From contig NZ_JAGSNF010000004.1 of NCBI RefSeq assembly GCF_018139485.1, forward strand, positions 248,001-312,000: 64,000 nt of DNA, in the 5' to 3' direction. Numbering within the stretch: position 1 is the stretch's first letter; each line of letters opens with the position of its first letter. The position numbers and the translations under genes are program-made. Positions 1-64,000 of the stretch are shown in pieces. A model generated the notes under the pieces. That model ran no database searches and was not told the DNA's origin. It worked only from the letters and a program-made list of their open reading frames with translations. This DNA is from Phycicoccus avicenniae. GTDB taxonomy: Bacteria; Actinomycetota; Actinomycetes; Actinomycetales; Dermatophilaceae.

Positions 1-3000
1 AGCCCGCCGAGGACGTCGAGGGCCCGCAGGAGATCGCCTACCGCGTCCCCGACGACAACGGCACCTACGCCGCGTCCACCCTCACCGTCACGGTGGGTGT
101 CGCCCCGGTCGCCCGGGACGACGAGGACACGACGATCCAGGACGAGCCGGTGACCTTCGACCCGCTCGTCAACGACGACCCGGGCACCGGAGCGGCGTTC
201 GAGACCTCGACGCTCGCGCTCGTCGACCCGGCCGGCGGCACCGCACAGGTCGTCGTCGTCCCCGGTGTCGGGCTCTGGACCACCGAGAACGGCCTCGTGA
301 CCTTCGACCCCGAGCCGCAGTTCCTCGGTGAGGCCGCGCTCGACTACGTCGTCGAGGACTCCGACGGGAACCCGGCGACGGCGACCATGGTCGTGACGGT
401 CACCCCCGTGACGCCGACCGCCGAGCCGGACACCCGGTCCACGGCGTACGAGACGCCCGTGACGGTCGACGTGCTGACGAACGACACGGCCGGGGACGAC
501 ACCGCCCCGCTCGTGCCCGGGTCCGTCGAGGTGCAGGACCCCGACACCGGGGCGTGGGTCACCGAGCTGACCGTCGACGGCGAGGGCACCTACGTCGTCG
601 ACGTGGGCGCCGGCACGGTCGTCTTCACGCCCGCGGACGGCTTCACCGGTGTCGGCACCGAGATCGCCTACCGGGTGGCCGACGACAACGGCACGCTCGC
701 CGCCTCGACCCTGCGGGTCGTCGTCGACCTGCCCGACCCGCCGACCGCGGCCGCCGACACGGCGACGACCGTGCAGGACGTGGCGGTGACCGTCGGGACC
801 CTCGGCAACGACACCGCGGGACCGGGCTCGGCCCTGCTCCCCGCCACCGTCGAGCTGCTCGACCCCGCCGACACGACGTGGAAGGACGCGGTGACCGTCG
901 ACGGCGTCGGCACGTGGACCGTGGACCCCGCGACGGGCGAGGTCACCTTCGACCCGGTCCCGACCTTCGTCGGCGACGCCGTCGTGGCCTACCGCGTCCA
1001 GGACGAGGTGGGCCAGACCGTGGCCTCGACGGTGACCGTCACCGTCGAGCCGGTGCGCCCCGTCGTCGTCGACGACACCGCGACGACACCCTTCGGGACG
1101 CCGGTCGAGGTCCCCGTCCTCGCCAACGACACCCCTGGGGACCCGAGCGCGCCGCTCGTCCCGGGCTCGGTCGAGATCCAGGACCCCGCGACCGGGGACT
1201 GGGTCGCGACGGTGACGACCGGTGAGGGCACGTGGACCGTCGACCCGGACACCGGCACGGTGACGTTCGAGCCGGCGGACGGCTTCTTCGGACCGTCGAC
1301 GCCGCTCGGCTACCGGGTCGCCGACGAGAACGGGACCCGGGCGGGCGGCACGGTCACCGTGACCGTCGGCGCCGCGCCGGTCGCCGCGGACGACTCCGGG
1401 TCGACGATCCAGGACGAGCCCGTGACGCTCGACTTGCTCGGGAACGACGTGCCGGGCACCGCCGCGGACCTCGTGCCGGGCAGCGTCCGGCTCCTCGACC
1501 CGGCGACCGACACCTACGGCGACACCGTCACGGTGGACGACGTCGGGACGTGGACGGTCGACCCGGACACCGGTGCCGTCACCTTCGACCCGGAGCCGGG
1601 GTACACCGGCACGGCGTCGGTCGACTACCGCGTCGAGGACTCCGACGGCAACACCGCGGACGCGACCGTCTCGGTCGTCGTGACGCCGGTGGTCCCGGTG
1701 GCGGTCGACGACTCCGCCCGGACCCCCTCCGAGACGGCGGTCGACCTCCCCGTCCTGGACAACGACACGGCGGGTGACCCCACCGCGCCCCTGGACCCGA
1801 CGACGGTCGAGCTCTACGACGTCGCCCGGGGGGCCTGGGTCACGACCCTCGTCGTGCCGGGCGAGGGGGAGTACACGGTGGACCCGGGCACGGGTGTCGT
1901 GTCCTTCACCCCGGCCGACGGGCTCCAGGGCGTCACCGAGGCGCTCGACTACCGGGTCGCCGACGGCAACGGCACCCTCGCCCGGGCGTCGCTCACGGTC
2001 TCGGTCGGTGACGCACCCGTCGCCGCGGACGACACGGCGACGACGTCGCAAGCCCGCCCGGTCACGGTTCCGCTGCTCGACAACGACACCCCGGGCACGG
2101 ACGCGACGTTCGACCCCGCCACCGTCGTCCTCGTCGACCCCGACACCGACGAGCGGGTGACCACCCTCGTCGTCGACGGGGAGGGCACCTGGGAGGTCGA
2201 CCCGGCGACGGGCTCGGTGACCTTCACGCCGGAGCCCGGCTTCACCGGGCGGACGACCCCGGTCGACTACGAGGTCACCGACAGCGACGGCAACACCGCC
2301 GGGGCGTCGGTCGCCGTCGAGATGACGCCCGTCGTCCCGGTCGCCACCGACGACACGGCGACGACGCCGTACCTCGTCCCGGTGACCGTCGACGTCCTCG
2401 CGAACGACCGGGGTGGTGACGGCGCGACCGCGCTCGACCCGACCACCGTGCGCCTCTACGACCCGGAGGCCGAGGAGTGGGTCACCACCCTCGTCGTCGA
2501 CGAGGTCGGGACGTGGACCGTGGGCGACGACGGCACGGTGACCTTCACGCCCGCCGAGGGCTTCTCGGGCCCGGCTCCGGCGGTCCGGTACCGCGTCGCC
2601 GACGTCAACGGCACGACGACGACCGCCTCGGTCACCGTCGTCGTCGCGGCACCGCAGGGTGCCGCGGCGGAGCCGAACGTCGTCACCGGGCGGCCCGGCC
2701 AGCCGGTGACCCTCGACCCGCTGGCGAACGACGTGCCCAGCGACGGGGCGGCGTGGGACCGCTCCTCCCTGCAGCTGCAGGACCCCGTGACGGGGGAGTG
2801 GAGCCGTCGGGTCGTCGTCGAGGGCGTCGGGACGTGGGTCGTGAACGACGACGGCACGGTGACGTTCACGCCGGTCGAGGGCTTCTCCGGCACCGCGGCC
2901 GTCCCGTACCGGGTGACCGACACCGCCGGGGTCACCGTCGTGTCGACGCTCACGGTCGTCATGCCGGCCGGGCCGGGCGATCCGGGTGACCCCGGCGATC

Positions 3001-3257
3001 CGGGCGACCCCGGTGACCCCGGCGACCCCGGCGATCCGGGTGAGCCGGGTGACCCGGGTGACCCCGGTGACCCGGGCCGCCCCGGGGCCCCCGGTGCGCC
3101 GGGCCGCCCCGGCACCCCGGCACCGCCGATGGCCGGTCCGGGCCGGCTGGCGCAGACCGGGACCGACCCCGCCGGTCTCCTCGGCCTCGGGCTCCTCCTG
3201 CTCGTCAGCGGCGCGGGAGCGGTCCTGGCCGCCCGGCGGCGCGGAGAGGCCGGCTGA
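1..3257 (+). CDS. Wall-anchored CshA-type fibril-repeat adhesin (5' end outside window)
   Basis: Extracellular fibrillar surface protein, probably an adhesin. The reading frame is open from base 3, so the N-terminus lies upstream of the window. The visible part holds nine tandem units of about 105 residues plus the tail of a tenth. Each unit has a DDTATT-like start, a VDVLANDT-like motif, a GxGTWTVDPxTGxVTFxP core and a YRVxDxxGxT end, the pattern of CshA-type fibril repeats. Two unit types alternate, ending in SDGN or DNGT. A collagen-like Gly-Asp-Pro stalk (about 2968-3060) passes into a Gly/Pro/Arg/Ala stretch. The C-terminus is LAQTG, a hydrophobic helix and ARRRGEAG: a cell-wall sorting signal of the LAxTG type used by actinobacterial class E sortases. 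No sortase gene is in the window. Confidence 0.9.
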   Translation, partial: PAEDVEGPQEIAYRVPDDNGTYAASTLTVTVGVAPVARDDEDTTIQDEPVTFDPLVNDDPGTGAAFETSTLALVDPAGGTAQVVVVPGVGLWTTENGLVTFDPEPQFLGEAALDYVVEDSDGNPATATMVVTVTPVTPTAEPDTRSTAYETPVTVDVLTNDTAGDDTAPLVPGSVEVQDPDTGAWVTELTVDGEGTYVVDVGAGTVVFTPADGFTGVGTEIAYRVADDNGTLAASTLRVVVDLPDPPTAAADTATTVQDVAVTVGTLGNDTAGPGSALLPATVELLDPADTTWKDAVTVDGVGTWTVDPATGEVTFDPVPTFVGDAVVAYRVQDEVGQTVASTVTVTVEPVRPVVVDDTATTPFGTPVEVPVLANDTPGDPSAPLVPGSVEIQDPATGDWVATVTTGEGTWTVDPDTGTVTFEPADGFFGPSTPLGYRVADENGTRAGGTVTVTVGAAPVAADDSGSTIQDEPVTLDLLGNDVPGTAADLVPGSVRLLDPATDTYGDTVTVDDVGTWTVDPDTGAVTFDPEPGYTGTASVDYRVEDSDGNTADATVSVVVTPVVPVAVDDSARTPSETAVDLPVLDNDTAGDPTAPLDPTTVELYDVARGAWVTTLVVPGEGEYTVDPGTGVVSFTPADGLQGVTEALDYRVADGNGTLARASLTVSVGDAPVAADDTATTSQARPVTVPLLDNDTPGTDATFDPATVVLVDPDTDERVTTLVVDGEGTWEVDPATGSVTFTPEPGFTGRTTPVDYEVTDSDGNTAGASVAVEMTPVVPVATDDTATTPYLVPVTVDVLANDRGGDGATALDPTTVRLYDPEAEEWVTTLVVDEVGTWTVGDDGTVTFTPAEGFSGPAPAVRYRVADVNGTTTTASVTVVVAAPQGAAAEPNVVTGRPGQPVTLDPLANDVPSDGAAWDRSSLQLQDPVTGEWSRRVVVEGVGTWVVNDDGTVTFTPVEGFSGTAAVPYRVTDTAGVTVVSTLTVVMPAGPGDPGDPGDPGDPGDPGDPGDPGEPGDPGDPGDPGRPGAPGAPGRPGTPAPPMAGPGRLAQTGTDPAGLLGLGLLLLVSGAGAVLAARRRGEAG

Positions 3258-3270
3258 GACCGCAGCGACC

Positions 3271-3303
3271 GGGCCTCCGACCACCTCCCGTGGTCGGGGG
3301 CCC
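3271..3303 (+). terminator. Hairpin terminator after the fibril adhesin
   Basis: A 14-bp stem (3271-3284 with 3290-3303, one G-T wobble-type mismatch) around a 5-nt loop, starting 14 nt after the adhesin stop. There is no strong T tract, as is usual in GC-rich actinobacteria. Confidence 0.65.
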
Positions 3304-3367
3304 GTCCGTGTCCGGGCTGTGTCGGGCACCCCGCAGGGACCACGGTGCGAGCGTCGCCCGGACCCGT

Positions 3368-3384
3368 GTACGCCGAGGGCGAAC
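3368..3384 (+). promoter_or_regulatory. ClgR-type operator upstream of clpC
   Basis: The 17-bp sequence GTACGC-CGAGG-GCGAAC is an almost perfect inverted repeat. Its core CGCCGAGGGCG fits the published actinobacterial ClgR pattern CGCYNANRGCG. ClgR activates clp protease genes in Corynebacterium, Streptomyces and Mycobacterium. The box lies just upstream of the candidate promoter at 3398-3424, a position suited to an activator. Confidence 0.7.
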
Positions 3385-3397
3385 GGGCGCGCCGACC

Positions 3398-3424
3398 GGA
3401 ACATCGGGGCGCACGATGGACGTT
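3398..3424 (+). promoter_or_regulatory. SigR/SigH-like stress promoter for clpC
   Basis: GGAAC (3398-3402), a 19-nt spacer and GTT (3422-3424) resemble the GGAAT-N18/19-GTT promoters of the thiol-oxidative and heat-stress ECF sigma factors SigR/SigH. Known clpC genes belong to such regulons in Streptomyces and mycobacteria. The implied leader is about 100 nt. Based on sequence match only. Confidence 0.5.
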
Positions 3425-3531
3425 GGCACCCCCGTAGATGCGCTCCGCCCGACGTTCAGCCCTCGACAGGGGCCCCGGGTCGTCGGACGGCGCGACTAGC
3501 ATCGAGGGGACTCGACGTCAGGAGTAGCACC

Positions 3532-6048
3532 ATGTTCGAACGGTTCACCGACCGGGCCCGCCGCGTGGTCGTCCTCGCCCAGGAGGAGGCCAGGGGGCTC
3601 AACCACAACTACATCGGGACCGAGCACATCCTGCTCGGCCTCATCCACGAGGGTGAGGGCGTGGCGAGCAAGGCCCTGGAGAGCCTCGGCATCAGCCTCG
3701 AGGCGGTTCGCGAGCAGGTGCAGGAGATCATCGGTCAGGGCCAGCAGGCCCCGACCGGTCACATCCCGTTCACGCCGCGGGCCAAGAAGGTCCTCGAGCT
3801 CAGCCTCCGCGAGGCGCTGCAGCTCGGCCACAACTACATCGGGACCGAGCACATCCTGCTCGGCCTGATCCGCGAGGGCGAGGGCGTGGCCGCTCAGGTC
3901 CTCGTCAAGCTCGGGGCCGACCTGTCCCGGGTGCGCCAGCAGGTCATCCAGCTCATCTCCGGCTACCAGGGCAAGGAAGGCGCCACCCAGGGCGCCGGTG
4001 CCCCCGCCGGTGGTCCGGCCGAGGGCACGCCGTCCGGCTCCCTCGTCCTCGACCAGTTCGGCCGCAACCTCACCCAGGCCGCGCGCGAGGGCAAGCTCGA
4101 CCCGGTCATCGGTCGCGAGAAGGAGATCGAGCGGGTCATGCAGGTGCTGTCCCGCCGCACGAAGAACAACCCCGTCCTCATCGGCGAGCCCGGTGTCGGC
4201 AAGACCGCGGTCGTCGAGGGGCTCGCCCAGGACGTCGTCAAGGGCGAGGTTCCCGAGACCCTCAAGGACAAGCAGCTCTACACCCTCGACCTCGGTGCGC
4301 TCGTCGCCGGCAGCCGCTACCGCGGTGACTTCGAGGAGCGGCTGAAGAAGGTCCTCAAGGAGATCCGCACCCGCGGCGACATCGTCCTGTTCATCGACGA
4401 GATCCACACCCTCGTCGGGGCCGGTGCGGCCGAGGGCGCCATCGACGCCGCGAGCATCCTCAAGCCGATGCTGGCCCGGGGCGAGCTCCAGGTCATCGGG
4501 GCGACGACGCTCGACGAGTACCGCAAGCACATCGAGAAGGACGCCGCCCTCGAGCGGCGGTTCCAGCCGATCCAGGTCGCCGAGCCGTCGCTCGCCCACG
4601 CCATCGAGATCCTCAAGGGCCTGCGCGACCGCTACGAGGCCCACCACCGCGTGTCCATCACCGACGCCGCGCTCGTCGCGGCGGCGAACATGGCCGACCG
4701 GTACGTCAACGACCGCTTCCTCCCGGACAAGGCGATCGACCTCATCGACGAGGCGGGCGCGCGACTGCGCATCCGCCGCATGACCGCTCCGCCGGACCTG
4801 CGCGAGTTCGACGAGAAGATCGCGGGCGTCGTCCGCGAGAAGGAGTCGGCGATCGACGGGCAGGACTTCGAGAAGGCCGCGCGGCTGCGCGACGACGAGA
4901 AGAACCTGCGCAACGAGAAGTCCAAGCGCGAGGCCGAGTGGAAGGCCGGCGACATGGACGTCATCGCCGAGGTCGACGAGGAGCTCATCGCCGAGGTCCT
5001 CGCCGCGTCCACGGGCATCCCGGTGTTCAAGCTCACCGAGGAGGAGTCGAGCCGGCTGCTCCACATGGAGGACGAGCTGCACAAGCGCGTCGTCGGCATG
5101 GACGACGCCATCAAGGCGCTCTCCCAGGCCATCCGGCGCACCCGGGCCGGCCTGAAGGACCCGCGCCGTCCCGGTGGCTCGTTCATCTTCGCCGGCCCCA
5201 CCGGTGTCGGGAAGACCGAGCTCGCGAAGACGCTCGCCGAGTTCCTCTTCGGCGACGAGGACAGCCTCATCCAGCTCGACATGTCGGAGTACAGCGAGAA
5301 GCACACCGTCTCGCGCCTCTTCGGCAGCCCGCCCGGGTACGTCGGCTACGAGGAGGGCGGCCAGCTCACCGAGAAGGTGCGGCGCAAGCCGTTCTCGGTC
5401 GTCCTCTTCGACGAGGTCGAGAAGGCCCACCCCGAGATCTTCAACAGCCTCCTGCAGGTGCTCGAGGACGGCCGGCTCACCGACTCCCAGGGTCGGATGG
5501 TCGACTTCAAGAACACCGTCATCATCATGACGACCAACCTCGGCACCCGGGACATCTCCAAGGGCACCCTCGGCTTCTCGGCCGGTCAGGACTCGCGCAG
5601 CGACTACGACCGGATGAAGGCCAAGGTCAACGACGAGCTGAAGCAGCACTTCCGGCCCGAGTTCCTCAACCGTGTCGACGACACGATCGTCTTCCCGCAG
5701 CTGACGCAGGCGGAGATCGTCCAGATCGTCGACCTCGAGATCGCCAAGCTCGACACGCGACTCAAGGACAAGGACATGGGCATCGAGCTCACCCCCGCGG
5801 CGAAGAACCTCCTCGCCACGAAGGGCTACGACCCGGTCCTCGGCGCCCGGCCGCTGCGCCGCACGATCCAGCGCGACATCGAGGACGTCCTGTCCGAGAA
5901 GATCCTCTTCGGCGAGCTGAAGTCCGGCGAGATCGTCGCGGTGGACGCCACCGGAGAGACCAAGGACGACGGCTTCACCTTCGAGGGCGCGCCGCACAGC
6001 CGGGGGATCGACCTCCCGGTCGTCGCGGCGGAGGCCGGCGAGAACTGA
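3532..6048 (+). CDS. clpC: ATP-dependent Clp protease ATPase subunit ClpC
   Basis: Hexameric AAA+ unfoldase that feeds proteins to ClpP for degradation in the cytoplasm. 838 residues, typical of ClpC. Two N-terminal Clp repeats each contain [14 protein letters not shown] (about residues 25 and 100). First AAA module: Walker A GEPGVGKT near 218 and Walker [13 protein letters not shown]-like linker ([14 protein letters not shown], about 442) sits in the middle domain. Second AAA module: GPTGVGKTE near 555, then [10 protein letters not shown]. The ATG is preceded by AGGAG at 3520-3524. It is monocistronic: the adhesin terminator lies upstream and a strong hairpin follows the stop. A ClgR box and a SigR/SigH-like promoter upstream suggest induction by misfolded protein or thiol stress. 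Confidence 0.97.
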
Positions 6049-6067
6049 CCCCCACCGAGCACGCACC

Positions 6068-6099
6068 GAGGCCCCCGACCGGCGACGGTCGGGGGCCTC
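6068..6099 (+). terminator. Hairpin terminator after clpC
   Basis: A perfect 13-bp stem (6068-6080 with 6087-6099) with a 6-nt loop, 20 nt past the clpC stop codon. Confidence 0.75.
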
Positions 6100-6486
6100 A
6101 CCCGTGGTCGCCGTGGGCACGAGAATGGCATCGACGCCCGACGAAAAGGGCCGCGGCGCGGGTGCGCCACAAATCCCCGCGGATCGGTGGGAATCGCGAA
6201 ACGGGCCCCGACCTGCATCGACGTTCGCGCCTCCTCGTCACGCGGCGGCCCGCTGCCGCAGCCGATCCCGCAGGTCCGGGCCCGGCAATTCCGCCGGGAT
6301 GGAACACAAAAGTGTCGGAACTTTGCACGTTCTTTACCCGCCGGACGCCATTCGTGCCCCATGATTGGGAATGCAAGGGCCTCCGGGGCACCTTGCAGGG
6401 CGGCCCGCTACCACCCCTGCGGTGGCGGGCCGCCGCCATGTCCGGACGCGGCGGCCCGTGCCTCGCCCCGCGACTACGCTGCTGCG
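6100..6486. other. Intergenic region with a strong hairpin
   Basis: No convincing gene. The stretch 6290-6370 is less GC-rich than its surroundings and may carry the promoter of the acetyltransferase gene. At 6399-6434 a 14-bp interrupted stem (GGCGGCCCG and CCACC arms with a 3-nt bulge) closes a 5-nt loop about 50 nt before the acetyltransferase start. It could be an attenuator, a terminator or a leader structure. Confidence 0.4.
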
Positions 6487-7047
6487 GTGACGTCCGAGCC
6501 CCCGCCGCCCACGGCGTCCCCGGCACCCGCGACCGGTGACGACCTGCCCGACCGGGTCCTCGTCCGCCCCGCCCGGACCGCCGACGTGCGGGCCATCCGG
6601 GCGCTCGTCAGCCCGCTCGCGGAGACGCGGGTGCTCCTGCAGAAGGAGGCCGTCGGCTACTACGAGACGGTCGGGGACTTCGTCGTCGCGGAGCGGGACG
6701 GCGTCGTCGTGGGCTGCGGGGCGCTGCACGTCCTGTGGGAGGACCTCGGGGAGGTCAGGACGTTGGCCGTGGAGGCAGCCCTCGAGAACCGGGGCATCGG
6801 CTCCGTCATCCTCGAGCGTCTCGTGACGCGTGCACGCGACCTCGGCGTCTCCCGACTGTTCTGCCTCACGTTCGAGACCGCGTTCTTCGCCCGACACGGC
6901 TTCGAGCCGATCGAGGGCCAGGCCGTCGAGCCGGACGTCTACGCCGAGCTGCTGCGCTCCTACGACGAGGGCGTCGCGGAGTTCCTCGACCTCGAACGGG
7001 TCAAGCCCAACACCCTCGGCAACACCCGCATGCTCCGCCGGCTCTGA
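6487..7047 (+). CDS. argA: Amino-acid N-acetyltransferase (N-acetylglutamate synthase)
   Basis: GNAT-fold enzyme that transfers acetyl from acetyl-CoA to glutamate, the first step of arginine synthesis. 186 residues from a GTG start. The first 24 residues are Pro/Ala-rich, then VRPARTADVRAIRALV opens the GNAT fold. The acetyl-CoA loop reads LENRGIGSVILERL, followed by the typical CLTFETAFFARHGFEPIEG. The short single-domain architecture, without an amino-acid kinase domain, and the LLRSYDEGVAEFLDLERVKPNTLGN tail match the mycobacterial Rv2747-type synthase. The frame is open further upstream to 6187, but that part has no family similarity that I can see. Confidence 0.85.
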   Translation: MTSEPPPPTASPAPATGDDLPDRVLVRPARTADVRAIRALVSPLAETRVLLQKEAVGYYETVGDFVVAERDGVVVGCGALHVLWEDLGEVRTLAVEAALENRGIGSVILERLVTRARDLGVSRLFCLTFETAFFARHGFEPIEGQAVEPDVYAELLRSYDEGVAEFLDLERVKPNTLGNTRMLRRL

Positions 7048-7104
7048 ACCGCGGACGGCCGCACGCGGTCGTCCGGCGGGTCCTGCCGCACCGGGGGCCG
7101 GCGG

Positions 7105-9174
7105 TCAGCCCGGGCGCTCCGAGGACGTCGCGGGCTCGGGACGCTCGTCCGAGCCGAGCGGGTCACGTGGCCCGACGGCACCTCGGTCCTCGCGCGACCG
7201 CGCGTCGCGTCCGGTGCCCGCCCGGGGGCGCCGGAGCGCACGGACCGCGCACCACCCGAGCCCGACGAGGAGCAGCAGAGCGAGGACGACGACCGCGGCG
7301 CCGAGGGGGAGCGCCCAGTCCGCCCGGGACAGCACGTCGTCGGCGACCGCCCGGGCCGGGTCGACCTCGCCGGCATCGAGGAGGGCGACCGCCTCGTCCG
7401 CCGACGCGTCGACCCCGAGCAGGCCCGCGCCGAGCGTCGTGAACGGGTCCCGGTCGGCGCTCGCGACGTCCCGGGCGGCGCCCACGGCCGTGATCGTGCG
7501 GGCCGCGGCGGGCAGCGTGTCCGCGAGCGCTGTGTAGTCGTCCTCGTACTCGGCGTCCTCGTAGAAGTCACGGACGGCGTCGGGCACCCCGAGCCCGGTC
7601 GTGCCGGCGGCGTCCTGGACCGCCATCGCCTGCGGCGCGAGGTCGGCGACGGCCTCGCGCACCGCCCGGGAGCGGTCGAACTCCCACTCGGTCATCGCGT
7701 CCCGCAGTCCCTCCGGGGGCAGCCACGCCCCGTCGGCGGCGTCGAGCTCGGCGTACGCCTCACGCTCGCGGGCGCGGGGCTCGAGGAGCTCCTGCTGACG
7801 CTCGGTGAGCACCCATCGGGCGTAGGTGTCGGGCCCTGTCGTGACTCCTCCCCGGGTCTCGACGAGGTCGAGCCAGTCCTGCCACGAGGTCCTGCCGGCC
7901 CCGGGGTCGACGACGCCGTCGGGGTCGTAGGCGCGCTCGCCGCGGACCGCCGCCCCGACGACCGCGGCGAAGGCGTCGTCGTCGAGGTCGCCGAGGAGGT
8001 CGGTCATCACCCGGTGGGCCGCGGGGTAGGCGTACTGGTCGACCTCCCCGGACCGGGCCCCGGCGTCCCCGGACCAGGCGTTGAGCGGGACGGCGAGGTC
8101 GGAGCCACGGGACACCGACGGACGCTCGGCCCGGTCCCGGTCCGTCGCGACGACGGCCCGCTCGGCGACGACCTGGGCCAGCCCCTCGTAGACCCACCGC
8201 TCGTCGAAGCGGTCGCCCGACAGCCAGGCGTGGGACAGCTCGTGGAAGATGAGGTCGGCGTCGAGCTGCTCGCCGACGACGATCTCGTCGCCACCGGGGT
8301 CGAACCAGCCGTCGTAGCCCTGCACGGAGGGGCCGGCGTCCTCCCGGATGCGCTGGAGCCCACCGGGCCACTCGTTGCCGACGAGGCGCTCGAGGGTCGG
8401 GATCCCCTCGGACACGGCGTCGGAGACGAACTCCGCCCACCGGTCGTCCCCGGGGAAGGCCTCGAGGACGAACGCGAGGTCGCCGACGTCGACGGTCGTC
8501 TCGCTGACGACGCTGGTGTCCCGCAGCGACACCAGGGCCCACAGGCCGCCGTCCTCGTCGGGCGCACCGGTCGCCTCGTGCGTCGTCGTCTCCCCGTCCG
8601 AAGGCTGGGACGAGAACCCGTCGTACGTGCTCGTCAGGGTCATCGCCCGGGGGGCGACGACCCGCACCGTGTTGTCCCCGGCGTCCCCGGGGCCGTACGC
8701 GACGAACGTCGCGAAGCCCGGACCGACGCGGGTGAAGTCCTCCGAGCGCGGCTCCTCGCCGGGGACGTCGAAGGTGAGGGTGATGTCGCGCGACTGCCCG
8801 TAGAGCAGGTTGGGGAACCCGATCCGGGCGATGGCGACGCCGGGGTCCTCGGTGCCGCTCAGGGAGACCGACAGCGCGGTGCCGCCGCTCACGGCGCCGA
8901 GGTTCTCCGCGCCCGCCGGCACCGGGAGGGTGAAGGCGTCGAAGTAGTACTGGTAGACCCCGTCGGACTCCCGCTGGTCGGGGGTGACGTTCGCCAGCTC
9001 CATGTCGATGCGGGCGCGGACGAGGCCGGACTCGTCGTCGACCGTGTAGGTACTGCTCGCCCCGACGGTGAGCCCCTCGGTCGCGGCGGCCGGCCCGGCG
9101 GGCACGACGAGGCCCACGACGGCGACCGACGTGACGACGACGGTGCCGACGAGGCGGCGGACGGCTCGCGACAT
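7105..9174 (-). CDS. Membrane-anchored gluzincin-type metalloprotease
   Basis: Exported 689-residue protein. An N-terminal signal peptide (AVRRLVGTVVVTSVAVVGLV, then AAAT) precedes a beta-rich domain. Near residue 310 comes FHELSHAW, a zinc-binding HExxH, and 18 residues further YEGLAQ supplies the third zinc ligand, as in MA-clan (M1/M61-like) peptidases. A C-terminal transmembrane helix (WALPLGAAVVVLALLLLVGL) and a basic, acidic and Pro-rich cytoplasmic tail anchor it, so the catalytic domain faces outward. It follows ku on the same strand after 107 nt and may be read from its own promoter. The substrate is unknown. Confidence 0.75.
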   Translation of the reverse strand: MSRAVRRLVGTVVVTSVAVVGLVVPAGPAAATEGLTVGASSTYTVDDESGLVRARIDMELANVTPDQRESDGVYQYYFDAFTLPVPAGAENLGAVSGGTALSVSLSGTEDPGVAIARIGFPNLLYGQSRDITLTFDVPGEEPRSEDFTRVGPGFATFVAYGPGDAGDNTVRVVAPRAMTLTSTYDGFSSQPSDGETTTHEATGAPDEDGGLWALVSLRDTSVVSETTVDVGDLAFVLEAFPGDDRWAEFVSDAVSEGIPTLERLVGNEWPGGLQRIREDAGPSVQGYDGWFDPGGDEIVVGEQLDADLIFHELSHAWLSGDRFDERWVYEGLAQVVAERAVVATDRDRAERPSVSRGSDLAVPLNAWSGDAGARSGEVDQYAYPAAHRVMTDLLGDLDDDAFAAVVGAAVRGERAYDPDGVVDPGAGRTSWQDWLDLVETRGGVTTGPDTYARWVLTERQQELLEPRAREREAYAELDAADGAWLPPEGLRDAMTEWEFDRSRAVREAVADLAPQAMAVQDAAGTTGLGVPDAVRDFYEDAEYEDDYTALADTLPAAARTITAVGAARDVASADRDPFTTLGAGLLGVDASADEAVALLDAGEVDPARAVADDVLSRADWALPLGAAVVVLALLLLVGLGWCAVRALRRPRAGTGRDARSREDRGAVGPRDPLGSDERPEPATSSERPG

Positions 9175-9281
9175 GGGACCCTCTCGGATGCGACTCGTCC
9201 GGCGCGTGGCACACGGACGTCCCCCGTCGATGGTAGGTGGTCGGGGGCCGCGCGTCCGCCGGTCGGAACCCGTGGGCGCCC

Positions 9282-10256
9282 TCAGCTCGCCTTCTTGGCT
9301 CCGGATTTCTTGGTGGCGGGCTTCTTCCCGGTCGTCTTCTTCGCCGTGCCCTTGCTCGTCGTCTTCTTGGCGTCCGACGAGCCCTTGCCGCCGCTCTTCG
9401 ACGCGGCGGTCTTTTTCGTCGTGGCGCCCTTCGTCGACGACGTCCCCGAGCCGGAGGTCTGCGAGCCGCTCGACTCGCCGCGTGAGGCCTTCGCCTTCTC
9501 GACCGACCGGGAGAGCGCCGCGAGGAGGTCGACGACCTCGCCGCCCTCGTCCTCCTCGGCCGCGGCGACCTGCACCTCGCCACCCTCGACCTTGGCCCGG
9601 ACGAGCTCCTTGACGGCGATCGCGTAGTCGTCCTCGTACTCGCCGGGGTCGAAGTCGCCGGCGAGCTGGTCGATGAGCATCCTCGCCATGTCCATCTCCT
9701 GGGACGAGGCCGACTGGTCCTCGTCGAGGAGGCCGAAGTCGCCGCTGCGGACCTCGTCCGGCCACAGCATCGTCTGCATGACGATGACCCCGTCGCGCAC
9801 GCGCAGGACCGCCATCGTCATGCGGGTGCGAATGGACACCGTGACGATGGCGACCCGCTTCTCGGTCTCGAGGGCGTCGCGCAGCAGCACGTACGGCTTC
9901 GTCGCCGACTTGTCGGGCTCGAGGTAGTACGACTTGTCGAGCCACATCGGGTCGATCTGGTCGGCGGGGACGAACTTCGTGACGCCGATCTCCTTCGACG
10001 TCCTCGACGGCAGGTCGGCGAAGTCCTCGTCGGTGAGCACGACCATCTCGCCGTCCTCGGTCTCGTAACCCTTGGCGATGTCGTCGTAGCTGACCTCCTC
10101 GCCGTCGATCTGGCACACCCGGCGGTAGCGGATCCGTCCCCCGTCCTCACGGTGCACCTGCCGGAACTGGACGTCGTGGTTCTCGGTCGCGGAGTAGAGC
10201 CGGACCGGCACGTTGACGAGGCCGAAGGAGACGGCGCCCTTCCAGATCGCTCGCAT
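9282..10256 (-). CDS. ku: Ku protein for non-homologous end joining
   Basis: Homodimeric ring that threads onto DNA double-strand ends and recruits LigD. 324 residues. The core (about 1-255) begins with MRAIWKGAVSFGLVNVPVRLY and contains YYLEPDKSATKPYVLLRDAL, the standard bacterial Ku fold. The last 70 or so residues are a low-complexity Lys/Ser/Thr/Ala/Gly tail (KKTTGKKPATKKSG). In mycobacterial Ku such lysine-rich extensions bind DNA and promote synapsis or sliding. It lies downstream of the TOPRIM gene on the same strand (73-nt gap), and the LigD genes are divergent, so all end-joining functions sit within 3.5 kb. Confidence 0.95.
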   Translation of the reverse strand: MRAIWKGAVSFGLVNVPVRLYSATENHDVQFRQVHREDGGRIRYRRVCQIDGEEVSYDDIAKGYETEDGEMVVLTDEDFADLPSRTSKEIGVTKFVPADQIDPMWLDKSYYLEPDKSATKPYVLLRDALETEKRVAIVTVSIRTRMTMAVLRVRDGVIVMQTMLWPDEVRSGDFGLLDEDQSASSQEMDMARMLIDQLAGDFDPGEYEDDYAIAVKELVRAKVEGGEVQVAAAEEDEGGEVVDLLAALSRSVEKAKASRGESSGSQTSGSGTSSTKGATTKKTAASKSGGKGSSDAKKTTSKGTAKKTTGKKPATKKSGAKKAS

Positions 10257-10329
10257 CGTGACTCCCTGTCTCGCTCGCCCGCCCGGTCGCGACGGTGCTG
10301 CCCAGCGTAGGCCGCCGGAGGACGGGACG

Positions 10330-10896
10330 TCAGCCCCGCGGTGACCCGGCGGCGGCCAGGGCCCGCCCGACGACGGCGTCGAGCGGGGCCGGCGGGTGCT
10401 CGGGGTCGAGCAGGTCCGCGAGCCGGGCGGCGAGCCGGCGCTTGCGGCCGGACCCGGACCCGGCGAACCGGTGCAGCTGCTCGCGCGGGTGACGGTCGCG
10501 CCACTGCGGCATCTGCGCGAGGCTCTCGAAGGCGCCGATCTCGCCCATCGCCCGCACTTCGGCGAGGACCGCCCCCACCCCGAGCCCCCGGATGAGCACC
10601 TCCTCGAGGTCCCGGTCGCAGACGAACACCCCGTACCAGCCCAGCTCCTCGGGTGACTCCGCGCGCACGCCGTGCCGCCGCAGCGCCCCGGTGGCGAACC
10701 GCGACTCGGGGGCGTCGACGAGGACGAGGACGTCGGGCGCGGGGCCGCCGAGCGCGTCGAGGTGCCGCGCGAGGTTCGTCACCCCGGCCATGGGGACGAC
10801 CTCGACCACGTCCGCCCCGGTCCGCGCCGCGAGGAGGCGGCGCACGACGACGGCGTCGCTCTCGCCCTCGACGAGGACGACGGGACGGCGCTCCAT
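10330..10896 (-). CDS. Stand-alone TOPRIM-domain protein (OLD-nuclease-like)
   Basis: 188-residue protein. The N-terminus VVLVEGESDAVVVRRLL carries the TOPRIM glutamate (E10). DVLVLVDAPES supplies the acidic strand-end residue where TOPRIM domains usually have DxD; here the second Asp is replaced by Pro-Glu. The later segment WYGVFVCDRDLEEVLIRGLG resembles the TOPRIM module of OLD-family nucleases (DLE motif). No ATPase domain is attached. It sits 73 nt upstream of ku on the same strand and 52 nt from the divergent ligase gene. This placement suggests a role in end processing, but that is inference. It could also be a ribonuclease or an uncharacterised nuclease. Confidence 0.7.
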   Translation of the reverse strand: MERRPVVLVEGESDAVVVRRLLAARTGADVVEVVPMAGVTNLARHLDALGGPAPDVLVLVDAPESRFATGALRRHGVRAESPEELGWYGVFVCDRDLEEVLIRGLGVGAVLAEVRAMGEIGAFESLAQMPQWRDRHPREQLHRFAGSGSGRKRRLAARLADLLDPEHPPAPLDAVVGRALAAAGSPRG

Positions 10897-10948
10897 GCGG
10901 GGACGCTACCGCCGTCCCCTCCGGGGCGGGGGCGGGCAGGATGGGGGC

Positions 10949-11905
10949 ATGCGCCCGATGCTCGCGACCGCCGCCGACGCCCCGCCGGCCGGTCCCGACT
11001 GGGTGCACGAGGTGAAGTGGGACGGGATGCGCGTGCTCGTCGACGTCCGCGACGGCCGGCTCACCGTGACCAGCCGCACCGAGCGGGACGTCACCGCCGC
11101 CTTCCCGGAGCTCGACGGGATCGCCGACACCTACGACGACCTGCTGCTCGACGGCGAGGTCGTCGCCCTCGACGAGGGGTTGCCGAGCTTCCACGCCCTC
11201 ACCGAGCGGATGCACGTGGGCGAGCGTCGCCGTGCCGAGACCCTCGCCAGGAGCCGGCCGGTGACGCTGTTCGTCTTCGACCTGCTGCGGCTGTTCGGCC
11301 AGGACCTCACCGGTCAGCCCTGGACCGCGCGGCGCCGGCTGCTCGAGGAGCTCGAGCTCGACGGCCCGTCGTGGCACGTGCCGCAGGTCCACGACGACGG
11401 CGAGGCGCTGCTGCGGGTCACCGCGGACCAGGGACTCGAGGGCGTCGTGAGCAAGCGCCGCTCGGCCCGGTACCTCCCGGGCCGCCGCTCGCCCGACTGG
11501 CGCAAGGTCCCGCACCGACGGACGTACTCCGTCGTCGTGGGTGGCTGGCGGCCCGAGGCCGGGTCGGGCGCGTCGTCGGCGGGACGGCTCGGCGCGGTCC
11601 TCGTCGGCCTGCCCGACGGGGCCGGCGGCTGGCGCTACGCCGGTCGGGTCGGGTCGGGTCTCGCGGGGTCGGCCGGGGTCGCCCTGCTGCGCAGGGTCCG
11701 CGCGGCCGGGGCGGGGTCGTCGCCGTTCGTCGACGAGGTGCCCCGCGTCGACGCGGACGGGACGCACTGGGTGGAGCCCCGCGTCGTCGTCGAGGTCCGC
11801 ACCCTCCAGCTGACGAGCGGGCACCGCCTGCGCCAGCCGACCTACCTCGGGGTGCGGTCCGACCTCGCCCCGGACGACCTCCAGGAGGTCGGCGATGGCG
11901 GGTGA
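10949..11905 (+). CDS. ligD: ATP-dependent DNA ligase, LigD ligase module
   Basis: Seals DNA ends in Ku-dependent repair. 318 residues. The adenylation motif I is EVKWDGMR, with nucleophile Lys23. LLLDGEVVALDEG is motif III-like, and EGVVSKRRSARYLPGRRSPDWRKVPH covers motifs IV-V. The C-terminal part is an OB-fold with Gly/Ser-rich loops. Canonical LigD joins ligase, polymerase and phosphoesterase in one chain; here the ligase is its own protein. The stop overlaps the start of the polymerase gene by 11 nt, so the two are translationally coupled. No phosphoesterase domain occurs in either gene. Confidence 0.92.
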   Translation: MRPMLATAADAPPAGPDWVHEVKWDGMRVLVDVRDGRLTVTSRTERDVTAAFPELDGIADTYDDLLLDGEVVALDEGLPSFHALTERMHVGERRRAETLARSRPVTLFVFDLLRLFGQDLTGQPWTARRRLLEELELDGPSWHVPQVHDDGEALLRVTADQGLEGVVSKRRSARYLPGRRSPDWRKVPHRRTYSVVVGGWRPEAGSGASSAGRLGAVLVGLPDGAGGWRYAGRVGSGLAGSAGVALLRRVRAAGAGSSPFVDEVPRVDADGTHWVEPRVVVEVRTLQLTSGHRLRQPTYLGVRSDLAPDDLQEVGDGG

Positions 11906-12773
11906 GCCGACGGTGACGCGGGTCGAGGTCGGCGGCCGCCGGCTCAAGCTCACGAGCCTGGACAAGCCGATGTACCCGGCGACCGAGACGACGAAGGGGG
12001 AGGTGCTCGACTACTACGCCCGGGTCGCCGACGTCCTGCTGCCGCACCTCGCCGGGCGCCCGGTGACCCGGGTGCGGTGGCCGCACGGGGTCGAGGACCA
12101 GTCGTTCTTCGAGAAGAACCTCCCGAGCGGCGCGCCGTCGTGGCTGCCGCGGGTCCCCGTCGACGACGTCACCTACCCTCTCGTCCCCGGGCTCGCCGAG
12201 CTCGCGTACCTCGTCAACCTCAACTCCCTCGAGCTGCACGTCCCGCAGTGGACGGTCGACGACGACGGGGCACGGCGCAACCCGGACCGGCTCGTGGTCG
12301 ACCTCGACCCGGGGAAGCCCGCGGGCCTGCACGAGTGCGCGACGGTGGCCCTGCTCGTCCGGGACCGGCTCGCCGCCCTCGGGCTGGAGCTGTACCCCGT
12401 GACGTCCGGCAGCAAGGGGATGCAGCTGTACGCGGCGCTCGGCGGGGACCTCACGTCCGACCAGGTCCGGGACCTCGCGCAGCAGCTGGCCCAGGAGATG
12501 ACGAGGAAGCATCCCGACCTCGTCCTGTGGCGGATGACGAAGTCGCTGCGGCCGGGGAAGGTCTTCCTCGACTGGAGCCAGAACGTGGCGGCGAAGACGA
12601 CGATCAGCCCGTACTCCCTGCGCGGACGGGAGCTGCCGCACGTCGCGGCCCCCCGGACCTGGGAGGAGGTCGAGCGCGGCGCCGAGGACCCGGGGGCCCT
12701 GGAGCAGGTGATGCTCGACGAGATGCTCGACCGGCTGGAGGAGCACGGCGACCTCCTCGCCGACCTGCCCTGA
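11895..12773 (+). CDS. LigD-type primase-polymerase module
   Basis: Archaeo-eukaryotic primase-superfamily polymerase that fills gaps at Ku-held ends, preferring ribonucleotides. 292 residues. Metal ligands: VVDLDPG (D136, D138) and VFLDWSQN (D226). The SGSKGMQLY segment is the nucleotide-binding histidine/serine region of the family, with Gln where many homologues have His. DQSFFEKNLPSGAPSWLP is the conserved N-terminal element. Start ATG at 11895 lies inside the ligase gene (11-nt overlap). Together the two genes encode a split LigD. Confidence 0.92.
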   Translation: MAGEPTVTRVEVGGRRLKLTSLDKPMYPATETTKGEVLDYYARVADVLLPHLAGRPVTRVRWPHGVEDQSFFEKNLPSGAPSWLPRVPVDDVTYPLVPGLAELAYLVNLNSLELHVPQWTVDDDGARRNPDRLVVDLDPGKPAGLHECATVALLVRDRLAALGLELYPVTSGSKGMQLYAALGGDLTSDQVRDLAQQLAQEMTRKHPDLVLWRMTKSLRPGKVFLDWSQNVAAKTTISPYSLRGRELPHVAAPRTWEEVERGAEDPGALEQVMLDEMLDRLEEHGDLLADLP

Positions 12774-12803
12774 CGTCGGCCGGCCGGAACGGGGACGGCC
12801 GCA

Positions 12804-12862
12804 TCGAGATCGGCAGCACGCAGAGGATCGTCGTGCGTCACCTGGGTGCTGCCCGATCTCGA
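12804..12862. terminator. Bidirectional terminator between ligD-pol and the glycan island
   Basis: Two arms of 16-17 nt (12804-12819 and 12846-12862, one bulged C) between convergent genes, with an inner GCACG/CGTGC stem nested in the loop. Confidence 0.65.
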
Positions 12863-12871
12863 CGAGTCCGG

Positions 12872-14962
12872 TCAGGGGGTCCCGACGTACGACGGGACGA
12901 AGAACTGGCCGTTGTTGAGCCGGAACGGCAGGTCGGCGCCCGCGAGCAGCCGGGTCTCGCCGTCGCGGGTCTCCGCGACCGCCGTCTCGAAGACGTTGGC
13001 TCCCTCGTGGAAGGTCGACAGCGACGCCGACACCGAGGACTCGGTGTTGCGGACGACCGGCCTCTCCGGGTCGAGGTCCCAGCCGCCGTGGTAGACGTTG
13101 AAGATCGCGCCGAGGATCTCGGTGCGCCCGCCCTCCTCGGTCTCGAAGACGGTCCACGGGCCTTCGGCCTTCACCCCGAACAGCCACACGTCCCCGCCCC
13201 GGTTGAGGATGTTCGGCTGCCCGTACGCCGGGTTCGCGAAGCGGACGAACGCCGTGACGTGGTCGAAGACGAAGGCGGTCTTGCCGAGCTCGGGCTTCTT
13301 GAAGGCCGTCCGCGCCGAGCAGCTGTCGAGGAACACCGTGCCGCCGCGCACCGAGTTCCGGTACATCGGCCCCTGCTGGAGGTGGACGTCCTGGAGGACG
13401 AGGGTGCGGGTGGAGGCGTGGTCGACGAAGTACGCCAGCTTCGTCTCGTTGGCCCAGCCGAAGTGCCGCTCGAGCATGAGCGGGGACGAGCCGTCGCCGA
13501 CCGCGAACATCCCCTGGTCCTCCGCGAGGCCCGCGCCGGCCAGCACGTGCGTGTACATGAAGTTGACGCGCTCCACGGACCCCGGGATCGTCACCGTCCC
13601 GTCGAGCTTCCAGACGTGGTTCGGCGGGAACCAGACGACCGGCTTCCCGGCGTCCATGGCCGACTGGACCGCCGCCGTGTCGTCGGTCTCGCCGTCGCCG
13701 ACGGCGCCGTGGTCGAGGACGCTCTCCCACTGCGAGAGGTCGTCCGGCCACGGCCCGCGGGGGCTCTCCTGCACCGGGAGGGCGAGCGAGGTCGTCCGCG
13801 ACTGCTCGAACAGCGTCGCGACCGGTGAGGAGACGTACTCCGAGACGTTGTTGCCGGCCACCGCGACCGAGCCCGCACGGCGGACGGCGTAGGCGTACCC
13901 ACCCGTCGTGAGGTCCCGGGCGAGCAGCTGGCCGTCCTGGGAGTCGATCGCCGGCAGCGAGCCGTCGCGCCCCTGGAGGAAGGACTCGACGATGACGAGG
14001 TGTCCTCCCTCTCCGGTGACCCGCGCCGCCGCGCCGGGCATGTCCCCGACGATCCGTCGGGCGGAGACGCACGAGTCGACGCACTCGATGCCGGAGACCC
14101 GCTGACCGGTCATCCGCACGCCGTCGAGGACGACGAGGTAGCCCCGCGGGGTCTCGCAGTGGAAGCCGTGGTCGAAGCCGACGAGGTCGAGGTCCTCGTA
14201 GGTGCCCTGGGTGACCCAGATCGGCAGCGACACCGCCTTGACACCCTCGCCCTCGGCGGCGCGGATCGTCACGTGCCGCACCGAGGCGTTGTTCGCCCCG
14301 CAGAAGAGCAGGCCGGTGGCTCCGGGGTTGCCGGACCCGGTGTCGATCGTGAGGTTCTGGACGTAGTTCGAGGCCACGGTGCCGTTCCGGTAGCCCTTGG
14401 CGAACGAGAGGACCGGCTTGTCGGCGCCCGGTCCGAACCCGGCCGAGCCGTCCGCGAGCCGGATCGTCACGCCGTCGCGGCTCTGGCCCTGGAACCGGAT
14501 CCGGGCGTTGTTCTCGTTGTCGTTCGGCATCGTGTCGTACGGCCCGGAGTAGACGACGGTGTCCGACACGAGGTACTCGCCGTCGGGCAGGTAGATGATG
14601 TTCTGGCTGGCGTCCGGGTCGTTGCGGGTGTCGAGGTAGCGCTCGTGCACGAGGTCGTAGGCGGCGACGAGCGCGGCGGTGTCGTCGGTGACGCCGTCGC
14701 CCTTGGCGCCGAAGAGACGCTTGACGTCGATGACACCCACGTCGTCGACGGTCTTCGCGTACGCCTCCTCGGGGAAGACGACGTTCTCGGACCAGTCGCT
14801 GCGACCGGTCACCCAGTCGCGCCGGCCACGGCCCGGGCTCGGGGGCCGGTCGGCGGCGGCAGGACCGGCGGCCGCCACGACGGCTCCGCCGGCGCCGAGC
14901 GCACCGAGGAGCAGTCGCCGGCTGGGTCGCGGGCCGCTCGTGGTGAAGATGGGGACGTTCAT
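12872..14962 (-). CDS. Exported pectate-lyase-superfamily beta-helix protein
   Basis: Probable secreted polysaccharide lyase or hydrolase. 696 residues. The N-terminus SRRLLLGALGAGGAVVAAAG, ending in AAADRP, is a Tat-like export signal. Two copies of the pectate-lyase-3 repeat start appear: RLFGAKGDGVTDDTAALVAA (about residue 80) and DHGAVGDGETDDTAAVQSAM (about 410), each opening a right-handed beta-helix. The protein is a clear paralogue of the one at 17127-19259; both share SNYVQNLTIDTGSGNPGA, VERVNFMYTHV and the N-terminal layout. Catalytic residues cannot be assigned by eye, so lyase versus GH28-like hydrolase is open. It is the 3'-most gene of the island's left arm. Confidence 0.75.
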   Translation of the reverse strand: MNVPIFTTSGPRPSRRLLLGALGAGGAVVAAAGPAAADRPPSPGRGRRDWVTGRSDWSENVVFPEEAYAKTVDDVGVIDVKRLFGAKGDGVTDDTAALVAAYDLVHERYLDTRNDPDASQNIIYLPDGEYLVSDTVVYSGPYDTMPNDNENNARIRFQGQSRDGVTIRLADGSAGFGPGADKPVLSFAKGYRNGTVASNYVQNLTIDTGSGNPGATGLLFCGANNASVRHVTIRAAEGEGVKAVSLPIWVTQGTYEDLDLVGFDHGFHCETPRGYLVVLDGVRMTGQRVSGIECVDSCVSARRIVGDMPGAAARVTGEGGHLVIVESFLQGRDGSLPAIDSQDGQLLARDLTTGGYAYAVRRAGSVAVAGNNVSEYVSSPVATLFEQSRTTSLALPVQESPRGPWPDDLSQWESVLDHGAVGDGETDDTAAVQSAMDAGKPVVWFPPNHVWKLDGTVTIPGSVERVNFMYTHVLAGAGLAEDQGMFAVGDGSSPLMLERHFGWANETKLAYFVDHASTRTLVLQDVHLQQGPMYRNSVRGGTVFLDSCSARTAFKKPELGKTAFVFDHVTAFVRFANPAYGQPNILNRGGDVWLFGVKAEGPWTVFETEEGGRTEILGAIFNVYHGGWDLDPERPVVRNTESSVSASLSTFHEGANVFETAVAETRDGETRLLAGADLPFRLNNGQFFVPSYVGTP

Positions 14963-15021
14963 GGTCGGACCTCTCCGTCCTGTGCGGTGGTGCGGTGCGG
15001 GATGCCGGGTGGGCAGAGGCG

Positions 15022-15041
15022 GGCGCCTCGCGAGGGGCGCC
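15022..15041 (-). terminator. Hairpin after the DUF1565-like beta-helix gene
   Basis: GGCGCC arms (15022-15027 and 15036-15041) enclose TCGCGAGG, followed by another GC-rich dyad to 15056. It lies 41 nt beyond the stop of the gene at 15082-16923. Terminator function is inferred only from position and stem. Confidence 0.4.
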
Positions 15042-15081
15042 GCGGGGGCGGCGCGAGACGAGCCGCCCCCGCAGCCGTTGC

Positions 15082-16923
15082 TCACTCCTCGTCGTCGTCC
15101 GGGCCGTTGTCCGGGACGGGGCACTCGGTGGGGGAGTCCCCGGGGTAGAGGTCCCGGGTCGAGTAGTCGTAGCAGGTGATGTCCTCGTCGTCCCCGGGCA
15201 CCCGCAGGACGAGGTCGGCCGGGACGCCGAGCTCCGCGGCCTCCTCGCTGCCGGGAGCCGGCCACGTCGCGATGACCCGCTCGGTGATCATGTCCTTGTA
15301 GTCGTCCGTCACGACGTCCGGTGCCGCGTCGACGACGAGCCCGTACTCCGCGACCCAGCCGGCGATGCGGTCGAGCGTCTCCTCGGAGGCCCCGTAGCCG
15401 CTCGGGATGCCTTCGGCGGGGCGGAAGTCACCGTTCTCCGGGTCGACGAAGACCGAGTCGACGGCCGTGATGCCGTCGGGGAGCTCGTCGCCGGGGACAC
15501 GGACGGCGTAGTTGTCCTCGACACCCGTCGCGGGGTCGTCGAAGGACTGGAGCGTCAGGTGACCGTCGGTGGCGTGGAAGAGGTTGTGCGTGATCGAGTC
15601 CGAGACCGACGACTGCAGCGACAGCTCGCCGTTGGCCGGGACGGCCTGGGTGTTGTGGAAGAAGCTGTTGTTCCGGATGACGCTGCCGTCCACGGTGTTG
15701 AGCCCCAGGCCGGCCTTGCCGTTGAGGACGGCGACGTTGTCCTCGGCGAGGAACCTCCCGATGAAGGTCCGGGCGTTGTTCTGCATGTGGAGGCCGTTGC
15801 CCTCGTCGATCTCCATCGTCACGAACCCCTTGCGGAAGACGTGCGAGATGTTCGAGGACTGGTTGCCGAAGACGAAGTTCCCCGTCATCCGGATCCCGAA
15901 CGTGTCCGGATTGTCGCCCTCCTCCGAGGCCGGCTTGGAGTTGCTGAAGCCGTGGGTGCCGGCGGTGGAGTACCAGGCGTTGTCGTAGACGAGGTTGTCC
16001 TCGCTGAACACGTACGTGCCGCCGTTGTTGCTCACCCCGGCGCCGGGGAAGTGGTGTACGACCATGTCGCGCACGGTGATCCGGCGTGAGCCGTTCATCG
16101 CCAGACCCCGGGCGCCGACCGGGGTCGAGAGCGCTTTGCCGTTCCACCAGGTCTCGAGGGCCTCGTCGATGCTCAGGTCGGCCGCGGTGCCCTCGAGCTC
16201 GAGGCCCTGGATGGTCCAGTGCTGCGACTGACGGACGAAGATCCCGTTGACGTCGGACTTGAGGGTCGCGTACTCGTTGCCCCAGTTGCGCAGGGCGAAC
16301 GGCTTGGTGAACGTGCCGTTCTTGCCGTTGATCCGGATGAAGTTGTTGTCCCGGGTGCCGTCGAACGGCTGCCCGTACTCGGGGTTGGTGTACGTCCCGC
16401 CGCGGACGTAGATCGTGTCCCCGGGCTCGGCCTTGCCGACGGCCTTCTGGATGTCGCCGAGCGGCTCGTCGGGAGTGCCCTTGCCGCTGTCGGCGCCCCC
16501 GGGCGCGACGTAGATGCCGTCCGGCATGGCGTGGTCACTCGTGCGGACCTTGAGCTTGAGCGTCTTCGTCTTGCCCGAGGGGTAGGTCACCGTCATCTCG
16601 TGCTCCCCGACCTGGTCCGGCCACGGGGTCCAGCGCAGGTACCCGCTGCGGTCCTGGGCGCGCAGACCGGTGGGGGCGCCGTCGACGCCCCACGTCCCGT
16701 CCGCACTCGCGTAGGCGTCACCCGGAGGGACCAGGACACAGGCGAGCTCCGAGCCCGCCGGGATCTCGAGGTTGTTCTCGCACGGCGGAGGGGCGCCCTC
16801 GTCGAGGGCGACCGCGCGGTCGGGTGCGGTGACGAGCACGCCGCCGGCGAGGGCCACGCCGAGGGTCAGTGCCAGGGGACGACGGGTGACCGTCGCGGAC
16901 GGTCGTGGACGGGTGGAGAACAT
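15082..16923 (-). CDS. Secreted right-handed parallel beta-helix protein (DUF1565/polysaccharide-lyase-like)
   Basis: 613-residue secreted protein. The signal peptide (RRPLALTLGVALAGGVLVTA) is followed by a small immunoglobulin-like domain to about residue 130. Then comes a parallel beta-helix opened by DGIYVAPGGADSGKGTPDEPLGDIQKAV and GDTIYVRGGTYTN, the usual DUF1565/PL9-like entry. Many Asn-rich turns (FVFGNQSSNISHVF, IRNNSFFHNTQ) mark coils. The C-terminus is acidic. I infer depolymerisation or binding of an anionic polysaccharide. Its promoter faces that of the beta-helix gene at 17127, and its -10 region is covered by the shared ATTACTTTC element. Confidence 0.72.
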   Translation of the reverse strand: MFSTRPRPSATVTRRPLALTLGVALAGGVLVTAPDRAVALDEGAPPPCENNLEIPAGSELACVLVPPGDAYASADGTWGVDGAPTGLRAQDRSGYLRWTPWPDQVGEHEMTVTYPSGKTKTLKLKVRTSDHAMPDGIYVAPGGADSGKGTPDEPLGDIQKAVGKAEPGDTIYVRGGTYTNPEYGQPFDGTRDNNFIRINGKNGTFTKPFALRNWGNEYATLKSDVNGIFVRQSQHWTIQGLELEGTAADLSIDEALETWWNGKALSTPVGARGLAMNGSRRITVRDMVVHHFPGAGVSNNGGTYVFSEDNLVYDNAWYSTAGTHGFSNSKPASEEGDNPDTFGIRMTGNFVFGNQSSNISHVFRKGFVTMEIDEGNGLHMQNNARTFIGRFLAEDNVAVLNGKAGLGLNTVDGSVIRNNSFFHNTQAVPANGELSLQSSVSDSITHNLFHATDGHLTLQSFDDPATGVEDNYAVRVPGDELPDGITAVDSVFVDPENGDFRPAEGIPSGYGASEETLDRIAGWVAEYGLVVDAAPDVVTDDYKDMITERVIATWPAPGSEEAAELGVPADLVLRVPGDDEDITCYDYSTRDLYPGDSPTECPVPDNGPDDDEE

Positions 16924-16950
16924 CGTTGTTCCTTCCGGGAGCCGGTGGCA

Positions 16951-17000
16951 GAATTACTTATCCTGATGTAGAAAGTATTGATGCAACACGCCGAGGTCAA
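16951..17000 (-). promoter_or_regulatory. Promoter and candidate ROK operator, beta-helix gene at 15082-16923
   Basis: On the minus strand TTGACC (complement of 16995-17000), a 17-nt spacer and TACTTT (complement of 16972-16977) form a sigma-70-like promoter. The -10 lies inside an imperfect dyad, ATTACTTATCC facing AAAGTATTG (16951-16980). The same half-site, ATTACTTTCC, recurs before the ABC importer operon. A repressor bound here would block the -10. Confidence 0.5.
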
Positions 17001-17058
17001 GAGCAGTCCGGTTTTCCAGGGTCGATGAGCACGGTCGCAAGACCCTTTCGCCGCACGG

Positions 17059-17088
17059 TTGACGGCGTTCCGCAGCAGTGTCTATTTT
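17059..17088 (+). promoter_or_regulatory. Promoter of the beta-helix/GH3 operon
   Basis: TTGACG (17059-17064), an 18-nt spacer and TATTTT (17083-17088), followed 39 nt later by the GTG start. Confidence 0.55.
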
Positions 17089-17126
17089 GTTCCTCCGAAG
17101 AGTAAAGAAACGACAGAGAGGTCGTC

Positions 17127-19259
17127 GTGAAGCGCCGTCACCCGTCAGGCCGCCCCGTCATCGACCGCCGCGGTGTGCTTCGCGGCCTCGGAGCCGCGGG
17201 GCTCGGCGTCGCCGGCTCCTCGGTGTTCGCCGCCCCGTCCGCCGCAGGACGGACCCCGCCGTCCGGGCGGCCGGGCTCGCCCCCCGGGCAGGCGCGCAAG
17301 CCCACCTCGCCGTACTTCGCCGAGCGGGTCGTCTACCCGCAGGCGGTGTACGCCGACGGGCTCGACGGGGTGGGTGTCTTCGACGTCCGGCGTCACTTCG
17401 GGGCCGTCGGGAACGGCGTCACCGACGACACGGCCGCCTTCGTCGCAGCGTACGACCACATCGTCGACCGGTACCAGGCGGAGAGGGACGACGTCGCGAG
17501 GTCGAGCCAGAACATCATCTACGTCCCGGACGGCGACTACCTCGTCAGCGACACGATCCTCTACACCGCCGCGCTCCTGGAGAACGGCAACGGCCAGGAG
17601 CAGATCGCGCGCGTCCGGTTCCAGGGTGAGAGCCGCGACGGGACCGTCATCCGCCTCCGGGACGAGGCGCCGGGCTTCGGCGAGGGTGCGCACAAGCCCG
17701 TGCTCAGCCTCGCCAAGGGGGTGCAGAACGGCTCCGTGGCGTCGAACTACGTCCAGAACCTCACGATCGACACGGGGTCGGGCAACCCGGGGGCGGTCGG
17801 CCTCGTCCACGCCGGGGCGAACAACGGCGGGGTCCGTCAGGTGACGATCCGGTCCGGCGACGGGACGGGTGACACGGGTCTCTCCCTCGAGATCCAGGTG
17901 ACCCAGGGCAGCTACCGCAACCTCGTCGTCGAGGGCTTCGACACGGGGATCTTCGCCGGTCCGCCCCGGGGCTTCAGCGTGGCCTTCGAGCACGTCGCGC
18001 TCACCGGCCAGCGGGTCGCCGGCATCCACGTCGAGGACGCCGTTCTCTCGGTCCGGGACCTCGAGAACCGCAACCGCGTGCCGGCCGCCGTCGTGAGCGG
18101 TGACGACGGGCTGCTCGTCCTCCTCGAGAGCCGGCTCGTCGGCGGAGCTCCGGCGGAGGTCGCCGTGGAGTCCCGCGCCGGCGGGCTCCTCGTGCGGGAC
18201 GTCGTCGTCGGGGGGTACGCGGGGGCGGTCTCGCGGGCCGGTGAGGTCGCCGTCCCGACCGGCCGGGTCACCGAGTACTCGGCCCAGGGGGTGCAGACCC
18301 TCTTCCCCACCGCCGAGCACACCCTGGGACTCGCCGTCGAGGAGACGCCGCTGCGCGCGTGGCCCGAGGACGTCGAGGCGTGGGCCAACGTCCAGGACTT
18401 CGGGGCGGTCGGCGACGGCGTGACCGACGACAGTGCCGCCATCCAGGCGGCGATGGACTCGGGTGCGGCCGTCGTCCACTTCCAGCCGGGGCACCGGTAC
18501 GTCGTGGAGGCGACGGTGACGGTCCCCTCGTCCGTCGAGCGGGTGAACTTCATGTACACCCACGTCGTGCAGGGGCCCGCCCTCGACCGGCTCGACATCG
18601 AGGAGGGCCTGCCCATGTTCCGGGTCGGTGGACGGGCCGACGACGTGCCGCTCGTCGTCGAGGACCTCTTCGGCTGGATCCAGGGCGAGGAGCGCAGCCC
18701 CGTGATCGACCACGCGTCGCGCCGCACGCTCGTCGTCCTCGACTGCCACCACCAGCACGCGCCGATCTACCGCAACTCGGTCACCGGGGGGTGCGTGTTC
18801 CTGGAGTCGGTCTCGTGCCGCACCGGGCGCCACGAGCCGCACAAGGGTCTCCCGGGGTTCGTCTTCACCGGCCAGAAGGTCTGGGCGCGGTTCCTCGACC
18901 CCGAGTACGGCGACCCCAACCTCGTCAACGACGGGTCGGACCTGTGGGTCATGGCCTGCAAGTTCGAGGGGGGCTGGACGATGATCGACACGGTCGGCGG
19001 CGGTCGCACCGAGATGCTCGGCGGGATGAACAACGTCTTCCACGGCGGCTGGACGATCGACGCCGACCGCCCGATGCTGCGCACCGTCGACAGCGACGTC
19101 TCGTACACCCTCGGCACGTTCGGGTTCGGCAACCACTACGTGACCCTCGCGGAGGAGACCCGGGGCGAGGAGACCCGGACGCTGCAGCTGTCCGACGTCC
19201 CTCGCCGGTGGAACGACACCCACTCCTTCCTCCCGCTCTACGTCGGCCGCGGCCGCTGA
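17127..19259 (+). CDS. Exported pectate-lyase-superfamily beta-helix protein
   Basis: 710 residues from a GTG start with AGAGAGG 5 nt upstream. The N-terminus has a twin-arginine signal (DRRGVLRGLGAAGLGVAGSS, then AAPSAAG). Like its paralogue at 12872-14962 it has two beta-helix entries, RRHFGAVGNGVTDDTAAFVA and DFGAVGDGVTDDSAAIQAAM (the second near residue 425). These are typical of the pectate_lyase_3 family. It lacks recognisable carbohydrate-binding or anchoring modules, so it is probably free outside the cell. The GH3 gene follows after 27 nt and is likely co-transcribed. Role inferred: cleavage of a (sulfated) polysaccharide into importable oligosaccharides. Confidence 0.75.
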   Translation: MKRRHPSGRPVIDRRGVLRGLGAAGLGVAGSSVFAAPSAAGRTPPSGRPGSPPGQARKPTSPYFAERVVYPQAVYADGLDGVGVFDVRRHFGAVGNGVTDDTAAFVAAYDHIVDRYQAERDDVARSSQNIIYVPDGDYLVSDTILYTAALLENGNGQEQIARVRFQGESRDGTVIRLRDEAPGFGEGAHKPVLSLAKGVQNGSVASNYVQNLTIDTGSGNPGAVGLVHAGANNGGVRQVTIRSGDGTGDTGLSLEIQVTQGSYRNLVVEGFDTGIFAGPPRGFSVAFEHVALTGQRVAGIHVEDAVLSVRDLENRNRVPAAVVSGDDGLLVLLESRLVGGAPAEVAVESRAGGLLVRDVVVGGYAGAVSRAGEVAVPTGRVTEYSAQGVQTLFPTAEHTLGLAVEETPLRAWPEDVEAWANVQDFGAVGDGVTDDSAAIQAAMDSGAAVVHFQPGHRYVVEATVTVPSSVERVNFMYTHVVQGPALDRLDIEEGLPMFRVGGRADDVPLVVEDLFGWIQGEERSPVIDHASRRTLVVLDCHHQHAPIYRNSVTGGCVFLESVSCRTGRHEPHKGLPGFVFTGQKVWARFLDPEYGDPNLVNDGSDLWVMACKFEGGWTMIDTVGGGRTEMLGGMNNVFHGGWTIDADRPMLRTVDSDVSYTLGTFGFGNHYVTLAEETRGEETRTLQLSDVPRRWNDTHSFLPLYVGRGR

Positions 19260-19286
19260 CCCCCACCACCGACCGAGAAGGACACG

Positions 19287-21149
19287 ATGAAGCCCACGCT
19301 GAGCACCGCCGACGACGGCACCCGCTACCGCGACCTCGACGGCAACGGCCGGATGGACCCGTACGAGGACCCCCGGCTGACCGCCGAACAGCGCACAGAG
19401 GACCTCGTCGGTCGCCTGTCCCTCGAGGAGAAGGTCGGGCTGATGTTCCACCCGGTCATCCACGCCGGCCCCGAGGGCACCCTCGCCGAGACGGAGGTGG
19501 GGGGCCGTCCGACGACGTCCGACACCGTGAGCGGGCGGCTCATCACCCACTACAACGTCCACACCCTCGGCGGCCCCCGCCTCGGCGCCCGGTGGATGAA
19601 CGCCCTCCAGGAGCTCGCGGAGCGGACCCCGCACGGCATCCCGGTGACGATCTCGACCGACCCCCGGCACGCCTTCGTGGAGAACAGCGAGGTCTCGTTC
19701 AAGGCGTCTGGCTTCTCGCAGTGGCCCGAGCCGCTCGGGTTCGCCGCCATCGACGACGTCGACCTCGTCCGGCGCTTCGCCGAGATCGCGCGGCAGGAGT
19801 ACCGCGCGGTCGGGATCCGCTCGGCGCTGCACCCGCAGATCGACCTCACGACCGAACCGCGGTGGGGCCGTCAGGTGCAGTGCTTCGGCCAGGACGCCGG
19901 CCGGGCGGCGGAGTACGTGCGCGCCTACCTCGAGGGCTTCCAGGTGGGCCCGCAGCTCGGTCCGGACAGCGTCTCGTGCATCACGAAGCACTTCCCCGGC
20001 GCGGGGCCGCAGCTCGACGGCGAGGACGCGCACTTCCCGTACGGCCGCGAGCAGGTGTACCCCGGCGACATGTTCGAGTACCACCTCGAGCCCTTCCGCG
20101 CGGCGATCGAGGCCGGGACGGCCGGGATGATGCCGTACTACGCGATGCCGCAGGGCCTGGTCCGGGGCGGCGAGCCGATCGAGGAGGTCGGGTTCGGGTA
20201 CAACCGGCAGATCCTCACCGGCCTGCTCCGCGAGGAGCTCGGGTACGACGGCGCGGTCGTCTCGGACTGGAAGCTCGTCATGGATCGCGACATGGACGGC
20301 CGGGTCTTCCCGGCCCGCGCGTGGGGCGCAGAGCACCTGACGGCCCGCGAGCGCATCGTGAAGATCCTCGACGCCGGGGTGGACCAGTTCGGCGGCGAGG
20401 ACTTCACCGACCTCCTGCTGGCGATGGTCCGCGACGGTGAGGTCGCCGAGTCCCGGCTCGACGAGTCGGTCCGTCGCCTGCTGCTCGTGAAGTTCCGGCT
20501 CGGGCTCTTCGACGACCCGTTCGTCGACGAGGACGCCGCGGCCGAGCTCGTGGGGAACGACGGGTTCGCCGCGGAGGGCTTCCGGGCCCAGGCGCGGTCC
20601 TTCACCGTGCTCAAGGTCGACCGCGACGACGAGGAGGCTCCCGCCCTGCCGATCGGGTCCGGGCAGCGCCTCTACGTCGAGGGCGTCGACCTCGCCGTCG
20701 CCGGACGGTACGGCACGGTCGTCGAGCACCCGGAGGACGCCGACCTCGCCGTCATCCGGGTCAAGGCACCGTTCGAGCCGCGGGACGACATCCCGATGGA
20801 GAGGAAGTTCCACCAGGGGAGCCTGGAGTTCCCGCCCGGGCTGGCCTACCGTCTGCGCCGGATCGCCGACCGCGTGCCGGTCGTCCTCGACGTCGAGCTG
20901 GAGCGCCCCGCCGTGCTCACGCCCCTCGTCGACCTCGCGACGGTCCTCGTCGGCAGCTTCGGCGGCGGCGACGAGGCGTTCTTCGCGGCCCTGACCGGTG
21001 CGGTGGACCCCGACGCGACGCTGCCGACGGAGATCCCGCGCTCCATGGAGGCGGTCCGCGCCTCGCGCTCCGACGTCCCGTCGGACACGGTCGACCCCGT
21101 GTTCCCCGTGCGCTCCGGTCGGGTGCACCAGCAGGTGCCGACCGCCTGA
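19287..21149 (+). CDS. Glycoside hydrolase family 3 enzyme
   Basis: Exo-acting beta-glycosidase, 620 residues, no export signal and so cytoplasmic. The N-terminus has a 12-residue EF-hand-like loop, DLDGNGRMDPYE (residues 16-27), with ligands at positions 1, 3, 5, 7, 9 and 12, a probable Ca2+ site. The TIM-barrel domain follows: LSLEEKVGLMFHP, HPQIDLTTEPRWGR, KHFPGAG (substrate-binding Lys-His) and GAVVSDWK, where D327 is the expected nucleophile. The smaller alpha/beta sandwich domain runs from about 420 to 600. No fibronectin-III tail. Likely trims oligosaccharides brought in by the ABC importer; the sugar cannot be read from sequence. Confidence 0.88.
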   Translation: MKPTLSTADDGTRYRDLDGNGRMDPYEDPRLTAEQRTEDLVGRLSLEEKVGLMFHPVIHAGPEGTLAETEVGGRPTTSDTVSGRLITHYNVHTLGGPRLGARWMNALQELAERTPHGIPVTISTDPRHAFVENSEVSFKASGFSQWPEPLGFAAIDDVDLVRRFAEIARQEYRAVGIRSALHPQIDLTTEPRWGRQVQCFGQDAGRAAEYVRAYLEGFQVGPQLGPDSVSCITKHFPGAGPQLDGEDAHFPYGREQVYPGDMFEYHLEPFRAAIEAGTAGMMPYYAMPQGLVRGGEPIEEVGFGYNRQILTGLLREELGYDGAVVSDWKLVMDRDMDGRVFPARAWGAEHLTARERIVKILDAGVDQFGGEDFTDLLLAMVRDGEVAESRLDESVRRLLLVKFRLGLFDDPFVDEDAAAELVGNDGFAAEGFRAQARSFTVLKVDRDDEEAPALPIGSGQRLYVEGVDLAVAGRYGTVVEHPEDADLAVIRVKAPFEPRDDIPMERKFHQGSLEFPPGLAYRLRRIADRVPVVLDVELERPAVLTPLVDLATVLVGSFGGGDEAFFAALTGAVDPDATLPTEIPRSMEAVRASRSDVPSDTVDPVFPVRSGRVHQQVPTA

Positions 21150-21154
21150 TCCGT

Positions 21155-21209
21155 CCGCCCGGCCGGCCCGGAGCCCGGTCCCTGTCCCGGGGGGCCGCCG
21201 GCCGGGCGG
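21155..21209. terminator. Terminator between convergent GH3 and ROK genes
   Basis: A perfect 12-bp outer stem (21155-21166 with 21198-21209) closes a 31-nt GC-rich region that can fold further, between two stop codons. Confidence 0.6.
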
Positions 21210-21221
21210 CGCCCAGTGGGA

Positions 21222-22397
21222 TCAGGCGTAGTGGAGCATCTCGAGTGCGGTGGCCGCCCCGCTGCGCACGACGGCGTCGTCGTTGCCGGGGGCCCGCTCC
21301 AGGCGCAGGTCGTCCCGGAGCACCGGCACGAGCCGTGACCGGGTGCTCTCGCGGAGCTGGCCGAGCAGTGCGTCCGACGCGCTGGAGAGGACCCCGCCGA
21401 CGAGGAGGAGGTCCGGGTTCCACAGGTTGGCGACGATGCCGAGCCCACGGCCCAGGTAGTCGACGAGCTCGCGCTCGACCTCGAGGGCGAGGGGGTTCCC
21501 GGCGGCGGCGAGGGCGTGGAGGGCAGGCAGGACGTCGGTCGTCGTCGGCGGGTCCAGATCGGGGGCGATCTCCCGCAGGCGCGCCCGCAGCCGACCCTCG
21601 CCCACCGCGCTCTCGAGACACCCGCGGGCGCCGCACGAACACAGGTGCCCGTCCTCGACCACCTGGATGTGGCCGAGGAAGCGCTCGCCTTCCGGAGCGC
21701 GGAAGTCCGTGGCGCCGTGACGGCTCACGATCCCCAGCCCGACGCCGCTGCGGACGTAGACGTACGCGAGCAGGTCGGCGCCGATCGGACCGTACTTCGC
21801 CTCGGTGAGCGCGAGGGCCTGGACGTTGTGCTGGACGACGGTGGGGATCCCGAGCGCGCGCTCGAGGACGTCGCTGACCTCGAGGTCGTGCCAGTCGAGG
21901 CCGATCGCGAGGCGGACGCTGCGCTGGTCCCGGCTGATCCGCCCCGGTGAGGCGACCCCGATCCCGACCACCGGGGCGCCGCTGTCCTCGCTCACGAGTC
22001 GGGCCAGGTGCTCGGCGATGCGGTCGAGGACGACGCTCGCCGGGGTGTCCGGGTCGGTCGTGAAGGAGTCGCGGGTGCGGACCCGCGCCATGGCGTCCGT
22101 GATCGCGAGGCGCACGAGCCCGACGCTGATCTGGACCGCGGCGACGGAGACCTGGTCGGCGACGGGGGTGAGCATCTTCGAGGGACGGCCCAGCCCGTCG
22201 GACGGCCGGACCGTCTCGAGCAGCACGCCGCGGTCGACGAGCGGTCCGACGACCTTCGAGATCGTCGCGATCGACAGCCCCGTGACCTCGGCCAGGCTGG
22301 TCCGGGACATGGGTCCCTCGTCGCGCAGGGTCCGCAGGACGAGCCCCTCGTGCGGGCTGCGGCCGTCGGGCCTGCCCGCGACGCCGATCAGGCTCAT
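21222..22397 (-). CDS. ROK-family transcriptional repressor
   Basis: 391 residues. N-terminal winged helix-turn-helix (GPMSRTSLAEVTGLSIATIS, about 28-47) followed by the ROK sugar-kinase-like fold. The zinc and sugar site is GHIQVVEDGHLCSCGARGCLE with the CxCGxxGC signature. GIGVASPG and LLVGGVLSS are the other fold signatures. It is the last gene of a three-gene minus-strand unit (ROK, sulfatase, ROK) and is about as diverged from the ROK protein at 24295 as two separate specificities would be. Probably senses an oligosaccharide or monosaccharide from the island's substrate and controls the island promoters. Confidence 0.9.
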   Translation of the reverse strand: MSLIGVAGRPDGRSPHEGLVLRTLRDEGPMSRTSLAEVTGLSIATISKVVGPLVDRGVLLETVRPSDGLGRPSKMLTPVADQVSVAAVQISVGLVRLAITDAMARVRTRDSFTTDPDTPASVVLDRIAEHLARLVSEDSGAPVVGIGVASPGRISRDQRSVRLAIGLDWHDLEVSDVLERALGIPTVVQHNVQALALTEAKYGPIGADLLAYVYVRSGVGLGIVSRHGATDFRAPEGERFLGHIQVVEDGHLCSCGARGCLESAVGEGRLRARLREIAPDLDPPTTTDVLPALHALAAAGNPLALEVERELVDYLGRGLGIVANLWNPDLLLVGGVLSSASDALLGQLRESTRSRLVPVLRDDLRLERAPGNDDAVVRSGAATALEMLHYA

Positions 22398-22479
22398 GCG
22401 TCCCCTCGTTCCGTCCTGCCGTCCTCGCAGCGGACACCCTACCGATGGGCGAGGGGATGGCGCCGACGTCGCCCGCGGA

Positions 22480-24264
22480 TCAGGGTGCCCCGCGGTCGAA
22501 GACCCGGGACTCGGGGGTGTAGGAGCCGTCGAGCACGGCGGCGAGGTAGCGGCCGGCGTTGCGGAGGTACTGGTCGTCGGTCTGCGTCGCGGCGAGCCCG
22601 ACGACCTCACGCGCGGCGTGGGCGGCCTCCCCGACGTACGTGAGCGCGTTCACGGCCTGCAGCCGCAGCCGGAGATGCTCACCGGGGGCGGCCAGCTCGC
22701 CGAGGACTGCCACGGACACGTCGGCGTTCCCGATCCGCGCGAGCAGCTCGGCGGCAGGGACCCGGACGTGCGGCGACGGGTCGTGCAGCGCGGTCCCTTC
22801 GACGACGTCGAGGGCCGGGGCGGCGTCCGCGCCGAGGGCGAGCAGGCCCTGGGCGCCCCAGAAGCGCACGACCTCGCGTGTGTCCCCGAGGGCGTCGACG
22901 AACCGCTGGACGTGCGCCGGGTCCCGGTCCGAGGCCGCCGTCGCGAGGGCGAGCACCTCGGGCAACGGGTAGTCGTCCGCGGACGGCGGCCCGTCGTCGA
23001 CGGGCGAGCCCTCGGGCGCGAAGCCGCGGTCGCCGCACGCGAGGATCCACGCGTCGAGCGCGGCCTGCATCGTCGCGACCCGCTCGGCGTGCTCGGGCTC
23101 GGCGGCGAGGTCGACGAGGTGGTCGGGGTCCGCGACGCAGTCGTAGAGCTCGACGCCGGGTCGCGGCTCGAAAAACCGCCGCTGGACCGGGTCGAGCCGG
23201 CCGGCGCGCAGCTCGGTCTCCCACGACCGGTACCCGGCGGCCTGCCAGGCGAACGCCTGGTGCTGGCCGGCCGGGCGGTGCGGCAGGTAGTTGCGCAGCA
23301 GCCGGTACCGCTCGTCGCGGACCGTCCGCACGAGGTCGTAGCGCTCGTCCATCCGGTCGCGGGCCCCGAACGCGTAGGCGTGCGGGTCGCGGTCCCGACC
23401 GACGAGCGGGCGGCCGTCCATCGTCGGCGGGACCTGCGCCCCGCCGAGCGTGATGATCGTCGTCGTGACGTCGAGGTGCGTCACGGGCTCGTCGAGCCGT
23501 GACCCGGGGTCGGCCGGCAGCAGGTGCTGCCAGCGCGGTGGCGCCCACACGACGAGGGGGACGCGCAGGCCCTGGTCGTGGCAGTACCGCTTGCTCCACG
23601 GGGCGCATCCCCCGTGGTCCGAGGAGTACAGGACGACGGTGTCCTCCGTGAGCCCGTCCTCCTCGAGGGCCGCGAGGATCTGAACGAAGCGGGCGTCCGT
23701 CTCCTCGACCGCGGTGTAGTACCGCGCGATGTCGCCGCGGATCTCGGGGGTGTCGGGCAGGTACGGCGGGACGCGGACCTCGTCGGGCCGGACGGGCCCG
23801 ACCTCGGTGCGCCACAGGGTCGACTCGTGGGTGGCGTTGGCGTTGAAGACCGCGAGGAAGGGCCGGTCGTCGGGGCGGTCGCGCCAGTCCCCGGAGGTCC
23901 CGTCGCCGTCCCAGACCGCTGCCGGGTCGACGTCGCAGTTGTAGTCGGTCTTGGGGTTGTTGGTGCAGAAGTACCCGGCCTCGCGCATCACCTCGGGGTA
24001 GGTCCGCAGCGACGGGTCCAGGTGCGGGCGCGACCGCATCTGGTGGGCTCCGTGCCGCTGTGCGGGAGCCCCCGTGAGGATGGCGAACCGCGCCGGGGCG
24101 CAGACGGGGTAGGTCGTGAACATGTTCTCGAACACGACGCCCTCACGGGCCAGTCGGTCGATCGTCGGGGTGCGGGCGAGACCGTCCCCCAGCTCGGCGC
24201 CGTGTGGCGAGCAGTCCTCGCTCACGAGCCACACGATGTTCGGACGACGGCCGGCGGTGGACAC
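22480..24264 (-). CDS. Type I sulfatase with C-terminal HEAT-like repeats
   Basis: Hydrolyses sulfate esters using a formylglycine made from a motif cysteine. 594 residues, GTG start with GGAGG upstream. No signal peptide. Motif C55-A-P-A-R59 inside PVCAPARFAILTG fits CxPxR; Ala replaces the usual Ser. Metal ligands are in RRPNIVWLVSEDCSPHG and VLYSSDHGG. After about residue 430 the chain becomes helical Ala/Leu-rich repeats (REVVRFWGAQGLLALG, VRVPAAELLARIGN) resembling HEAT repeats, a known but less common sulfatase tail. It lies between two ROK genes, 30 nt after the upstream one. No formylglycine-generating enzyme is in the window. Confidence 0.9.
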   Translation of the reverse strand: MSTAGRRPNIVWLVSEDCSPHGAELGDGLARTPTIDRLAREGVVFENMFTTYPVCAPARFAILTGAPAQRHGAHQMRSRPHLDPSLRTYPEVMREAGYFCTNNPKTDYNCDVDPAAVWDGDGTSGDWRDRPDDRPFLAVFNANATHESTLWRTEVGPVRPDEVRVPPYLPDTPEIRGDIARYYTAVEETDARFVQILAALEEDGLTEDTVVLYSSDHGGCAPWSKRYCHDQGLRVPLVVWAPPRWQHLLPADPGSRLDEPVTHLDVTTTIITLGGAQVPPTMDGRPLVGRDRDPHAYAFGARDRMDERYDLVRTVRDERYRLLRNYLPHRPAGQHQAFAWQAAGYRSWETELRAGRLDPVQRRFFEPRPGVELYDCVADPDHLVDLAAEPEHAERVATMQAALDAWILACGDRGFAPEGSPVDDGPPSADDYPLPEVLALATAASDRDPAHVQRFVDALGDTREVVRFWGAQGLLALGADAAPALDVVEGTALHDPSPHVRVPAAELLARIGNADVSVAVLGELAAPGEHLRLRLQAVNALTYVGEAAHAAREVVGLAATQTDDQYLRNAGRYLAAVLDGSYTPESRVFDRGAP

Positions 24265-24294
24265 GGTGGGGCTCCTCCTCGGTGGAACGGCTGG

Positions 24295-25458
24295 TCAGGC
24301 GAAGTGCAGCATCTCGAGCGCCGACGCGGTGGCGCCCCGGACGAGGGCGGTGTCGCTGCCGTCCGCCTGCTCGACGCGCAGGTCGTCGCGCAGCAGGGGG
24401 AAGATGCGGTCGCGGGTGCGCTCGCGCAGGGTGGTGACGAGGCGCTCCGGGGCGGTGGACAGGATGCCGCCGAGCAGGACGAGGTCGGGCGTGAAGAGGT
24501 TGACCACCCCGCTCAGCGACCCGGCCAGGGCGTCGAGGTAGGCGTCCTCGTACGCGACGGCGTCCCGGTTCCCCGTCGTGGCCAGCTCGTGGACCCGGCT
24601 CAGGGCCTCGCCGCGGGGCGGGTCGGTCGCGTCGCCCATGGCGCGGAGGGCCCGGCGCACGGCAGGCTCGGACACGATCGTGTCGAGGCACCCGCGGGAC
24701 CCGCAGCTGCACAGCTCGCCGCGGTCGACGACGCGGGTGTGCCCGAGGTAGCTCTCACCGCCGGACCCGCCGTAGAAGGCCTGGCCGCGGACGGCGATGC
24801 CGAGACCGACGCCCGTGCGCACGTACAGGTAGGCGACGTCTCCCGCGCGGCGGTAGGTGTGGCGCGACTCCGCGAGGGCCATGGTGCGCACGTTGTGGTC
24901 GACGACCACGGGCAGGCCGAGCCTCGCCTCGAGGACGTCGGCGATGGGCACGTCGCGCCACCCGAGGTGGACGGACACGGCGAGCGCCCGGCGGGCGGGG
25001 TCGACGGGGCCGGGCACGCCGACGCCCACCCCGACGACCGGGCTCCCGGTGTGGTCGGCGACGAGGGACTCGAGTGCCGCGCCCACGAGGTCGCAGACGG
25101 TCTCGGGGGCGGCGTCGACGGGGAAGGAGAGCGACTCGGTACGCGTCACGCCGTACCCGGCGTCACCGACGCCGAGGTGGACCGTTCCGGCGCCGATCTG
25201 GACACCGAGGACGGTGACGGCCTCGTCGACCGGGGTGAGCGTCACGGCGGGGCGGCCCACCGCCCGGGCGGCGACGACGCTCTCCGCGACGAGACCTTCG
25301 GACACCAGGTTGCCGACGACCTTGCTGATCGTCGTCGGGGACAGCCCGGTGGCCTCGGCGAGGCCGGTCCTGGAGGTGGGGCCGCCGTCGCGCAGGATGG
25401 TGAGCAGGCTCCGCTCGTGCGGAGTCCGCCGCGGGGCGCTCTGCAGGACGAGGCTCAT
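24295..25458 (-). CDS. ROK-family transcriptional repressor
   Basis: 387 residues. Winged helix-turn-helix (GPTSRTGLAEATGLSPTTIS, about 27-46), then the ROK domain with GVGVGVPGP, the CSCGSRGCLD zinc cluster and VLLGGILS. First gene of the minus-strand ROK-sulfatase-ROK unit. It faces the ABC importer operon across a 281-nt intergenic region that carries two copies of the ATTACTT element also found at 16951. Autoregulation plus control of the importer is the simplest reading. Confidence 0.9.
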   Translation of the reverse strand: MSLVLQSAPRRTPHERSLLTILRDGGPTSRTGLAEATGLSPTTISKVVGNLVSEGLVAESVVAARAVGRPAVTLTPVDEAVTVLGVQIGAGTVHLGVGDAGYGVTRTESLSFPVDAAPETVCDLVGAALESLVADHTGSPVVGVGVGVPGPVDPARRALAVSVHLGWRDVPIADVLEARLGLPVVVDHNVRTMALAESRHTYRRAGDVAYLYVRTGVGLGIAVRGQAFYGGSGGESYLGHTRVVDRGELCSCGSRGCLDTIVSEPAVRRALRAMGDATDPPRGEALSRVHELATTGNRDAVAYEDAYLDALAGSLSGVVNLFTPDLVLLGGILSTAPERLVTTLRERTRDRIFPLLRDDLRVEQADGSDTALVRGATASALEMLHFA

Positions 25459-25498
25459 GAGGATCTCCGGGCTGGACGGGGTGTCTGACCGCCGAACG

Positions 25499-25530
25499 TA
25501 TCTTATTTTTCGTTGCGAGGGAAGTAATGG
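25499..25530 (-). promoter_or_regulatory. Candidate operator/promoter of the ROK-sulfatase-ROK unit
   Basis: An AT-rich island in a GC-rich context. On the minus strand it reads CCATTACTTCCC, 11 nt, then AAAAATAAGATA. TAAGAT (complement of 25500-25505) is a possible -10. The ATTACTTCC half-site lies at its -35 position, so a bound repressor would block polymerase. Confidence 0.4.
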
Positions 25531-25647
25531 AATGACGACGCCACGGTGGCCGACCCAGTCGGCTGAAGGCCTGCAAAGACAGCGTGAAGTGGCCGTCCTC
25601 GGGGCGCGGTGTCGCGTGCGCCACGGGCGGATGACCGCGGCGGGGGG

Positions 25648-25693
25648 TTGACAGCGACGGGTGGGGGTGATTACTTTCCCAACTGAAATTATG
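25648..25693 (+). promoter_or_regulatory. Promoter and candidate operator of the ABC importer operon
   Basis: TTGACA (25648-25653), a 17-18-nt spacer and TTACTT/TACTTT (25671-25677) as a degenerate -10. The dyad-like ATTACTTTCC...GAAATTATG (25670-25693) covers the -10 and resembles the element at 16951-16980. The start codon is 46 nt further on. Confidence 0.5.
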
Positions 25694-25739
25694 AATCCCC
25701 GACCCCGGGGACCGACGCCTCAAGGAAGAGAGCAGTCAG

Positions 25740-27281
25740 ATGCCTGCACCCAGTCGTACCGCCCGTCGCCGCATCCTGGTCCCGGGGGTGGCCCTGCTCG
25801 CCGCCGGTGCCCTGGCCTCCTGCTCGTCGGCGGTGGACGCCGGGAGCTCGGGCGGTGAGGCGACCGACGGCGGTACCGTCACCTTCGCCGTCGCCCTCGA
25901 CGCGAACCCGGCGAACGCGCTGTCGCACCTCGCCCGCAACGACCCGTGGGTCGGCAGCGTCTACGACTCGCTCGTCCGCAAGGACGAGAACGGCGAGCCG
26001 CAGCCCCGCCTCGCGACCGAGTGGACCGTCTCGGAGGACGGCACGCAGGTGAGCGTCATGCTCCGCGACGACGTCACGTTCCACAACGGCGACCAGTTCG
26101 ACGCCGAGGACGTCGTCTTCACCTTCGACGCCGTCGCGAACCAGACGGAGGGGTCCAACCTCAAGTACCTCACGCCCACGAGCGTCGAGGCCGTGAGCGC
26201 GACCCAGGTCGACCTCACGTTCGACAACCCCCCGGGCGACGCCCTCTTCGACTGGTTCGAGGCGGTGCCCATGCTCGACAGCGAGCAGTTCTCCGCCACC
26301 GACGACGGCACGACCGTCAACGGCACCGGCCCCTTCGCGTTCACCGACTGGCAGCCCGGCGCCGGCTACACGCTGGTGAAGAACGAGGACTACTGGGAGG
26401 GCGACGTCAACCTCGACTCCATCGACTACATCGTGACCGGTGACCCGACGGCCCAGCTGTCGGCGCTGCGCAGCGGCCGGGCCCAGATGGCGTGGGGGCT
26501 CACGGCCTCCGACGTCACGTCGATGACGAGCGACCCGCAGTGGGAGGCGATGGACGCCGGCGGCACGATCTACTCCTTCAACGTCAACCTCACGAAGAAG
26601 CCCTTCGACGAGGCCAAGGCCCGCGAGGCGATCGGCTACGCCATCGACTACGAGCGCATCAACGAGCAGGTGTTCGGCGGGACGGGCACCATCTCGAACG
26701 TGTTCTGGGACCCGGAGCTGCCGGGGATGACGGACGACCTGGTCACCCACTACAGCTACGACCCCGAGCGTGCGAAGGAGCTCATCGAGGAGGCCGGGGC
26801 GACCGGTGCGTCGGTGCCGATCTCCTTCGGTCCCAACCCGGCGCTGAAGGCCCAGTTCGAGATCGTCCAGAACAACCTCGCCGACATCGGTCTGAAGCCG
26901 AGCGCCAACCAGCTCGACAACGGCGCCTTCGGTGCCGGCCTCGCCGAGGGCGACCTCGGCCCGGCCTACATGCACCTCAACGGCCAGGTCGGCCTCTCGC
27001 CGCGGACGATGCTCGACTCGCTGCCCCAGATCCGCAAGGGCAACGCGTCGCAGCTGTGGAACGACGAGTACGTGGCCAAGCGCGAGGCGATCAAGACGGC
27101 GACGGACGACGCGGGTTTCGAGAGTGCCGTCGTCGACCTCACGGAGTACCTCCAGGAGGAGGCCGTCGCGTTCCCGCTCATCCAGGCCCCCATCCAGGTC
27201 GTCCACCAGGCGAACATCGAGGGCGTCACCGCCGACCGCGGCGGTCCGATGCACTTCGAGGGCGCCGCCATCACGGAGTGA
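25740..27281 (+). CDS. ABC importer substrate-binding lipoprotein (family 5, Dpp/Opp type)
   Basis: Captures the imported ligand at the outer membrane face. 513 residues. The lipoprotein signal ends in ALASC, with Cys28 as the lipidated residue. SBP_bac_5 signatures: LATEWTVSEDGTQVSVMLRDDVTFHNGDQFDAEDVVFTFD and FNVNLTKKPFDEAKAREAI. Family 5 binders are named for peptides, but several carry oligosaccharides (for example cellobiose). The location among sulfatases and glycan-active enzymes makes a sulfated oligosaccharide the likely ligand. First gene of the importer operon; AAGGAAGAG provides the ribosome site. Confidence 0.9.
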   Translation: MPAPSRTARRRILVPGVALLAAGALASCSSAVDAGSSGGEATDGGTVTFAVALDANPANALSHLARNDPWVGSVYDSLVRKDENGEPQPRLATEWTVSEDGTQVSVMLRDDVTFHNGDQFDAEDVVFTFDAVANQTEGSNLKYLTPTSVEAVSATQVDLTFDNPPGDALFDWFEAVPMLDSEQFSATDDGTTVNGTGPFAFTDWQPGAGYTLVKNEDYWEGDVNLDSIDYIVTGDPTAQLSALRSGRAQMAWGLTASDVTSMTSDPQWEAMDAGGTIYSFNVNLTKKPFDEAKAREAIGYAIDYERINEQVFGGTGTISNVFWDPELPGMTDDLVTHYSYDPERAKELIEEAGATGASVPISFGPNPALKAQFEIVQNNLADIGLKPSANQLDNGAFGAGLAEGDLGPAYMHLNGQVGLSPRTMLDSLPQIRKGNASQLWNDEYVAKREAIKTATDDAGFESAVVDLTEYLQEEAVAFPLIQAPIQVVHQANIEGVTADRGGPMHFEGAAITE

Positions 27282-27291
27282 GTGACCCACG

Positions 27292-28236
27292 ATGCTGCGC
27301 TACCTCGTCCACAAGATCCCCTCCGTCCTCGGAGTGACGGTCGTGGCGTCGATGGTCGCGTTCGCCCTTCCTCGACTGGCACCCGGTGACCCCGCCGTGG
27401 CGCTGGTCGAGGGGGACGCGGACCCCGCGACGATCGAGGCCCTCCGTGCCGAGATGGGACTCGACCTCCCGCTGTGGGAGCAGTACCTGCGGTGGGTCGG
27501 CAACCTCCTCCAGGGCGACCTCGGGAACTCGTACCTGCTCAACCGGCCGGTGAGCCAGCTCATCGGCGCCCGGATGGAGAGCACGATCGAGCTCACGGTC
27601 GCCGCGACGCTCCTCATGATCGTCGTCGGGCTGGTCTTCGGCATCCTCGGCGGCTCCCGCCTCACCCCCTGGGCGCGCACCGCCGTCGACGCCTGGAACA
27701 CCTTCTTCATCGCGGTGCCGGCCTACCTCGTGGGTCTGCTCCTCATCCTCTTCTTCGGGATCTACAACCGGGTCCTCCCGGTGAGCGGTGAGGTCGCGGT
27801 GCTCGACGACCCGAACTTCGGGCTCCAGTACCTCATCCTCCCGGCGCTCGCGCTCTCGCTGCCGGCGGCCGCGACGGTCTCGCGGCTCGTGCAGACGTCG
27901 ATGCTCACGAACCGGGGCGAGGACTTCGTCGACCTCGCGGTCTCCAAGGGCGTGTCCCCGCGCCGGATCACGACGCGGCACGTCGCCCGCAACAGCCTCG
28001 GCACCGCCGCCGTCGTCGTCGGCCTGCGGATCGGCGACCTCCTCGCCGGCTCGCTGCTCATCGAGCTGATCTTCGCCCGCAACGGGCTCGGGTCGCTCGC
28101 CGTCGGCGCCGTCCAGCAACGCGACTACCTGCTGGTCCAGGTGCTCATCCTCTTCGCGGTCGTCATCGCGATCCTCGCGCAGCTCGCGTCGGAGATCACC
28201 CTGGCGGCCCTCGACCCCCGCATCCGATTGGGCTGA
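27292..28236 (+). CDS. ABC importer permease (DppB type)
   Basis: 314 residues, six predicted membrane helices. The N-terminus MLRYLVHKIPSVLGVTVVAS is typical of DppB/OppB. The EAA-like loop (DFVDLAVSKGVSPRRITTRHVARNS) contacts the ATPase. Starts 10 nt after the binding-protein stop and precedes the second permease by 5 nt. Confidence 0.93.
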   Translation: MLRYLVHKIPSVLGVTVVASMVAFALPRLAPGDPAVALVEGDADPATIEALRAEMGLDLPLWEQYLRWVGNLLQGDLGNSYLLNRPVSQLIGARMESTIELTVAATLLMIVVGLVFGILGGSRLTPWARTAVDAWNTFFIAVPAYLVGLLLILFFGIYNRVLPVSGEVAVLDDPNFGLQYLILPALALSLPAAATVSRLVQTSMLTNRGEDFVDLAVSKGVSPRRITTRHVARNSLGTAAVVVGLRIGDLLAGSLLIELIFARNGLGSLAVGAVQQRDYLLVQVLILFAVVIAILAQLASEITLAALDPRIRLG

Positions 28237-28241
28237 CCGTC

Positions 28242-29123
28242 ATGTCCACGACAGACCTCGACAACGCCGCCGCACCCCCGGCCGCACGCCGCTTCACCGT
28301 CCCGGTGTCGCTCGCGCGGTACGGCGCGGCCCTGCGCACGCCGCGCGGGATGATCGCGGCCGGCATCCTCCTCGCGCTCACGGCGATCGCCCTGCTCGCA
28401 CCGGTGATCTTCCCGCAGGGCTACGACGTGCAGAGCCGGGACCGGTTCCTCGGGATGAGCACGCAGCACCTGTTCGGCACCGACGAGTACGGCCGGGACA
28501 TCTTCGTCCGCACGGTCTACGGGCTGCGCACCGACCTGGCGCTCGTCGCCATCGCCGTGCCCGTCTCGGGGGTCATCGGCAGCCTGCTGGGCCTGTCCGG
28601 CGCGGTGTGGCCACGCTTCGGCAACCTCATGCAGCGGGTCTTCGACGTCATCATCGGCTTCCCGAGCTTCATCCTCGCGCTCTGCGTCGTCGTCGTCATG
28701 GGCGTCGGCTTCGCCTCGACGGTCGTCGCCATCACGATCCTCGGTCTGCCCGGCTTCGGCCGGCTCGCCCGGTCCGGCGCCCTCGAGCAGCAGAACCGCG
28801 AGTACGTCGTCGCCGCCCGCACCCTCGGGGTGAGCCGGCGCCGGATCCTCACCCGGCACATCGTGCCGAACACGGCGGACCCGCTCATCGTCCACGGCGC
28901 GATCTTCGCCGTGAACGCCGTCTTCATCGAGTCAGGGCTCGGCATCCTCGGCCTCGGGGTGCAGCCGCCGCAGCCGTCGCTGGGCTCCCTGCTCAACGTC
29001 GGCATGCGGTACGTCCGGGAGGCCCCGACCTACCCGGTCGGCCCGATCCTCGTCCTCCTCCTGCTCGCCCTCGCGCTGAGCATGCTGTCCGACTCGCTCA
29101 ACGAAAGGGTGAACCGTCGATGA
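28242..29123 (+). CDS. ABC importer permease (DppC type)
   Basis: 293 residues with a cytoplasmic N-terminal segment, then the OppC_N helix (GMIAAGILLALTAIALLAP) and the conserved GTDEYGRDIFVRTVYGLRTDL. The EAA loop reads NREYVVAARTLGVSRRRILTRHIVPN. Its stop overlaps the ATPase start (ATGA), showing tight coupling. Confidence 0.93.
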   Translation: MSTTDLDNAAAPPAARRFTVPVSLARYGAALRTPRGMIAAGILLALTAIALLAPVIFPQGYDVQSRDRFLGMSTQHLFGTDEYGRDIFVRTVYGLRTDLALVAIAVPVSGVIGSLLGLSGAVWPRFGNLMQRVFDVIIGFPSFILALCVVVVMGVGFASTVVAITILGLPGFGRLARSGALEQQNREYVVAARTLGVSRRRILTRHIVPNTADPLIVHGAIFAVNAVFIESGLGILGLGVQPPQPSLGSLLNVGMRYVREAPTYPVGPILVLLLLALALSMLSDSLNERVNRR

Positions 29124-31225
29124 TGACGACGTCCGAGAGCACCGACACCCCCGCCGCCGCCGACCGTCCGGCGCGCATCCCCGACCCCCGTCCCGGGTCC
29201 CGGAACCTCCTCGACGTGCGGGACCTCCGCGTGTCCTTCCCGACGCCCCGTGGGGTCGTCGAGGCGGTGAACGGCGTGTCCTTCTCGCTGGAGCAGGGCC
29301 GCATCCTCGGGATCGTCGGGGAGTCCGGGTCGGGCAAGTCCGTCACCGCGCGTGCCGTCATGCGGATGCTTCGCGAGCCCGGCCGTGTCGACGGCGGCTC
29401 GGTGACCCTCGACGGCCGCGACGTGCTCGCCGTGCCGGAGAAGGAGATGCGCGGGCTGCGCGGCGGGGAGGTCGCGATGGTCTTCCAGGACCCGCAGGCC
29501 GCCCTCAACCCCGTCATGAAGGTCGGCGACCAGATCGCCGAGGCGCTGCGCGTCCACGGGGTGCCGAAGGCGGCCGCCCGGGACCGGGCCCTCGAGCTGT
29601 TCCGCCAGGTCGGGATCCCCGACGTCGAGCGGACGATCGACCAGTACCCGCACGAGTTCTCCGGGGGCATGCGCCAGCGCGTCGTCATCGCCATCGCGCT
29701 GGCGAACAAGCCCCGGCTGCTCATCGCCGACGAGCCGACGACCGCGCTCGACGTGACGATCCAGGCCCAGATCCTCGAGCTGCTCGTCGAGCTGCGCAAC
29801 GATCTGGGCGTCGCGATCGTCATGATCACGCACGACATGGGCGTCGTCGCCGAGCTGTGCGACGACCTCGTCGTCATGTACGGCGGCCGGGTCGTGGAGA
29901 GCGGCTCGGTGAAGGACGTCTTCGCCGAGCAGCGGCACCCTTACACGAAGGCCCTGCTCACCGCCGTGCCGCGCGCGGACGCCGGCGGCGACCAGCTCGT
30001 CGCCATCCCCGGGTCGCCCCCCAACCCGGCGGACCTGCCGCCGGGCTGCTCGTTCGCCCCCCGCTGCCCGGTCGCCCGCCCCTCCTGCTCCGAGGCGGTC
30101 CCCCCGCTCGAGGAGCTCGCCCCGGACCACCGCGCCGCCTGCTTCGTCAGTGCCGAGGGCGGGGACCTCTCGATGCCTCCGGCCGTCCAGGCACGGCACC
30201 GCGCGGCCCGCGCGGCCGAGGGCGAGCCGGTCCTCTCGGTCGAGAACCTGCGGACCAACGTGAGCCGGCAGCGCTCGCTCATCGGGCGGATCCAGCCCGT
30301 GTACGCCGTCGACGGGCTCTCCCTCGAGGTGCGCCCGGGCGAGACCCTGGGGCTCGTCGGTGAGTCCGGCTGCGGCAAGTCCACGCTGTCCCGGACGATC
30401 GTCGGGATCAACGAGGTCTCCGCGGGGACCATCACCGTCGACGGCCGGGACGTGACCCGGATGACGGGCGCGGACCGACAGCACGTCGCGAACACGATCC
30501 AGTACATCTTCCAGGACCCGTACGCGTCGCTGAACCCGCGTCGCACGATCGGGCAGTCGATGGACGAGGCCCTCGAGATGACGGGTGTCACGGGCTCCGC
30601 CGCCAGGAGCCGGGCGGCGGAGCTCATGGACACCGTCGGTCTCGCCGAGGGTCATCTGGCCCGCTACCCGCACGAGTTCTCCGGCGGCCAGCGCCAGCGC
30701 GTCGGGATCGCCCGGGCGCTGGCCAAGGAGCCGAAGCTGCTCATCTGCGACGAGCCGGTCTCCGCGCTCGACGTCTCCATCCAGGCCCAGATCATCAACC
30801 TCCTCGAGGAGCTGCGCGAGCGGCTGACGATCGGTCTGCTGTTCATCGCCCACGACCTCTCCGTCGTCCGGCACCTCTCCGACCGCGTCGCGGTCATGTA
30901 CCTCGGGCGGATCGTGGAGACCGGGACGGTCCAGGAGGTCTACGACGACCCGCAGCACCCGTACACGAAGTCGCTGCTGTCGGCGACGCCCGAGCCCGTC
31001 GTCGACGACCAGGGGAGGCAGCGGATCGTCCTCACCGGTGACATGCCGAGCCCGGCGAACCCGCCGAGCGGCTGCCGCTTCCGCACGCGCTGCCCGATCG
31101 GCCCCCTCTTCCGGGAGGGCCGGGAGGTCTGCGAGCAGGAGGTCCCGGAGCTGACCCTCACTCCGGTCGGCCAGACCGCCGCCTGTCACTTCCCCGGCGA
31201 GCTCACCGAAGGAGCCCCCGCATGA
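29120..31225 (+). CDS. Fused double ABC ATPase (DppD-DppF type)
   Basis: Powers the importer. 701 residues holding two complete nucleotide-binding domains. First: Walker A GESGSGKS, signature SGGMRQRV, Walker B LLIADEPTTALD. Second (from about residue 370): GESGCGKST, SGGQRQRV, LLICDEPVSALD. Each ends with an oligopeptide-type tail with Cys residues (GCSFAPRCPVARPSC and GCRFRTRCPIGP), which in Dpp systems can hold an iron-sulfur cluster. The ATG at 29120 overlaps the permease stop. A second ATG follows directly. The last codons overlap the next sulfatase (ATGA), so importer and sulfatase are one transcript. Confidence 0.95.
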   Translation: MMTTSESTDTPAAADRPARIPDPRPGSRNLLDVRDLRVSFPTPRGVVEAVNGVSFSLEQGRILGIVGESGSGKSVTARAVMRMLREPGRVDGGSVTLDGRDVLAVPEKEMRGLRGGEVAMVFQDPQAALNPVMKVGDQIAEALRVHGVPKAAARDRALELFRQVGIPDVERTIDQYPHEFSGGMRQRVVIAIALANKPRLLIADEPTTALDVTIQAQILELLVELRNDLGVAIVMITHDMGVVAELCDDLVVMYGGRVVESGSVKDVFAEQRHPYTKALLTAVPRADAGGDQLVAIPGSPPNPADLPPGCSFAPRCPVARPSCSEAVPPLEELAPDHRAACFVSAEGGDLSMPPAVQARHRAARAAEGEPVLSVENLRTNVSRQRSLIGRIQPVYAVDGLSLEVRPGETLGLVGESGCGKSTLSRTIVGINEVSAGTITVDGRDVTRMTGADRQHVANTIQYIFQDPYASLNPRRTIGQSMDEALEMTGVTGSAARSRAAELMDTVGLAEGHLARYPHEFSGGQRQRVGIARALAKEPKLLICDEPVSALDVSIQAQIINLLEELRERLTIGLLFIAHDLSVVRHLSDRVAVMYLGRIVETGTVQEVYDDPQHPYTKSLLSATPEPVVDDQGRQRIVLTGDMPSPANPPSGCRFRTRCPIGPLFREGREVCEQEVPELTLTPVGQTAACHFPGELTEGAPA

Positions 31226-32778
31226 CCGATCGCCCCAACGTCCTCCTCGTCCTCGCCGACGACCTCGGCTACTCCGACATCGGCTGCTACGGCGGCGAGA
31301 TCGAGACGCCGAACCTCGACCGCCTCGGGCGGGCCGGGGTGCGGTGCAGCAGCTTCTACAACACGGCACGGTGCAGCCCGTCCCGGGCGAGCCTGCTCAC
31401 GGGCCGCGACCCGCACGAGACGGGCATCGGCATCCTCACCGAGAACGACGCCCCGACGGGCTACCCCGGCACGATGAGCCGGGAGTGGCCGACCCTCGCC
31501 GAGCACTTCAAGGACGCCGGCTACGCGACCTGCCTGTCGGGCAAGTGGCACCTGTCGAACGACGTCAAGGAGGCCAACGACTCCTGGCCGACCCGGCGCG
31601 GGTTCGACGAGTTCTACGGGATCCTCATGGGAGCCGACCACTACTTCCACCCGGTCGGGCTCTTCCACAACGAGGAGAAGCTGCCCTCCCCGGAGGAGCC
31701 GGGCTACTACTTCACCGACGCCGTGAGCGACCACGCGAGCGAGTGGGTCGCCGGCCGGGACGAGGACGACCCGTTCTTCCTCTACCTCGCGTACACGGCC
31801 CCGCACTGGCCGCTGCACGCGTCGCCCGAGGACATGGAGCGCTACGACGGCGTGTACGAGGAGGGCTGGGACGCGCTGCGCGCGGCCCGGCTCGAGCGGC
31901 TCCGCGAGGAGGGGCTGCTCGGCGAGTCCGCGCGGCTCTCCGAGCGGGACCTCAGCCAGCCCGCCTGGGACGAGGTGACCGAGACCTCGTGGGAGGCCAG
32001 CCGGATGGCGGCCTACGCCGCGATGGTCACCGCGATGGACCGCGGGATCGGGCGCATCCTCGACACGCTCGAGGCCCGGGGCGAGCTCGAGAACACGATC
32101 GTCGTCTTCCTCGCCGACAACGGCGGATGCGCCGAGATCCCCGGGGGCGCCGCGAAGTTCCGGGCACGGAACCGGGTCGAGATGCCGGACGGACGACCCG
32201 TTCGGGTCGAGAACACCCCGGACGTCCCGCCCGGCGGACCGGACACGTGGTGCGCCTACGGCCCCGCGTGGGCGAACCTGTCGAACAGCCCGTTCCGCCT
32301 CTACAAGCGGTGGACGCACGAGGGCGGCATCGCCTCGCCCTTCGTCGTCCACTGGCCGGCCGGAGGTCTCGCGGAGGGGGCGGTCGTCGACACGCCCTTC
32401 CAGCTGACCGACGTCATGCCGACCTTCCTCGAGGCCGCGGGTCTTCCGCGCAACGACGGGCGCGGGTCGAGCATGCTCGAGACGCTCCGCGGCGGCGAGG
32501 GCCCTGCGGCGCACACCCTCTACTGGGAGCACATCGGCAACTGCGCCGTCCGCGAGGGCGACTGGAAGCTCGTCCGCGAGGCCGAGCGGCCGTGGGAGCT
32601 CTACGACCTGGGGACCGACCGCTCCGAGCTCGACGACCTCGCACCCGCCCACCCGGAGCGCGTCGAGGCCATGGCCGCGGCGTGGCAGGAGTGGGCCGAC
32701 GGCGTCGGTGTCCTGCCCTGGCCGGCGTACCAGGCCCCCTGGGACCCCGAGACCGACCGCCACCAGCACGCGCAGTGA
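31222..32778 (+). CDS. Type I sulfatase (arylsulfatase A-like)
   Basis: 518 residues without a signal peptide, so cytoplasmic. The metal site begins VLLVLADDLGYSDIGCYGG. The formylglycine motif is C51-S-P-S-R55 followed by ASLLTGR, the canonical CxPSR core. SGKWHLS and VVFLADNGG complete the active site. Overlaps the ABC ATPase gene by 4 nt. Close to enzymes that desulfate glycosaminoglycan or algal oligosaccharides, but the regiospecificity cannot be inferred from what I see. Confidence 0.93.
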   Translation: MTDRPNVLLVLADDLGYSDIGCYGGEIETPNLDRLGRAGVRCSSFYNTARCSPSRASLLTGRDPHETGIGILTENDAPTGYPGTMSREWPTLAEHFKDAGYATCLSGKWHLSNDVKEANDSWPTRRGFDEFYGILMGADHYFHPVGLFHNEEKLPSPEEPGYYFTDAVSDHASEWVAGRDEDDPFFLYLAYTAPHWPLHASPEDMERYDGVYEEGWDALRAARLERLREEGLLGESARLSERDLSQPAWDEVTETSWEASRMAAYAAMVTAMDRGIGRILDTLEARGELENTIVVFLADNGGCAEIPGGAAKFRARNRVEMPDGRPVRVENTPDVPPGGPDTWCAYGPAWANLSNSPFRLYKRWTHEGGIASPFVVHWPAGGLAEGAVVDTPFQLTDVMPTFLEAAGLPRNDGRGSSMLETLRGGEGPAAHTLYWEHIGNCAVREGDWKLVREAERPWELYDLGTDRSELDDLAPAHPERVEAMAAAWQEWADGVGVLPWPAYQAPWDPETDRHQHAQ

Positions 32779-32836
32779 GCGCGACCGCCGGACACCCGAG
32801 ACCCCGCCCGACCGAGACGACCGGAGAAGCGACCCG

Positions 32837-34324
32837 ATGAGCACACACACCCCGGACCCGACGACCGACGCCGGCCGCCGTCCCAACATCGTCATGATCC
32901 TCACCGACGACCACGCCGCGCACGCCGTCGGCGCCTACGGGTCGGTCGTCAACGACACGCCTCGCATCGACGAGATCGCGGAGGAAGGTGCCCGGCTCGA
33001 CCACTGCTACGCGACGAACTCGCTGTGCGCCCCGAGCCGGGCGAGCATCCTCACCGGCACCTACAGCCACGTCAACGGGGTCAAGGGCCTCAAGACGCAC
33101 ATCGACGCGAGTCAGCCGACGTTCGTCACCCAGCTGCGCGAGGCCGGCTACCGGACGGCGATCGTCGGCAAGTGGCACATGGGCGACGGCGAGACGGACG
33201 GGGTCGGTCACGACCCGCAGGGGTTCGACTACTGGGACGTGCTCATCAACCAGGGCGAGTACAACGACCCCCGGTTTCTCTCCGCCGACGGTCTGCGCAT
33301 CGAGCCGGGCTACGCGACGAACGTCATCACCGACCTGTCCCTGCGCTGGCTCGACGAGCAGGTCGCGCAGGACGAGGACCGCCCCTGGTGCATCCTCATC
33401 CACCACAAGGCCCCGCACCGGACGTGGATCCCGGACGAGGCCCACGCCGACCTCTACAGCGACCCGATCCCCGTGCCGTCGACGTTCTTCGACGACTACT
33501 CGAGCCGGACGACGTCCTCGCGCCGGGCCGCGATGCGGATCGCCGAGGGCCTGCACCTGCGCGACCTCAAGATGCTGCCCCCCGAGGGGCTCTCCTACGA
33601 GGAGCTCTCGCTGTGGAAGTACCAGCGCTACATGGAGGACTACCTGCGCTGCGTGCACTCCGTCGACGTCAACGTCGGCCGGGTCGTCGACTGGCTGCGC
33701 GAGAAGGACCTCTTCGACGACACGATGCTCATGTACTCCTCCGACCAGGGCTTCTTCCTCGGTGACCACGGCTGGTACGACAAGCGGTTCATGTACGAGG
33801 AGTCGATCAAGATGCCGTTCGTCGTCTCCTACCCGCGCCGCGTACCCGCCGGCACGGTGTACGAGGGCACGGCGAGCAACGTCGACATGGCCCAGACGAT
33901 CCTCGACGCCGCCGGCGTGGCCCACCACCCCCGGATGCACGGCCGGTCCTTCTTCGGCGACCTCGTCGGCGCGCCGACCTCGCCCCAGGCGGACGGCCTG
34001 TACTACCGCTACTGGGAGAACGACGACTACGACCACCGGGCCCCGGCCCACTACGGCTGGCGCACCGAGCGGTACAAGCTCATCTACTTCTACAACGACG
34101 GGATGGGCATGCCGGGCACGACGAACCGGCAGTACCCGCCGGAGTGGGAGCTGTACGACATGCAGGAGGACCCGGAGGAGGTGCGCAACGTCTACGACGA
34201 CCCGGCGTACGCCGAGGTCCGCGAGCGGCTCAAGGCCGAGATGTGGCGGGCGCAGGCGTCCTTCGACGACGTGCCGCACCCGAGCCAGCCCGTCCCCGCC
34301 GGGTGCGAGCCGGTCCCGGTGTGA
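32837..34324 (+). CDS. Type I sulfatase
   Basis: 495 residues, no export signal, ATG with GGAGAAG upstream. Metal site RRPNIVMILTDDHAAHAVGAYG, formylglycine motif C64-A-P-S-R68 plus ASILTGT, GKWHMGDGE, and YSSDQGFFLGDHGW. The C-terminus YDMQEDPEEVRNVYDDP is typical of the choline-/heparan-sulfatase-like S1 subfamilies (DUF4976-type tail). Third sulfatase of the island and last gene of the importer operon (58 nt after the previous sulfatase). The three differ clearly, so they probably remove sulfate from different positions. Confidence 0.93.
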   Translation: MSTHTPDPTTDAGRRPNIVMILTDDHAAHAVGAYGSVVNDTPRIDEIAEEGARLDHCYATNSLCAPSRASILTGTYSHVNGVKGLKTHIDASQPTFVTQLREAGYRTAIVGKWHMGDGETDGVGHDPQGFDYWDVLINQGEYNDPRFLSADGLRIEPGYATNVITDLSLRWLDEQVAQDEDRPWCILIHHKAPHRTWIPDEAHADLYSDPIPVPSTFFDDYSSRTTSSRRAAMRIAEGLHLRDLKMLPPEGLSYEELSLWKYQRYMEDYLRCVHSVDVNVGRVVDWLREKDLFDDTMLMYSSDQGFFLGDHGWYDKRFMYEESIKMPFVVSYPRRVPAGTVYEGTASNVDMAQTILDAAGVAHHPRMHGRSFFGDLVGAPTSPQADGLYYRYWENDDYDHRAPAHYGWRTERYKLIYFYNDGMGMPGTTNRQYPPEWELYDMQEDPEEVRNVYDDPAYAEVRERLKAEMWRAQASFDDVPHPSQPVPAGCEPVPV

Positions 34325-34349
34325 CCTCTGACGGGACGACCCGCCGGGG

Positions 34350-34760
34350 TCAGTCGGTCGTGGCGTCGTCCTGGTGGCCGCGGCGGCGGAACACCCGGCC
34401 GATGAGCGCACCCGGCAGGGCGCCGACGAGGGTGAGGACGAGACCGTACAGCGCGTCGGACGGGACGTCCTCGAGGTACTCGGCCCACGAGAAGAAGCTG
34501 TCCGACCCCACCTGCGGGAAGACCGCGAAGACGAGACCGACGAGCACCCCGACGAGCGCCCACCGGACGAGCACGTGCCCCAGGCCCGCGTGGCGGCCGT
34601 CGCGCAGGGCCCACACGAAGGCCCCGACGACGACGGCGAGCAGGGCGAGCACTCCGCCGCCGATGTCGGCGCCGTCGCCGGCGTCGAAGAGCAGGCCGAG
34701 GCCGAACCCGACGAGAGCGGCGAGGAGGGAGAGGACGACCCAGCGGACGATGACCTTCAT
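34350..34760 (-). CDS. Small integral membrane protein, function unknown
   Basis: 136 residues with about four hydrophobic segments (VVLSLLAALVGFGLGLLF, VLALLAVVVGAFVWAL, WALVGVLVGLVFAVF, LYGLVLTLVGALPGALIG) and a charged C-terminus (RRRGHQDDATTD). I do not recognise a family. It is convergent with the last sulfatase gene (25-nt gap) and 50 nt downstream of the FhuF-like gene on the same strand. Confidence 0.65.
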   Translation of the reverse strand: MKVIVRWVVLSLLAALVGFGLGLLFDAGDGADIGGGVLALLAVVVGAFVWALRDGRHAGLGHVLVRWALVGVLVGLVFAVFPQVGSDSFFSWAEYLEDVPSDALYGLVLTLVGALPGALIGRVFRRRGHQDDATTD

Positions 34761-34810
34761 GTAGGCAGCCTTCCACGGGTGGGTCCCCCGCGGAAGCCCG
34801 GAACGTCGGC

Positions 34811-35404
34811 TCACGAGCCCCCGGGGACGCGGCGTCCTGCGAGCCGAGGGCAGCCGGCGCACTCGCCGCAGTCGGGGAGGGCGTAGATGAGGCAGCAGGA
34901 GGCCCGGGCGGGCACGCCGGGCCGGACGATGCCGGCGACGGTCTCGGCGTCGCGTCGGGCGGCGGTCCACATGTCGTCGACGAGTCCGCCTCGGACCCGC
35001 GGGCCGAGGCGCACGGGGCTGGCGTAGGACGCCGCGAGCGGCTCGGCCACCGCGCGGTAATCCTCCTCGGCCCGGTCCAGCCGGGCACCGAGATCGCCGT
35101 CGTCGGCGACGAGACCGGACAGGGCGACCCTCTCGGGGACGAGGGCGTTCCCTCGGACGAACGTCAGCCCGTCGAGCCGGGCCCGCCACGGGCCGGTGGC
35201 GGCGGCGTACGCGGCGGTGTGCGCCCGGACCTGGAGGACCCACTGGAGCACGAAGACCGCCGCGACCGCCGGCGGCGCGACGCCGTCGTACCACCGCGCG
35301 TGAAGGGCGGACAGGGCCCGCTGCCAGTCGTGGGGGTCGTCGGTGGGGCGGTGCCCGAGGGCCGGGCCGGCGGTGAAGGTCAGCCACGCGTGCCGGGCTG
35401 ACAT
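34811..35404 (-). CDS. FhuF-like (2Fe-2S) protein, putative ferric-siderophore reductase
   Basis: 197 residues. The C-terminal CCLIYALPDCGECAGCPR matches the FhuF iron-sulfur signature C-C-x10-C-x2-C. The N-terminal domain is Ala/Trp-rich, with the LTFVRGNALVPER stretch seen in actinobacterial members. FhuF reduces hydroxamate-siderophore iron in the cytoplasm. No siderophore transporter is adjacent, so its partner is elsewhere. Its start codon lies 9 nt from an unusual G9C12 tract. Confidence 0.78.
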   Translation of the reverse strand: MSARHAWLTFTAGPALGHRPTDDPHDWQRALSALHARWYDGVAPPAVAAVFVLQWVLQVRAHTAAYAAATGPWRARLDGLTFVRGNALVPERVALSGLVADDGDLGARLDRAEEDYRAVAEPLAASYASPVRLGPRVRGGLVDDMWTAARRDAETVAGIVRPGVPARASCCLIYALPDCGECAGCPRLAGRRVPGGS

Positions 35405-35413
35405 GCGCGCGGC

Positions 35414-35434
35414 GGGGGGGGGCCCCCCCCCCCC
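35414..35434. repeat. Homopolymer palindrome G9-C12
   Basis: Nine G (35414-35422) directly followed by twelve C (35423-35434), between the lsr2 stop and the FhuF-like start. It can fold as a stem and is prone to slippage. It may equally contain a sequencing length error. Confidence 0.85.
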
Positions 35435-35456
35435 GCGTCCGAGCGGACCTCGGGGG

Positions 35457-35795
35457 TCAGGAGTTCGCCTTCTCGTAGGCTTCCTGGACCTCCGTGGAGA
35501 TCCGGCCGCGCTCGCTGATGTCGTAGCCGTTGTCGCGGGCCCACTGGCGGATCTGGCTCACGTCGCGACGGGCGGAGCGCCCACCGTTCTTGCTGCCGCC
35601 GCCGCTGCTCCGGCGTCCGCCCGTGCGCTCGGCGTGGCCGATCCACACGGCGAGGTCGTCGCGCAGCTTCGAGGCGTTCTCGCTCGTCAGGTCGATCTCG
35701 TAGGAGATCCCGTCGAGGGCGAAGGTGACCGTCTCGTCGGCGCTGGACTCCTTGTCGACGTCGTCGACGAGCAGGACCTGGACCTTCTTGGCCAT
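35457..35795 (-). CDS. lsr2: Lsr2 nucleoid-associated protein
   Basis: H-NS-like xenogeneic silencer that bridges AT-rich DNA. 112 residues. N-terminal dimerisation domain (MAKKVQVLLVDDVDKES, then TVTFALDGISYEIDLT). Gly/Ser/Arg linker (GGRRSSGGGSKNGG). C-terminal DNA-binding domain IRQWARDNGYDISERGRIS containing the RGR hook that inserts in the minor groove. A strong promoter lies 67 nt upstream, and GGAGGAA is the ribosome site. Only one copy is seen here. Confidence 0.96.
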   Translation of the reverse strand: MAKKVQVLLVDDVDKESSADETVTFALDGISYEIDLTSENASKLRDDLAVWIGHAERTGGRRSSGGGSKNGGRSARRDVSQIRQWARDNGYDISERGRISTEVQEAYEKANS

Positions 35796-35861
35796 GGGTG
35801 TTCCTCCGTGTGTCGTGATGCAAAGGCTGCGGGTGTGCTGCCCGTGCTTCTCTTTAGTCAG

Positions 35862-35889
35862 AGTATAGAGAAGGTAAAGCCTGTGTAAA
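35862..35889 (-). promoter_or_regulatory. lsr2 promoter
   Basis: On the minus strand TTTACA (complement of 35884-35889), a 16-nt spacer and TATACT (complement of 35862-35867), in an AT-rich patch that could also bind Lsr2 itself. Confidence 0.65.
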
Positions 35890-35922
35890 GACAGATCCGA
35901 GGAAATCGGACCGATGGCGATT

Positions 35923-36120
35923 CTAGGGGGTTCCGCCGGAATTCTCTTCCGGACCATTCCGCGATTCCCGGGACAGCCGGTCCTCGTCCTCCTCCAGGCG
36001 CCGCTGGGCGAGGCGCTCGGTGCGGTCGCTCTCGACGATCCGCTTGATGATGGCGTAGAAGAATGCCGCGACGACGATCGTCGGCAGGAGGCCGGCGACG
36101 TAGGGCCACAGGGTCTGCAC
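35923..36120 (-). CDS. Small single-pass membrane protein next to lysS
   Basis: 65 residues from a GTG start 2 nt after the lysS stop, so translationally coupled. One membrane helix (LWPYVAGLLPTIVVAAFFYAII) is followed by a charged, probably coiled tail (KRIVESDRTERLAQRRLEEDEDR). Proteins of this form often sit between lysS and lsr2 in actinobacteria. Function unknown. Confidence 0.7.
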   Translation of the reverse strand: MQTLWPYVAGLLPTIVVAAFFYAIIKRIVESDRTERLAQRRLEEDEDRLSRESRNGPEENSGGTP

Positions 36121-36122
36121 GC

Positions 36123-37625
36123 TCAGGCCTCCGGCTTCAGGTGCGGGAAGAGGATCGTCTCCCGAATGCTCGCATTCGTGAAGAACATGACGAGGCGGTC
36201 GACGCCGAAACCCAGGCCGCCCATCGGCGGCGCGCCGTACTCCAGGGCCCGCAGGAAGTCCTCGTCGAGCTCCATCGCCTCGGGGTCGCCGCCGGCGGCC
36301 CGCATCGACTGGTCGGTGAGGACCTGGCGCTGGACGACGGGGTCGACGAGCTCGGAGAACCCGGTACCGCGCTCGACGCCGCCGATGACGAGGTCCCAGG
36401 CCTCGATGAGGCCCTCGGCCGAGCGGTGCGGCCGGGCCAGCGGCTGGGCGATCGCGGGGTAGTCGCACAGGAACGTCGGCTGGAGCAGCGTGGGCTCGAC
36501 GACCTCCCCGAGCAGCTCGAGGAAGACCCGGTCCTTCTCCAGCCCCGGGTCGACGTCCACGCCGTGCCGCTCGGCGTGTGCGAGGAGGGTCTCCTTCGGG
36601 GTGTCGATGGTCACCGGCTCCCCGACGGCCTCGCTCACCGCGTCGTAGACCGGCAGCCAGCGCCACTCGGTGTCGAGGTCCACGGTGCCGGCGGGGGTCT
36701 CGACCTGCCGGGAGCCGAGGGCGTCGGCGACGCCGAGGTAGATGTCGCGCAGCAGGGCGGCGATCGAGGTCTGGTCACCCCAGGCCTGGTAAGCCTCGAG
36801 CATCGTGAACTCGGGGGAGTGGGTGGCGTCGACGCCCTCGTTGCGGAAGATCCGGCCCATCTCGTAGACCCGGTCGACGCCCCCGACGACCGCCTTCTTG
36901 AGCGGCAGCTCGAGGGCGATCCGCAGGACCATGTCCTGGTCGAAGGCGTTGAGGTGGGTCCGGAAGGGGCGTGCGGCGGCGCCGCCGTGCACGAGCTGGA
37001 GGACGGGCGTCTCGACCTCGAGGTAGCCCTGGTCCTCGAGGACACCGCGGATCGCCCGGAGGGCGCTCGCCTTGGTCCGCACGAGGTCGCGGGCCTCCTG
37101 GCGCACGACGAGGTCGGCGTAGCGCTGGCGGACCCGGGACTCCTCGGAGAGCTCCTTGTGCAGGACCGGTAGCGGGCGGAGGGCCTTGCTCGCCATCTCC
37201 CAGCGGGTCGCCATGACGGAGAGCTCGCCCCGGCGGGACGAGACGACCCGGCCCTCGACGAAGACGTGGTCGCCGAGGTCGACGTCGCTCTTCCACGCCG
37301 CGAGGGCGTCCTCGCCGACCTCGGCGAGGCTGAGCATCACCTGGAGGCGGGTGCCGTCGCCCTCCTGGAGGGTGGCGAACGCGAGCTTGCCGGTGTTCCG
37401 GACGAACACGACCCGCCCGCCGACGCCGACGACGTCCTGGGTCTCCTCGCCCGCCTCGAGACCGGTCCAGCCGGCGCGGACCTCGGCGAGGCCGTGGGTG
37501 CGCGCGACGCTCACCGGGTACGCCTGGCCACCGGCGGCGATGATGCGGTCGCGCTTGTCGCGGCGGATCCGCATCTGCTCCGGCAGGTCGGCCTCGGGGG
37601 CGGCGGGGGTGGGTGCGTCGGTCAC
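36123..37625 (-). CDS. lysS: Lysyl-tRNA synthetase, class II
   Basis: Charges tRNA-Lys. 500 residues from the GTG at 37625; GTG 37631 and TTG 37634 are alternatives, and the AGG at about 37636 favours a start 10 nt downstream. N-terminal OB-fold anticodon domain (VVGVGGRVVFVRNTGKLAFATLQ). Class II motif 2: RIFRNEGVDATHSPEFTMLEAY. Motif 3: GLGFGVDRLVMFF. It lacks the MprF-like membrane domain found in LysX proteins. Followed by a coupled small membrane-protein gene. Confidence 0.95.
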   Translation of the reverse strand: MTDAPTPAAPEADLPEQMRIRRDKRDRIIAAGGQAYPVSVARTHGLAEVRAGWTGLEAGEETQDVVGVGGRVVFVRNTGKLAFATLQEGDGTRLQVMLSLAEVGEDALAAWKSDVDLGDHVFVEGRVVSSRRGELSVMATRWEMASKALRPLPVLHKELSEESRVRQRYADLVVRQEARDLVRTKASALRAIRGVLEDQGYLEVETPVLQLVHGGAAARPFRTHLNAFDQDMVLRIALELPLKKAVVGGVDRVYEMGRIFRNEGVDATHSPEFTMLEAYQAWGDQTSIAALLRDIYLGVADALGSRQVETPAGTVDLDTEWRWLPVYDAVSEAVGEPVTIDTPKETLLAHAERHGVDVDPGLEKDRVFLELLGEVVEPTLLQPTFLCDYPAIAQPLARPHRSAEGLIEAWDLVIGGVERGTGFSELVDPVVQRQVLTDQSMRAAGGDPEAMELDEDFLRALEYGAPPMGGLGFGVDRLVMFFTNASIRETILFPHLKPEA

Positions 37626-37703
37626 GAGCACCAAGCCTACGATTTAGCCGCCACGGGCCCGAATCCGTGACCGTGGTGATCGCGCGGTGCCACACTGCCG
37701 TCC

Positions 37704-38390
37704 ATGACGAGGCCGCCGTGGCGCTGCCCTCCGTGGGTGCCCGTCGTGCTGCTCGTCGCCACCGTCGGTCAGCTCGCCGTCGCCCAGTGGTGGCCCGGCA
37801 TCGACCGTTTCGCCGACAAGGCGTTCGGGGCGCGGCTCGTGCTCTACCCCGTCCTGATGCTCCTCGCCCCGGTCCTGTGGCGCGTCGTCGTGGGCCGCCG
37901 GCACCCGGGGGCACGGCCGCCCTTCGGGGCGTTCGCCCTCGTCATGGCGCCCTTCCTCGTCGACGTCACCGGCAACAGCCTCGACCTCTACGACACGGTC
38001 GTGTGGTGGGACGACGCGAACCACTACGTCAACTGGCTGCTCCTGCTCGGGGGGATCGGCCTGCTCGTCACCGACCGGGTCGAGCCGCCGTGGGCGGTGG
38101 TGGCGCTCGTCGCGGGGCTCGGAGCCGTGCTGGCGATCGGGTGGGAGCTGGGGGAGTGGTACACGTTCATCCGGCAGGGGACCGAGCTGGGGTCCGCCTA
38201 CGAGGACACGCTGGGGGACCTCACCCTCGGCACGCTCGGGGCGACGACGGCCGGGCTCCTCGTCGTGTGGTCCCGTGGTCGCCGCCGACCACCGGGGACC
38301 GCGACGGACGAGGGCCTCAGCCCCGGCTCGCCTCCCGCAGCAGGCGGGCCAGGGCGGCGAGGTCGCCGCCGACGGCCCGGAGCGCACTGA
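37704..38390 (+). CDS. YjdF/DUF2238-like membrane protein
   Basis: 228 residues, about six hydrophobic helices. The signature WDDANHYVNWLLLL, then GWELGEWY, then AYEDTLGDLTLGTLGA matches the DUF2238/YjdF family, whose conserved acidic and His residues line the membrane. Function is not established. The C-terminal 25 or so residues (Gly/Pro/Arg-rich) overlap the 3' end of the convergent reductase gene by 74 nt. Confidence 0.8.
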   Translation: MTRPPWRCPPWVPVVLLVATVGQLAVAQWWPGIDRFADKAFGARLVLYPVLMLLAPVLWRVVVGRRHPGARPPFGAFALVMAPFLVDVTGNSLDLYDTVVWWDDANHYVNWLLLLGGIGLLVTDRVEPPWAVVALVAGLGAVLAIGWELGEWYTFIRQGTELGSAYEDTLGDLTLGTLGATTAGLLVVWSRGRRRPPGTATDEGLSPGSPPAAGGPGRRGRRRRPGAH

Positions 38391-39573
38391 CGTCGAGCGG
38401 CACGCCGTGGGCGATGACCGGTCCCGCTGCCCGCACCGGCCGGGCGATGCCGGGTCCGGTCGTCACGCCGCAGGCGGCGACGGGACGGTCCCCGACGAGG
38501 GAGAGGACGAAGGGGGCATCCGCGTCACCGAGCAGGACGTGCTCGGCGTCGACCGGCGGGACGCCCATCGACTGCATCGAGGCGTCGTACTGGTCCGACC
38601 AGGACCACGGGACGTCGGTGAAGGCGTCGTCCTCGCCCAGGGCGACGGCGGCGGCCACCTCGCCCTGACGGCCGGCGGCGGTGAAGGACTCGAGCCGGAC
38701 GCCGCGGGAGCCGCCGGGCCCCCGGACCCGGACGGCGTCGCCGGCGGCGAGCACGGCCGGGCGCGAGGTGCGCATCGAGGGGTCGACGACGATCCCGTCG
38801 TCGACGATGAGGCCGGCGGCCTCCGCGAGGTCGGTCCGGGGGCGGACCCCGATGCCGACGACGACGGTGTGCGCCGGGAGCACGCGGTCGTCGGACAGAT
38901 GGACGCCGCGCACCGCACCGTCGTCCCGGAGGACCTCCTGGGGAGTCACACCGGTGTGGACCCGCACGCCGTTCCGCTCGTGGAGGCGGGTGAGCCAGTC
39001 GGCGACCGCGGGCGGGGCCACGCGCCCGAGGACGCGTGGGTCGGCCTCGACGACGTCGACCTCGACCCCGCGCTGTCGGGCGGCGGCGGCGACCTCGAGC
39101 CCGATGACGCCCCCCCCGACGACGACGAGCCGCGAGCCCTCGGTGAGCGACGCCGAGACCCGGGCGGCGTCCGCGGCGTCGCGCAGGTGGAGCACCCCGG
39201 GCCCGTCGGCCCCGGCGACGGCCAGGCGCCGGGCGGCGGCCCCCGGGGCGAGGACGACGGCGTCGAAGGCCCACGTGGTGCCGTCCTCCGTCGTGAGCAC
39301 CCCGCGGCCGGGATCGAGGGCGACGACGGGCGTCGAGCGCCGGACGAAGATCCGCTCGCGCCAGCCGGCGTCGGGGGGCCACACCTCGGGGACGGGCGCG
39401 GCGGGGTCGAGCAGGACGCCCTTGGACAGCACGGTGCGGTCGTAGGGGGCGAGCGGCTCGTCGGCGAGCACCGCGACCGCCTCGCCCGCCTCGGCGAACC
39501 GCCGTGCGGCCGCCCCGGCGGCGGGCCCGCCGCCGACGACGACGAACCGGGGGGTCAGGCGCGAGGTGCTCAC
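38317..39573 (-). CDS. FAD-dependent pyridine nucleotide oxidoreductase (ferredoxin-reductase-like)
   Basis: 418 residues. FAD-binding Rossmann motif VVVGGGPAAGAAARRF at the N-terminus, NAD(P)-binding motif VVVGGGVIGLEVAAAARQRG in the middle, and VLAAGDAVRVRGPGG for flavin. The C-terminal reductase domain contains PWSWSDQYDASMQSMG, typical of rhodocoxin- or putidaredoxin-reductase-type enzymes that pass NAD(P)H electrons to a ferredoxin for P450s or dioxygenases. No ferredoxin or P450 gene is adjacent. Confidence 0.88.
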   Translation of the reverse strand: MSTSRLTPRFVVVGGGPAAGAAARRFAEAGEAVAVLADEPLAPYDRTVLSKGVLLDPAAPVPEVWPPDAGWRERIFVRRSTPVVALDPGRGVLTTEDGTTWAFDAVVLAPGAAARRLAVAGADGPGVLHLRDAADAARVSASLTEGSRLVVVGGGVIGLEVAAAARQRGVEVDVVEADPRVLGRVAPPAVADWLTRLHERNGVRVHTGVTPQEVLRDDGAVRGVHLSDDRVLPAHTVVVGIGVRPRTDLAEAAGLIVDDGIVVDPSMRTSRPAVLAAGDAVRVRGPGGSRGVRLESFTAAGRQGEVAAAVALGEDDAFTDVPWSWSDQYDASMQSMGVPPVDAEHVLLGDADAPFVLSLVGDRPVAACGVTTGPGIARPVRAAGPVIAHGVPLDVSALRAVGGDLAALARLLREASRG

Positions 39574-39607
39574 GCCTCACCCTCGCACGGCGGGCCGACC
39601 GGCGAGG

Positions 39608-40099
39608 TCAGCGGCTGCCGAAGTCCTGCGTCCAGTAGATGCCGTACGGGGAGGCGCCCCGGGAGACCCCGACCCCGACGGCCTTGTTCCGGCAGTTCAG
39701 GATGTTCTTGCGGTGCCCCGGGCTGTTCATCCACGCCCGGACCACCCCGGCCGGGGTGCGCTGGCCGGCGGCGATGTTCTCGGCGCTGCCGTAGCGGTAG
39801 CCCTCGGCGCGGATCCGGTCCCACGGGGTGCGGCCGTCGGGGGAGGTGTGGCTGAAGAAGCCCTTCGTCCGCATGTTCCAGCTGTGCTTGCGGGCGGCGG
39901 TCCACAGCCGCTCGTCGACCCGGAGGTTGGCGCACCCGGCCTTGCGACGCTCGGCGTTGACGAGGGAGACGACCTTCCGCTCGAGCTCGGCGCTCGTGAC
40001 GGCCGACGCGGGGGCCGCGCCGACGACGGCGGCGGTCGGGGCGAGGAGGGCGGCCGCGAGCGCGGCGCGGACGAGGACGGAGCGGGCGGGAGCGGGCAC
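39608..40099 (-). CDS. Secreted CAP-domain (SCP/PR1-like) protein
   Basis: 163 residues from a GTG with AGAGG upstream. Signal peptide SVLVRAALAAALLAPTAAVV, ending ASA. The CAP domain covers nearly all of the mature part: VVSLVNAERRKAGCANLRVD, KGFFSHTSPDGRTPWDRI, GENIA-like SAENIAAG, and WMNSPGHRKNILN. The conserved His and Glu are present. Bacterial CAP proteins are secreted or wall-associated with poorly known roles. Possibly a nuclease, a lipid binder or a spore-coat-like function. Confidence 0.88.
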   Translation of the reverse strand: MPAPARSVLVRAALAAALLAPTAAVVGAAPASAVTSAELERKVVSLVNAERRKAGCANLRVDERLWTAARKHSWNMRTKGFFSHTSPDGRTPWDRIRAEGYRYGSAENIAAGQRTPAGVVRAWMNSPGHRKNILNCRNKAVGVGVSRGASPYGIYWTQDFGSR

Positions 40100-40257
40100 G
40101 GGGTCACCTCTGGAAGGTCGGGAACCGCGTCGAGGATGCGTCGACGCGGGTGGTGGGCCGCCGCCCCCTGTCGCCGACCCGGGACCAGGGTGACACAGCA
40201 CCGCGCCCCGCGGGGCCCGTCGGTGACGACGGGTCCGCGGGGCGCGTGCCGAGGCTG

Positions 40258-41556
40258 TCAGAGGCCGAGCTTGCGCTTCTTCTTCCGCCACGCCTTCGTC
40301 AGCTCGAGCCGGACGATGTCGCGGCGACGCCGGCCCTCGACCTTGTTCGGGAGCGAGAGCTGGACGACCTTGCCGTAGACGGACGCCGACTGCTTCCACA
40401 GCGTGCCCGTGACGTAGGGCAGGTCGTTGCGCTCCATGAGGTCGCGGATGCGCGGGGCGATCTCGGCGTACCGGTTGCTCGGCATGTCCGGGAACAGGTG
40501 GTGCTCGATCTGGTGGCTGAGGTTGCCCGTCATGACGTGCATCGCCTTCGAGCCGCGGATGTTGCCCGAGCCGAGCATCTGGCGCAGGTACCACTCGCCG
40601 CGGGTCTCCCCGTCGATCGAGGTCTTCTCGAACGTCGAGATCCCGGGCGGGAAGTGGCCGCAGATGATAACGGTGTTCGTCCAGACGTTGCGGACCAGGT
40701 TGGCGACGAGGTTCGCGGTGAGCGTCGTGCGGGCCGAGCCGGTGACGGCCGACATCGCCGGGTGGACGACGTAGTCCTTCGTCGCCTGTCGCTTGATCTT
40801 CTGAAGGACCTCGTCCCGGTTCCTCATGAACTCGGCCTTGTCCTCCTCGCTCATCCGGTGCTTCGTCGCGACGTACCGGCCGAGCTCGAGGTCGTACGCG
40901 GCGATCGAGTACTCGAAGAGGAGGGCGTTCCCGACGTGCCAGATCGGCTGGAAGAGGTAGAAGAGGCTCCACTTCTGGTCCTCGTCGACCCGCAGGATCC
41001 CGTAGCCGAGGTCGTTGTCGCGGCCCAGCACGTTCGTGAACGTGTGGTGGATCTCGTTGTGGCTGTGCTTCCACTGGCTCGCCGGCGAGGCGTTGTCCCA
41101 CTCCCACGCCGTCGAGTGGATCTTCGGGTCACGCATCCAGTCCCACTGGCCGTGCATGACGTTGTGGCCGATCTCCATGTTCTCGAGGATCTTCGCGACC
41201 GACAGGCCGGCCGTCCCGAGCCACCACGCGGGGCGCACCCCCTTGACCTTGACGTTGCTGAAGAGCAGGAGGGCCCGGCTGCCCATCTCGAGGTAGCGCT
41301 GGGTCTTGATGACCTTGCGGATGTACGCGGCGTCGCGCTCGCCGCGGGAGTCCATGACCTCCTTGCGGAGGGCGTCGAGCTCGTGACCGAGCGCCTCGAT
41401 GTCCTCCTGGGACAGGTGCGCGGCCGGGTTCGGCTTGCCGGACTTCTTGAAGGCCGGGCGCTCGGGGCGCGGGGCGTCGCTGGCGACGCGCAGGCGGGGG
41501 TTGATGCCGCCGGGCTTCGTGGACGCGTGGGCGGGGCGCTGGGGGGCGAGGGTCAT
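40258..41556 (-). CDS. Membrane fatty-acid desaturase (DesA3-like)
   Basis: Introduces a double bond into an acyl chain at the membrane, using O2 and electrons from the adjacent reductase. 432 residues. Histidine boxes: GHNVMHGQW, HSHNEIHHTF and HQIEHHLFP, the di-iron ligands of the linoleoyl-CoA/stearoyl desaturase family. Hydrophobic stretches between boxes cross the membrane. The desaturase-reductase pair parallels mycobacterial desA3 (Rv3229c) with Rv3230c. It lies 83 nt downstream of the reductase gene, so one operon is likely, under the operator at 42807-42844. Confidence 0.92.
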   Translation of the reverse strand: MTLAPQRPAHASTKPGGINPRLRVASDAPRPERPAFKKSGKPNPAAHLSQEDIEALGHELDALRKEVMDSRGERDAAYIRKVIKTQRYLEMGSRALLLFSNVKVKGVRPAWWLGTAGLSVAKILENMEIGHNVMHGQWDWMRDPKIHSTAWEWDNASPASQWKHSHNEIHHTFTNVLGRDNDLGYGILRVDEDQKWSLFYLFQPIWHVGNALLFEYSIAAYDLELGRYVATKHRMSEEDKAEFMRNRDEVLQKIKRQATKDYVVHPAMSAVTGSARTTLTANLVANLVRNVWTNTVIICGHFPPGISTFEKTSIDGETRGEWYLRQMLGSGNIRGSKAMHVMTGNLSHQIEHHLFPDMPSNRYAEIAPRIRDLMERNDLPYVTGTLWKQSASVYGKVVQLSLPNKVEGRRRRDIVRLELTKAWRKKKRKLGL

Positions 41557-41639
41557 GGGGATCGGGTCCTTCCGGGTCTCGCGGGCGGGGGCTGGTCGTC
41601 GTGGCGTCGGGTGGGCGGCGGCCGGCCCGACGCGGCAGG

Positions 41640-42797
41640 TCAGTGGTCGATCTCGCAGGAGCCGGCGACGGCGTTGATGCACGTCTGGATCGGCAGGGGT
41701 TCGTCGGACTCGTGGACGGTGACGTCGCCGGTGCGCAGGTCGCGCACGGCGCCGGCCCGCATCGGCAGGACGCAGCCGAAGCAGATGCCCATCCGGCAGC
41801 CGCTCGGCATGATGAGGCCGGCCTCCTCGCCGGCGTCGAGGATCGGGGTGGAGCCGTCGGCGTCCACGGTGACCCCGCTCGCGCCGAAGCTCACGGTGCC
41901 GCCCTCCCCGGGCTCGACGACGCTCGGGCGGAACCGCTCGACGTGCAGCCGCTCGGGGACACCGGCGTCGGCCCAGTGCTGCTCGGCCGCGTCGAGCAGG
42001 GCGGTCGGGCCGCAGAGCCACGTCTCACGCTCGCGCCAGTCCGGCACGAGCGTCTCGAGGCTCACGAGGTCGAGGACGCCGTGCTCGTCGTCGAGGTTGA
42101 GCCGCAGGTCCAGGCGCCCGGTCTCGTGGTGGGCGGCGAGCTCGCGGTGGAAGATGACGTCGCCACCGCTCGGCGCGCAGTGGACGTGCGCGACGTCGGC
42201 GAGCTCCGTCAGGTGGTTGCGGAGCATCCCGATGACCGGGGTGATGCCGCTGCCGGCCGTGAGGAAGAGGACCTTGGCCGGCGCGGGCGTCGGGAGGGTG
42301 AAGTCGCCGGTCGCCTGGTCGAGCATGACGAGCGTGCCGGGGCGGGCGTTGCGGACGAGGTGGTTGCTGACCTTCCCCTCGGGGATGGCCTTCGTCGTGA
42401 TCGCGATGCAGCCCGCGGGGATGCCGGCGGCGGCCGAGCCGTCGGCGCGGTGGGTGAGGCTGTAGGCGCGCCAGTGCCGGACGCCGTCGATGTCGACGCC
42501 GATCCGGATGTACTGACCGGGGACGTGACCCAGCCAGCCGCGACCGGGCCGGATGACGACGGTGGCGGCGTCGGCGGTCTCGGGGCGGACCTCCACGATC
42601 CGCCCGCGCAGGTCGGCGCCGGTACGCATCGGGTCGATGAGGTCGAGGTAGTCGGCCGGGACGAGCGGGGTGGCGAGGGCCTCGGCCACCTTGCGGGCGC
42701 CGCGGACGACGCCGCCGAGGGGGCCGTCGGTGTGGGCGCCCAGGCGCGGCCTCGTGGCCCCGTCGGGGGTCGCTCGGTCGATGCTCGGTGCCGTCAT
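41640..42797 (-). CDS. Ferredoxin reductase for the desaturase (Rv3230c-like)
   Basis: 385 residues. FAD-binding domain (GQYIRIGVDIDGVRHWRAYSL), NAD(P)H-binding domain (VLFLTAGSGITPVIGMLRN and ETWLCGPTALLDA), and a C-terminal plant-type [2Fe-2S] ferredoxin (SGCRMGICFGCVLPMRAG, then TCIN). It delivers NADPH electrons directly to the desaturase. First gene of the pair; its ATG lies 10 nt from an unusual iterated operator. Confidence 0.92.
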   Translation of the reverse strand: MTAPSIDRATPDGATRPRLGAHTDGPLGGVVRGARKVAEALATPLVPADYLDLIDPMRTGADLRGRIVEVRPETADAATVVIRPGRGWLGHVPGQYIRIGVDIDGVRHWRAYSLTHRADGSAAAGIPAGCIAITTKAIPEGKVSNHLVRNARPGTLVMLDQATGDFTLPTPAPAKVLFLTAGSGITPVIGMLRNHLTELADVAHVHCAPSGGDVIFHRELAAHHETGRLDLRLNLDDEHGVLDLVSLETLVPDWRERETWLCGPTALLDAAEQHWADAGVPERLHVERFRPSVVEPGEGGTVSFGASGVTVDADGSTPILDAGEEAGLIMPSGCRMGICFGCVLPMRAGAVRDLRTGDVTVHESDEPLPIQTCINAVAGSCEIDH

Positions 42798-42806
42798 GCA
42801 TGCCAG

Positions 42807-42844
42807 CGTAACCTACGCAGCCGTAAGTTACGACTCCGTAGGTT
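42807..42844. promoter_or_regulatory. Iterated palindromic operator before the desaturase operon
   Basis: Alternating half-sites CGTA (42807, 42822, 42837) and TACG (42814, 42829) give a strict 15-bp period. Adjacent pairs form 11-bp palindromes of the type CGTAASNTACG (perfect at 42822-42832), and AACCTACG/CGTAGGTT is a further 8-bp perfect inverted repeat (42810-42817 with 42837-42844). The form suits a TetR-family regulator bound as multiple dimers. No TetR gene is nearby. Confidence 0.7.
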
Positions 42845-42902
42845 TCTCTTCTCAGGAAGGGAACAGCGTCGCGTGTCCGAGGGTCGAGGTGGTCCTGGGC
42901 GA

Positions 42903-42989
42903 GGATCCGTGCGGCGTCACCTCGACCCGCGGAGGGCGGCAGCGGCTGGAGGCGTCCTCGCGCGGGGATCCGTGCGGTGGCACCTCGAC
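42903..42989. repeat. Two copies of a 24-nt intergenic repeat
   Basis: 42903-42926 and 42966-42989 match at 21 of 24 positions (GGATCCGTGCGG, three variable bases, CACCTCGAC). A reversed copy of the last 9 nt (GTCGAGGTG) stands at 42883-42891 and can pair with either. The region 42845-43068 holds no gene. Confidence 0.75.
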
Positions 42990-43068
42990 ACACACGTCGG
43001 CCGGGGTGACCGGGCGCGTGGTCGCGTCCCGTGTCACCCCGGCCGGTGGTGGCGCAGAGGGCTCGGGG

Positions 43069-44727
43069 TCAGTGGTCTCCGGCCATGAGGCGACCGATCT
43101 CCGTCCGGTCGGCGTCCTCGACCCGCATCTCGGCGACGACGGTGCCGCCGTGGACGACGGCGATCCGGTCCGACAGCGAGAGGATCTCGTCGAGCTCGGC
43201 CGACACGAGGAGCACGCCGGCGCCCTCGTCCCGGGCCTCGACGATCCGCCGGTGGATGAACTCGATCGACCCCACGTCGACGCCGCGGGTCGGCTGCGCC
43301 GCCATGAGCAGCTTCGGCTTGAAGGCCATCTCGCGGGCGACGACGACCTTCTGCTTGTTGCCGCCCGACAGCGACCCGGCGGTCTGGAACACCCCCGAGG
43401 AGCGGATGTCGAACTCCTCGCGCAGCCGTTCGGCGTTCTCGCGGACGGCGTCGAACTGCCGCACGCCGCTCTTGGCGTAGGGAGCCTGGTCGAACTCGTT
43501 GAGGACGAGGTTGTCGGCGATGGAGTACGACCCGACGATGCCGTGCTTCTCCCGGTCCTCCGGCACGTGGCCGAGGCCCGCGTGGTGGGTCTGGTACGGG
43601 TTGGCCGTCGTGAGGTCGAGGTCGCCGAGCCGCATCCGGCCCGAGACGACCTTGCGCATCCCGGCGAGGGCCTCGACGAGCTCGCGCTGGCCGTTGCCCT
43701 CGACCCCGGCGACCCCGACGATCTCGCCCGCGTTCACCGTGAGCGAGAAGCCGTCGACGGCGGCGAGGCCACGGTCGTCGCGGACGTGCAGGTCCTCGAT
43801 CTCGAGCACCGGCTCGCCGGGCGTCGCAGGCTCCTTGTCGATCGACAGCACGACCTCGCGGCCCACCATCATCGTCGCGAGGCCGGTCGCGTCGGTCTCC
43901 TTCGTCGCGACCTCGCCGACGACCTCGCCCTGGCGCAGGACGTAGACCCGGTCGGCGACGGCGAGGACCTCCCGCAGCTTGTGCGTGATGAAGACGATCG
44001 AGGTGCCGGAGTTGGCGAGCTCGCGCATGACGCCGAGCAGCTCGTCGGTCTCCTGGGGGGTGAGGACGGCGGTCGGCTCGTCGAGGATGAGCAGGTCGAC
44101 CCGGCGGGAGAGCGCCTTGAGGATCTCGACCCGCTGCTGGGTGCCGACCGGCAGGTCGTCGACCTCGGCGTCGGGGTCGACGGCGAGGCCGTGCTTCTCG
44201 GACAGCTCGCGGACCATCCGTCGGGCGGAGTCGAGGTCGAGGACGACGCCCGCCCGGGTCGACTCGTGCCCGAGCACCATGTTCTCGGCGACCGTCATGA
44301 CGGGGACGAGCTGGAAGTGCTGGTGCACCATGCCGACCCCACGGCGGATGGCGTCCCGCGGGTCCTTGATCGGCGTGCTGTCGCCCTTGACCGACACCGT
44401 GCCCCGGTCCGGCGTGATGAGCCCGAAGATCTGGTTGACGAGGGTCGACTTGCCCGCGCCGTTCTCCCCGAGCAGGGCGACGATCTCGCCGCGGCGGACG
44501 TTCAGGGTGATGTCCCGGTTGGCGTGGACCGACCCGAACGACTTCGACAGTCCCTCGATGTCGAGGAGGACCTCGCCGATGACGCCCTCGCCGAACCCGG
44601 ACTGCTCCGGGGGCAGCTCGAGCGCGGCGTCGGTCGTCGCGATGTCGGCGAGGTGGGACTGCGAGGTGTCGCCGCGCGTCGGGTGCGGGGTGCCCTCGGA
44701 CTCCGGGCGGGAGGTGCTCTCGCTCAT
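43069..44727 (-). CDS. BMP-type nucleoside/sugar ABC importer ATPase (double domain)
   Basis: 552 residues. Two fused ATPase domains as in RbsA/NupO-type systems. First: Walker A GENGAGKST, the family-typical MVHQHFQLVPVMTVAENM, degenerate signature LPVGTQQRVEI, Walker B LLILDEPTAVLTP. Second: degenerate Walker A VEGNGQRELV, signature LSGGNKQKVVVAREM, then LLMAAQPTRGVDVGSIE, where Gln replaces the Walker-B-end acidic residue. About 35 Ser/Thr/Glu-rich residues precede the first domain. The HQHFxLVPxxTVxEN motif marks the nucleoside (BMP) subfamily. Start overlaps the upstream permease stop. Confidence 0.93.
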   Translation of the reverse strand: MSESTSRPESEGTPHPTRGDTSQSHLADIATTDAALELPPEQSGFGEGVIGEVLLDIEGLSKSFGSVHANRDITLNVRRGEIVALLGENGAGKSTLVNQIFGLITPDRGTVSVKGDSTPIKDPRDAIRRGVGMVHQHFQLVPVMTVAENMVLGHESTRAGVVLDLDSARRMVRELSEKHGLAVDPDAEVDDLPVGTQQRVEILKALSRRVDLLILDEPTAVLTPQETDELLGVMRELANSGTSIVFITHKLREVLAVADRVYVLRQGEVVGEVATKETDATGLATMMVGREVVLSIDKEPATPGEPVLEIEDLHVRDDRGLAAVDGFSLTVNAGEIVGVAGVEGNGQRELVEALAGMRKVVSGRMRLGDLDLTTANPYQTHHAGLGHVPEDREKHGIVGSYSIADNLVLNEFDQAPYAKSGVRQFDAVRENAERLREEFDIRSSGVFQTAGSLSGGNKQKVVVAREMAFKPKLLMAAQPTRGVDVGSIEFIHRRIVEARDEGAGVLLVSAELDEILSLSDRIAVVHGGTVVAEMRVEDADRTEIGRLMAGDH

Positions 44728-45734
44728 CACTGGTCCTTCTTGACGTAGGGCTGGCCGACGGCGCCCGGTGGCCGGACCCGTCCGGCCGCCACGGCGAGCA
44801 CGACGAGCGTCGCGACGTAGGGCAGGGTGGCGGTGAGCTGCGGCGGGATGGAGAACCCGCCGGTCTGCTGCAGCTGTGAGGCCGTCGCGTTGACGAACCC
44901 GAAGAAGAGCGCCATCGAGAACGCCCGCAGCGGCCGCCACGCACCCATGATCATGATCGCGAGGGCGAGGAAGCCGCGGCCGGCCGTCATCTCCCGCTCG
45001 AAGGTGCTCGAGGCGTCCATCGAGAGGTAGACACCGGCGAGCCCGGCGAGCGAGCCCGCCAGGGTCACGTTGACCATCCGCAGCCGCTCGACCTTGATGC
45101 CGGCCGTGTCCGCCGCCGACGGGTACTCGCCGACCGCGCGGGTCCGCAGGCCCCACCGGCTGTGGAAGAGGGCGAGGTGGACGAGCACGGCGGCGAGGAT
45201 CGCGATGAGCGCGATGACGCTGCGCCCGCTGAAGAAGACCTCCCCGAGCAGCGGGATCTGCGACAGCAGCGGCACCGAGACGTTCGGGATGACGCCGGGC
45301 AGCGACTGGCCGGACACGAGGTAGAACGACGTGAGCCCGGTGGCGATGATGTTGAGCACGACACCGGCGATGATCTGGTCCATCCGCCACCGCACCGCGG
45401 TGACGGCGAGGAAGCCGCCGGCGACGAGCCCGGTCCCGATGCCCGCGAGGACACCGACGATCATCGAGCCGCTCACGGCGGCGACGAAGAAGCCGGCGAA
45501 CGCCGCGAGGAGCATCTGCCCCTCGATGCCGATGTTGACCACGCCGGAGCGCTCGCCGATGACGCCGACGAGGGCGGCCAGGACGAGGGGGATGGCGTAG
45601 CCCCAGGCAGCGCCGAACATCGACGGCGCGATGTCCCCCCGCACGAGGTTGAAGGCGTACGCCGCGACGAGCACGGCGGCGGCGATGACGAGGGGCGTGC
45701 GGTTCTTCGACGCCCAGGTCGACAGGCGCTCCAT
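44727..45734 (-). CDS. BMP-type ABC importer permease
   Basis: 335 residues, about eight helices. BPD_transp_2 family motifs: ALVGVIGERSGVVNIGIEGQMLL and VGEYPSAADTAGIKVERLR. Stop overlaps the ATPase start by one base (TGATG), and only one base separates it from the upstream permease gene. Confidence 0.92.
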   Translation of the reverse strand: MERLSTWASKNRTPLVIAAAVLVAAYAFNLVRGDIAPSMFGAAWGYAIPLVLAALVGVIGERSGVVNIGIEGQMLLAAFAGFFVAAVSGSMIVGVLAGIGTGLVAGGFLAVTAVRWRMDQIIAGVVLNIIATGLTSFYLVSGQSLPGVIPNVSVPLLSQIPLLGEVFFSGRSVIALIAILAAVLVHLALFHSRWGLRTRAVGEYPSAADTAGIKVERLRMVNVTLAGSLAGLAGVYLSMDASSTFEREMTAGRGFLALAIMIMGAWRPLRAFSMALFFGFVNATASQLQQTGGFSIPPQLTATLPYVATLVVLAVAAGRVRPPGAVGQPYVKKDQ

Positions 45735-45735
45735 G

Positions 45736-46887
45736 TCAGTTCCCCCAGCTCGTCGTCGCGACGGACTGCTTGTCGGCGCGGCTGCGGAACAGCCACTTCC
45801 CGAGGACCGGGATCGAGACCATGAGCAGGATGAGGGCGAGGAGCAGGTCGACGATCTCCGGGGCGATGCCGGTCTGGAACTGCAGCCCGGCGGCGCCGGT
45901 GCGCAGGATGCCGACGAGGAACGCGGCGGGGATCGTCGCGAGCGGGTTGGCCCGGGCGAGGAGGGCGATCGTGATGCCGTCGAAGCCGAGCGAGCCGACG
46001 ATCGCCGGCTCGAAGCGGTGCAGCGTGCCGAGCGCTTCGAGGGCCCCGGCGAGACCGGCGAGCCCGGCACCGGCGAGCATCGAGAGCACGACGACGCGGT
46101 TGATCGGGACGCCGGCGTAGCGGGCGGCCTCCTTGTTCGCGCCGACGGTGTTGAACCGGAAGCCGAAGGTCGTCCGGCCGAGCACCCACCAGCAGACGGC
46201 GGCGAGCACGACGGCGACGGCGAACCCCACGGGGACGCCGGCGACCGTGTCGAGCCGGGCGGCCTCGGGGATGCTCTCGGTCTGCGGGATGCCGCTCGTG
46301 CGCGAGGACTCGCCCTGGAGCGGCCCGACGACGAGCCAGAACGTCACCCCGGCGACGATGTAGTTGAGCATGATCGTCGAGATGACCTCGTGGACGCCGC
46401 GGTAGGCCTTGAGGACGCCGACGAGCAGCCCGACGACCGAGCCGAAGACGATCCCGACGAGCATCCCGAGCACGGCCCCGAGGAACCCGGCACCGCCGGC
46501 GACGTACGCGACCCAGGCGCCGAAGATCGCCCCGAGCTGCAGCTGGCCCTGGGCGCCGATGTTGAACAGGCCGACCCGCAGCGGCAGGACGACGGCGAGC
46601 CCGGTGAGGACCAGGGGGGCCGTCTTCTGGAGGGTGCGGGTCAGCGCGCCGTCGTTGACGAGGGCCCCGCGCAGCAGGACCTCGTAGGCGTACCAGGGGT
46701 TGACGCCCTGGTAGCGGATGAGGGCGGCGCCGATGAGCAGCGCGATGACGAGGGCGACGACGATGACGACGCCGCTCTGGTGGCCGATGAGGTAGGCGAG
46801 CAGCCCGGCGCGGTCCTTCGGCGCCTCCGGCTCGCGGGGTCCTCCGTCGGACGGCGGGGGCGCCTCTTCGGTTCTCGTGTCGGACAT
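45736..46887 (-). CDS. BMP-type ABC importer permease
   Basis: 383 residues from the ATG at 46887 (GGAGAGG upstream; another ATG at 46914 is possible). A charged N-terminus is followed by about eight helices. Family motifs: VVLPLRVGLFNIGAQGQLQLGA and TVGANKEAARYAGVPINR. A perfect 17-bp terminator separates it from the binding-protein gene upstream. Confidence 0.92.
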   Translation of the reverse strand: MSDTRTEEAPPPSDGGPREPEAPKDRAGLLAYLIGHQSGVVIVVALVIALLIGAALIRYQGVNPWYAYEVLLRGALVNDGALTRTLQKTAPLVLTGLAVVLPLRVGLFNIGAQGQLQLGAIFGAWVAYVAGGAGFLGAVLGMLVGIVFGSVVGLLVGVLKAYRGVHEVISTIMLNYIVAGVTFWLVVGPLQGESSRTSGIPQTESIPEAARLDTVAGVPVGFAVAVVLAAVCWWVLGRTTFGFRFNTVGANKEAARYAGVPINRVVVLSMLAGAGLAGLAGALEALGTLHRFEPAIVGSLGFDGITIALLARANPLATIPAAFLVGILRTGAAGLQFQTGIAPEIVDLLLALILLMVSIPVLGKWLFRSRADKQSVATTSWGN

Positions 46888-46991
46888 GCCTCTCCAATGG
46901 CTCGGGGTGCCCACAGTGTGCCGGTCGGGTCACGCGGGCGGAAGGGAGGCCCGGCGGCTCACGTGGGCGCCGGGAGGGATGGGGACGTGGT

Positions 46992-47027
46992 GAGGGGGCG
47001 GGCATCCGAGCGGATGCCCGCCCCCTC
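46992..47027 (-). terminator. Intra-operon terminator after the BMP lipoprotein gene
   Basis: A perfect 17-bp GC-rich stem (46992-47008 with 47011-47027) and a 2-nt apex, 39 nt past the lipoprotein stop and 105 nt before the permease start. Partial termination would give more binding protein than transporter. Confidence 0.75.
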
Positions 47028-47065
47028 GGGGTCGGCCGGTCACCCGGGGTGACCGTCGGGACGGG

Positions 47066-48166
47066 TCAGAGGGTGACGCCGGTCTCCAGCGAGCCGTCCT
47101 GGAGCTGGGCGACGATCTCCTCGACCTGGCTCTTCACGTCGTCGGGGATGGTGTCCTCGAAGTCGTGGTAGGGCGCGATGCCGGCCTCGCCGACCGTCTG
47201 GACGCCCTCGAACTCGCCCGACTCGGCGGTCATGAGGGTGTCGGTGACGCCCTTGGTGATGAGCTTCATCGCCGAGGTGATGAGGCACGGCTGGGCCTGC
47301 GGGACGGTGTCCCACTGGTCGGTGTCGACACCGATGCAGTAGACGCTCTCACCGGCGCCGTCGGCCTTGGCGACCTCCTGGAGCGCACCGTTGCCGGTGT
47401 TGCCGCCCGCGCCGAAGACGACGTCGACGTCCTGGGCCAGCTGCTTGCGGGCCTCGCCGGCGCCCCACACCGGGTCGTTGAAGGCGTTGTCGCCGGCGGG
47501 GTGGTACACGGTCTGGACCGAGACCGCGTCGTTCGCGGCCTTCGCGCCGTTCTCGAAGCCCTTCGCGAACTTCTGGACCGGCGGGATCTCCTGGCCGAGG
47601 ACCTGGCCCAGCTTGTCGGTCTCGGTCATGAGACCGGCGAGGAAGCCCGCGGCGTAGCCGGCCTGGTCCTCCGGGAAGATCAGGCCGGTGAGGTTCGTCA
47701 GCTCGGTGCCCTCGGGGTAGCCCTGGTCGACGCCGATGAACTTGGTCTCGGGGTTCTCCTCGGCGGCGGCGACGGTGGCCTCGGTCATGAGGAAGCCGAC
47801 CGTGACGATCGCGTCGTAGGAGTTGTCCGTGAACTGCGCCATGTTCGCGGCGTAGTCCTTCGCGTCCTGGGTCTCGATGTACTTGTAGACGCCCTCGAGC
47901 TCGGTGGCCGCGGCCTCCGCGCCCTCGTGGGCGGACTGGTTGAAGGACTTGTCGTCGACGTTGCCGGTGTCGGTGACGAGGCCGATGCAGAAGACCTCCT
48001 CGTCGGCGCAGTTCGAGTCGTCGGTCGAGTAGCCGGCGGTGTCGCCGGAGCCCGTGTCCGAGCCGGTGTCGCCCCCGGCGCCGGAGGTGCCGGTGCTGCC
48101 GCCGCAGCCCGCGAGGGCCAGGGCGAGCGCCGCGGGGACCGCGACGAGGTAACGCGTGGACTTCAT
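47066..48166 (-). CDS. BMP-family nucleoside-binding lipoprotein
   Basis: 366 residues. Lipoprotein signal MKSTRYLVAVPAALALALAGC; the Cys anchors it. A Gly/Thr/Ser linker, then the BMP domain: LVTDTGNVDDKSFNQSAHEG, GVDQGYPEG, FPEDQAGYAAGFLAGLM and VDTDQW. The DDKSFNQ motif binds the purine-ribose unit in PnrA-type proteins. Two extra cysteines early in the domain could form a disulfide. Ribosome site AGGAGATCC. Together with the two permeases and ATPase it makes a complete importer. Confidence 0.93.
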   Translation of the reverse strand: MKSTRYLVAVPAALALALAGCGGSTGTSGAGGDTGSDTGSGDTAGYSTDDSNCADEEVFCIGLVTDTGNVDDKSFNQSAHEGAEAAATELEGVYKYIETQDAKDYAANMAQFTDNSYDAIVTVGFLMTEATVAAAEENPETKFIGVDQGYPEGTELTNLTGLIFPEDQAGYAAGFLAGLMTETDKLGQVLGQEIPPVQKFAKGFENGAKAANDAVSVQTVYHPAGDNAFNDPVWGAGEARKQLAQDVDVVFGAGGNTGNGALQEVAKADGAGESVYCIGVDTDQWDTVPQAQPCLITSAMKLITKGVTDTLMTAESGEFEGVQTVGEAGIAPYHDFEDTIPDDVKSQVEEIVAQLQDGSLETGVTL

Positions 48167-48282
48167 GGAGGATCTCCTCGTGGAACGTCGGGTGAGACGT
48201 GCAGATGCTACGTCCAGATCCGGCGCCCTCAGGACGTGGCTCGCAGTTGTGACGCAGCCGTTACCGACGGGTTCGGGAGGAC

Positions 48283-49041
48283 TCACCACCCGGGTGCGGC
48301 GGACCATCCGGCGTCGATGGTGACGGTGGTGCCGGTGATGCCGGATGCGACGGGCGAGGCGAGGAACGCGACCGTCCCGGCCACCTCGGCGGCCGTCACC
48401 GGACGGCCGAGCGAGGCGGTGGCGCGGTACCTCGCCACGCCGTCCGGCCAGGCGTCCTCGAGCCCCTCCCGGTCGACCAGGCCCGGGGCGACGCCGACGA
48501 CCCGGACCCCACGCGGACCGACCTCGTGGGCCGCGGCGGCGACGAGGTGGTGCAGGGCGGCCTTGGCGACGGCGTACGCGGCGTGGCCGGGGGCGGCCCG
48601 CAGGCCCTCGATGGACCCGACGACGACGGCCGCGCCGCCCGGGCCCATCCGGTCCGTCGCCTGCCGGAGCAGGACGGCGGTGGGCCGCAGCCCGGCACGG
48701 TGGTAGCCGTCCCAGGCGGCGGCGTCGAGGTCGGACCACCCCTGCTGGTGCTGGGGGAACGCGCTGAGGACGACGACGTCGGGGGTCCCGAGGTCGTCGG
48801 CGCAGCGGTCGAGGAGGCCCGCGCACGCGGCGTCGAGGGCCTGCGGGGTGTCGAGCGGCACGTCGAGGTCGGCCTGCAGGGTGCTCGCGCGGCGCCCACG
48901 GGCGGCGACGGCGGCGGCCACGTCCCGGGCGCCGGCCTCGTCCCCGCGGTAGTGGACGGCGACGTCGTGCCCGGCGTCGGCGAGGGCGAGCGCGACGGCG
49001 GCGCCGAGCCCGCCGCTCGCGCCGGTGACGAGGGCGGTCAT
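48283..49041 (-). CDS. Short-chain dehydrogenase/reductase
   Basis: 252 residues. NAD(P)-binding TGASGGLGAAVALALADAG, catalytic Ser in VVVGSIEGLRAAPGH and YAVAK with the active Tyr and Lys. The usual NNAG is replaced by VLSAFPQ, which is atypical. The tail ITGTTVTIDAGWSA is standard. It overlaps the upstream DUF985 gene (ATGA). Substrate unknown; neighbours suggest a sugar or nucleoside-derived compound. Confidence 0.88.
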   Translation of the reverse strand: MTALVTGASGGLGAAVALALADAGHDVAVHYRGDEAGARDVAAAVAARGRRASTLQADLDVPLDTPQALDAACAGLLDRCADDLGTPDVVVLSAFPQHQQGWSDLDAAAWDGYHRAGLRPTAVLLRQATDRMGPGGAAVVVGSIEGLRAAPGHAAYAVAKAALHHLVAAAAHEVGPRGVRVVGVAPGLVDREGLEDAWPDGVARYRATASLGRPVTAAEVAGTVAFLASPVASGITGTTVTIDAGWSAAPGW

Positions 49042-49538
49042 CGCATCCGGCCGACGGGGCGGTCGCGCGTGAGCGTCGCGATCTCCGTCGCGAACTGCGG
49101 GTACTCGGTGGTGAGGGCGTCCCGGTCGCCGAGCTCGAAGTGCTCGGGTCGGAACGCGGGGGCGCACCAGCACGACAGCAGGGTCCAGTACCCGAGCGGC
49201 GTCGCCCCCATCCACGTGCCGCGACGGACGAGGACCTGCGGGTGCTCGGCGCCGAGGTAGCCCAGGACCCCGCTGCCCCCGGGGCGCAGCCGCAGCAGGG
49301 CCGCGGGGGCGCCGCCGAGCCACTGCCAGCCCTCGTCGACGGCGAGGCGGTGCATCGCCGAGAAGCCGTCCGCCTGGTCGGTGAGCAGGACGGTGATCCC
49401 GTTGAGGGCCTGGGTCCGGGGCCCCGCGACGTAGAAGCCGCCCTCCTCGGGGATCGGGACCATGCCGAGGCGCTCGACGACCTCGGCGGCGCTCTCCTCG
49501 GGTGGCTCGACGGACGGGATCTCCGGGACCTCGCTCAC
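49038..49538 (-). CDS. DUF985/cupin-5 family protein
   Basis: 166 residues from a GTG that overlaps the upstream stop (GTGA). The beta-barrel core VERLGMVPIPEEGGFYV, TVLLTDQADGFSAMHRLAVDEGWQWLGG, GYWTLLSCWCAPAFRPEHFELG matches the DUF985 RmlC-like cupins. The usual metal residues are partly present (H-x-L, E). Small-molecule binding or isomerase activity is possible, unproven. Confidence 0.82.
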   Translation of the reverse strand: MSEVPEIPSVEPPEESAAEVVERLGMVPIPEEGGFYVAGPRTQALNGITVLLTDQADGFSAMHRLAVDEGWQWLGGAPAALLRLRPGGSGVLGYLGAEHPQVLVRRGTWMGATPLGYWTLLSCWCAPAFRPEHFELGDRDALTTEYPQFATEIATLTRDRPVGRMR

Positions 49539-50941
49539 GACGCGTCCTCGGCGGCGGCGCGGGCGAGCGCGCCACGCTCGGCGGCGCGGGCGAGCACGTC
49601 GGCGGTGTCGAGCCGCGTGCTGCGCCGGTCCCGCACGACGAGCTCGCCGTCGACGAGGACGTGCTCGACGTCGGAGCGGCCGGCGGCGAAGACGAGGAGA
49701 GCGGTGACGTCGTGCACCGGGGTGAGGTGCGGGGCCCGCAGGTCGAGGACGACGAGGTCGCCCCGCTTGCCGGCCTCGACCGACCCGATGCTGCCGCCGA
49801 GCCCGAGGGCGCGGGCGCCGTCGATCGTCGCCGCCCGGAGCACCTCGTGCGCGCTGCCGACGTCGGGACGGCCGCTCGTGAGCCGCGCGAGGAGGGCGGC
49901 CTGGCGCATCGCCTGCCACATGTCGAGGTCGTTCGAGGACGAGCACCCGTCGGTGCCGATGCCGAGACGCACCCCGGCGCCGCGGACCTGCTCCCAGTGC
50001 AGGGCCCCGCTCGCGAGCTTCTGGTTCGAGCCCGCGCAGTGCGCGACGGCCCCGCCCCCGGCGACGAGCAGCTCGTGGTCGGACGGGCTCGTGTGGACGC
50101 CGTGACCGGCGACGAAGGGGACGTCGCCGGCGAGCCAGCCCGCGCGGTCGAGGATCTCGGTCGGCGTCGCGTCGTACCGTTCGCGGACGTCGGCGTTCTC
50201 GGCGGCGTTCTCCGACACGTGCGTCGTGAGCAGCGGCATCGCCGCGGGCGACCCGGGCGCGGGCTGGGCGGCGACCTCGCGCAGGACGAGGGCGACCTCG
50301 GCGAGGTGCTCGGGGGAGCAGGTGTACGTCGCGTGCGGCATCGCGGGGAGCGGGACCTCGGGGCCGCCGATGTCGAGCAGGCCGGTGCGCCACGCCCGCA
50401 GGAGGGCGATCCGTTCCTCCCAGGCGAGGCCGTCCGGGCCCGGGCCGTCCATGAAGACCGGGCCGATGACGTGCCGGCTGCCGGCCGCGACGGCGCCGCG
50501 GTGGGCGGCGTCGTGGTGGAAGTACATGTCGAGCTGGGTCGTGCAGCCCCCGAGCAACGACTCCAGGGCACCGAGCGTGGCCCCGAGCTCGACGGTGTCC
50601 GGGTCCATGACCGCGCCCTCGGCGGCCCAGACCCGGGTGAGGAAGCCCTGGAGGTCGACGTCCTCGGCGAGGCCGCGCAGCAGGGTCATCGGCAGGTGGG
50701 TGTGCAGGTTGACCAGGCCCGGCATGACGAGCCGGCCCCGTCCGTCGAGGACGGTGACGTCGTCCGAGGGCACGGTCGCCGCGGAGCCGTCCGCCCCGCC
50801 GGCGAGCTCGCCGCCGTCCCGCTCGTCGCCGACCCGGGTGACGACGCCGTCCTCGACGACGACGTCGACGTCCCGCAGGACGGTGTCGGCGTCGTCGACG
50901 GTGACGACGTACGAGACGCTCTCGATGACGACGGTGGCCAT
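49535..50941 (-). CDS. Amidohydrolase, methylthioadenosine/S-adenosylhomocysteine deaminase-like
   Basis: 468 residues of the TRZ/ATZ-type deaminase family. Metal site LHTHLPM, then TTHVSE, GHGVH and GTDGCSSSNDLDMW. The C-terminal strand LRAATIDGARALGLGG with a Gly-rich SVEAGKRGDLVVLD is typical. An 8-oxoguanine or guanine deaminase is the main alternative. It is coupled to the phosphorylase gene upstream (ATGA overlap). The pair could convert methylthioadenosine to methylthioinosine and then to hypoxanthine. Confidence 0.82.
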   Translation of the reverse strand: MATVVIESVSYVVTVDDADTVLRDVDVVVEDGVVTRVGDERDGGELAGGADGSAATVPSDDVTVLDGRGRLVMPGLVNLHTHLPMTLLRGLAEDVDLQGFLTRVWAAEGAVMDPDTVELGATLGALESLLGGCTTQLDMYFHHDAAHRGAVAAGSRHVIGPVFMDGPGPDGLAWEERIALLRAWRTGLLDIGGPEVPLPAMPHATYTCSPEHLAEVALVLREVAAQPAPGSPAAMPLLTTHVSENAAENADVRERYDATPTEILDRAGWLAGDVPFVAGHGVHTSPSDHELLVAGGGAVAHCAGSNQKLASGALHWEQVRGAGVRLGIGTDGCSSSNDLDMWQAMRQAALLARLTSGRPDVGSAHEVLRAATIDGARALGLGGSIGSVEAGKRGDLVVLDLRAPHLTPVHDVTALLVFAAGRSDVEHVLVDGELVVRDRRSTRLDTADVLARAAERGALARAAAEDAS

Positions 50942-51738
50942 CAGGCCTCCTCCTCCGGGGCTGGGTCGGGGGCCGGGTCCGGTGCGGCGGCGCGGGCGGC
51001 GACGAGCGCGTCGAGGATCGCGAGGACCGCGGTGCTGGAGCGCGCGAGGACGGCCTCGATCTCGGCCATCGTGATCGGCTCCGTCGCGTCGCCGACCCCC
51101 GTCGCGGGGTTGACGACGAGCGAGATGGCGGCGTAGCGCAGGTCGGCCTCCGCGGCGAGGGTGACCTCGGGGACCCCGGTCATCCCTGCGACGTCGCCGC
51201 CGGCGAGCCGGGCGAGCCGGATCTCGGCCGCGGTCTCGAAGCGTGGCCCCTCGAAGGCCGCGTACACCCCGCCGTCGCGGATCGGTTCGCCCGCGGTGGC
51301 CGCCGCGGCGAGCACCTCGCGGCGCAGGTCCGGGTCGTACGCGGCGGAGACGTCGGTGTGGACGACCCCCTCGCGGGTCGAGCCGTCGAAGAAGGTGAGC
51401 GGCCGCTGCTTCGTGAAGTCGACGAAGTCGTCGAGGCAGAGCAGGTCCCCGGGGGCGAGCTCCGGGTCGATCGAGCCCGTGACGTTGACGGCGAGGACGT
51501 CGCGCACCCCGAGGTCGGCGAGGGCGCGGATGTTCGCGCGGTAGTTCACGAGGTGCGGCGGGACGGAGTGGCCGGAACCGTGCCGGGTGAGGAAGACGAC
51601 GGGCAGGCCGTGCCAGGCTCCGTGGACGACGCGGGCGTCACCGAACCGTGTGGTGACGGTCTCCTCGCGGGGGTCCTGGAGGGCGTCGAGGTCGTAGAAC
51701 CCGGTCCCGGCGACGACGGCGAGCGGCGGACGGGTCAT
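50941..51738 (-). CDS. 5'-methylthioadenosine/methylthioinosine phosphorylase family (PNP type)
   Basis: 265 residues. Phosphate loop VVAGTGFYDL, RHGSGHSVPPHLVNYRANIRAL (the MTAP signature), and GMTGVPEVTLAAEADLRYA. The base-contact loop reads VVNPATG. An Asn here is typical of 6-oxopurine-preferring members (PNP, MTI phosphorylase), whereas MTAP has Asp. That, and the coupled deaminase, favour methylthioinosine or inosine as substrate. The C-terminal Ala/Pro/Asp tail is unusual. Start ATG 51738 is 81 nt from the divergent gamma-glutamyltransferase gene. Confidence 0.85.
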   Translation of the reverse strand: MTRPPLAVVAGTGFYDLDALQDPREETVTTRFGDARVVHGAWHGLPVVFLTRHGSGHSVPPHLVNYRANIRALADLGVRDVLAVNVTGSIDPELAPGDLLCLDDFVDFTKQRPLTFFDGSTREGVVHTDVSAAYDPDLRREVLAAAATAGEPIRDGGVYAAFEGPRFETAAEIRLARLAGGDVAGMTGVPEVTLAAEADLRYAAISLVVNPATGVGDATEPITMAEIEAVLARSSTAVLAILDALVAARAAAPDPAPDPAPEEEA

Positions 51739-51819
51739 GCCCCGCAACGCTACCCGTAGCCGTGCGGGGGCGGCGAGACGAGTCAGGGAGCCGCGGCGGG
51801 CGGCTGGCAGGATGCGGGC

Positions 51820-53358
51820 ATGGCTGAGGTGGCGCTCGCGGCGACCGGCAGGGTCTCGCTCGATGCCGGGCGGGCCGTCGCCGGCGCGGGCGGGAACGCC
51901 GTCGACGTCGCCGTCGCGGCCGCCGTCGCGGCGATGGCGTCCGAGCCGGGGATCGTCTCGCTCGCCGGCGGGGCGTTCGTGTCGGTGTGGCCGGCGGACG
52001 GCGACCCGGTCGTCCTCGACGGCAACGTCGAGATGCCCGGGCGCGGGCTGGAGGCGTCGGCGTTCGGCGGCGGCGTCCGCGAGGTCTTCACCGCCTACGG
52101 GGGCGGGGTGACGATGTTCGCCGGGCACGGGTCGGTCGCGACGCCGGGGGCGGCCCTCGCCTGCGAGGAGGCCGTCCGGCGGTTCGGGGCGTCGGGGGCC
52201 TCCGGGTGGGCCGGGGTCGTCGCCCCGGCGGCCGCGGCCTGCCGAGAGGGATACCCCGTCAACGGGGCGGCGGCGCGCTACCTCGGGTTCGTCGGGGAGG
52301 TGCTCTTCGGGGAGGACCCGGAGGCGCTCGCGCTCGTCACGCGGGCCGACGGGACCCCGGTGACCGTGGGGGAGACGGTGACGAACGGGGCGCTCGCCGA
52401 CGTCCTCGACCTCGTCGGGCGCTTCGGGGCCGCGGTGCTCACGACGGGTGAGGTCGGGCTGGCGATGGCCCGGGACATGGCCGCACGGGGCGGGCTCGTC
52501 ACCGCAGACGACCTCGCGGCCTACCGGGTGCTCCCGCGCGACCCGGTCCGCCGGCAGGTCGGGGCGTGGGACCTCGCGCTCAACCCGCCGCCGTCGGTGG
52601 GCGGGCCGATGCTCGCGGTGATGCTCGGCGAGCTCGCCCGGCGGGGGACGTACGACTGGTCGGACGTCCTCGAGGTCCAGGAGGCGGTGCTGCGGTACCG
52701 GCTGGAGGTGCACGACGTCGCGACCGACCTCGACGCCGCAGGGCACGCGCTGCTGGCGTCCGTCGAGCGGCTGGGGCTCGCCGGGCTGCCGACGTCGGCG
52801 TCGACGGCGCACGTGTCGGCGGTCGACGCGGACGGGCTGGCGTGCGCGGTGACGATGTCGGCGGGCTACGGCGCGGGGATCACGGTGCCGGGGACCGGGA
52901 TGCTGCTCAACAACGCGCTCGGGGAGCCCGAGCTCAACCGGCTCGGGCTGCACCGGCTGGAGCCGGGCACGCGGCTCGCCTCGAACATGGCGCCGACGAC
53001 CGGGCGGACCGGGGACGGTCGGGTCATCGCCGTCGGGTCCCCGGGGGCCGACCGGATCACGACGGCCCTCGCCCAGGTCCTCGGCCAGGGGTGCCTGCGA
53101 GGAGCCGACCTGCAGGAGGCGATCGCGGCGCCGCGGGTGCACGTGCGCTTCGCCGACGACGGCGCGGCGGTCGTCGAGCACGAGTCGGACCCCGCCATCG
53201 CGGCCGCGGTCGTGGCGTCCGGGCTGGCCTCGACCGACCACGGCGAGACGTCGATGTACTTCGGCGGCGTCGGGGCGGCGTACCGGCGCGAGGACGGGAT
53301 GCTCCAGGCCGCCGGTGACCCCCGTCGCGAGGCCGCCGTCGCCGTCCTCCCGGACTGA
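51820..53358 (+). CDS. Gamma-glutamyltransferase/acylase family protein
   Basis: 512 residues, no signal peptide. Ntn-hydrolase precursor expected to cleave itself before Thr329 in SASTAHVSAVDADG to form two subunits. Large-subunit markers: GGNAVDVAVAAAVAA, PGIVSLAGGAFV, GHGSVATPGA. Small-subunit end: TTGRTGDGRVIAVGSPGADRITTALAQVL. The lack of an export signal suggests a cytoplasmic hydrolase or acylase (for example glutathione- or capsule-type) rather than a surface enzyme. Monocistronic, convergent with the MATE gene. Confidence 0.86.
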   Translation: MAEVALAATGRVSLDAGRAVAGAGGNAVDVAVAAAVAAMASEPGIVSLAGGAFVSVWPADGDPVVLDGNVEMPGRGLEASAFGGGVREVFTAYGGGVTMFAGHGSVATPGAALACEEAVRRFGASGASGWAGVVAPAAAACREGYPVNGAAARYLGFVGEVLFGEDPEALALVTRADGTPVTVGETVTNGALADVLDLVGRFGAAVLTTGEVGLAMARDMAARGGLVTADDLAAYRVLPRDPVRRQVGAWDLALNPPPSVGGPMLAVMLGELARRGTYDWSDVLEVQEAVLRYRLEVHDVATDLDAAGHALLASVERLGLAGLPTSASTAHVSAVDADGLACAVTMSAGYGAGITVPGTGMLLNNALGEPELNRLGLHRLEPGTRLASNMAPTTGRTGDGRVIAVGSPGADRITTALAQVLGQGCLRGADLQEAIAAPRVHVRFADDGAAVVEHESDPAIAAAVVASGLASTDHGETSMYFGGVGAAYRREDGMLQAAGDPRREAAVAVLPD

Positions 53359-53359
53359 C

Positions 53360-53508
53360 GCCAGACCTCTCCCGCCACTGTCGCTCTCGTCGGACGACGT
53401 CGAGATCGCCGAGCCCTGGTGTTGTGGCGACATGATCCGGCGAGGTCGGCATGGCCCGGCGACGTCGGCAGCGGTCGGAGAGGTCTGGCCGGGCCCGGCG
53501 ACGTCAGC
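53360..53508. repeat. Intergenic inverted and direct repeats
   Basis: A perfect 13-bp inverted repeat (53360-53372 with 53477-53489) frames the space between two convergent genes. Three 14-nt direct repeats of the form CCGGCGASGTCRGC occur at 53437, 53456 and 53495; the third reaches into the end of the MATE gene. May act as terminator. Confidence 0.6.
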
Positions 53509-54871
53509 GGGTGGCGCCCGTGACCATCCACCGGTCGGTCCGCACCCGCAGCCACATGAGGGTGCCGCGGATCGCCATGAAGGCGGTGAACGCGACCCAC
53601 AGCCACATGACGGCGTCGTTCGTGCCCGTCGCGGACCCACCCTGCAGCAGCCAGTCGCCGGCGAGGTGCACCCCGAGGACCAGCGGCAGGTAGAGCACGA
53701 GGTTCACGACCATGGCCCGCGCCAGCCACGCCCCGTCCCCGGCACCGATGAGGACACCGTCGACGACGAAGACGAACCCGGACAGCGGCTGCGACAGGGC
53801 GACGACGACGAGACCCGCGGCGATCGCGGCCTGCACGGCGGCGTCGGGGGTGAAGAGCGGTCCGAGCCAGGGACGCACCCCGAGGAGCACGATGCCCACG
53901 ACGATGCCGGACACGACTCCCCACCGGACCATGAGCCGGGTGGCCGACCTCGTCGTCGCGAGGTCCCCGGCCCCGAGCGCCCGACCGGTGATGGCCTGCG
54001 CGGCGATCGCGATGGCGTCCAGGGCGAAGACGAGGAAGGACCAGACCGTCGCCGTCACCTGGTACGCCGCGAGCGGCACGTCGCCGAGCCCGGCCGCCAC
54101 CCAGGTCGTGACGAGCAGGGCCCCGCGCAGCGCGAGCGTCCGCACGAGCAGCGGCACCCCGCCCCGGGCCGCCGCGAGCACCCGCCCGGGGTGCGCCCGC
54201 AGGGTCACCTCGGTCCGCGCGGCCTCCCGGACGAGGACGACGACGAGCGCCACGGCCATCCCGGTCTGGGCGATGACGGTGCCCCAGGCGGACCCGGCGA
54301 TGCCCCAGCCGAGCCCGTGGACGAACCACCAGCTGAGCCCGGCGTTTGCGGAGAACCCGAGGACCGCCGCGACGAGCGGGGTGCGGGTGTCCTGCAGCCC
54401 GCGCAGCACCCCGGTCGTCGCGAGGACGACGAGCATGCCGGGGAGGCCGAACGCCGACACCCGCAGGTAGGTCGCCGCCTGCTCGAGGGCGGCGTCGGAG
54501 GCCCCGAACAGGCCGGCCAGGTCCCGCGCGCCGACGGCGACGACCGCCGTCGTGACGAGCCCGAGGGCCACGGCGAGCCACGTCCCGTCGATGCCCGCCG
54601 AGATCGCACCGGAGCGGGAGCCTGACCCCAGCTGGCGGGCGACGACCGACGTCGTGCCGTAGGCGAGGAAGACGAACACGTTGGCGGCGGTGAGCAGGAC
54701 GGCGCTCGCCACCCCGAGGCCGGCGAGCGGGGCGACCCCGAGCCGGCCGACGATCGCGGAGTCGACGAGGAGGAAGAGCGGCTCGGCGACGAGCGCGAGG
54801 AACGCGGGGACGGCGAGGCGGAGCACCTCCCGGTGCTGTCCCACCTCCCGCGTCTCGCCCACGTCAGGCAT
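53504..54871 (-). CDS. MATE-family (DinF-like) multidrug/cation exporter
   Basis: 455 residues from the ATG at 54871 (another at 54901). Twelve hydrophobic segments in two homologous halves. Conserved VPAFLALVAEPLFLLVDSAIVGRLG opens the first, and the DinF-type loop VLRGLQDTRTPLVAAVLGFSAN is present. Exchanges drugs or organic cations for H+ or Na+. Its ligand cannot be predicted. Confidence 0.9.
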   Translation of the reverse strand: MPDVGETREVGQHREVLRLAVPAFLALVAEPLFLLVDSAIVGRLGVAPLAGLGVASAVLLTAANVFVFLAYGTTSVVARQLGSGSRSGAISAGIDGTWLAVALGLVTTAVVAVGARDLAGLFGASDAALEQAATYLRVSAFGLPGMLVVLATTGVLRGLQDTRTPLVAAVLGFSANAGLSWWFVHGLGWGIAGSAWGTVIAQTGMAVALVVVLVREAARTEVTLRAHPGRVLAAARGGVPLLVRTLALRGALLVTTWVAAGLGDVPLAAYQVTATVWSFLVFALDAIAIAAQAITGRALGAGDLATTRSATRLMVRWGVVSGIVVGIVLLGVRPWLGPLFTPDAAVQAAIAAGLVVVALSQPLSGFVFVVDGVLIGAGDGAWLARAMVVNLVLYLPLVLGVHLAGDWLLQGGSATGTNDAVMWLWVAFTAFMAIRGTLMWLRVRTDRWMVTGATR

Positions 54872-54931
54872 TGAACCCGACGGCGGCGACGACCGCCCCA
54901 CGGCCCGCCGGTCGGACCACCGTCCGGGTCC

Positions 54932-56158
54932 TCAGGCGAGCCCGAGGCCGCGGGCCTCCTCCCACAGCTCGTCCCGCACCCGGGGGTGGGCGACGTGCTC
55001 GACGAGCCGGCGGCACTGGTCGCGTTGGTCGTGACCGAGGAGCTCGGCGGTGCCGTGCTCGGAGACGACGGCGCTCTGCTGGACGCTCGTCACCGGCTCG
55101 TCGAGGAGCGGCACGACGGTCGAGACGTCGGCCTTGGGGTGCCAGGACCGCAACGCGATGACCGCCTGCCCGCCGGGCGAGTGCAGGGCGCCGACGACGA
55201 AGTCGGTCTGCCCGCCGAAGCCGGAGTGGATCCGCGCGTCGATCCGCGAGGCGTTGGCCTGCCCGAAGAGGTCGACCTCGAGCGCGGTGTTCACCGACGT
55301 CATCGCGCGCTGCCGGCTGATCGTCCCGGGGTCGTTCGTCACCTCGGTCCGAGTCATCCGCAGCCGAGGGTTGCCGTCGAGCCAGGCGTAGAGCTCCTCG
55401 GTGCCGAACGCGAAGGACGTCGTGAGCGGGTGGTCGGGGTCGAGGGCGCCGGCGTGGTCGAGGGCGAGGACGCCGTCGGAGAACATCTCGGTCCAGACCC
55501 GCAGCCCGCGCCGGTCGCGCAGGGCGGCGAGCGTCGCGTCGGGGACGCCGCCGATGCCGGCCTGCAAGGTCGCCCCGTCGCCGACCCGGGCGGCGACGCG
55601 CTCCCCGATGAGCCGGCTGTCGTCGTCCGGCGCGAGCGGGGTGTGGACGGGCAGGTCGGCCGGCACCTCGACGGCGAGGTCGACCGCGTCGAGCGGCACG
55701 AGGGCGTCGCCGAGCGTGTAGGGCATCCGGTCGTTGACGACCGCGACGACGGTCCCGGACCGCACCCGGCACGCCTCGAGCGCGGCGGGCAGGACGTTGA
55801 CCTCGATGCCGAGCGACAGCATCCCGTCACGCGGTGGCGCGCAGTGCACGACGACGACGTCGGGGGCGAGCGGTCCGCCGAGGAGCAGCGGCACCATCGA
55901 CAGCCGGCTCGGGACGTAGGACAGGTTCCGGTGGTGGCGCATCCCCGGGCCGACGAAGCACGTCTCGGCGACGACCCCGGGCCGGTCGGGGACCCCGGCC
56001 GGGGCGTTGAGGGCGTGCAGGACGTACCGCTCCCGGGCGGCGTCGAGCACCCGCACCGCCTCCCACGGCATCGCCGCGTTGCCGGACACGACGACCCGTG
56101 GGGTGTCCGGCAACGCGGCGAGGTGGCGTCCGAGCTCCTCCGGGGTCACCGTCCGCAT
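54932..56158 (-). CDS. Acetyl-CoA hydrolase/4-hydroxybutyrate CoA-transferase family protein
   Basis: 408 residues, two alpha/beta domains. The oxyanion/CoA loop is LQAGIGGVPDATLAAL, and the catalytic Glu lies in SVNTALEVDLFGQANAS. GFGGQTDFVVGALHSPGGQAVIAL is the family's CoA-binding end. Transfers CoA between carboxylates (acetate with 4-hydroxybutyrate, butyrate or succinate). Ends 60 nt before the MATE start. Confidence 0.88.
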   Translation of the reverse strand: MRTVTPEELGRHLAALPDTPRVVVSGNAAMPWEAVRVLDAARERYVLHALNAPAGVPDRPGVVAETCFVGPGMRHHRNLSYVPSRLSMVPLLLGGPLAPDVVVVHCAPPRDGMLSLGIEVNVLPAALEACRVRSGTVVAVVNDRMPYTLGDALVPLDAVDLAVEVPADLPVHTPLAPDDDSRLIGERVAARVGDGATLQAGIGGVPDATLAALRDRRGLRVWTEMFSDGVLALDHAGALDPDHPLTTSFAFGTEELYAWLDGNPRLRMTRTEVTNDPGTISRQRAMTSVNTALEVDLFGQANASRIDARIHSGFGGQTDFVVGALHSPGGQAVIALRSWHPKADVSTVVPLLDEPVTSVQQSAVVSEHGTAELLGHDQRDQCRRLVEHVAHPRVRDELWEEARGLGLA

Positions 56159-56178
56159 GACCCCATCGTCCCCGATGC

Positions 56179-58167
56179 TCAGGAGGAGTAGCGGCCGAAC
56201 CAGTCGGCGGCGGTCACCGGGTCCCCGTCGGCGTCGCGGACCCGGACCTGGGCGAGCGAGCCGTCGGCGACGACCTCGACCGTGTCGCCGTCGAAGCTCG
56301 TGAAGGACACCGAGACCGGCTCCGCGTACATCCCGAGCTGCTCCTCGAGGATCGAGGTCGCGACCCGCTCGCCGAGCCGGACCGACTCGTAGTAGTCGGT
56401 GAAGTAGTGCACCCCGGCGATGTTCCGGGCGATGGAGATGTTCGCCGCCAGCTTGTCGAGCTCACCCTGCACGGTCAGCCCCGGCGTGGGCTGCGGCGAG
56501 GCGGGCGCGAGGTGGGCCGTCCCGTCGGCGTCCGGCTCCGCGACGAAGGCCGGGTACGGCCAGGCGCGCGCCGACCCGTCCGCGTCGTGCATGTCGAACA
56601 TCGCCTCGAGGACGGTGACGCACGCGCCCGCGACCGTGGCGTGCCCCGCTCCGTAGGCGGGGTGCGTCGGCGAGCCCTCGGGGAAGGCCATCGGGAGGAG
56701 GAAGTTCGCCGAGTCCTCGATCGTGGGCAGCCCGGCGGCCGCGGCGGCGTCCTGCACGACGTGGCCGTCGGTCCGGGCGTTCTGCGCCGCGTTGTGCGCG
56801 CTCACCCGGGCCAGGAGCCCGGGCGGGATCTTCCCCCGCAGCTCGTCGAGGGCGTCGCGCAGGTCCTGCTGCGGCAGGTGGGTCGCGGCGTCCGCCGTCG
56901 CGTTGAGGGTGAGCAGCGCCGCGACCACCTCGGGGCGGGCCCGGCGGTGGTGCATCCACTTCTGCCGCCACACCGCCTTGAGGGCTCGGCTCGACACCTC
57001 GGTGACGAGCGCGAGGACGTGCGGCCCGCCGAAGGACGCGAACGCGGACCGGGTCCTGCTGTCGGACTCGGGGAGCCCCGGGTCCTTCGGGAACCGCGTC
57101 CCGTCGGCGAGCATGATGAGGCAGGCGACGAGGTAGGCCTGGTAGAGCGCGTCGTAGTGGACGTACGTCGCGACGTCGCGGGGCGTCGTGAGGAACCGGC
57201 GATCGGGCCGGAAGACGTCGAGGCCGTTGAAGTCGACACCGTTCTGGCAGTCCAGCCACGAGGCCCACGTCGTCATCCAGTCGACGCCTTCCACCGCGAC
57301 GATGCTGCGCTGGTCGACGACCTGGGTGCCGAAGAGGACGAACCCGTCCTCCTCGGAGAGGTTCGCCCGCTCCCCGGGGAACGTCGACGCCGCCGAGTTC
57401 CCGACCGCGCCCTCGACCGTGGCCGCGCTGTTGTCCGACCCGACGAGGAGGTACTGCGAGAGCCACGGCCCGCTCCGCGAGCCCGGCGTGGAGCCGCGGA
57501 AGAGGTCGGCCCCGGTGACGACGGGGGCGCGTCCCGCGAGGTGGTTCCGGCCGGCCCGGGTCCGGGGCGTCGCCGTCCCCGCGAGGAAGGGCATCGAGTC
57601 CAGCTCCTGGCGGATCGCGGTGACGTCCGGGCCGGACTCGTCCGCGATGGCCGTGAAGGGGACGTCCCGCAGGAGCGCCATCGCGTACAGCTCGGCCATC
57701 TCGGCGGCGAGCTCGTCGGTGGCCAGGAGCGGCGCCGGGGCGATGGCGAACGCGCCGGCGTCGGCTCCCTCGACGTCGTACACGTGGCCGGTGAGCGGGC
57801 TGGTCAGCCTGCGGTAGGTCGTCGGGCTCGGGGCACCGGTCGTGTAGCGGGGCGGGTCCTCGGGGGTGGCGCCCGAGCCGGTGCGGTTGCGGCCCACGGG
57901 GAGGGTCTCGAGGGCGCCCTCGTCGTGCCGGGTGACGGCCCGCACCATCGCGGCGTGGCTCGGCCGGTGGACGGCGCCGGTCGGGTCGTGCGGCAGCGTC
58001 TTGTGGAAGCTCAGGGCGTGGTCGTCGTAGTGGGTCTCCTCGCCGTTGGGGCGGGTGACGCCGTCCCCGCGTCCGCCGGCGGCGGCGGTGAGGGCGGCGC
58101 GGCGGGTGGCCGCGGCGTCCCGGCGGTCGTGGCAGTCCGGGACGGGACGGCCGATCGAGAGGGTCAT
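56179..58167 (-). CDS. Vanadium-dependent haloperoxidase-like (PAP2-fold) protein
   Basis: 662 residues. The vanadate pocket is recognisable: KWMHHRRARPE (Lys, Arg), PEGSPTHPAYGAGHATV (Ser, Gly, acid-base His) and ARNIAGVHYFTDYYES (second Arg and the vanadate-ligating His). This order and spacing match algal and cyanobacterial vanadium bromoperoxidases; small phosphatases of the PAP2 fold lack the large N-terminal half. No signal peptide. Would oxidise halide with H2O2 to hypohalous acid; phosphatase activity is an alternative if halide cannot bind. 20 nt upstream of the CoA-transferase on the same strand. Confidence 0.85.
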   Translation of the reverse strand: MTLSIGRPVPDCHDRRDAAATRRAALTAAAGGRGDGVTRPNGEETHYDDHALSFHKTLPHDPTGAVHRPSHAAMVRAVTRHDEGALETLPVGRNRTGSGATPEDPPRYTTGAPSPTTYRRLTSPLTGHVYDVEGADAGAFAIAPAPLLATDELAAEMAELYAMALLRDVPFTAIADESGPDVTAIRQELDSMPFLAGTATPRTRAGRNHLAGRAPVVTGADLFRGSTPGSRSGPWLSQYLLVGSDNSAATVEGAVGNSAASTFPGERANLSEEDGFVLFGTQVVDQRSIVAVEGVDWMTTWASWLDCQNGVDFNGLDVFRPDRRFLTTPRDVATYVHYDALYQAYLVACLIMLADGTRFPKDPGLPESDSRTRSAFASFGGPHVLALVTEVSSRALKAVWRQKWMHHRRARPEVVAALLTLNATADAATHLPQQDLRDALDELRGKIPPGLLARVSAHNAAQNARTDGHVVQDAAAAAGLPTIEDSANFLLPMAFPEGSPTHPAYGAGHATVAGACVTVLEAMFDMHDADGSARAWPYPAFVAEPDADGTAHLAPASPQPTPGLTVQGELDKLAANISIARNIAGVHYFTDYYESVRLGERVATSILEEQLGMYAEPVSVSFTSFDGDTVEVVADGSLAQVRVRDADGDPVTAADWFGRYSS

Positions 58168-58324
58168 GCTGGCCTCCTTCGTCGCGGAGGCCGATGCGTC
58201 GCCCCCGATGGAGCCAGGAGGCGGCGGTGGGAGGTGCTGATACCGGCGCCTCATACCGGCGCCCGTCGCCGGGGGCCGCGCTCGCGGACCGCACCGGACA
58301 CGTCCGCGCCCTACCGTGGTCGGC

Positions 58325-58600
58325 ATGTGCCGCAACATCCGTCAGCTCCACAACTTCGAGCCCCCCGCGACGACCGACGAGGTGCGGGCCGCCGCGCTGC
58401 AGTACGTCCGCAAGGTCAGTGGGTCGACGAGGCCGTCGCAGGCCAACGAGGAGGCCTTCGCGCGGGCCGTCGACGAGGTCGCCGAGGTGACGCGGCGCCT
58501 GCTCGACGGGCTCACGACGGCGGCACCGCCGAAGGACCGCGAGGTCGAGGCGGCCAAGGCGCGGGCCCGGGCCGCCGAGCGGTACGGCCGCACGGGCTGA
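58325..58600 (+). CDS. DUF2277 family protein
   Basis: 91 residues. Starts MCRNIRQLHNFEPPATTDEV, the strongly conserved DUF2277 opening, followed by RAAALQYVRKVSGSTRPSQAN. The charged tail (VEAAKARARAAERYGR) may be helical. GTG at 58316 is a possible earlier start. Divergent from the haloperoxidase gene. Function unknown. Confidence 0.85.
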   Translation: MCRNIRQLHNFEPPATTDEVRAAALQYVRKVSGSTRPSQANEEAFARAVDEVAEVTRRLLDGLTTAAPPKDREVEAAKARARAAERYGRTG

Positions 58601-59073
58601 GGACCCGCGCGTCGTCATCGGGGGTCGCCGGGGCGTCGCCGCAGGTGGGACGCGCGGGAGCGCCCAGGGCGGCGGTGCGGCGCTGTCGCGGGCCGGGCAC
58701 CGCTCCGCGGGGTCGGCCGAACGGTGTCGCGCCCTGTGGACGGCAACACGCCCGACACTTTCTCGTGTGCACATCCGGTGGATGGTGAACCTGCAGGTCA
58801 GCGCCTCGACGAGGACGGTCCGTGACGCTCGTCCACAGGGTTACCCACCGACGGTGCACAACCGGCCCGGGCGTTTTCCACCGCTCGTCCACAGGCTGTC
58901 CCCAGCCGTTCGGCCGATGTGCCCCGTCCGGGTTGGAGGGGTCCCCGGGGGCGACCTACGGTTACCCGGCGGACCCGCTGTCGGTGGCCCCTGGTGGACT
59001 CTCCGGCACCGGTGGGGTCGCCGGGTCGCAGTGGGTGTCGTGGTCGTCGTCGCGTCGTCGGAAGGGTTGTCGG
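58601..59073. other. Intergenic region before dnaB
   Basis: No gene recognised. Holds the cluster of DnaA-box-like sequences annotated at 58829-58904 and a further one in reverse at 58735-58743 (CCGTCCACA on the minus strand). No tRNA or ribosomal-protein gene (rplI, rpsR) precedes dnaB here. Confidence 0.6.
58829..58904. promoter_or_regulatory. Cluster of DnaA-box-like sequences upstream of dnaB
   Basis: Five 9-mers near the actinobacterial box TTGTCCACA: TCGTCCACA (58829 and 58885, one mismatch each), TTACCCACC (58841), TTTTCCACC (58874) and CTGTCCCCA (58896). All are on the same strand within 76 nt. The GC-rich context argues against an unwinding origin; a DnaA-regulated or DnaA-titrating site is more likely. 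Confidence 0.45.
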
Positions 59074-60438
59074 GTGAGCATCGCCGAGATCGGGTTCTCC
59101 GCCCCTCCGGAGCCCCCGGACGAGCGCGTCCCTCCCCAGGACCTCGGTGCCGAGCAGTCGGTCCTCGGCTCGATGCTCCTCGACAAGGACGCCATCGCCG
59201 ACTGCCTCGAGGAGGTCAAGGCCCAGGACTTCTACCGCCCGGCGCACGAGGCCATCTTCGACGCCGTCCTCGACCTCTTCGGACGCGGTGAGCCCGCCGA
59301 CGCGATCACCGTCGCCGACGAGCTGTCCAAGCGGGGCGACCTCGCCCGGGTCGGCGGCCAGGCCTACCTCCACCAGCTCATCCAGTCCGTCCCGACCGCC
59401 GCGAACGCCGGCTACTACGCCGAGATCGTCCACGAGCGGGCGGTGCTGCGGCGCCTCGTCGAGGCCGGCACCCGCATCGTCCAGATGGGGTACGCCCAGG
59501 GCGAGGGCGACATCGACGACATCGTCAACCGGGCCCAGGCCGAGGTGTACGGCGTCGCCGACAAGCGCGGCGGGGAGGACTACCACGCTCTCGGCGAGAT
59601 CCTCGACGAGACCCTCACCGAGATCGAGGCCGCCTCGGGACGGACCGACGAGCTCATCGGCGTGCCGACCGGGTTCATCGAGCTCGACGAGCTGACCCAC
59701 GGCCTCCACCCCGGCCAGATGATCGTCGTCGCGGCGCGCCCCGCGGTCGGGAAGTCGACCCTCGGCATCGACATCGTCCGGGCGGCGGCGATCAAGCACA
59801 ACATGGCCGCGGCCGTGTTCTCGCTCGAGATGAGCCGCACCGAGATCACGATGCGCATCCTGTCCGCCGAGGCGACAATCCAGCTCCAGGACCTGCGCCG
59901 CGGCCTGAAGAACCAGGACCAGTGGAACAAGCTCGCGCGGATCATGGGCAAGATCAGCGACGCCCCGCTCTTCGTCGACGACAGCCCGAACATGTCGCTC
60001 ATGGAGATCCGGGCCAAGTGCCGGCGCCTGAAGCAGCAGCACAACCTCAAGCTCGTCGTCATCGACTACCTCCAGCTCATGACGTCCGGCAAGAAGGTCG
60101 AGTCGCGCCAGCAGGAGGTCGCGGAGTTCTCCCGGGCCCTGAAGCTGCTCGCCAAGGAGATCGAGGTGCCCGTCATCGCGATCAGCCAGCTGAACCGTGG
60201 CCCCGAGCAGCGCACCGACAAGCGCCCCCAGATGTCCGACCTGCGTGAGTCCGGATCGATCGAGCAGGACGCCGACGTCGTCATCCTCCTGCACCGCGAC
60301 CGCGGCGACGTCGAGCGGGAGGGGGAGGCCGACGTCATCGTCGCCAAGCACCGGAACGGGCCGACGAAGGACCTCGTCCTCGCCTTCCAGGGGCACTACT
60401 CGCGGTTCAACAACATGGCCAAGGACGGCGGCTTCTAG
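59074..60438 (+). CDS. dnaB: Replicative DNA helicase DnaB
   Basis: Hexameric 5'-3' helicase of the replication fork. 454 residues from a GTG with GGAAGG 8 nt upstream. N-terminal DnaB domain: PPQDLGAEQSVLGSMLLDKDAI. C-terminal RecA-like domain: HGLHPGQMIVVAARPAVGKSTL (Walker A), LVVIDYLQLM (Walker B), EFSRALKLLAKEIEVPVIAISQLNRG and an arginine-finger segment. No intein is inserted, unlike many mycobacterial dnaB genes. The upstream open frame back to 58822 shows no conserved sequence. Confidence 0.97.
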   Translation: MSIAEIGFSAPPEPPDERVPPQDLGAEQSVLGSMLLDKDAIADCLEEVKAQDFYRPAHEAIFDAVLDLFGRGEPADAITVADELSKRGDLARVGGQAYLHQLIQSVPTAANAGYYAEIVHERAVLRRLVEAGTRIVQMGYAQGEGDIDDIVNRAQAEVYGVADKRGGEDYHALGEILDETLTEIEAASGRTDELIGVPTGFIELDELTHGLHPGQMIVVAARPAVGKSTLGIDIVRAAAIKHNMAAAVFSLEMSRTEITMRILSAEATIQLQDLRRGLKNQDQWNKLARIMGKISDAPLFVDDSPNMSLMEIRAKCRRLKQQHNLKLVVIDYLQLMTSGKKVESRQQEVAEFSRALKLLAKEIEVPVIAISQLNRGPEQRTDKRPQMSDLRESGSIEQDADVVILLHRDRGDVEREGEADVIVAKHRNGPTKDLVLAFQGHYSRFNNMAKDGGF

Positions 60439-60772
60439 TGCCGACGACCAGAGAGTTTGCATCCTGGGCGGGAACAATGCGTCCTGACGCGTCCTCATCG
60501 TCGAGGGGTACCTGGACGGACGTCAGTCGATTCGATGGCGGGCGATAGGGCGCAAGCGGACCACAGCTCCCCAGGGCCAGTTGCTGGCTACAACGCGCTG
60601 TCAGCACATTGGGCCCGCAACGACTCGTAGACCCACGTCACAAGCCTCAGTCTTGCGACCGTCAAAGGGACTTTGGGGCGAGGGCTCCGTTCCTGTGGCG
60701 TGACCGTCCCGGCCCTGTCATAGTTCGTGCACCGGGAGGCTCAGGGCCTCTTGGGGGGCGGAGGAGTGGGGT
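60439..60772. other. Gene-poor, lower-GC stretch after dnaB
   Basis: No supported gene, tRNA-like T-loop or repeat found. Base composition is more even than in the flanking genes, consistent with decayed or foreign DNA. Confidence 0.5.
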
Positions 60773-61006
60773 GTGGACACTTCTACGGATGTGCGAAGCC
60801 GGATGCGATTTGTCGCTTCGCGCCAGGTTCCGGTGATGTCTGTGATTGCCTTCTTCATCATCGTTCTTCTGGACACGCGCCGGGAGCAGATGATCGTGAC
60901 GGCCGGGGCCTTGGTGATCCTCGCGATCGGCATCGCCATGGACTGGAAGCGATTCGGCCGCGCACCGAAGCCCGAGGTCATCCGGCCGCGCTACGGGCAG
61001 GACTAG
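60773..61006 (+). CDS. Small membrane protein, function unknown
   Basis: 77 residues from a GTG with GGAGGAG (60760-60766) 6 nt upstream. Two hydrophobic helices, VMSVIAFFIIVLLD and MIVTAGALVILAIGIAMDW, with a short charged turn (TRREQ) between them and a basic tail (KRFGRAPKPEVIRPRYGQ). The layout resembles many uncharacterised two-helix proteins; a holin or toxin role has no direct support. Confidence 0.6.
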   Translation: MDTSTDVRSRMRFVASRQVPVMSVIAFFIIVLLDTRREQMIVTAGALVILAIGIAMDWKRFGRAPKPEVIRPRYGQD

Positions 61007-61479
61007 GCCTGACCCGGCCCCTTCGGCGCTCTTGCACGACTTCGACTACGAGGCGTGGCGGAAGAAGCAGCGGAAGGAACGGGGACGCTGTGGTGGAGGT
61101 GACCGTGGTCGGCCCGGTCCCTGACCTCATGGATCACGTCGTCCAGGTTCGCCACTGCCCGGGTCCGGACCTCCTTCAATCGTCTCCCTGGGGGCTGGTG
61201 GCCTGTCAGGCATCTTCGACCCGGAGTGCCACGCAAGTGCTGTGAGCGCCTCGCAGCGGCTCCTCATCCGCTTGGCCAACATCTCTGTGTCCTCTGCAGT
61301 CAAGCATGCCGCTCGGTTTGCACCGTCCTTGGCCTCTCGGCCCGTGACGGTTGGCCACGAGGGACTGGCTGCGAGCGATGCAAAGCTCAACTGTGGACGC
61401 AGGCGAATTCGCCTTGCACAGTCGGCTGCTGATGCACAGTCGATGGTCGTCGGCGTCTAGCGAGGACGGGCGCCTCGGC
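61007..61479. other. Intergenic stretch without a supported gene
   Basis: Short open frames on both strands lack ribosome sites and recognisable domains. The codon third-position bias of the flanking genes is absent. Confidence 0.5.
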
Positions 61480-62094
61480 TCAGGGCAGGGTGCCGACGCT
61501 GACCCGGACGTGCCCGCCACGCCGGCTCCAGGATCGGACGCCGGCGAGGTCGCGCTCGACGACCTCCCAGGGATGGGCGTCGATGTCGGCGCCGCCGAGC
61601 GCGCAGGCGGCCCGGGCCAGCGGCGCGGCCCACGCCCACGGGCCGGTCGGCACGGCCATGTCGACGACCGCCACCCGGGCGGTCGGGGCGAGGACGCCGC
61701 GGACCGCCCGCCAGACAGCGGCCGGGTCGGGCATGAGCGACAGGCTGTAGGTCGCGAGGACCGCGTCGAACGGGGTGTCGCCGGCCGCCTCGTCGAGGGC
61801 CGCGGGGTCCGCGGCGTCCCCCGCCACCAACCGCACCGACGGGTGGCCGCGGGCCTTGCGCCGCGCCACACGGAGCATCGCCGCGCTGCGGTCGAGCCCG
61901 ACGACCGTCCCCTCGGGGCCGACCGCGTCGAGCAGCAGCGGGAGGTTCAGCCCGGTACCGCAGCCGACGTCGAGGACCCGGTCGCCGGGCCGGAGGCCGA
62001 GCGCCCGGACGGCGACCCGTCGGCCGACGCCGTAGACCGGCTCTCCGGACAGCACGTCGTAGGTGCGGGCCATGAGGGTTCCGTACCGTGCCAT
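61480..62094 (-). CDS. Class I SAM-dependent methyltransferase
   Basis: 204 residues starting MARYGTLMARTYD with GGAGG 5 nt upstream; an ATG at 62142 would add 16 residues but has a weak ribosome site. SAM-binding motif VLDVGCGTGLNLPLLLD, acidic motif VVGLDRSAAML, and VAGDAADPAAL. The C-terminus is close to UbiE/phospholipid-N-methyltransferase-like enzymes (RVAVVDMAVP), without an identified acceptor. Confidence 0.85.
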   Translation of the reverse strand: MARYGTLMARTYDVLSGEPVYGVGRRVAVRALGLRPGDRVLDVGCGTGLNLPLLLDAVGPEGTVVGLDRSAAMLRVARRKARGHPSVRLVAGDAADPAALDEAAGDTPFDAVLATYSLSLMPDPAAVWRAVRGVLAPTARVAVVDMAVPTGPWAWAAPLARAACALGGADIDAHPWEVVERDLAGVRSWSRRGGHVRVSVGTLP

Positions 62095-62158
62095 CGCACC
62101 TCCGTCCGTGGGCTCCGTCGCCGCTGTCGGGTCGGGCTCCATCGTCGCCCACCGTGCG

Positions 62159-62215
62159 GCGAGCCAGGAAGGTGGCGTCGAGCCGGAGTCGCCGTGGCGA
62201 GCCGGGAAGGTGGCG
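62159..62215. repeat. 19-nt direct repeat, two copies
   Basis: 62159-62177 and 62197-62215 differ at one base (GCGAGCC, A or G, GGAAGGTGGCG), 38 nt apart, upstream of the methyltransferase gene. Confidence 0.75.
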
Positions 62216-62303
62216 GTGGGCCTCCTGCAGCGGGCTCATCACGCCGAAGCAGGCTCGGCGTCACAGAGAAGGCTCCGGGCAGGCCCCGACCCCGAGCCCG
62301 GTG

Positions 62304-62633
62304 TCAGGAGTTCGGGCGGCAGCCGTCGGACGTGCGGTCGCCCGGCGTGCCCGGACCCTCGTCGTCGCACGGGGCGGCCACGGGGCGCGGTCGCTCGTCC
62401 GGCCCGGCCCACGGGGTCGCGGGGCGTCCGCGCCGGTGCAGCTCGGCGAGGCGGGCGGCGCCCCGGCGGACCCGGTCGAGCCGGCCCCGTCCGTCGAGCT
62501 CGCGCCAGCGCATCCGCTCGTGCCGGGGCGCGGCCGACGTGCCGAACCACGCGAGGACGACCGTGACCGCGGCCAGCCAGACGCCGATCGTGCCGACGGT
62601 CCAGAGAGGGGCGAAGGCATCACCGAAGCTCAT
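62304..62633 (-). CDS. Small single-pass membrane protein, function unknown
   Basis: 109 residues. One helix, TVGTIGVWLAAVTVVLAWFG (about 13-32), then an Arg-rich cytoplasmic part (WRELDGRGRLDRVRRGAARLAELHRRGR) and a Pro/Gly/Asp tail. Divergent from the AraC-type regulator gene (91 nt), sharing the dyad at 62671-62705. Confidence 0.65.
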   Translation of the reverse strand: MSFGDAFAPLWTVGTIGVWLAAVTVVLAWFGTSAAPRHERMRWRELDGRGRLDRVRRGAARLAELHRRGRPATPWAGPDERPRPVAAPCDDEGPGTPGDRTSDGCRPNS

Positions 62634-62670
62634 GGATCCATCGTTCTCCCGCGCCCTGTGACCTGGCGAG

Positions 62671-62705
62671 TGGCAGATATGACCCGTATCGTGTGATTTC
62701 TGCCA
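62671..62705. promoter_or_regulatory. Dyad operator before the GlxA-type regulator
   Basis: Perfect 7-bp inverted repeat TGGCAGA (62671-62677) and TCTGCCA (62699-62705), 21-nt AT-richer spacer. It lies 19 nt before the regulator ATG and is a natural site for autoregulation and control of the divergent gene. Confidence 0.6.
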
Positions 62706-62724
62706 AACGGACGGGAGGCGAACG

Positions 62725-63666
62725 ATGAAGACGGTGGCGGTCGTCGTGCAGGACGGGGTCGAGGCGTTCGGTCTCGGCTGCATCGTCGAGGTGTGGGGGG
62801 AGCCGTACCACCCCGAGGACGACAACCCCGTCTTCGACCTGCGCGTCTGTGCCGCTACCCCCGGCGTGGTCCGCGGACGCAGCGTCGACGTCGTCGTGCC
62901 GGAAGGGCTGGACTGGGCGGCCGGCGCCGACCTCGTCGCGATGACGTCCCGGCGTCCCCACCTGCCGGACCACCCGGCCGTCCTCGAGATGCTCCGCGCG
63001 GCGTACGACGGCGGCAGCGACGTCTTCGCGCACTGCTCGGGGACCTTCACCCTCGGCGCCGCCGGCCTGCTCGACGGGCGGGAGTGCACGACGCACTGGC
63101 GCTACACCGACCTCCTGCGCCGGCAGTACCCCGAGGCGGTCGTCCGCCCCGAGGTCCTCTACGTCCACGACGGGACGGTGCTCACCGGCGCCGGCTCGGC
63201 GGCCGCCCTCGACGCCTCGCTCCACCTCGTGCGCGACCGGCTCGGCAGCCGGCACGCCGCCGCCGCCGCCCGCCGCATCGTCATCCCCCCGCACCGCGAC
63301 GGCGGCCAGGCGCAGTTCGTCGACCGCCCCGTCGTACCGACCGCCGCCGAGAGCCTCGCGCCGCTCCTCGAGTGGGCGACGAAGCACCTCGACGAGGACC
63401 TCGGCGTGCGGGCGCTCGCCCGCCGGTCGGCACTCTCCGAGCGGACGCTGGCCCGCCGCTTCCGGCAGGAGACCGGGATGACCCCGCACGCCTGGGTCGT
63501 CGAGCAGCGGGTGCGACGGGCCGAGCAGCTGCTCGAGCGGACCGACCTGTCGGTCGACGCCGTCGCCCGCGACGTCGGCTTCGGCAGCGCCGCGACCCTG
63601 CGCCACCACGTCCGGCGCGTGCGCGAGCTGAGCCCGACGGCCTACCGGTCCCGATTCGCCGTCTGA
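62725..63666 (+). CDS. GlxA-type AraC-family transcriptional regulator
   Basis: 313 residues. N-terminal DJ-1/PfpI-like domain (MKTVAVVVQDGVEAFGLGCI, with FAHCSGTFTLGAAGLLDG at the nucleophile elbow) and a C-terminal pair of helix-turn-helix units: GVRALARRSALSERTLARRF and SVDAVARDVGFGSAATLRHH. GlxA-type regulators respond to metabolic signals and often control nearby exporters or oxidoreductases. GGGAGG precedes the ATG. Overlaps the convergent binding-protein gene by 25 nt. Confidence 0.92.
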   Translation: MKTVAVVVQDGVEAFGLGCIVEVWGEPYHPEDDNPVFDLRVCAATPGVVRGRSVDVVVPEGLDWAAGADLVAMTSRRPHLPDHPAVLEMLRAAYDGGSDVFAHCSGTFTLGAAGLLDGRECTTHWRYTDLLRRQYPEAVVRPEVLYVHDGTVLTGAGSAAALDASLHLVRDRLGSRHAAAAARRIVIPPHRDGGQAQFVDRPVVPTAAESLAPLLEWATKHLDEDLGVRALARRSALSERTLARRFRQETGMTPHAWVVEQRVRRAEQLLERTDLSVDAVARDVGFGSAATLRHHVRRVRELSPTAYRSRFAV

Positions 63667-64000
63667 GATGGCGCGACCCGACCCGTCACGCCCCCCGCCG
63701 GAGCGACGGACGCGTCGGCGCGGCCGGAGCGCGCCAGGGACTCGGCGACGAACCCGGTCCGCTTCAGCTCCTCGACGACGTCGTCGAGGAACGCGACGCT
63801 CTGCGGCGACCTCGTGCGCGTCGTGCCCACGGCCTGACGGATCTCCATGAACGCCGGCTCCAGCACCCGCAGGTCCGGACGGCCCCCGGCGAGGTCCAGG
63901 ACCGGTTGCCGGATCCCCGCGCCGACCTCGAGCCGCTCGGTCTCGAACACCGTCGTGCCCTCCGCTCCGCGGACGAGCTCGGCGTGTTCGAGGGTGCGGG
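63642..64000 (-). CDS. ABC transporter substrate-binding protein, C-terminal part (5' end outside window)
   Basis: 119 codons of a frame that continues past base 64000. The segment VFETERLEVGAGIRQPVLDL, then FMEIRQAVGTTRTRSPQSVAFLDD and FVAESLARSGRADASVAP, resembles the last third of amino-acid-type periplasmic binding proteins (SBP_bac_3). The overlap with the regulator's last 8 codons suggests compact convergent packing. Family assignment rests on this tail only. Confidence 0.6.
   Translation of the reverse strand, partial: RTLEHAELVRGAEGTTVFETERLEVGAGIRQPVLDLAGGRPDLRVLEPAFMEIRQAVGTTRTRSPQSVAFLDDVVEELKRTGFVAESLARSGRADASVAPAGGVTGRVAPSQTANRDR

Follow-up and report, generated by a model that had tools for sequence, protein, structure and literature searches.

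The window, that is, the entire 64,000-nucleotide stretch of Phycicoccus avicenniae DNA analysed, contains an island of 13 genes (Table 1). These encode three exported beta-helix proteins (bh1, bh2 and bh3), a GH3 enzyme, three leaderless S1 sulfatases, a full Opp-type importer and two ROK regulators. The same inventory had been drawn up in a sequence-only reading, and each item is matched by profiles and translations. PF12708 is found in two of the beta-helix proteins and PF13229 in the third, PF00884 in three genes, PF00480 and PF00528 in two each, and PF00933 and PF00496 in one each. The genes are open reading frames, most of which were chosen as coding by GC3; this choice omits permease 2, which is overlapped by a long frame of the ATPase. 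Leaders were judged by eye on the translations.

Table 1. Features of the island and its flanks
Feature	Position	Strand	Basis
Left flank: Ku, LigD ligase, LigD polymerase	9282..12773		conserved neighbours, outside island
Island	12872-34324		13 genes
bh1, exported (Tat-type leader) GH55-fold-like double beta-helix	12872..14962	-	PF12708, two stretches; 51% identity to bh3
bh2, exported right-handed beta-helix, hydrophobic leader	15082..16923	-	PF13229, 27.2 bits (cut-off 25.9)
bh3, exported (Tat-type leader) GH55-fold double beta-helix	17127..19259	+	PF12708; PDB 5m5z E 8e-12, 3eqn E 9.5e-10
GH3, beta-glucosidase-type, no leader seen	19287..21149	+	PF00933; PDB 9ul7 'beta-glucosidase', 843.5 bits
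ROK regulator 1 (HTH + ROK)	21222..22397	-	PF00480, HTH_24; start at internal ATG
Sulfatase 1, S1_8-like, C-terminal HEAT-like part, CAPAR, no leader	22480..24264	-	PF00884; PDB 9bba S1_8C E 5e-71
ROK regulator 2 (HTH + ROK)	24295..25458	-	PF00480, 159.9 bits
Family-5 solute-binding lipoprotein (SBP)	25740..27281	+	PF00496, 249.9 bits; lipobox LASC
Importer permease 1 (DppB/OppB type)	27292..28236	+	PF00528, PF19300
Importer permease 2 (DppC/OppC type)	28242..29123	+	PF00528, PF12911
Fused two-domain ATPase (DppD-DppF type)	29120..31225	+	two ABC_tran and two oligo_HPY stretches
Sulfatase 2, S1_4-like, CSPSR, no leader	31222..32778	+	PF00884; PDB 7all E 5e-103, 1hdh E 3e-85
Sulfatase 3, S1_11-like, CAPSR, no leader	32837..34324	+	PF00884; PDB 5g2v GlcNAc-6-sulfatase E 6e-109, 7p24, 7lha
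Right flank: FhuF-like gene, Lsr2, LysRS	34811..37634	-	conserved neighbours, outside island

The island is a real unit, since it fills the junction between LigD and the fhuF-like gene in the window genome and in Phycicoccus flavus, the same junction is closed in six of 12 genomes of the genus, and 12 of its genes show purifying selection (dN/dS 0.12–0.41, window vs P. flavus). P. flavus has 12 of the 13 genes in the same order, ROK regulator 1 being the exception. The dS of the right-flank gene, which we take to be FhuF-like, is 0.81 and lies above the island values; the dN/dS of lsr2 was discarded as an alignment artefact, as its P. flavus frame began too far upstream. Profile matches place a regulator, a transporter and carbohydrate-active enzymes together, the combination by which the available text of PMC9067506 defines a Gram-positive carbohydrate-utilisation cluster. 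A literature search found nothing that links Phycicoccus with a sulfatase.

The start of bh1 is most likely an internal ATG. The leaders of bh1 and bh3 are twin-arginine leaders, and the RR pair is invariant across the six relatives aligned. The structure model of bh3 (pLDDT 77.9, pTM 0.83) gives GH55 chains as its first four Foldseek matches (3eqn, E 2.7e-17, TMq 0.70); as modelled, bh3 has the GH55 fold of two right-handed beta-helix domains in a rib-cage arrangement. Structures of GH55 exo- and endo-beta-1,3-glucanases (3eqn, 5m5z, 8jhh, 4pew; PMC10637969, available text) show the two beta-helical domains, but their published catalytic combination was not found in the six bh1/bh3 family members. 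The signature sought was a general acid Glu with Tyr at +3, a Glu-His about 22 residues before, and WxW..D. At the motif level, and in a search with no positive control, neither the combined pattern nor the W.W pattern occurs in any of the six; EH or ExxY alone is present in some, and none is invariant. A PF12708 scan of 118 genomes of the class led to 17 places that were inspected, with a GDGxxDD-type motif in 10 (two of them the window's own) and the GH55 signature in none. A plasmid fragment search gave seven records, and among the five examined the GDGxxDD-type motif is seen in four, with the signature in 0/4. As a signature-bearing protein was obtained in neither survey, the negative result for bh1 and bh3 stands without a positive control. 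A plain GH55 laminarinase is supported by the fold but was set aside on the signature. One bh3 relative (30%) in Hyphomicrobiales lies among genes that by eye are of exopolysaccharide type, and none there matches the island sulfatases. For bh2, the best PDB match is the rhamnogalacturonan lyase 5olq (E 0.0013), a weak PL9-like similarity, and its structure predicted from a two-sequence alignment has a mean pLDDT of 35.6, too low for further use.

The GH3 protein begins MKPTLSTADDG, with no hydrophobic stretch. Its translation has VVSDW, and it shares TDPRH with 9ul7, as against SNARN in SN243, on which a literature search found no paper. With the roles that we assume for these residues (SDW as nucleophile motif, and an Asp as in the glucosidase clade), together with the N-domain, the sequence is that of a predicted beta-glucosidase. 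It should be pointed out that GH3 relatives in Arthrobacter (62%) and Croceicoccus (41%) have no sulfatase annotated nearby in the two neighbourhoods, so that a GH3 of this type is on its own no sign of a sulfated substrate.

By sequence comparison, sulfatases 1, 2 and 3 are nearest to S1_8, S1_4 and S1_11, respectively, and all have FGly motifs. The first five PDB matches of sulfatase 1, whose CAPAR is at 55, are S1_8A/B/C enzymes and the sixth is SGSH. Sulfatase 2 matches 7all, presumably a Bacteroides S1_4 enzyme, followed by Pseudomonas aeruginosa AtsA (1hdh) and further arylsulfatase entries of equal length. Sulfatase 3 keeps DKR (5g2v chain positions 361-363) and two nearby His; the choice of these as S1_11 triad residues is in part our own assumption. 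Only 6, 3 and 14 residues precede the conserved [KR]PN[IV] strand in sulfatases 1 to 3. AtsA is classed as S1_4 (PMC5066984), and Asp, Arg and His are recognition positions of S1_11 in the available part of PMC10154612. Among S1_8 enzymes, those of solved structure remove 2-O-sulfate from galactose, and others act on Xyl2S and GlcNS (PMC12549532, available text). As would be needed for FGE-matured type I sulfatases, an FGE gene is found in the window genome (C5:39412-40233, E 8.7e-81), and in P. flavus an FGE gene is directly behind sulfatase 3.

The Dpp/Opp importer set is complete, with a family-5 SBP, two permeases and two ATPase domains, the last in a single fused gene. ATGA overlaps are found between permease 2 and the ATPase (29120-29123) and between the ATPase and sulfatase 2 (31222-31225), the latter bearing out the importer–sulfatase coupling that had been read from the sequence. 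The nearest solved relatives of the SBP include peptide, nickel, heme and agrocinopine binders, so its sequence does not decide for peptide transport. We take the binding protein of Thermotoga to be of the Opp type, and the title of reference B32 of its paper supports this. That protein binds beta-1,3- and beta-1,4-gluco-oligosaccharides, and the tmCBP system of Thermotoga maritima (cello- and laminari-oligosaccharides) is similar to the island in being a beta-gluco-oligosaccharide ABC importer in an operon with a glucanase; unlike the island, it has no sulfatase mentioned in the available text (PMC3850815).

Most likely, this 21.5-kb actinobacterial island serves a sulfated sugar compound that is cut extracellularly, with the pieces imported by a peptide-type pump and their sulfates stripped intracellularly. 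More specifically, we put at about 0.55 the probability that it represents a carbohydrate-utilisation island of the Gram-positive kind, directed at a sulfated glycan that contains beta-glucosides, with external cutting, Opp-type import, and desulfation and GH3 action in the cytoplasm. The exported bh1 and bh3 (GH55 fold) and bh2 would free sulfated fragments; the family-5 lipoprotein would bind these, and the Opp-type pump, the parts of which are all present, would take them in. The FGE-matured sulfatases of S1_8, S1_4 and S1_11 type would then clear sulfates at different positions in the cytoplasm, possibly O2, O3 and O6 by analogy, the families being those of the nearest relatives. The GH3 enzyme would next take off desulfated beta-glucosyl residues, and a sugar product might derepress the genes via one or both ROK proteins.

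This division of labour had already been proposed, and it agrees with the sequence, with the P. flavus copy that has its own maturase gene, and with leaderless sulfatases found again beside Opp-type importers in Neorhizobium and in another genome of the genus (G575). The locus on a Neorhizobium petrolearium plasmid has an S1_8-type sulfatase (45%), further sulfatases, an Opp-type importer, FGE and a GH3 that is just 27% alike over 324 residues, and its enzymes are leaderless. The Novosphingobium pentaromativorans pLA3 locus has a GH3 (38% over 617) and three sulfatases nearest the island's three types, the best matches of which are sulfatase 2 (35%), the S1_11-like C5 enzyme of the window genome (34%; sulfatase 3, 30%) and sulfatase 1 (51%). 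It differs in that its sulfatases have leaders and a TonB receptor is present, although its GH3 has no clear leader. Both loci also differ from the island in lacking any annotated beta-helix enzyme in the stretches examined. A genome of another family (G119) has a GH55-like pair, three leaderless sulfatases, a ROK protein and a sugar-type importer. Because GH3 and sulfatases recur together in Novosphingobium and Neorhizobium, the island layout is, as judged from sequence, a carbohydrate-utilisation cluster variant that recurs.

The combination had been called unusual, and this is half right. In the sulfated-glycan systems that are best described, desulfation takes place in the Gram-negative periplasm (PMC10154612, available text), but related loci exist and an intracellular sulfatase is already described in Bifidobacterium breve (PMC7326374, available text). 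The B. breve UCC2003 sulfatase clusters likewise belong to an actinobacterium and have a transport gene nearby; they differ in taking GlcNAc-6-S, in having an Fe-S oxidoreductase (atsB), not FGE, listed with the sulfatase, and in that no exported depolymerase is mentioned in the available texts (PMC7326374, PMC6045583). The lambda-carrageenan locus of Pseudoalteromonas (S1_8A/B/C) resembles the island in its S1_8 sulfatases, exo-glycosidases and strip-then-cut order, whereas it is Gram-negative, has GH150, GH110 and GH2 where the island has GH55-fold proteins and GH3, and has S1_15 in place of S1_4 and S1_11 (PMC12549532, available text). Its enzymes are taken as exported since the constructs described there omit predicted signal peptides. 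The island and the Neorhizobium and G575 loci thus offer a testable model in which a sulfated piece is imported first and desulfated inside.

That the substrate is a sulfated glycan is our inference. A sulfated beta-glucosidic polysaccharide is favoured, and sulfated small glycosides, which fit nearly as well, are a serious rival. Perhaps the substrate is a sulfated saponin or phenolic glucoside from plants, with the exported beta-helix proteins as glycosidases that hydrolyse either this glycoside or plant wall material; this is possible, if somewhat unlikely. A GH3 relative is present in 46 plasmid records, and among the 25 listed many are from plant-associated actinobacteria and rhizobia. 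In Novosphingobium and Sphingobium, S1_8-type relatives adjoin genes of aromatic-ring catabolism, the Novosphingobium stretch has no annotated depolymerase, and GH55 includes a hesperidin rhamnosyl-glucosidase (PMC10637969, available text). However, a polymer is suggested by the number of exported beta-helix proteins, three each in the window and P. flavus and two in G119, and profile matches give no aromatic catabolism gene in the island.

It is improbable that two modules merely adjoin, with the beta-helix proteins and GH3 serving a beta-glucan and the importer and sulfatases a sulfated compound. There are two ROK regulators, and a mini-island in another genome (G567) has sulfatase 3 and FGE only. 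When short words were compared between the bh2/bh3 and ROK2/SBP intergenic regions, taken from both the window and P. flavus, no convincing shared operator emerged, although such a simple search may miss one, and co-regulation of the island halves is thus not supported. Against two modules, G119 again pairs GH55-like proteins with sulfatases, GH3 and sulfatases occur together in Novosphingobium and Neorhizobium, and within the island no separate importer accompanies the beta-helix/GH3 half.

A glycosaminoglycan pathway of the heparan sulfate type, with the S1_8 enzyme as N-sulfamidase and the S1_11 enzyme as GlcN-6-sulfatase, is highly improbable. Pedobacter heparinus employs S1_8, S1_9 and S1_11, and the heparin/heparan sulfate loci of Bacteroides and Pedobacter have S1_11, S1_8 (Pedobacter) and, in a figure legend, ROK; they differ from the island in periplasmic sulfatases, SusCD-type transport, lyases and GH88 (PMC10154612, available text). 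GH88 has no match across the window genome at E 0.001, heparin or chondroitin lyase families are unmatched in the island, no sulfatase is nearest S1_9, and sulfatase 1 is far closer to carrageenan S1_8 enzymes (243 bits) than to SGSH (74.5 bits). Sulfur scavenging, with sulfate esters imported for their sulfate and sugar use secondary, would suit cytoplasmic release where sulfate is assimilable and the closeness of sulfatase 2 to the P. aeruginosa arylsulfatase, but is equally improbable, as carbon use is indicated by the presence of ROK regulators, a GH3 and exported beta-helix proteins.

To return to the sulfated glycan, bh1, bh3 and their relatives may be a new enzyme family on the GH55 fold, given the GH55 signature that they lack at the motif level, and the number of genes is low enough for expression and assay. 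A bolder and rather unlikely extension is that this family cuts a highly sulfated beta-glucan-like polymer, that the fragments are imported still sulfated, and that in the cytoplasm S1_8, S1_4 and S1_11 clear O2, O3 and O6 of a single terminal residue, which GH3 then removes. If so, the cytoplasmic or periplasmic location of sulfatases would follow importer type across phyla.

Thirteen genes lie between the LigD polymerase gene at the left border and, at the right, a small gene that we take to be FhuF-like, which is followed by Lsr2 and LysRS. They encode three exported beta-helix proteins (bh1, bh2 and bh3), the GH3 enzyme, ROK1, sulfatase 1, ROK2, a family-5 solute-binding lipoprotein (SBP), two permeases, a fused ATPase, and sulfatases 2 and 3. 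The window (GC ~73%) is part of contig C11 of a 3.54 Mb genome in 26 contigs. The gene inventory of the sequence-only reading is borne out by open frames, choice of coding frame, family matches and translations, with families named after their nearest relatives, and the ATGA overlaps it described are present on reading the sequence. Twin-arginine leaders are found on bh1 and bh3, and all six aligned family members keep the RR pair unchanged. Bh2 has a hydrophobic leader and the SBP a lipobox. Sulfatases 1, 2 and 3 have only 6, 3 and 14 residues upstream of the conserved first strand, and no hydrophobic leader was seen in the translations of these enzymes or of GH3. All compartment assignments are based on inspection of the sequence by eye. 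A TTGACA-type promoter-like stretch, also noted by eye, is present ahead of the SBP gene, and P. flavus has a similar one.

Positions of the island, its borders and the related loci
Feature	Genome	Locus or contig	Position
Island, 13 genes	Window genome	window	12872-34324
LigD polymerase gene, end	Window genome	window	12773
LigD/FhuF-like junction	Window genome	window	12773-34811
LigD/FhuF-like junction	Relatives	L020-L029	
Interval with the promoter-like stretch	Window genome	window	25459-25739
Second FGE-like match	Window genome	L002, C11	87189-87923
Group with FGE and S1_11-like sulfatase	Window genome	L018 (on C5), L018 numbering	6841-11963
Additional sulfatase	P. flavus (G568)	L009	14739-16196
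Opp-type importer, sulfatase and GH3	G575	L016, C17	6121-16433
Region with GH55-like genes and sulfatases	G119	L007/L008, C1	885001-924000
Region with a relative of bh3	Hyphomicrobiales plasmid	L031, CP131057.1	313946-355682

LigD polymerase is present in all 12 genomes of the genus, and its junction with the FhuF-like gene is a variable site. The junction is closed (0.14-1.26 kb) in six genomes (G569, G570, G571, G572, G573 and G575) and is occupied by the island in two, the window genome and G568, taken as Phycicoccus flavus CMS6Z-2. One genome, G567, has only sulfatase 3 (75%) and a formylglycine-generating enzyme (FGE; 75% to that of P. flavus), two (G235 and G566) have other cargo, and in the last, G574, a contig end interrupts the junction. 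The cargo of G235 and G566 includes a gene that by eye is PEP-synthase-like. The 12 island genes common to the window genome and P. flavus show amino-acid identities of 75-92%, dN/dS of 0.12-0.41 and dS of 0.42-0.54; in the flanks, dS is 0.37-0.43 for Ku, LigD polymerase and LysRS and 0.81 for the FhuF-like gene (lsr2, which misaligned, was left out). Because of these identities and dN/dS ratios, and of island dS relative to that of the flanks, it is most likely that the island was already at this site in the common ancestor of the two genomes and that selection retains it. In P. flavus nothing matches ROK1; its place is taken by an additional sulfatase, and an FGE gene directly follows sulfatase 3.

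The sulfatases each contain the C-x-P-x-R motif. The top PDB matches of sulfatase 1 are the lambda-carrageenan enzymes S1_8C, S1_8B and S1_8A (E 5e-71 to 3e-55), followed by SGSH. According to passages of PMC12549532, the lambda-carrageenan S1_8 enzymes take the 2-O-sulfate off galactose, and other S1_8 members act on Xyl-2S and GlcNS. Sulfatase 2 is nearest to 7all and Pseudomonas aeruginosa AtsA (S1_4), and a Bacteroides S1_4 enzyme removes the 3-O-sulfate of Gal (excerpts of PMC10154612). Sulfatase 3 is nearest to the GlcNAc-6-sulfatase 5g2v and its S1_11 relatives, and retains Asp 361 and Arg 363 (5g2v chain numbering) and two nearby His residues. By family analogy, the three may split the O2, O3 and O6 positions between them.

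A genome search finds five sulfatase genes, three of them inside the island, and two FGE-like matches, the better of which (E 8.7e-81) adjoins a sulfatase on contig C5. There, a ROK-like gene, a xylose-isomerase-like TIM barrel, the FGE and an S1_11-like sulfatase stand side by side, and this group is probably a second sulfated-sugar locus. The weaker FGE-like match (E 9e-33) falls in a frame of 654 residues; it may share the fold and be otherwise unrelated.

Bh3 matches the GH55 glucanases 5m5z (E 8e-12) and 3eqn (E 9.5e-10) in the PDB, and its AlphaFold2 model (mean pLDDT 77.9, pTM 0.83) has the GH55 fold. The top four Foldseek matches are GH55 chains, namely 3eqn (E 2.7e-17, TMq 0.70), 5m5z and 8jhh twice; the bacterial sacteLam55A is fifth (1.2e-5) with a low TM (0.33). 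The active residues of GH55, as given in part of PMC10637969, are a general acid Glu with Tyr at +3, Glu-His, WxW and Asp. Neither the combined signature nor the WxW pattern is present in any of six family members, in a comparison that held no signature-bearing positive control; EH or ExxY alone occurs in some of the six, and neither is invariant. E512, D539, H541 and E629 of bh3, by contrast with these motifs, are each invariant and are candidates for the role of general acid. At E 1e-20 the bh1/bh3 family is found in two of 297 genomes of the order (the window genome and G119, of another family), one of 296 of the class (the window genome) and one of 24 of G119's own family (G119 itself). 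Among named genomes, P. flavus has it. Plasmids contain one 30% relative of bh3, in Hyphomicrobiales; its neighbours look by eye like genes of the exopolysaccharide-export and glycosyltransferase types, and the island sulfatases have no match there. Bh2 is found in one of 297 genomes of the order (the window genome) and in P. flavus; profile and PDB searches and a low-confidence structure model give it no secure family beyond beta-helix.

GH3 aligns with 9ul7, deposited as a beta-glucosidase, over residues 4-611 (843.5 bits), and is less similar to SN243, which we take to be a beta-glucuronidase. The TDPRH stretch holds the sugar-binding Asp of glucosidases. Because GH3 has this stretch in common with 9ul7, and it is altered in SN243, the sequence makes a beta-glucosidase more likely than a glucuronidase. 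Relatives occur in 46 plasmid records (E 1e-60). In the two inspected, picked because they are annotated, the relative is located after a sugar importer (Arthrobacter, 62%) or among TonB receptors (Croceicoccus, 41%), with no annotated sulfatase near either. Since GH3 and S1_8 relatives are found in plant-associated and aromatic-degrading contexts, a small sulfated glycoside is a real alternative to a glycan as substrate. Use of glycosaminoglycans is unlikely, because the genome has no GH88 match.

In the proposed scheme, the beta-helix proteins would cut the substrate and the pump would take in the sulfated pieces; the sulfatases would then remove sulfate inside the cell at different positions before GH3 acts, and the ROK proteins may sense a product. 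One known importer for gluco-oligosaccharides is presumably of the Opp type. That importer is described in sections of PMC3850815. The contrast that the sequence-only reading drew with the periplasmic desulfation of Bacteroidetes is a fair one, but an actinobacterium with intracellular sulfatases is already in the literature (PMC7326374). The open-licence literature yielded neither a sulfatase system combined with exported GH55-fold proteins lacking the GH55 signature nor a recurrence of this layout across phyla.

The strongest argument for treating both halves of the island as one system comes from G119. There, a pair of GH55-like genes encloses a ROK gene and two sulfatases, the first S1_8-like and the second best matched by sulfatase 2 (32%). 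After these come a permease (BPD_transp_1), an SBP_bac_1 protein and the third sulfatase, which matches the C5 enzyme weakly (30%). All three sulfatases lack a leader. The importer, presumably of the CUT1 sugar type, differs in class from that of the window, but GH55-like proteins are paired with leaderless sulfatases in both. The G119 cluster, too, is in the LysRS-Lsr2 neighbourhood, ~10 kb from Lsr2 and right before a gene that by eye is CysS-like; this is possibly a hot region common to both genomes.

A tblastn search with sulfatase 1 finds 23 plasmid records at E 1e-50, ten of which were inspected (a choice that was not random; the leader tally leaves out locus L061). Novosphingobium pentaromativorans has a row made up of a GH3 (38% over 617) and three sulfatases, with a TonB receptor. 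The best matches of these sulfatases are sulfatase 2 (35%), the C5 enzyme (34%; sulfatase 3, 30%) and sulfatase 1 (51%). A fourth sulfatase is nearby; all four have leaders, and the GH3 of this row has no clear one. Neorhizobium petrolearium has an S1_8-type sulfatase (45%), an S1_11-like sulfatase (50% to the C5 enzyme, 45% to sulfatase 3), one further sulfatase and a distant GH3 (27% over 324), all leaderless, together with an Opp-type importer, an FGE and an annotated anaerobic maturase. Leaders are present in the Sphingobium, Vibrio and Burkholderia copies and absent from those of Streptomyces, two haloarchaea and Mesobacillus, the last with an annotated MFS transporter, FGE and ROK nearby. 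Within the genus, G575 has a separate Opp-type importer adjoining a three-domain GH3 and an S1_8-like sulfatase (37-41%), most likely leaderless. By eye, this locus also has a GntR-like gene. Where an importer could be named, leaderless sulfatases go with an ABC importer (window, P. flavus, G119, G575, Neorhizobium) or MFS (Mesobacillus) and leader-bearing ones with a TonB receptor (Novosphingobium), a pattern drawn from a small number of cases, five of the six leaderless ones being Gram-positive and so without a periplasm of the Gram-negative kind. S1_8-type genes adjoin aromatic-ring catabolism genes in Sphingobium sp. TomTYG65 (L055) and Novosphingobium pentaromativorans (L051).
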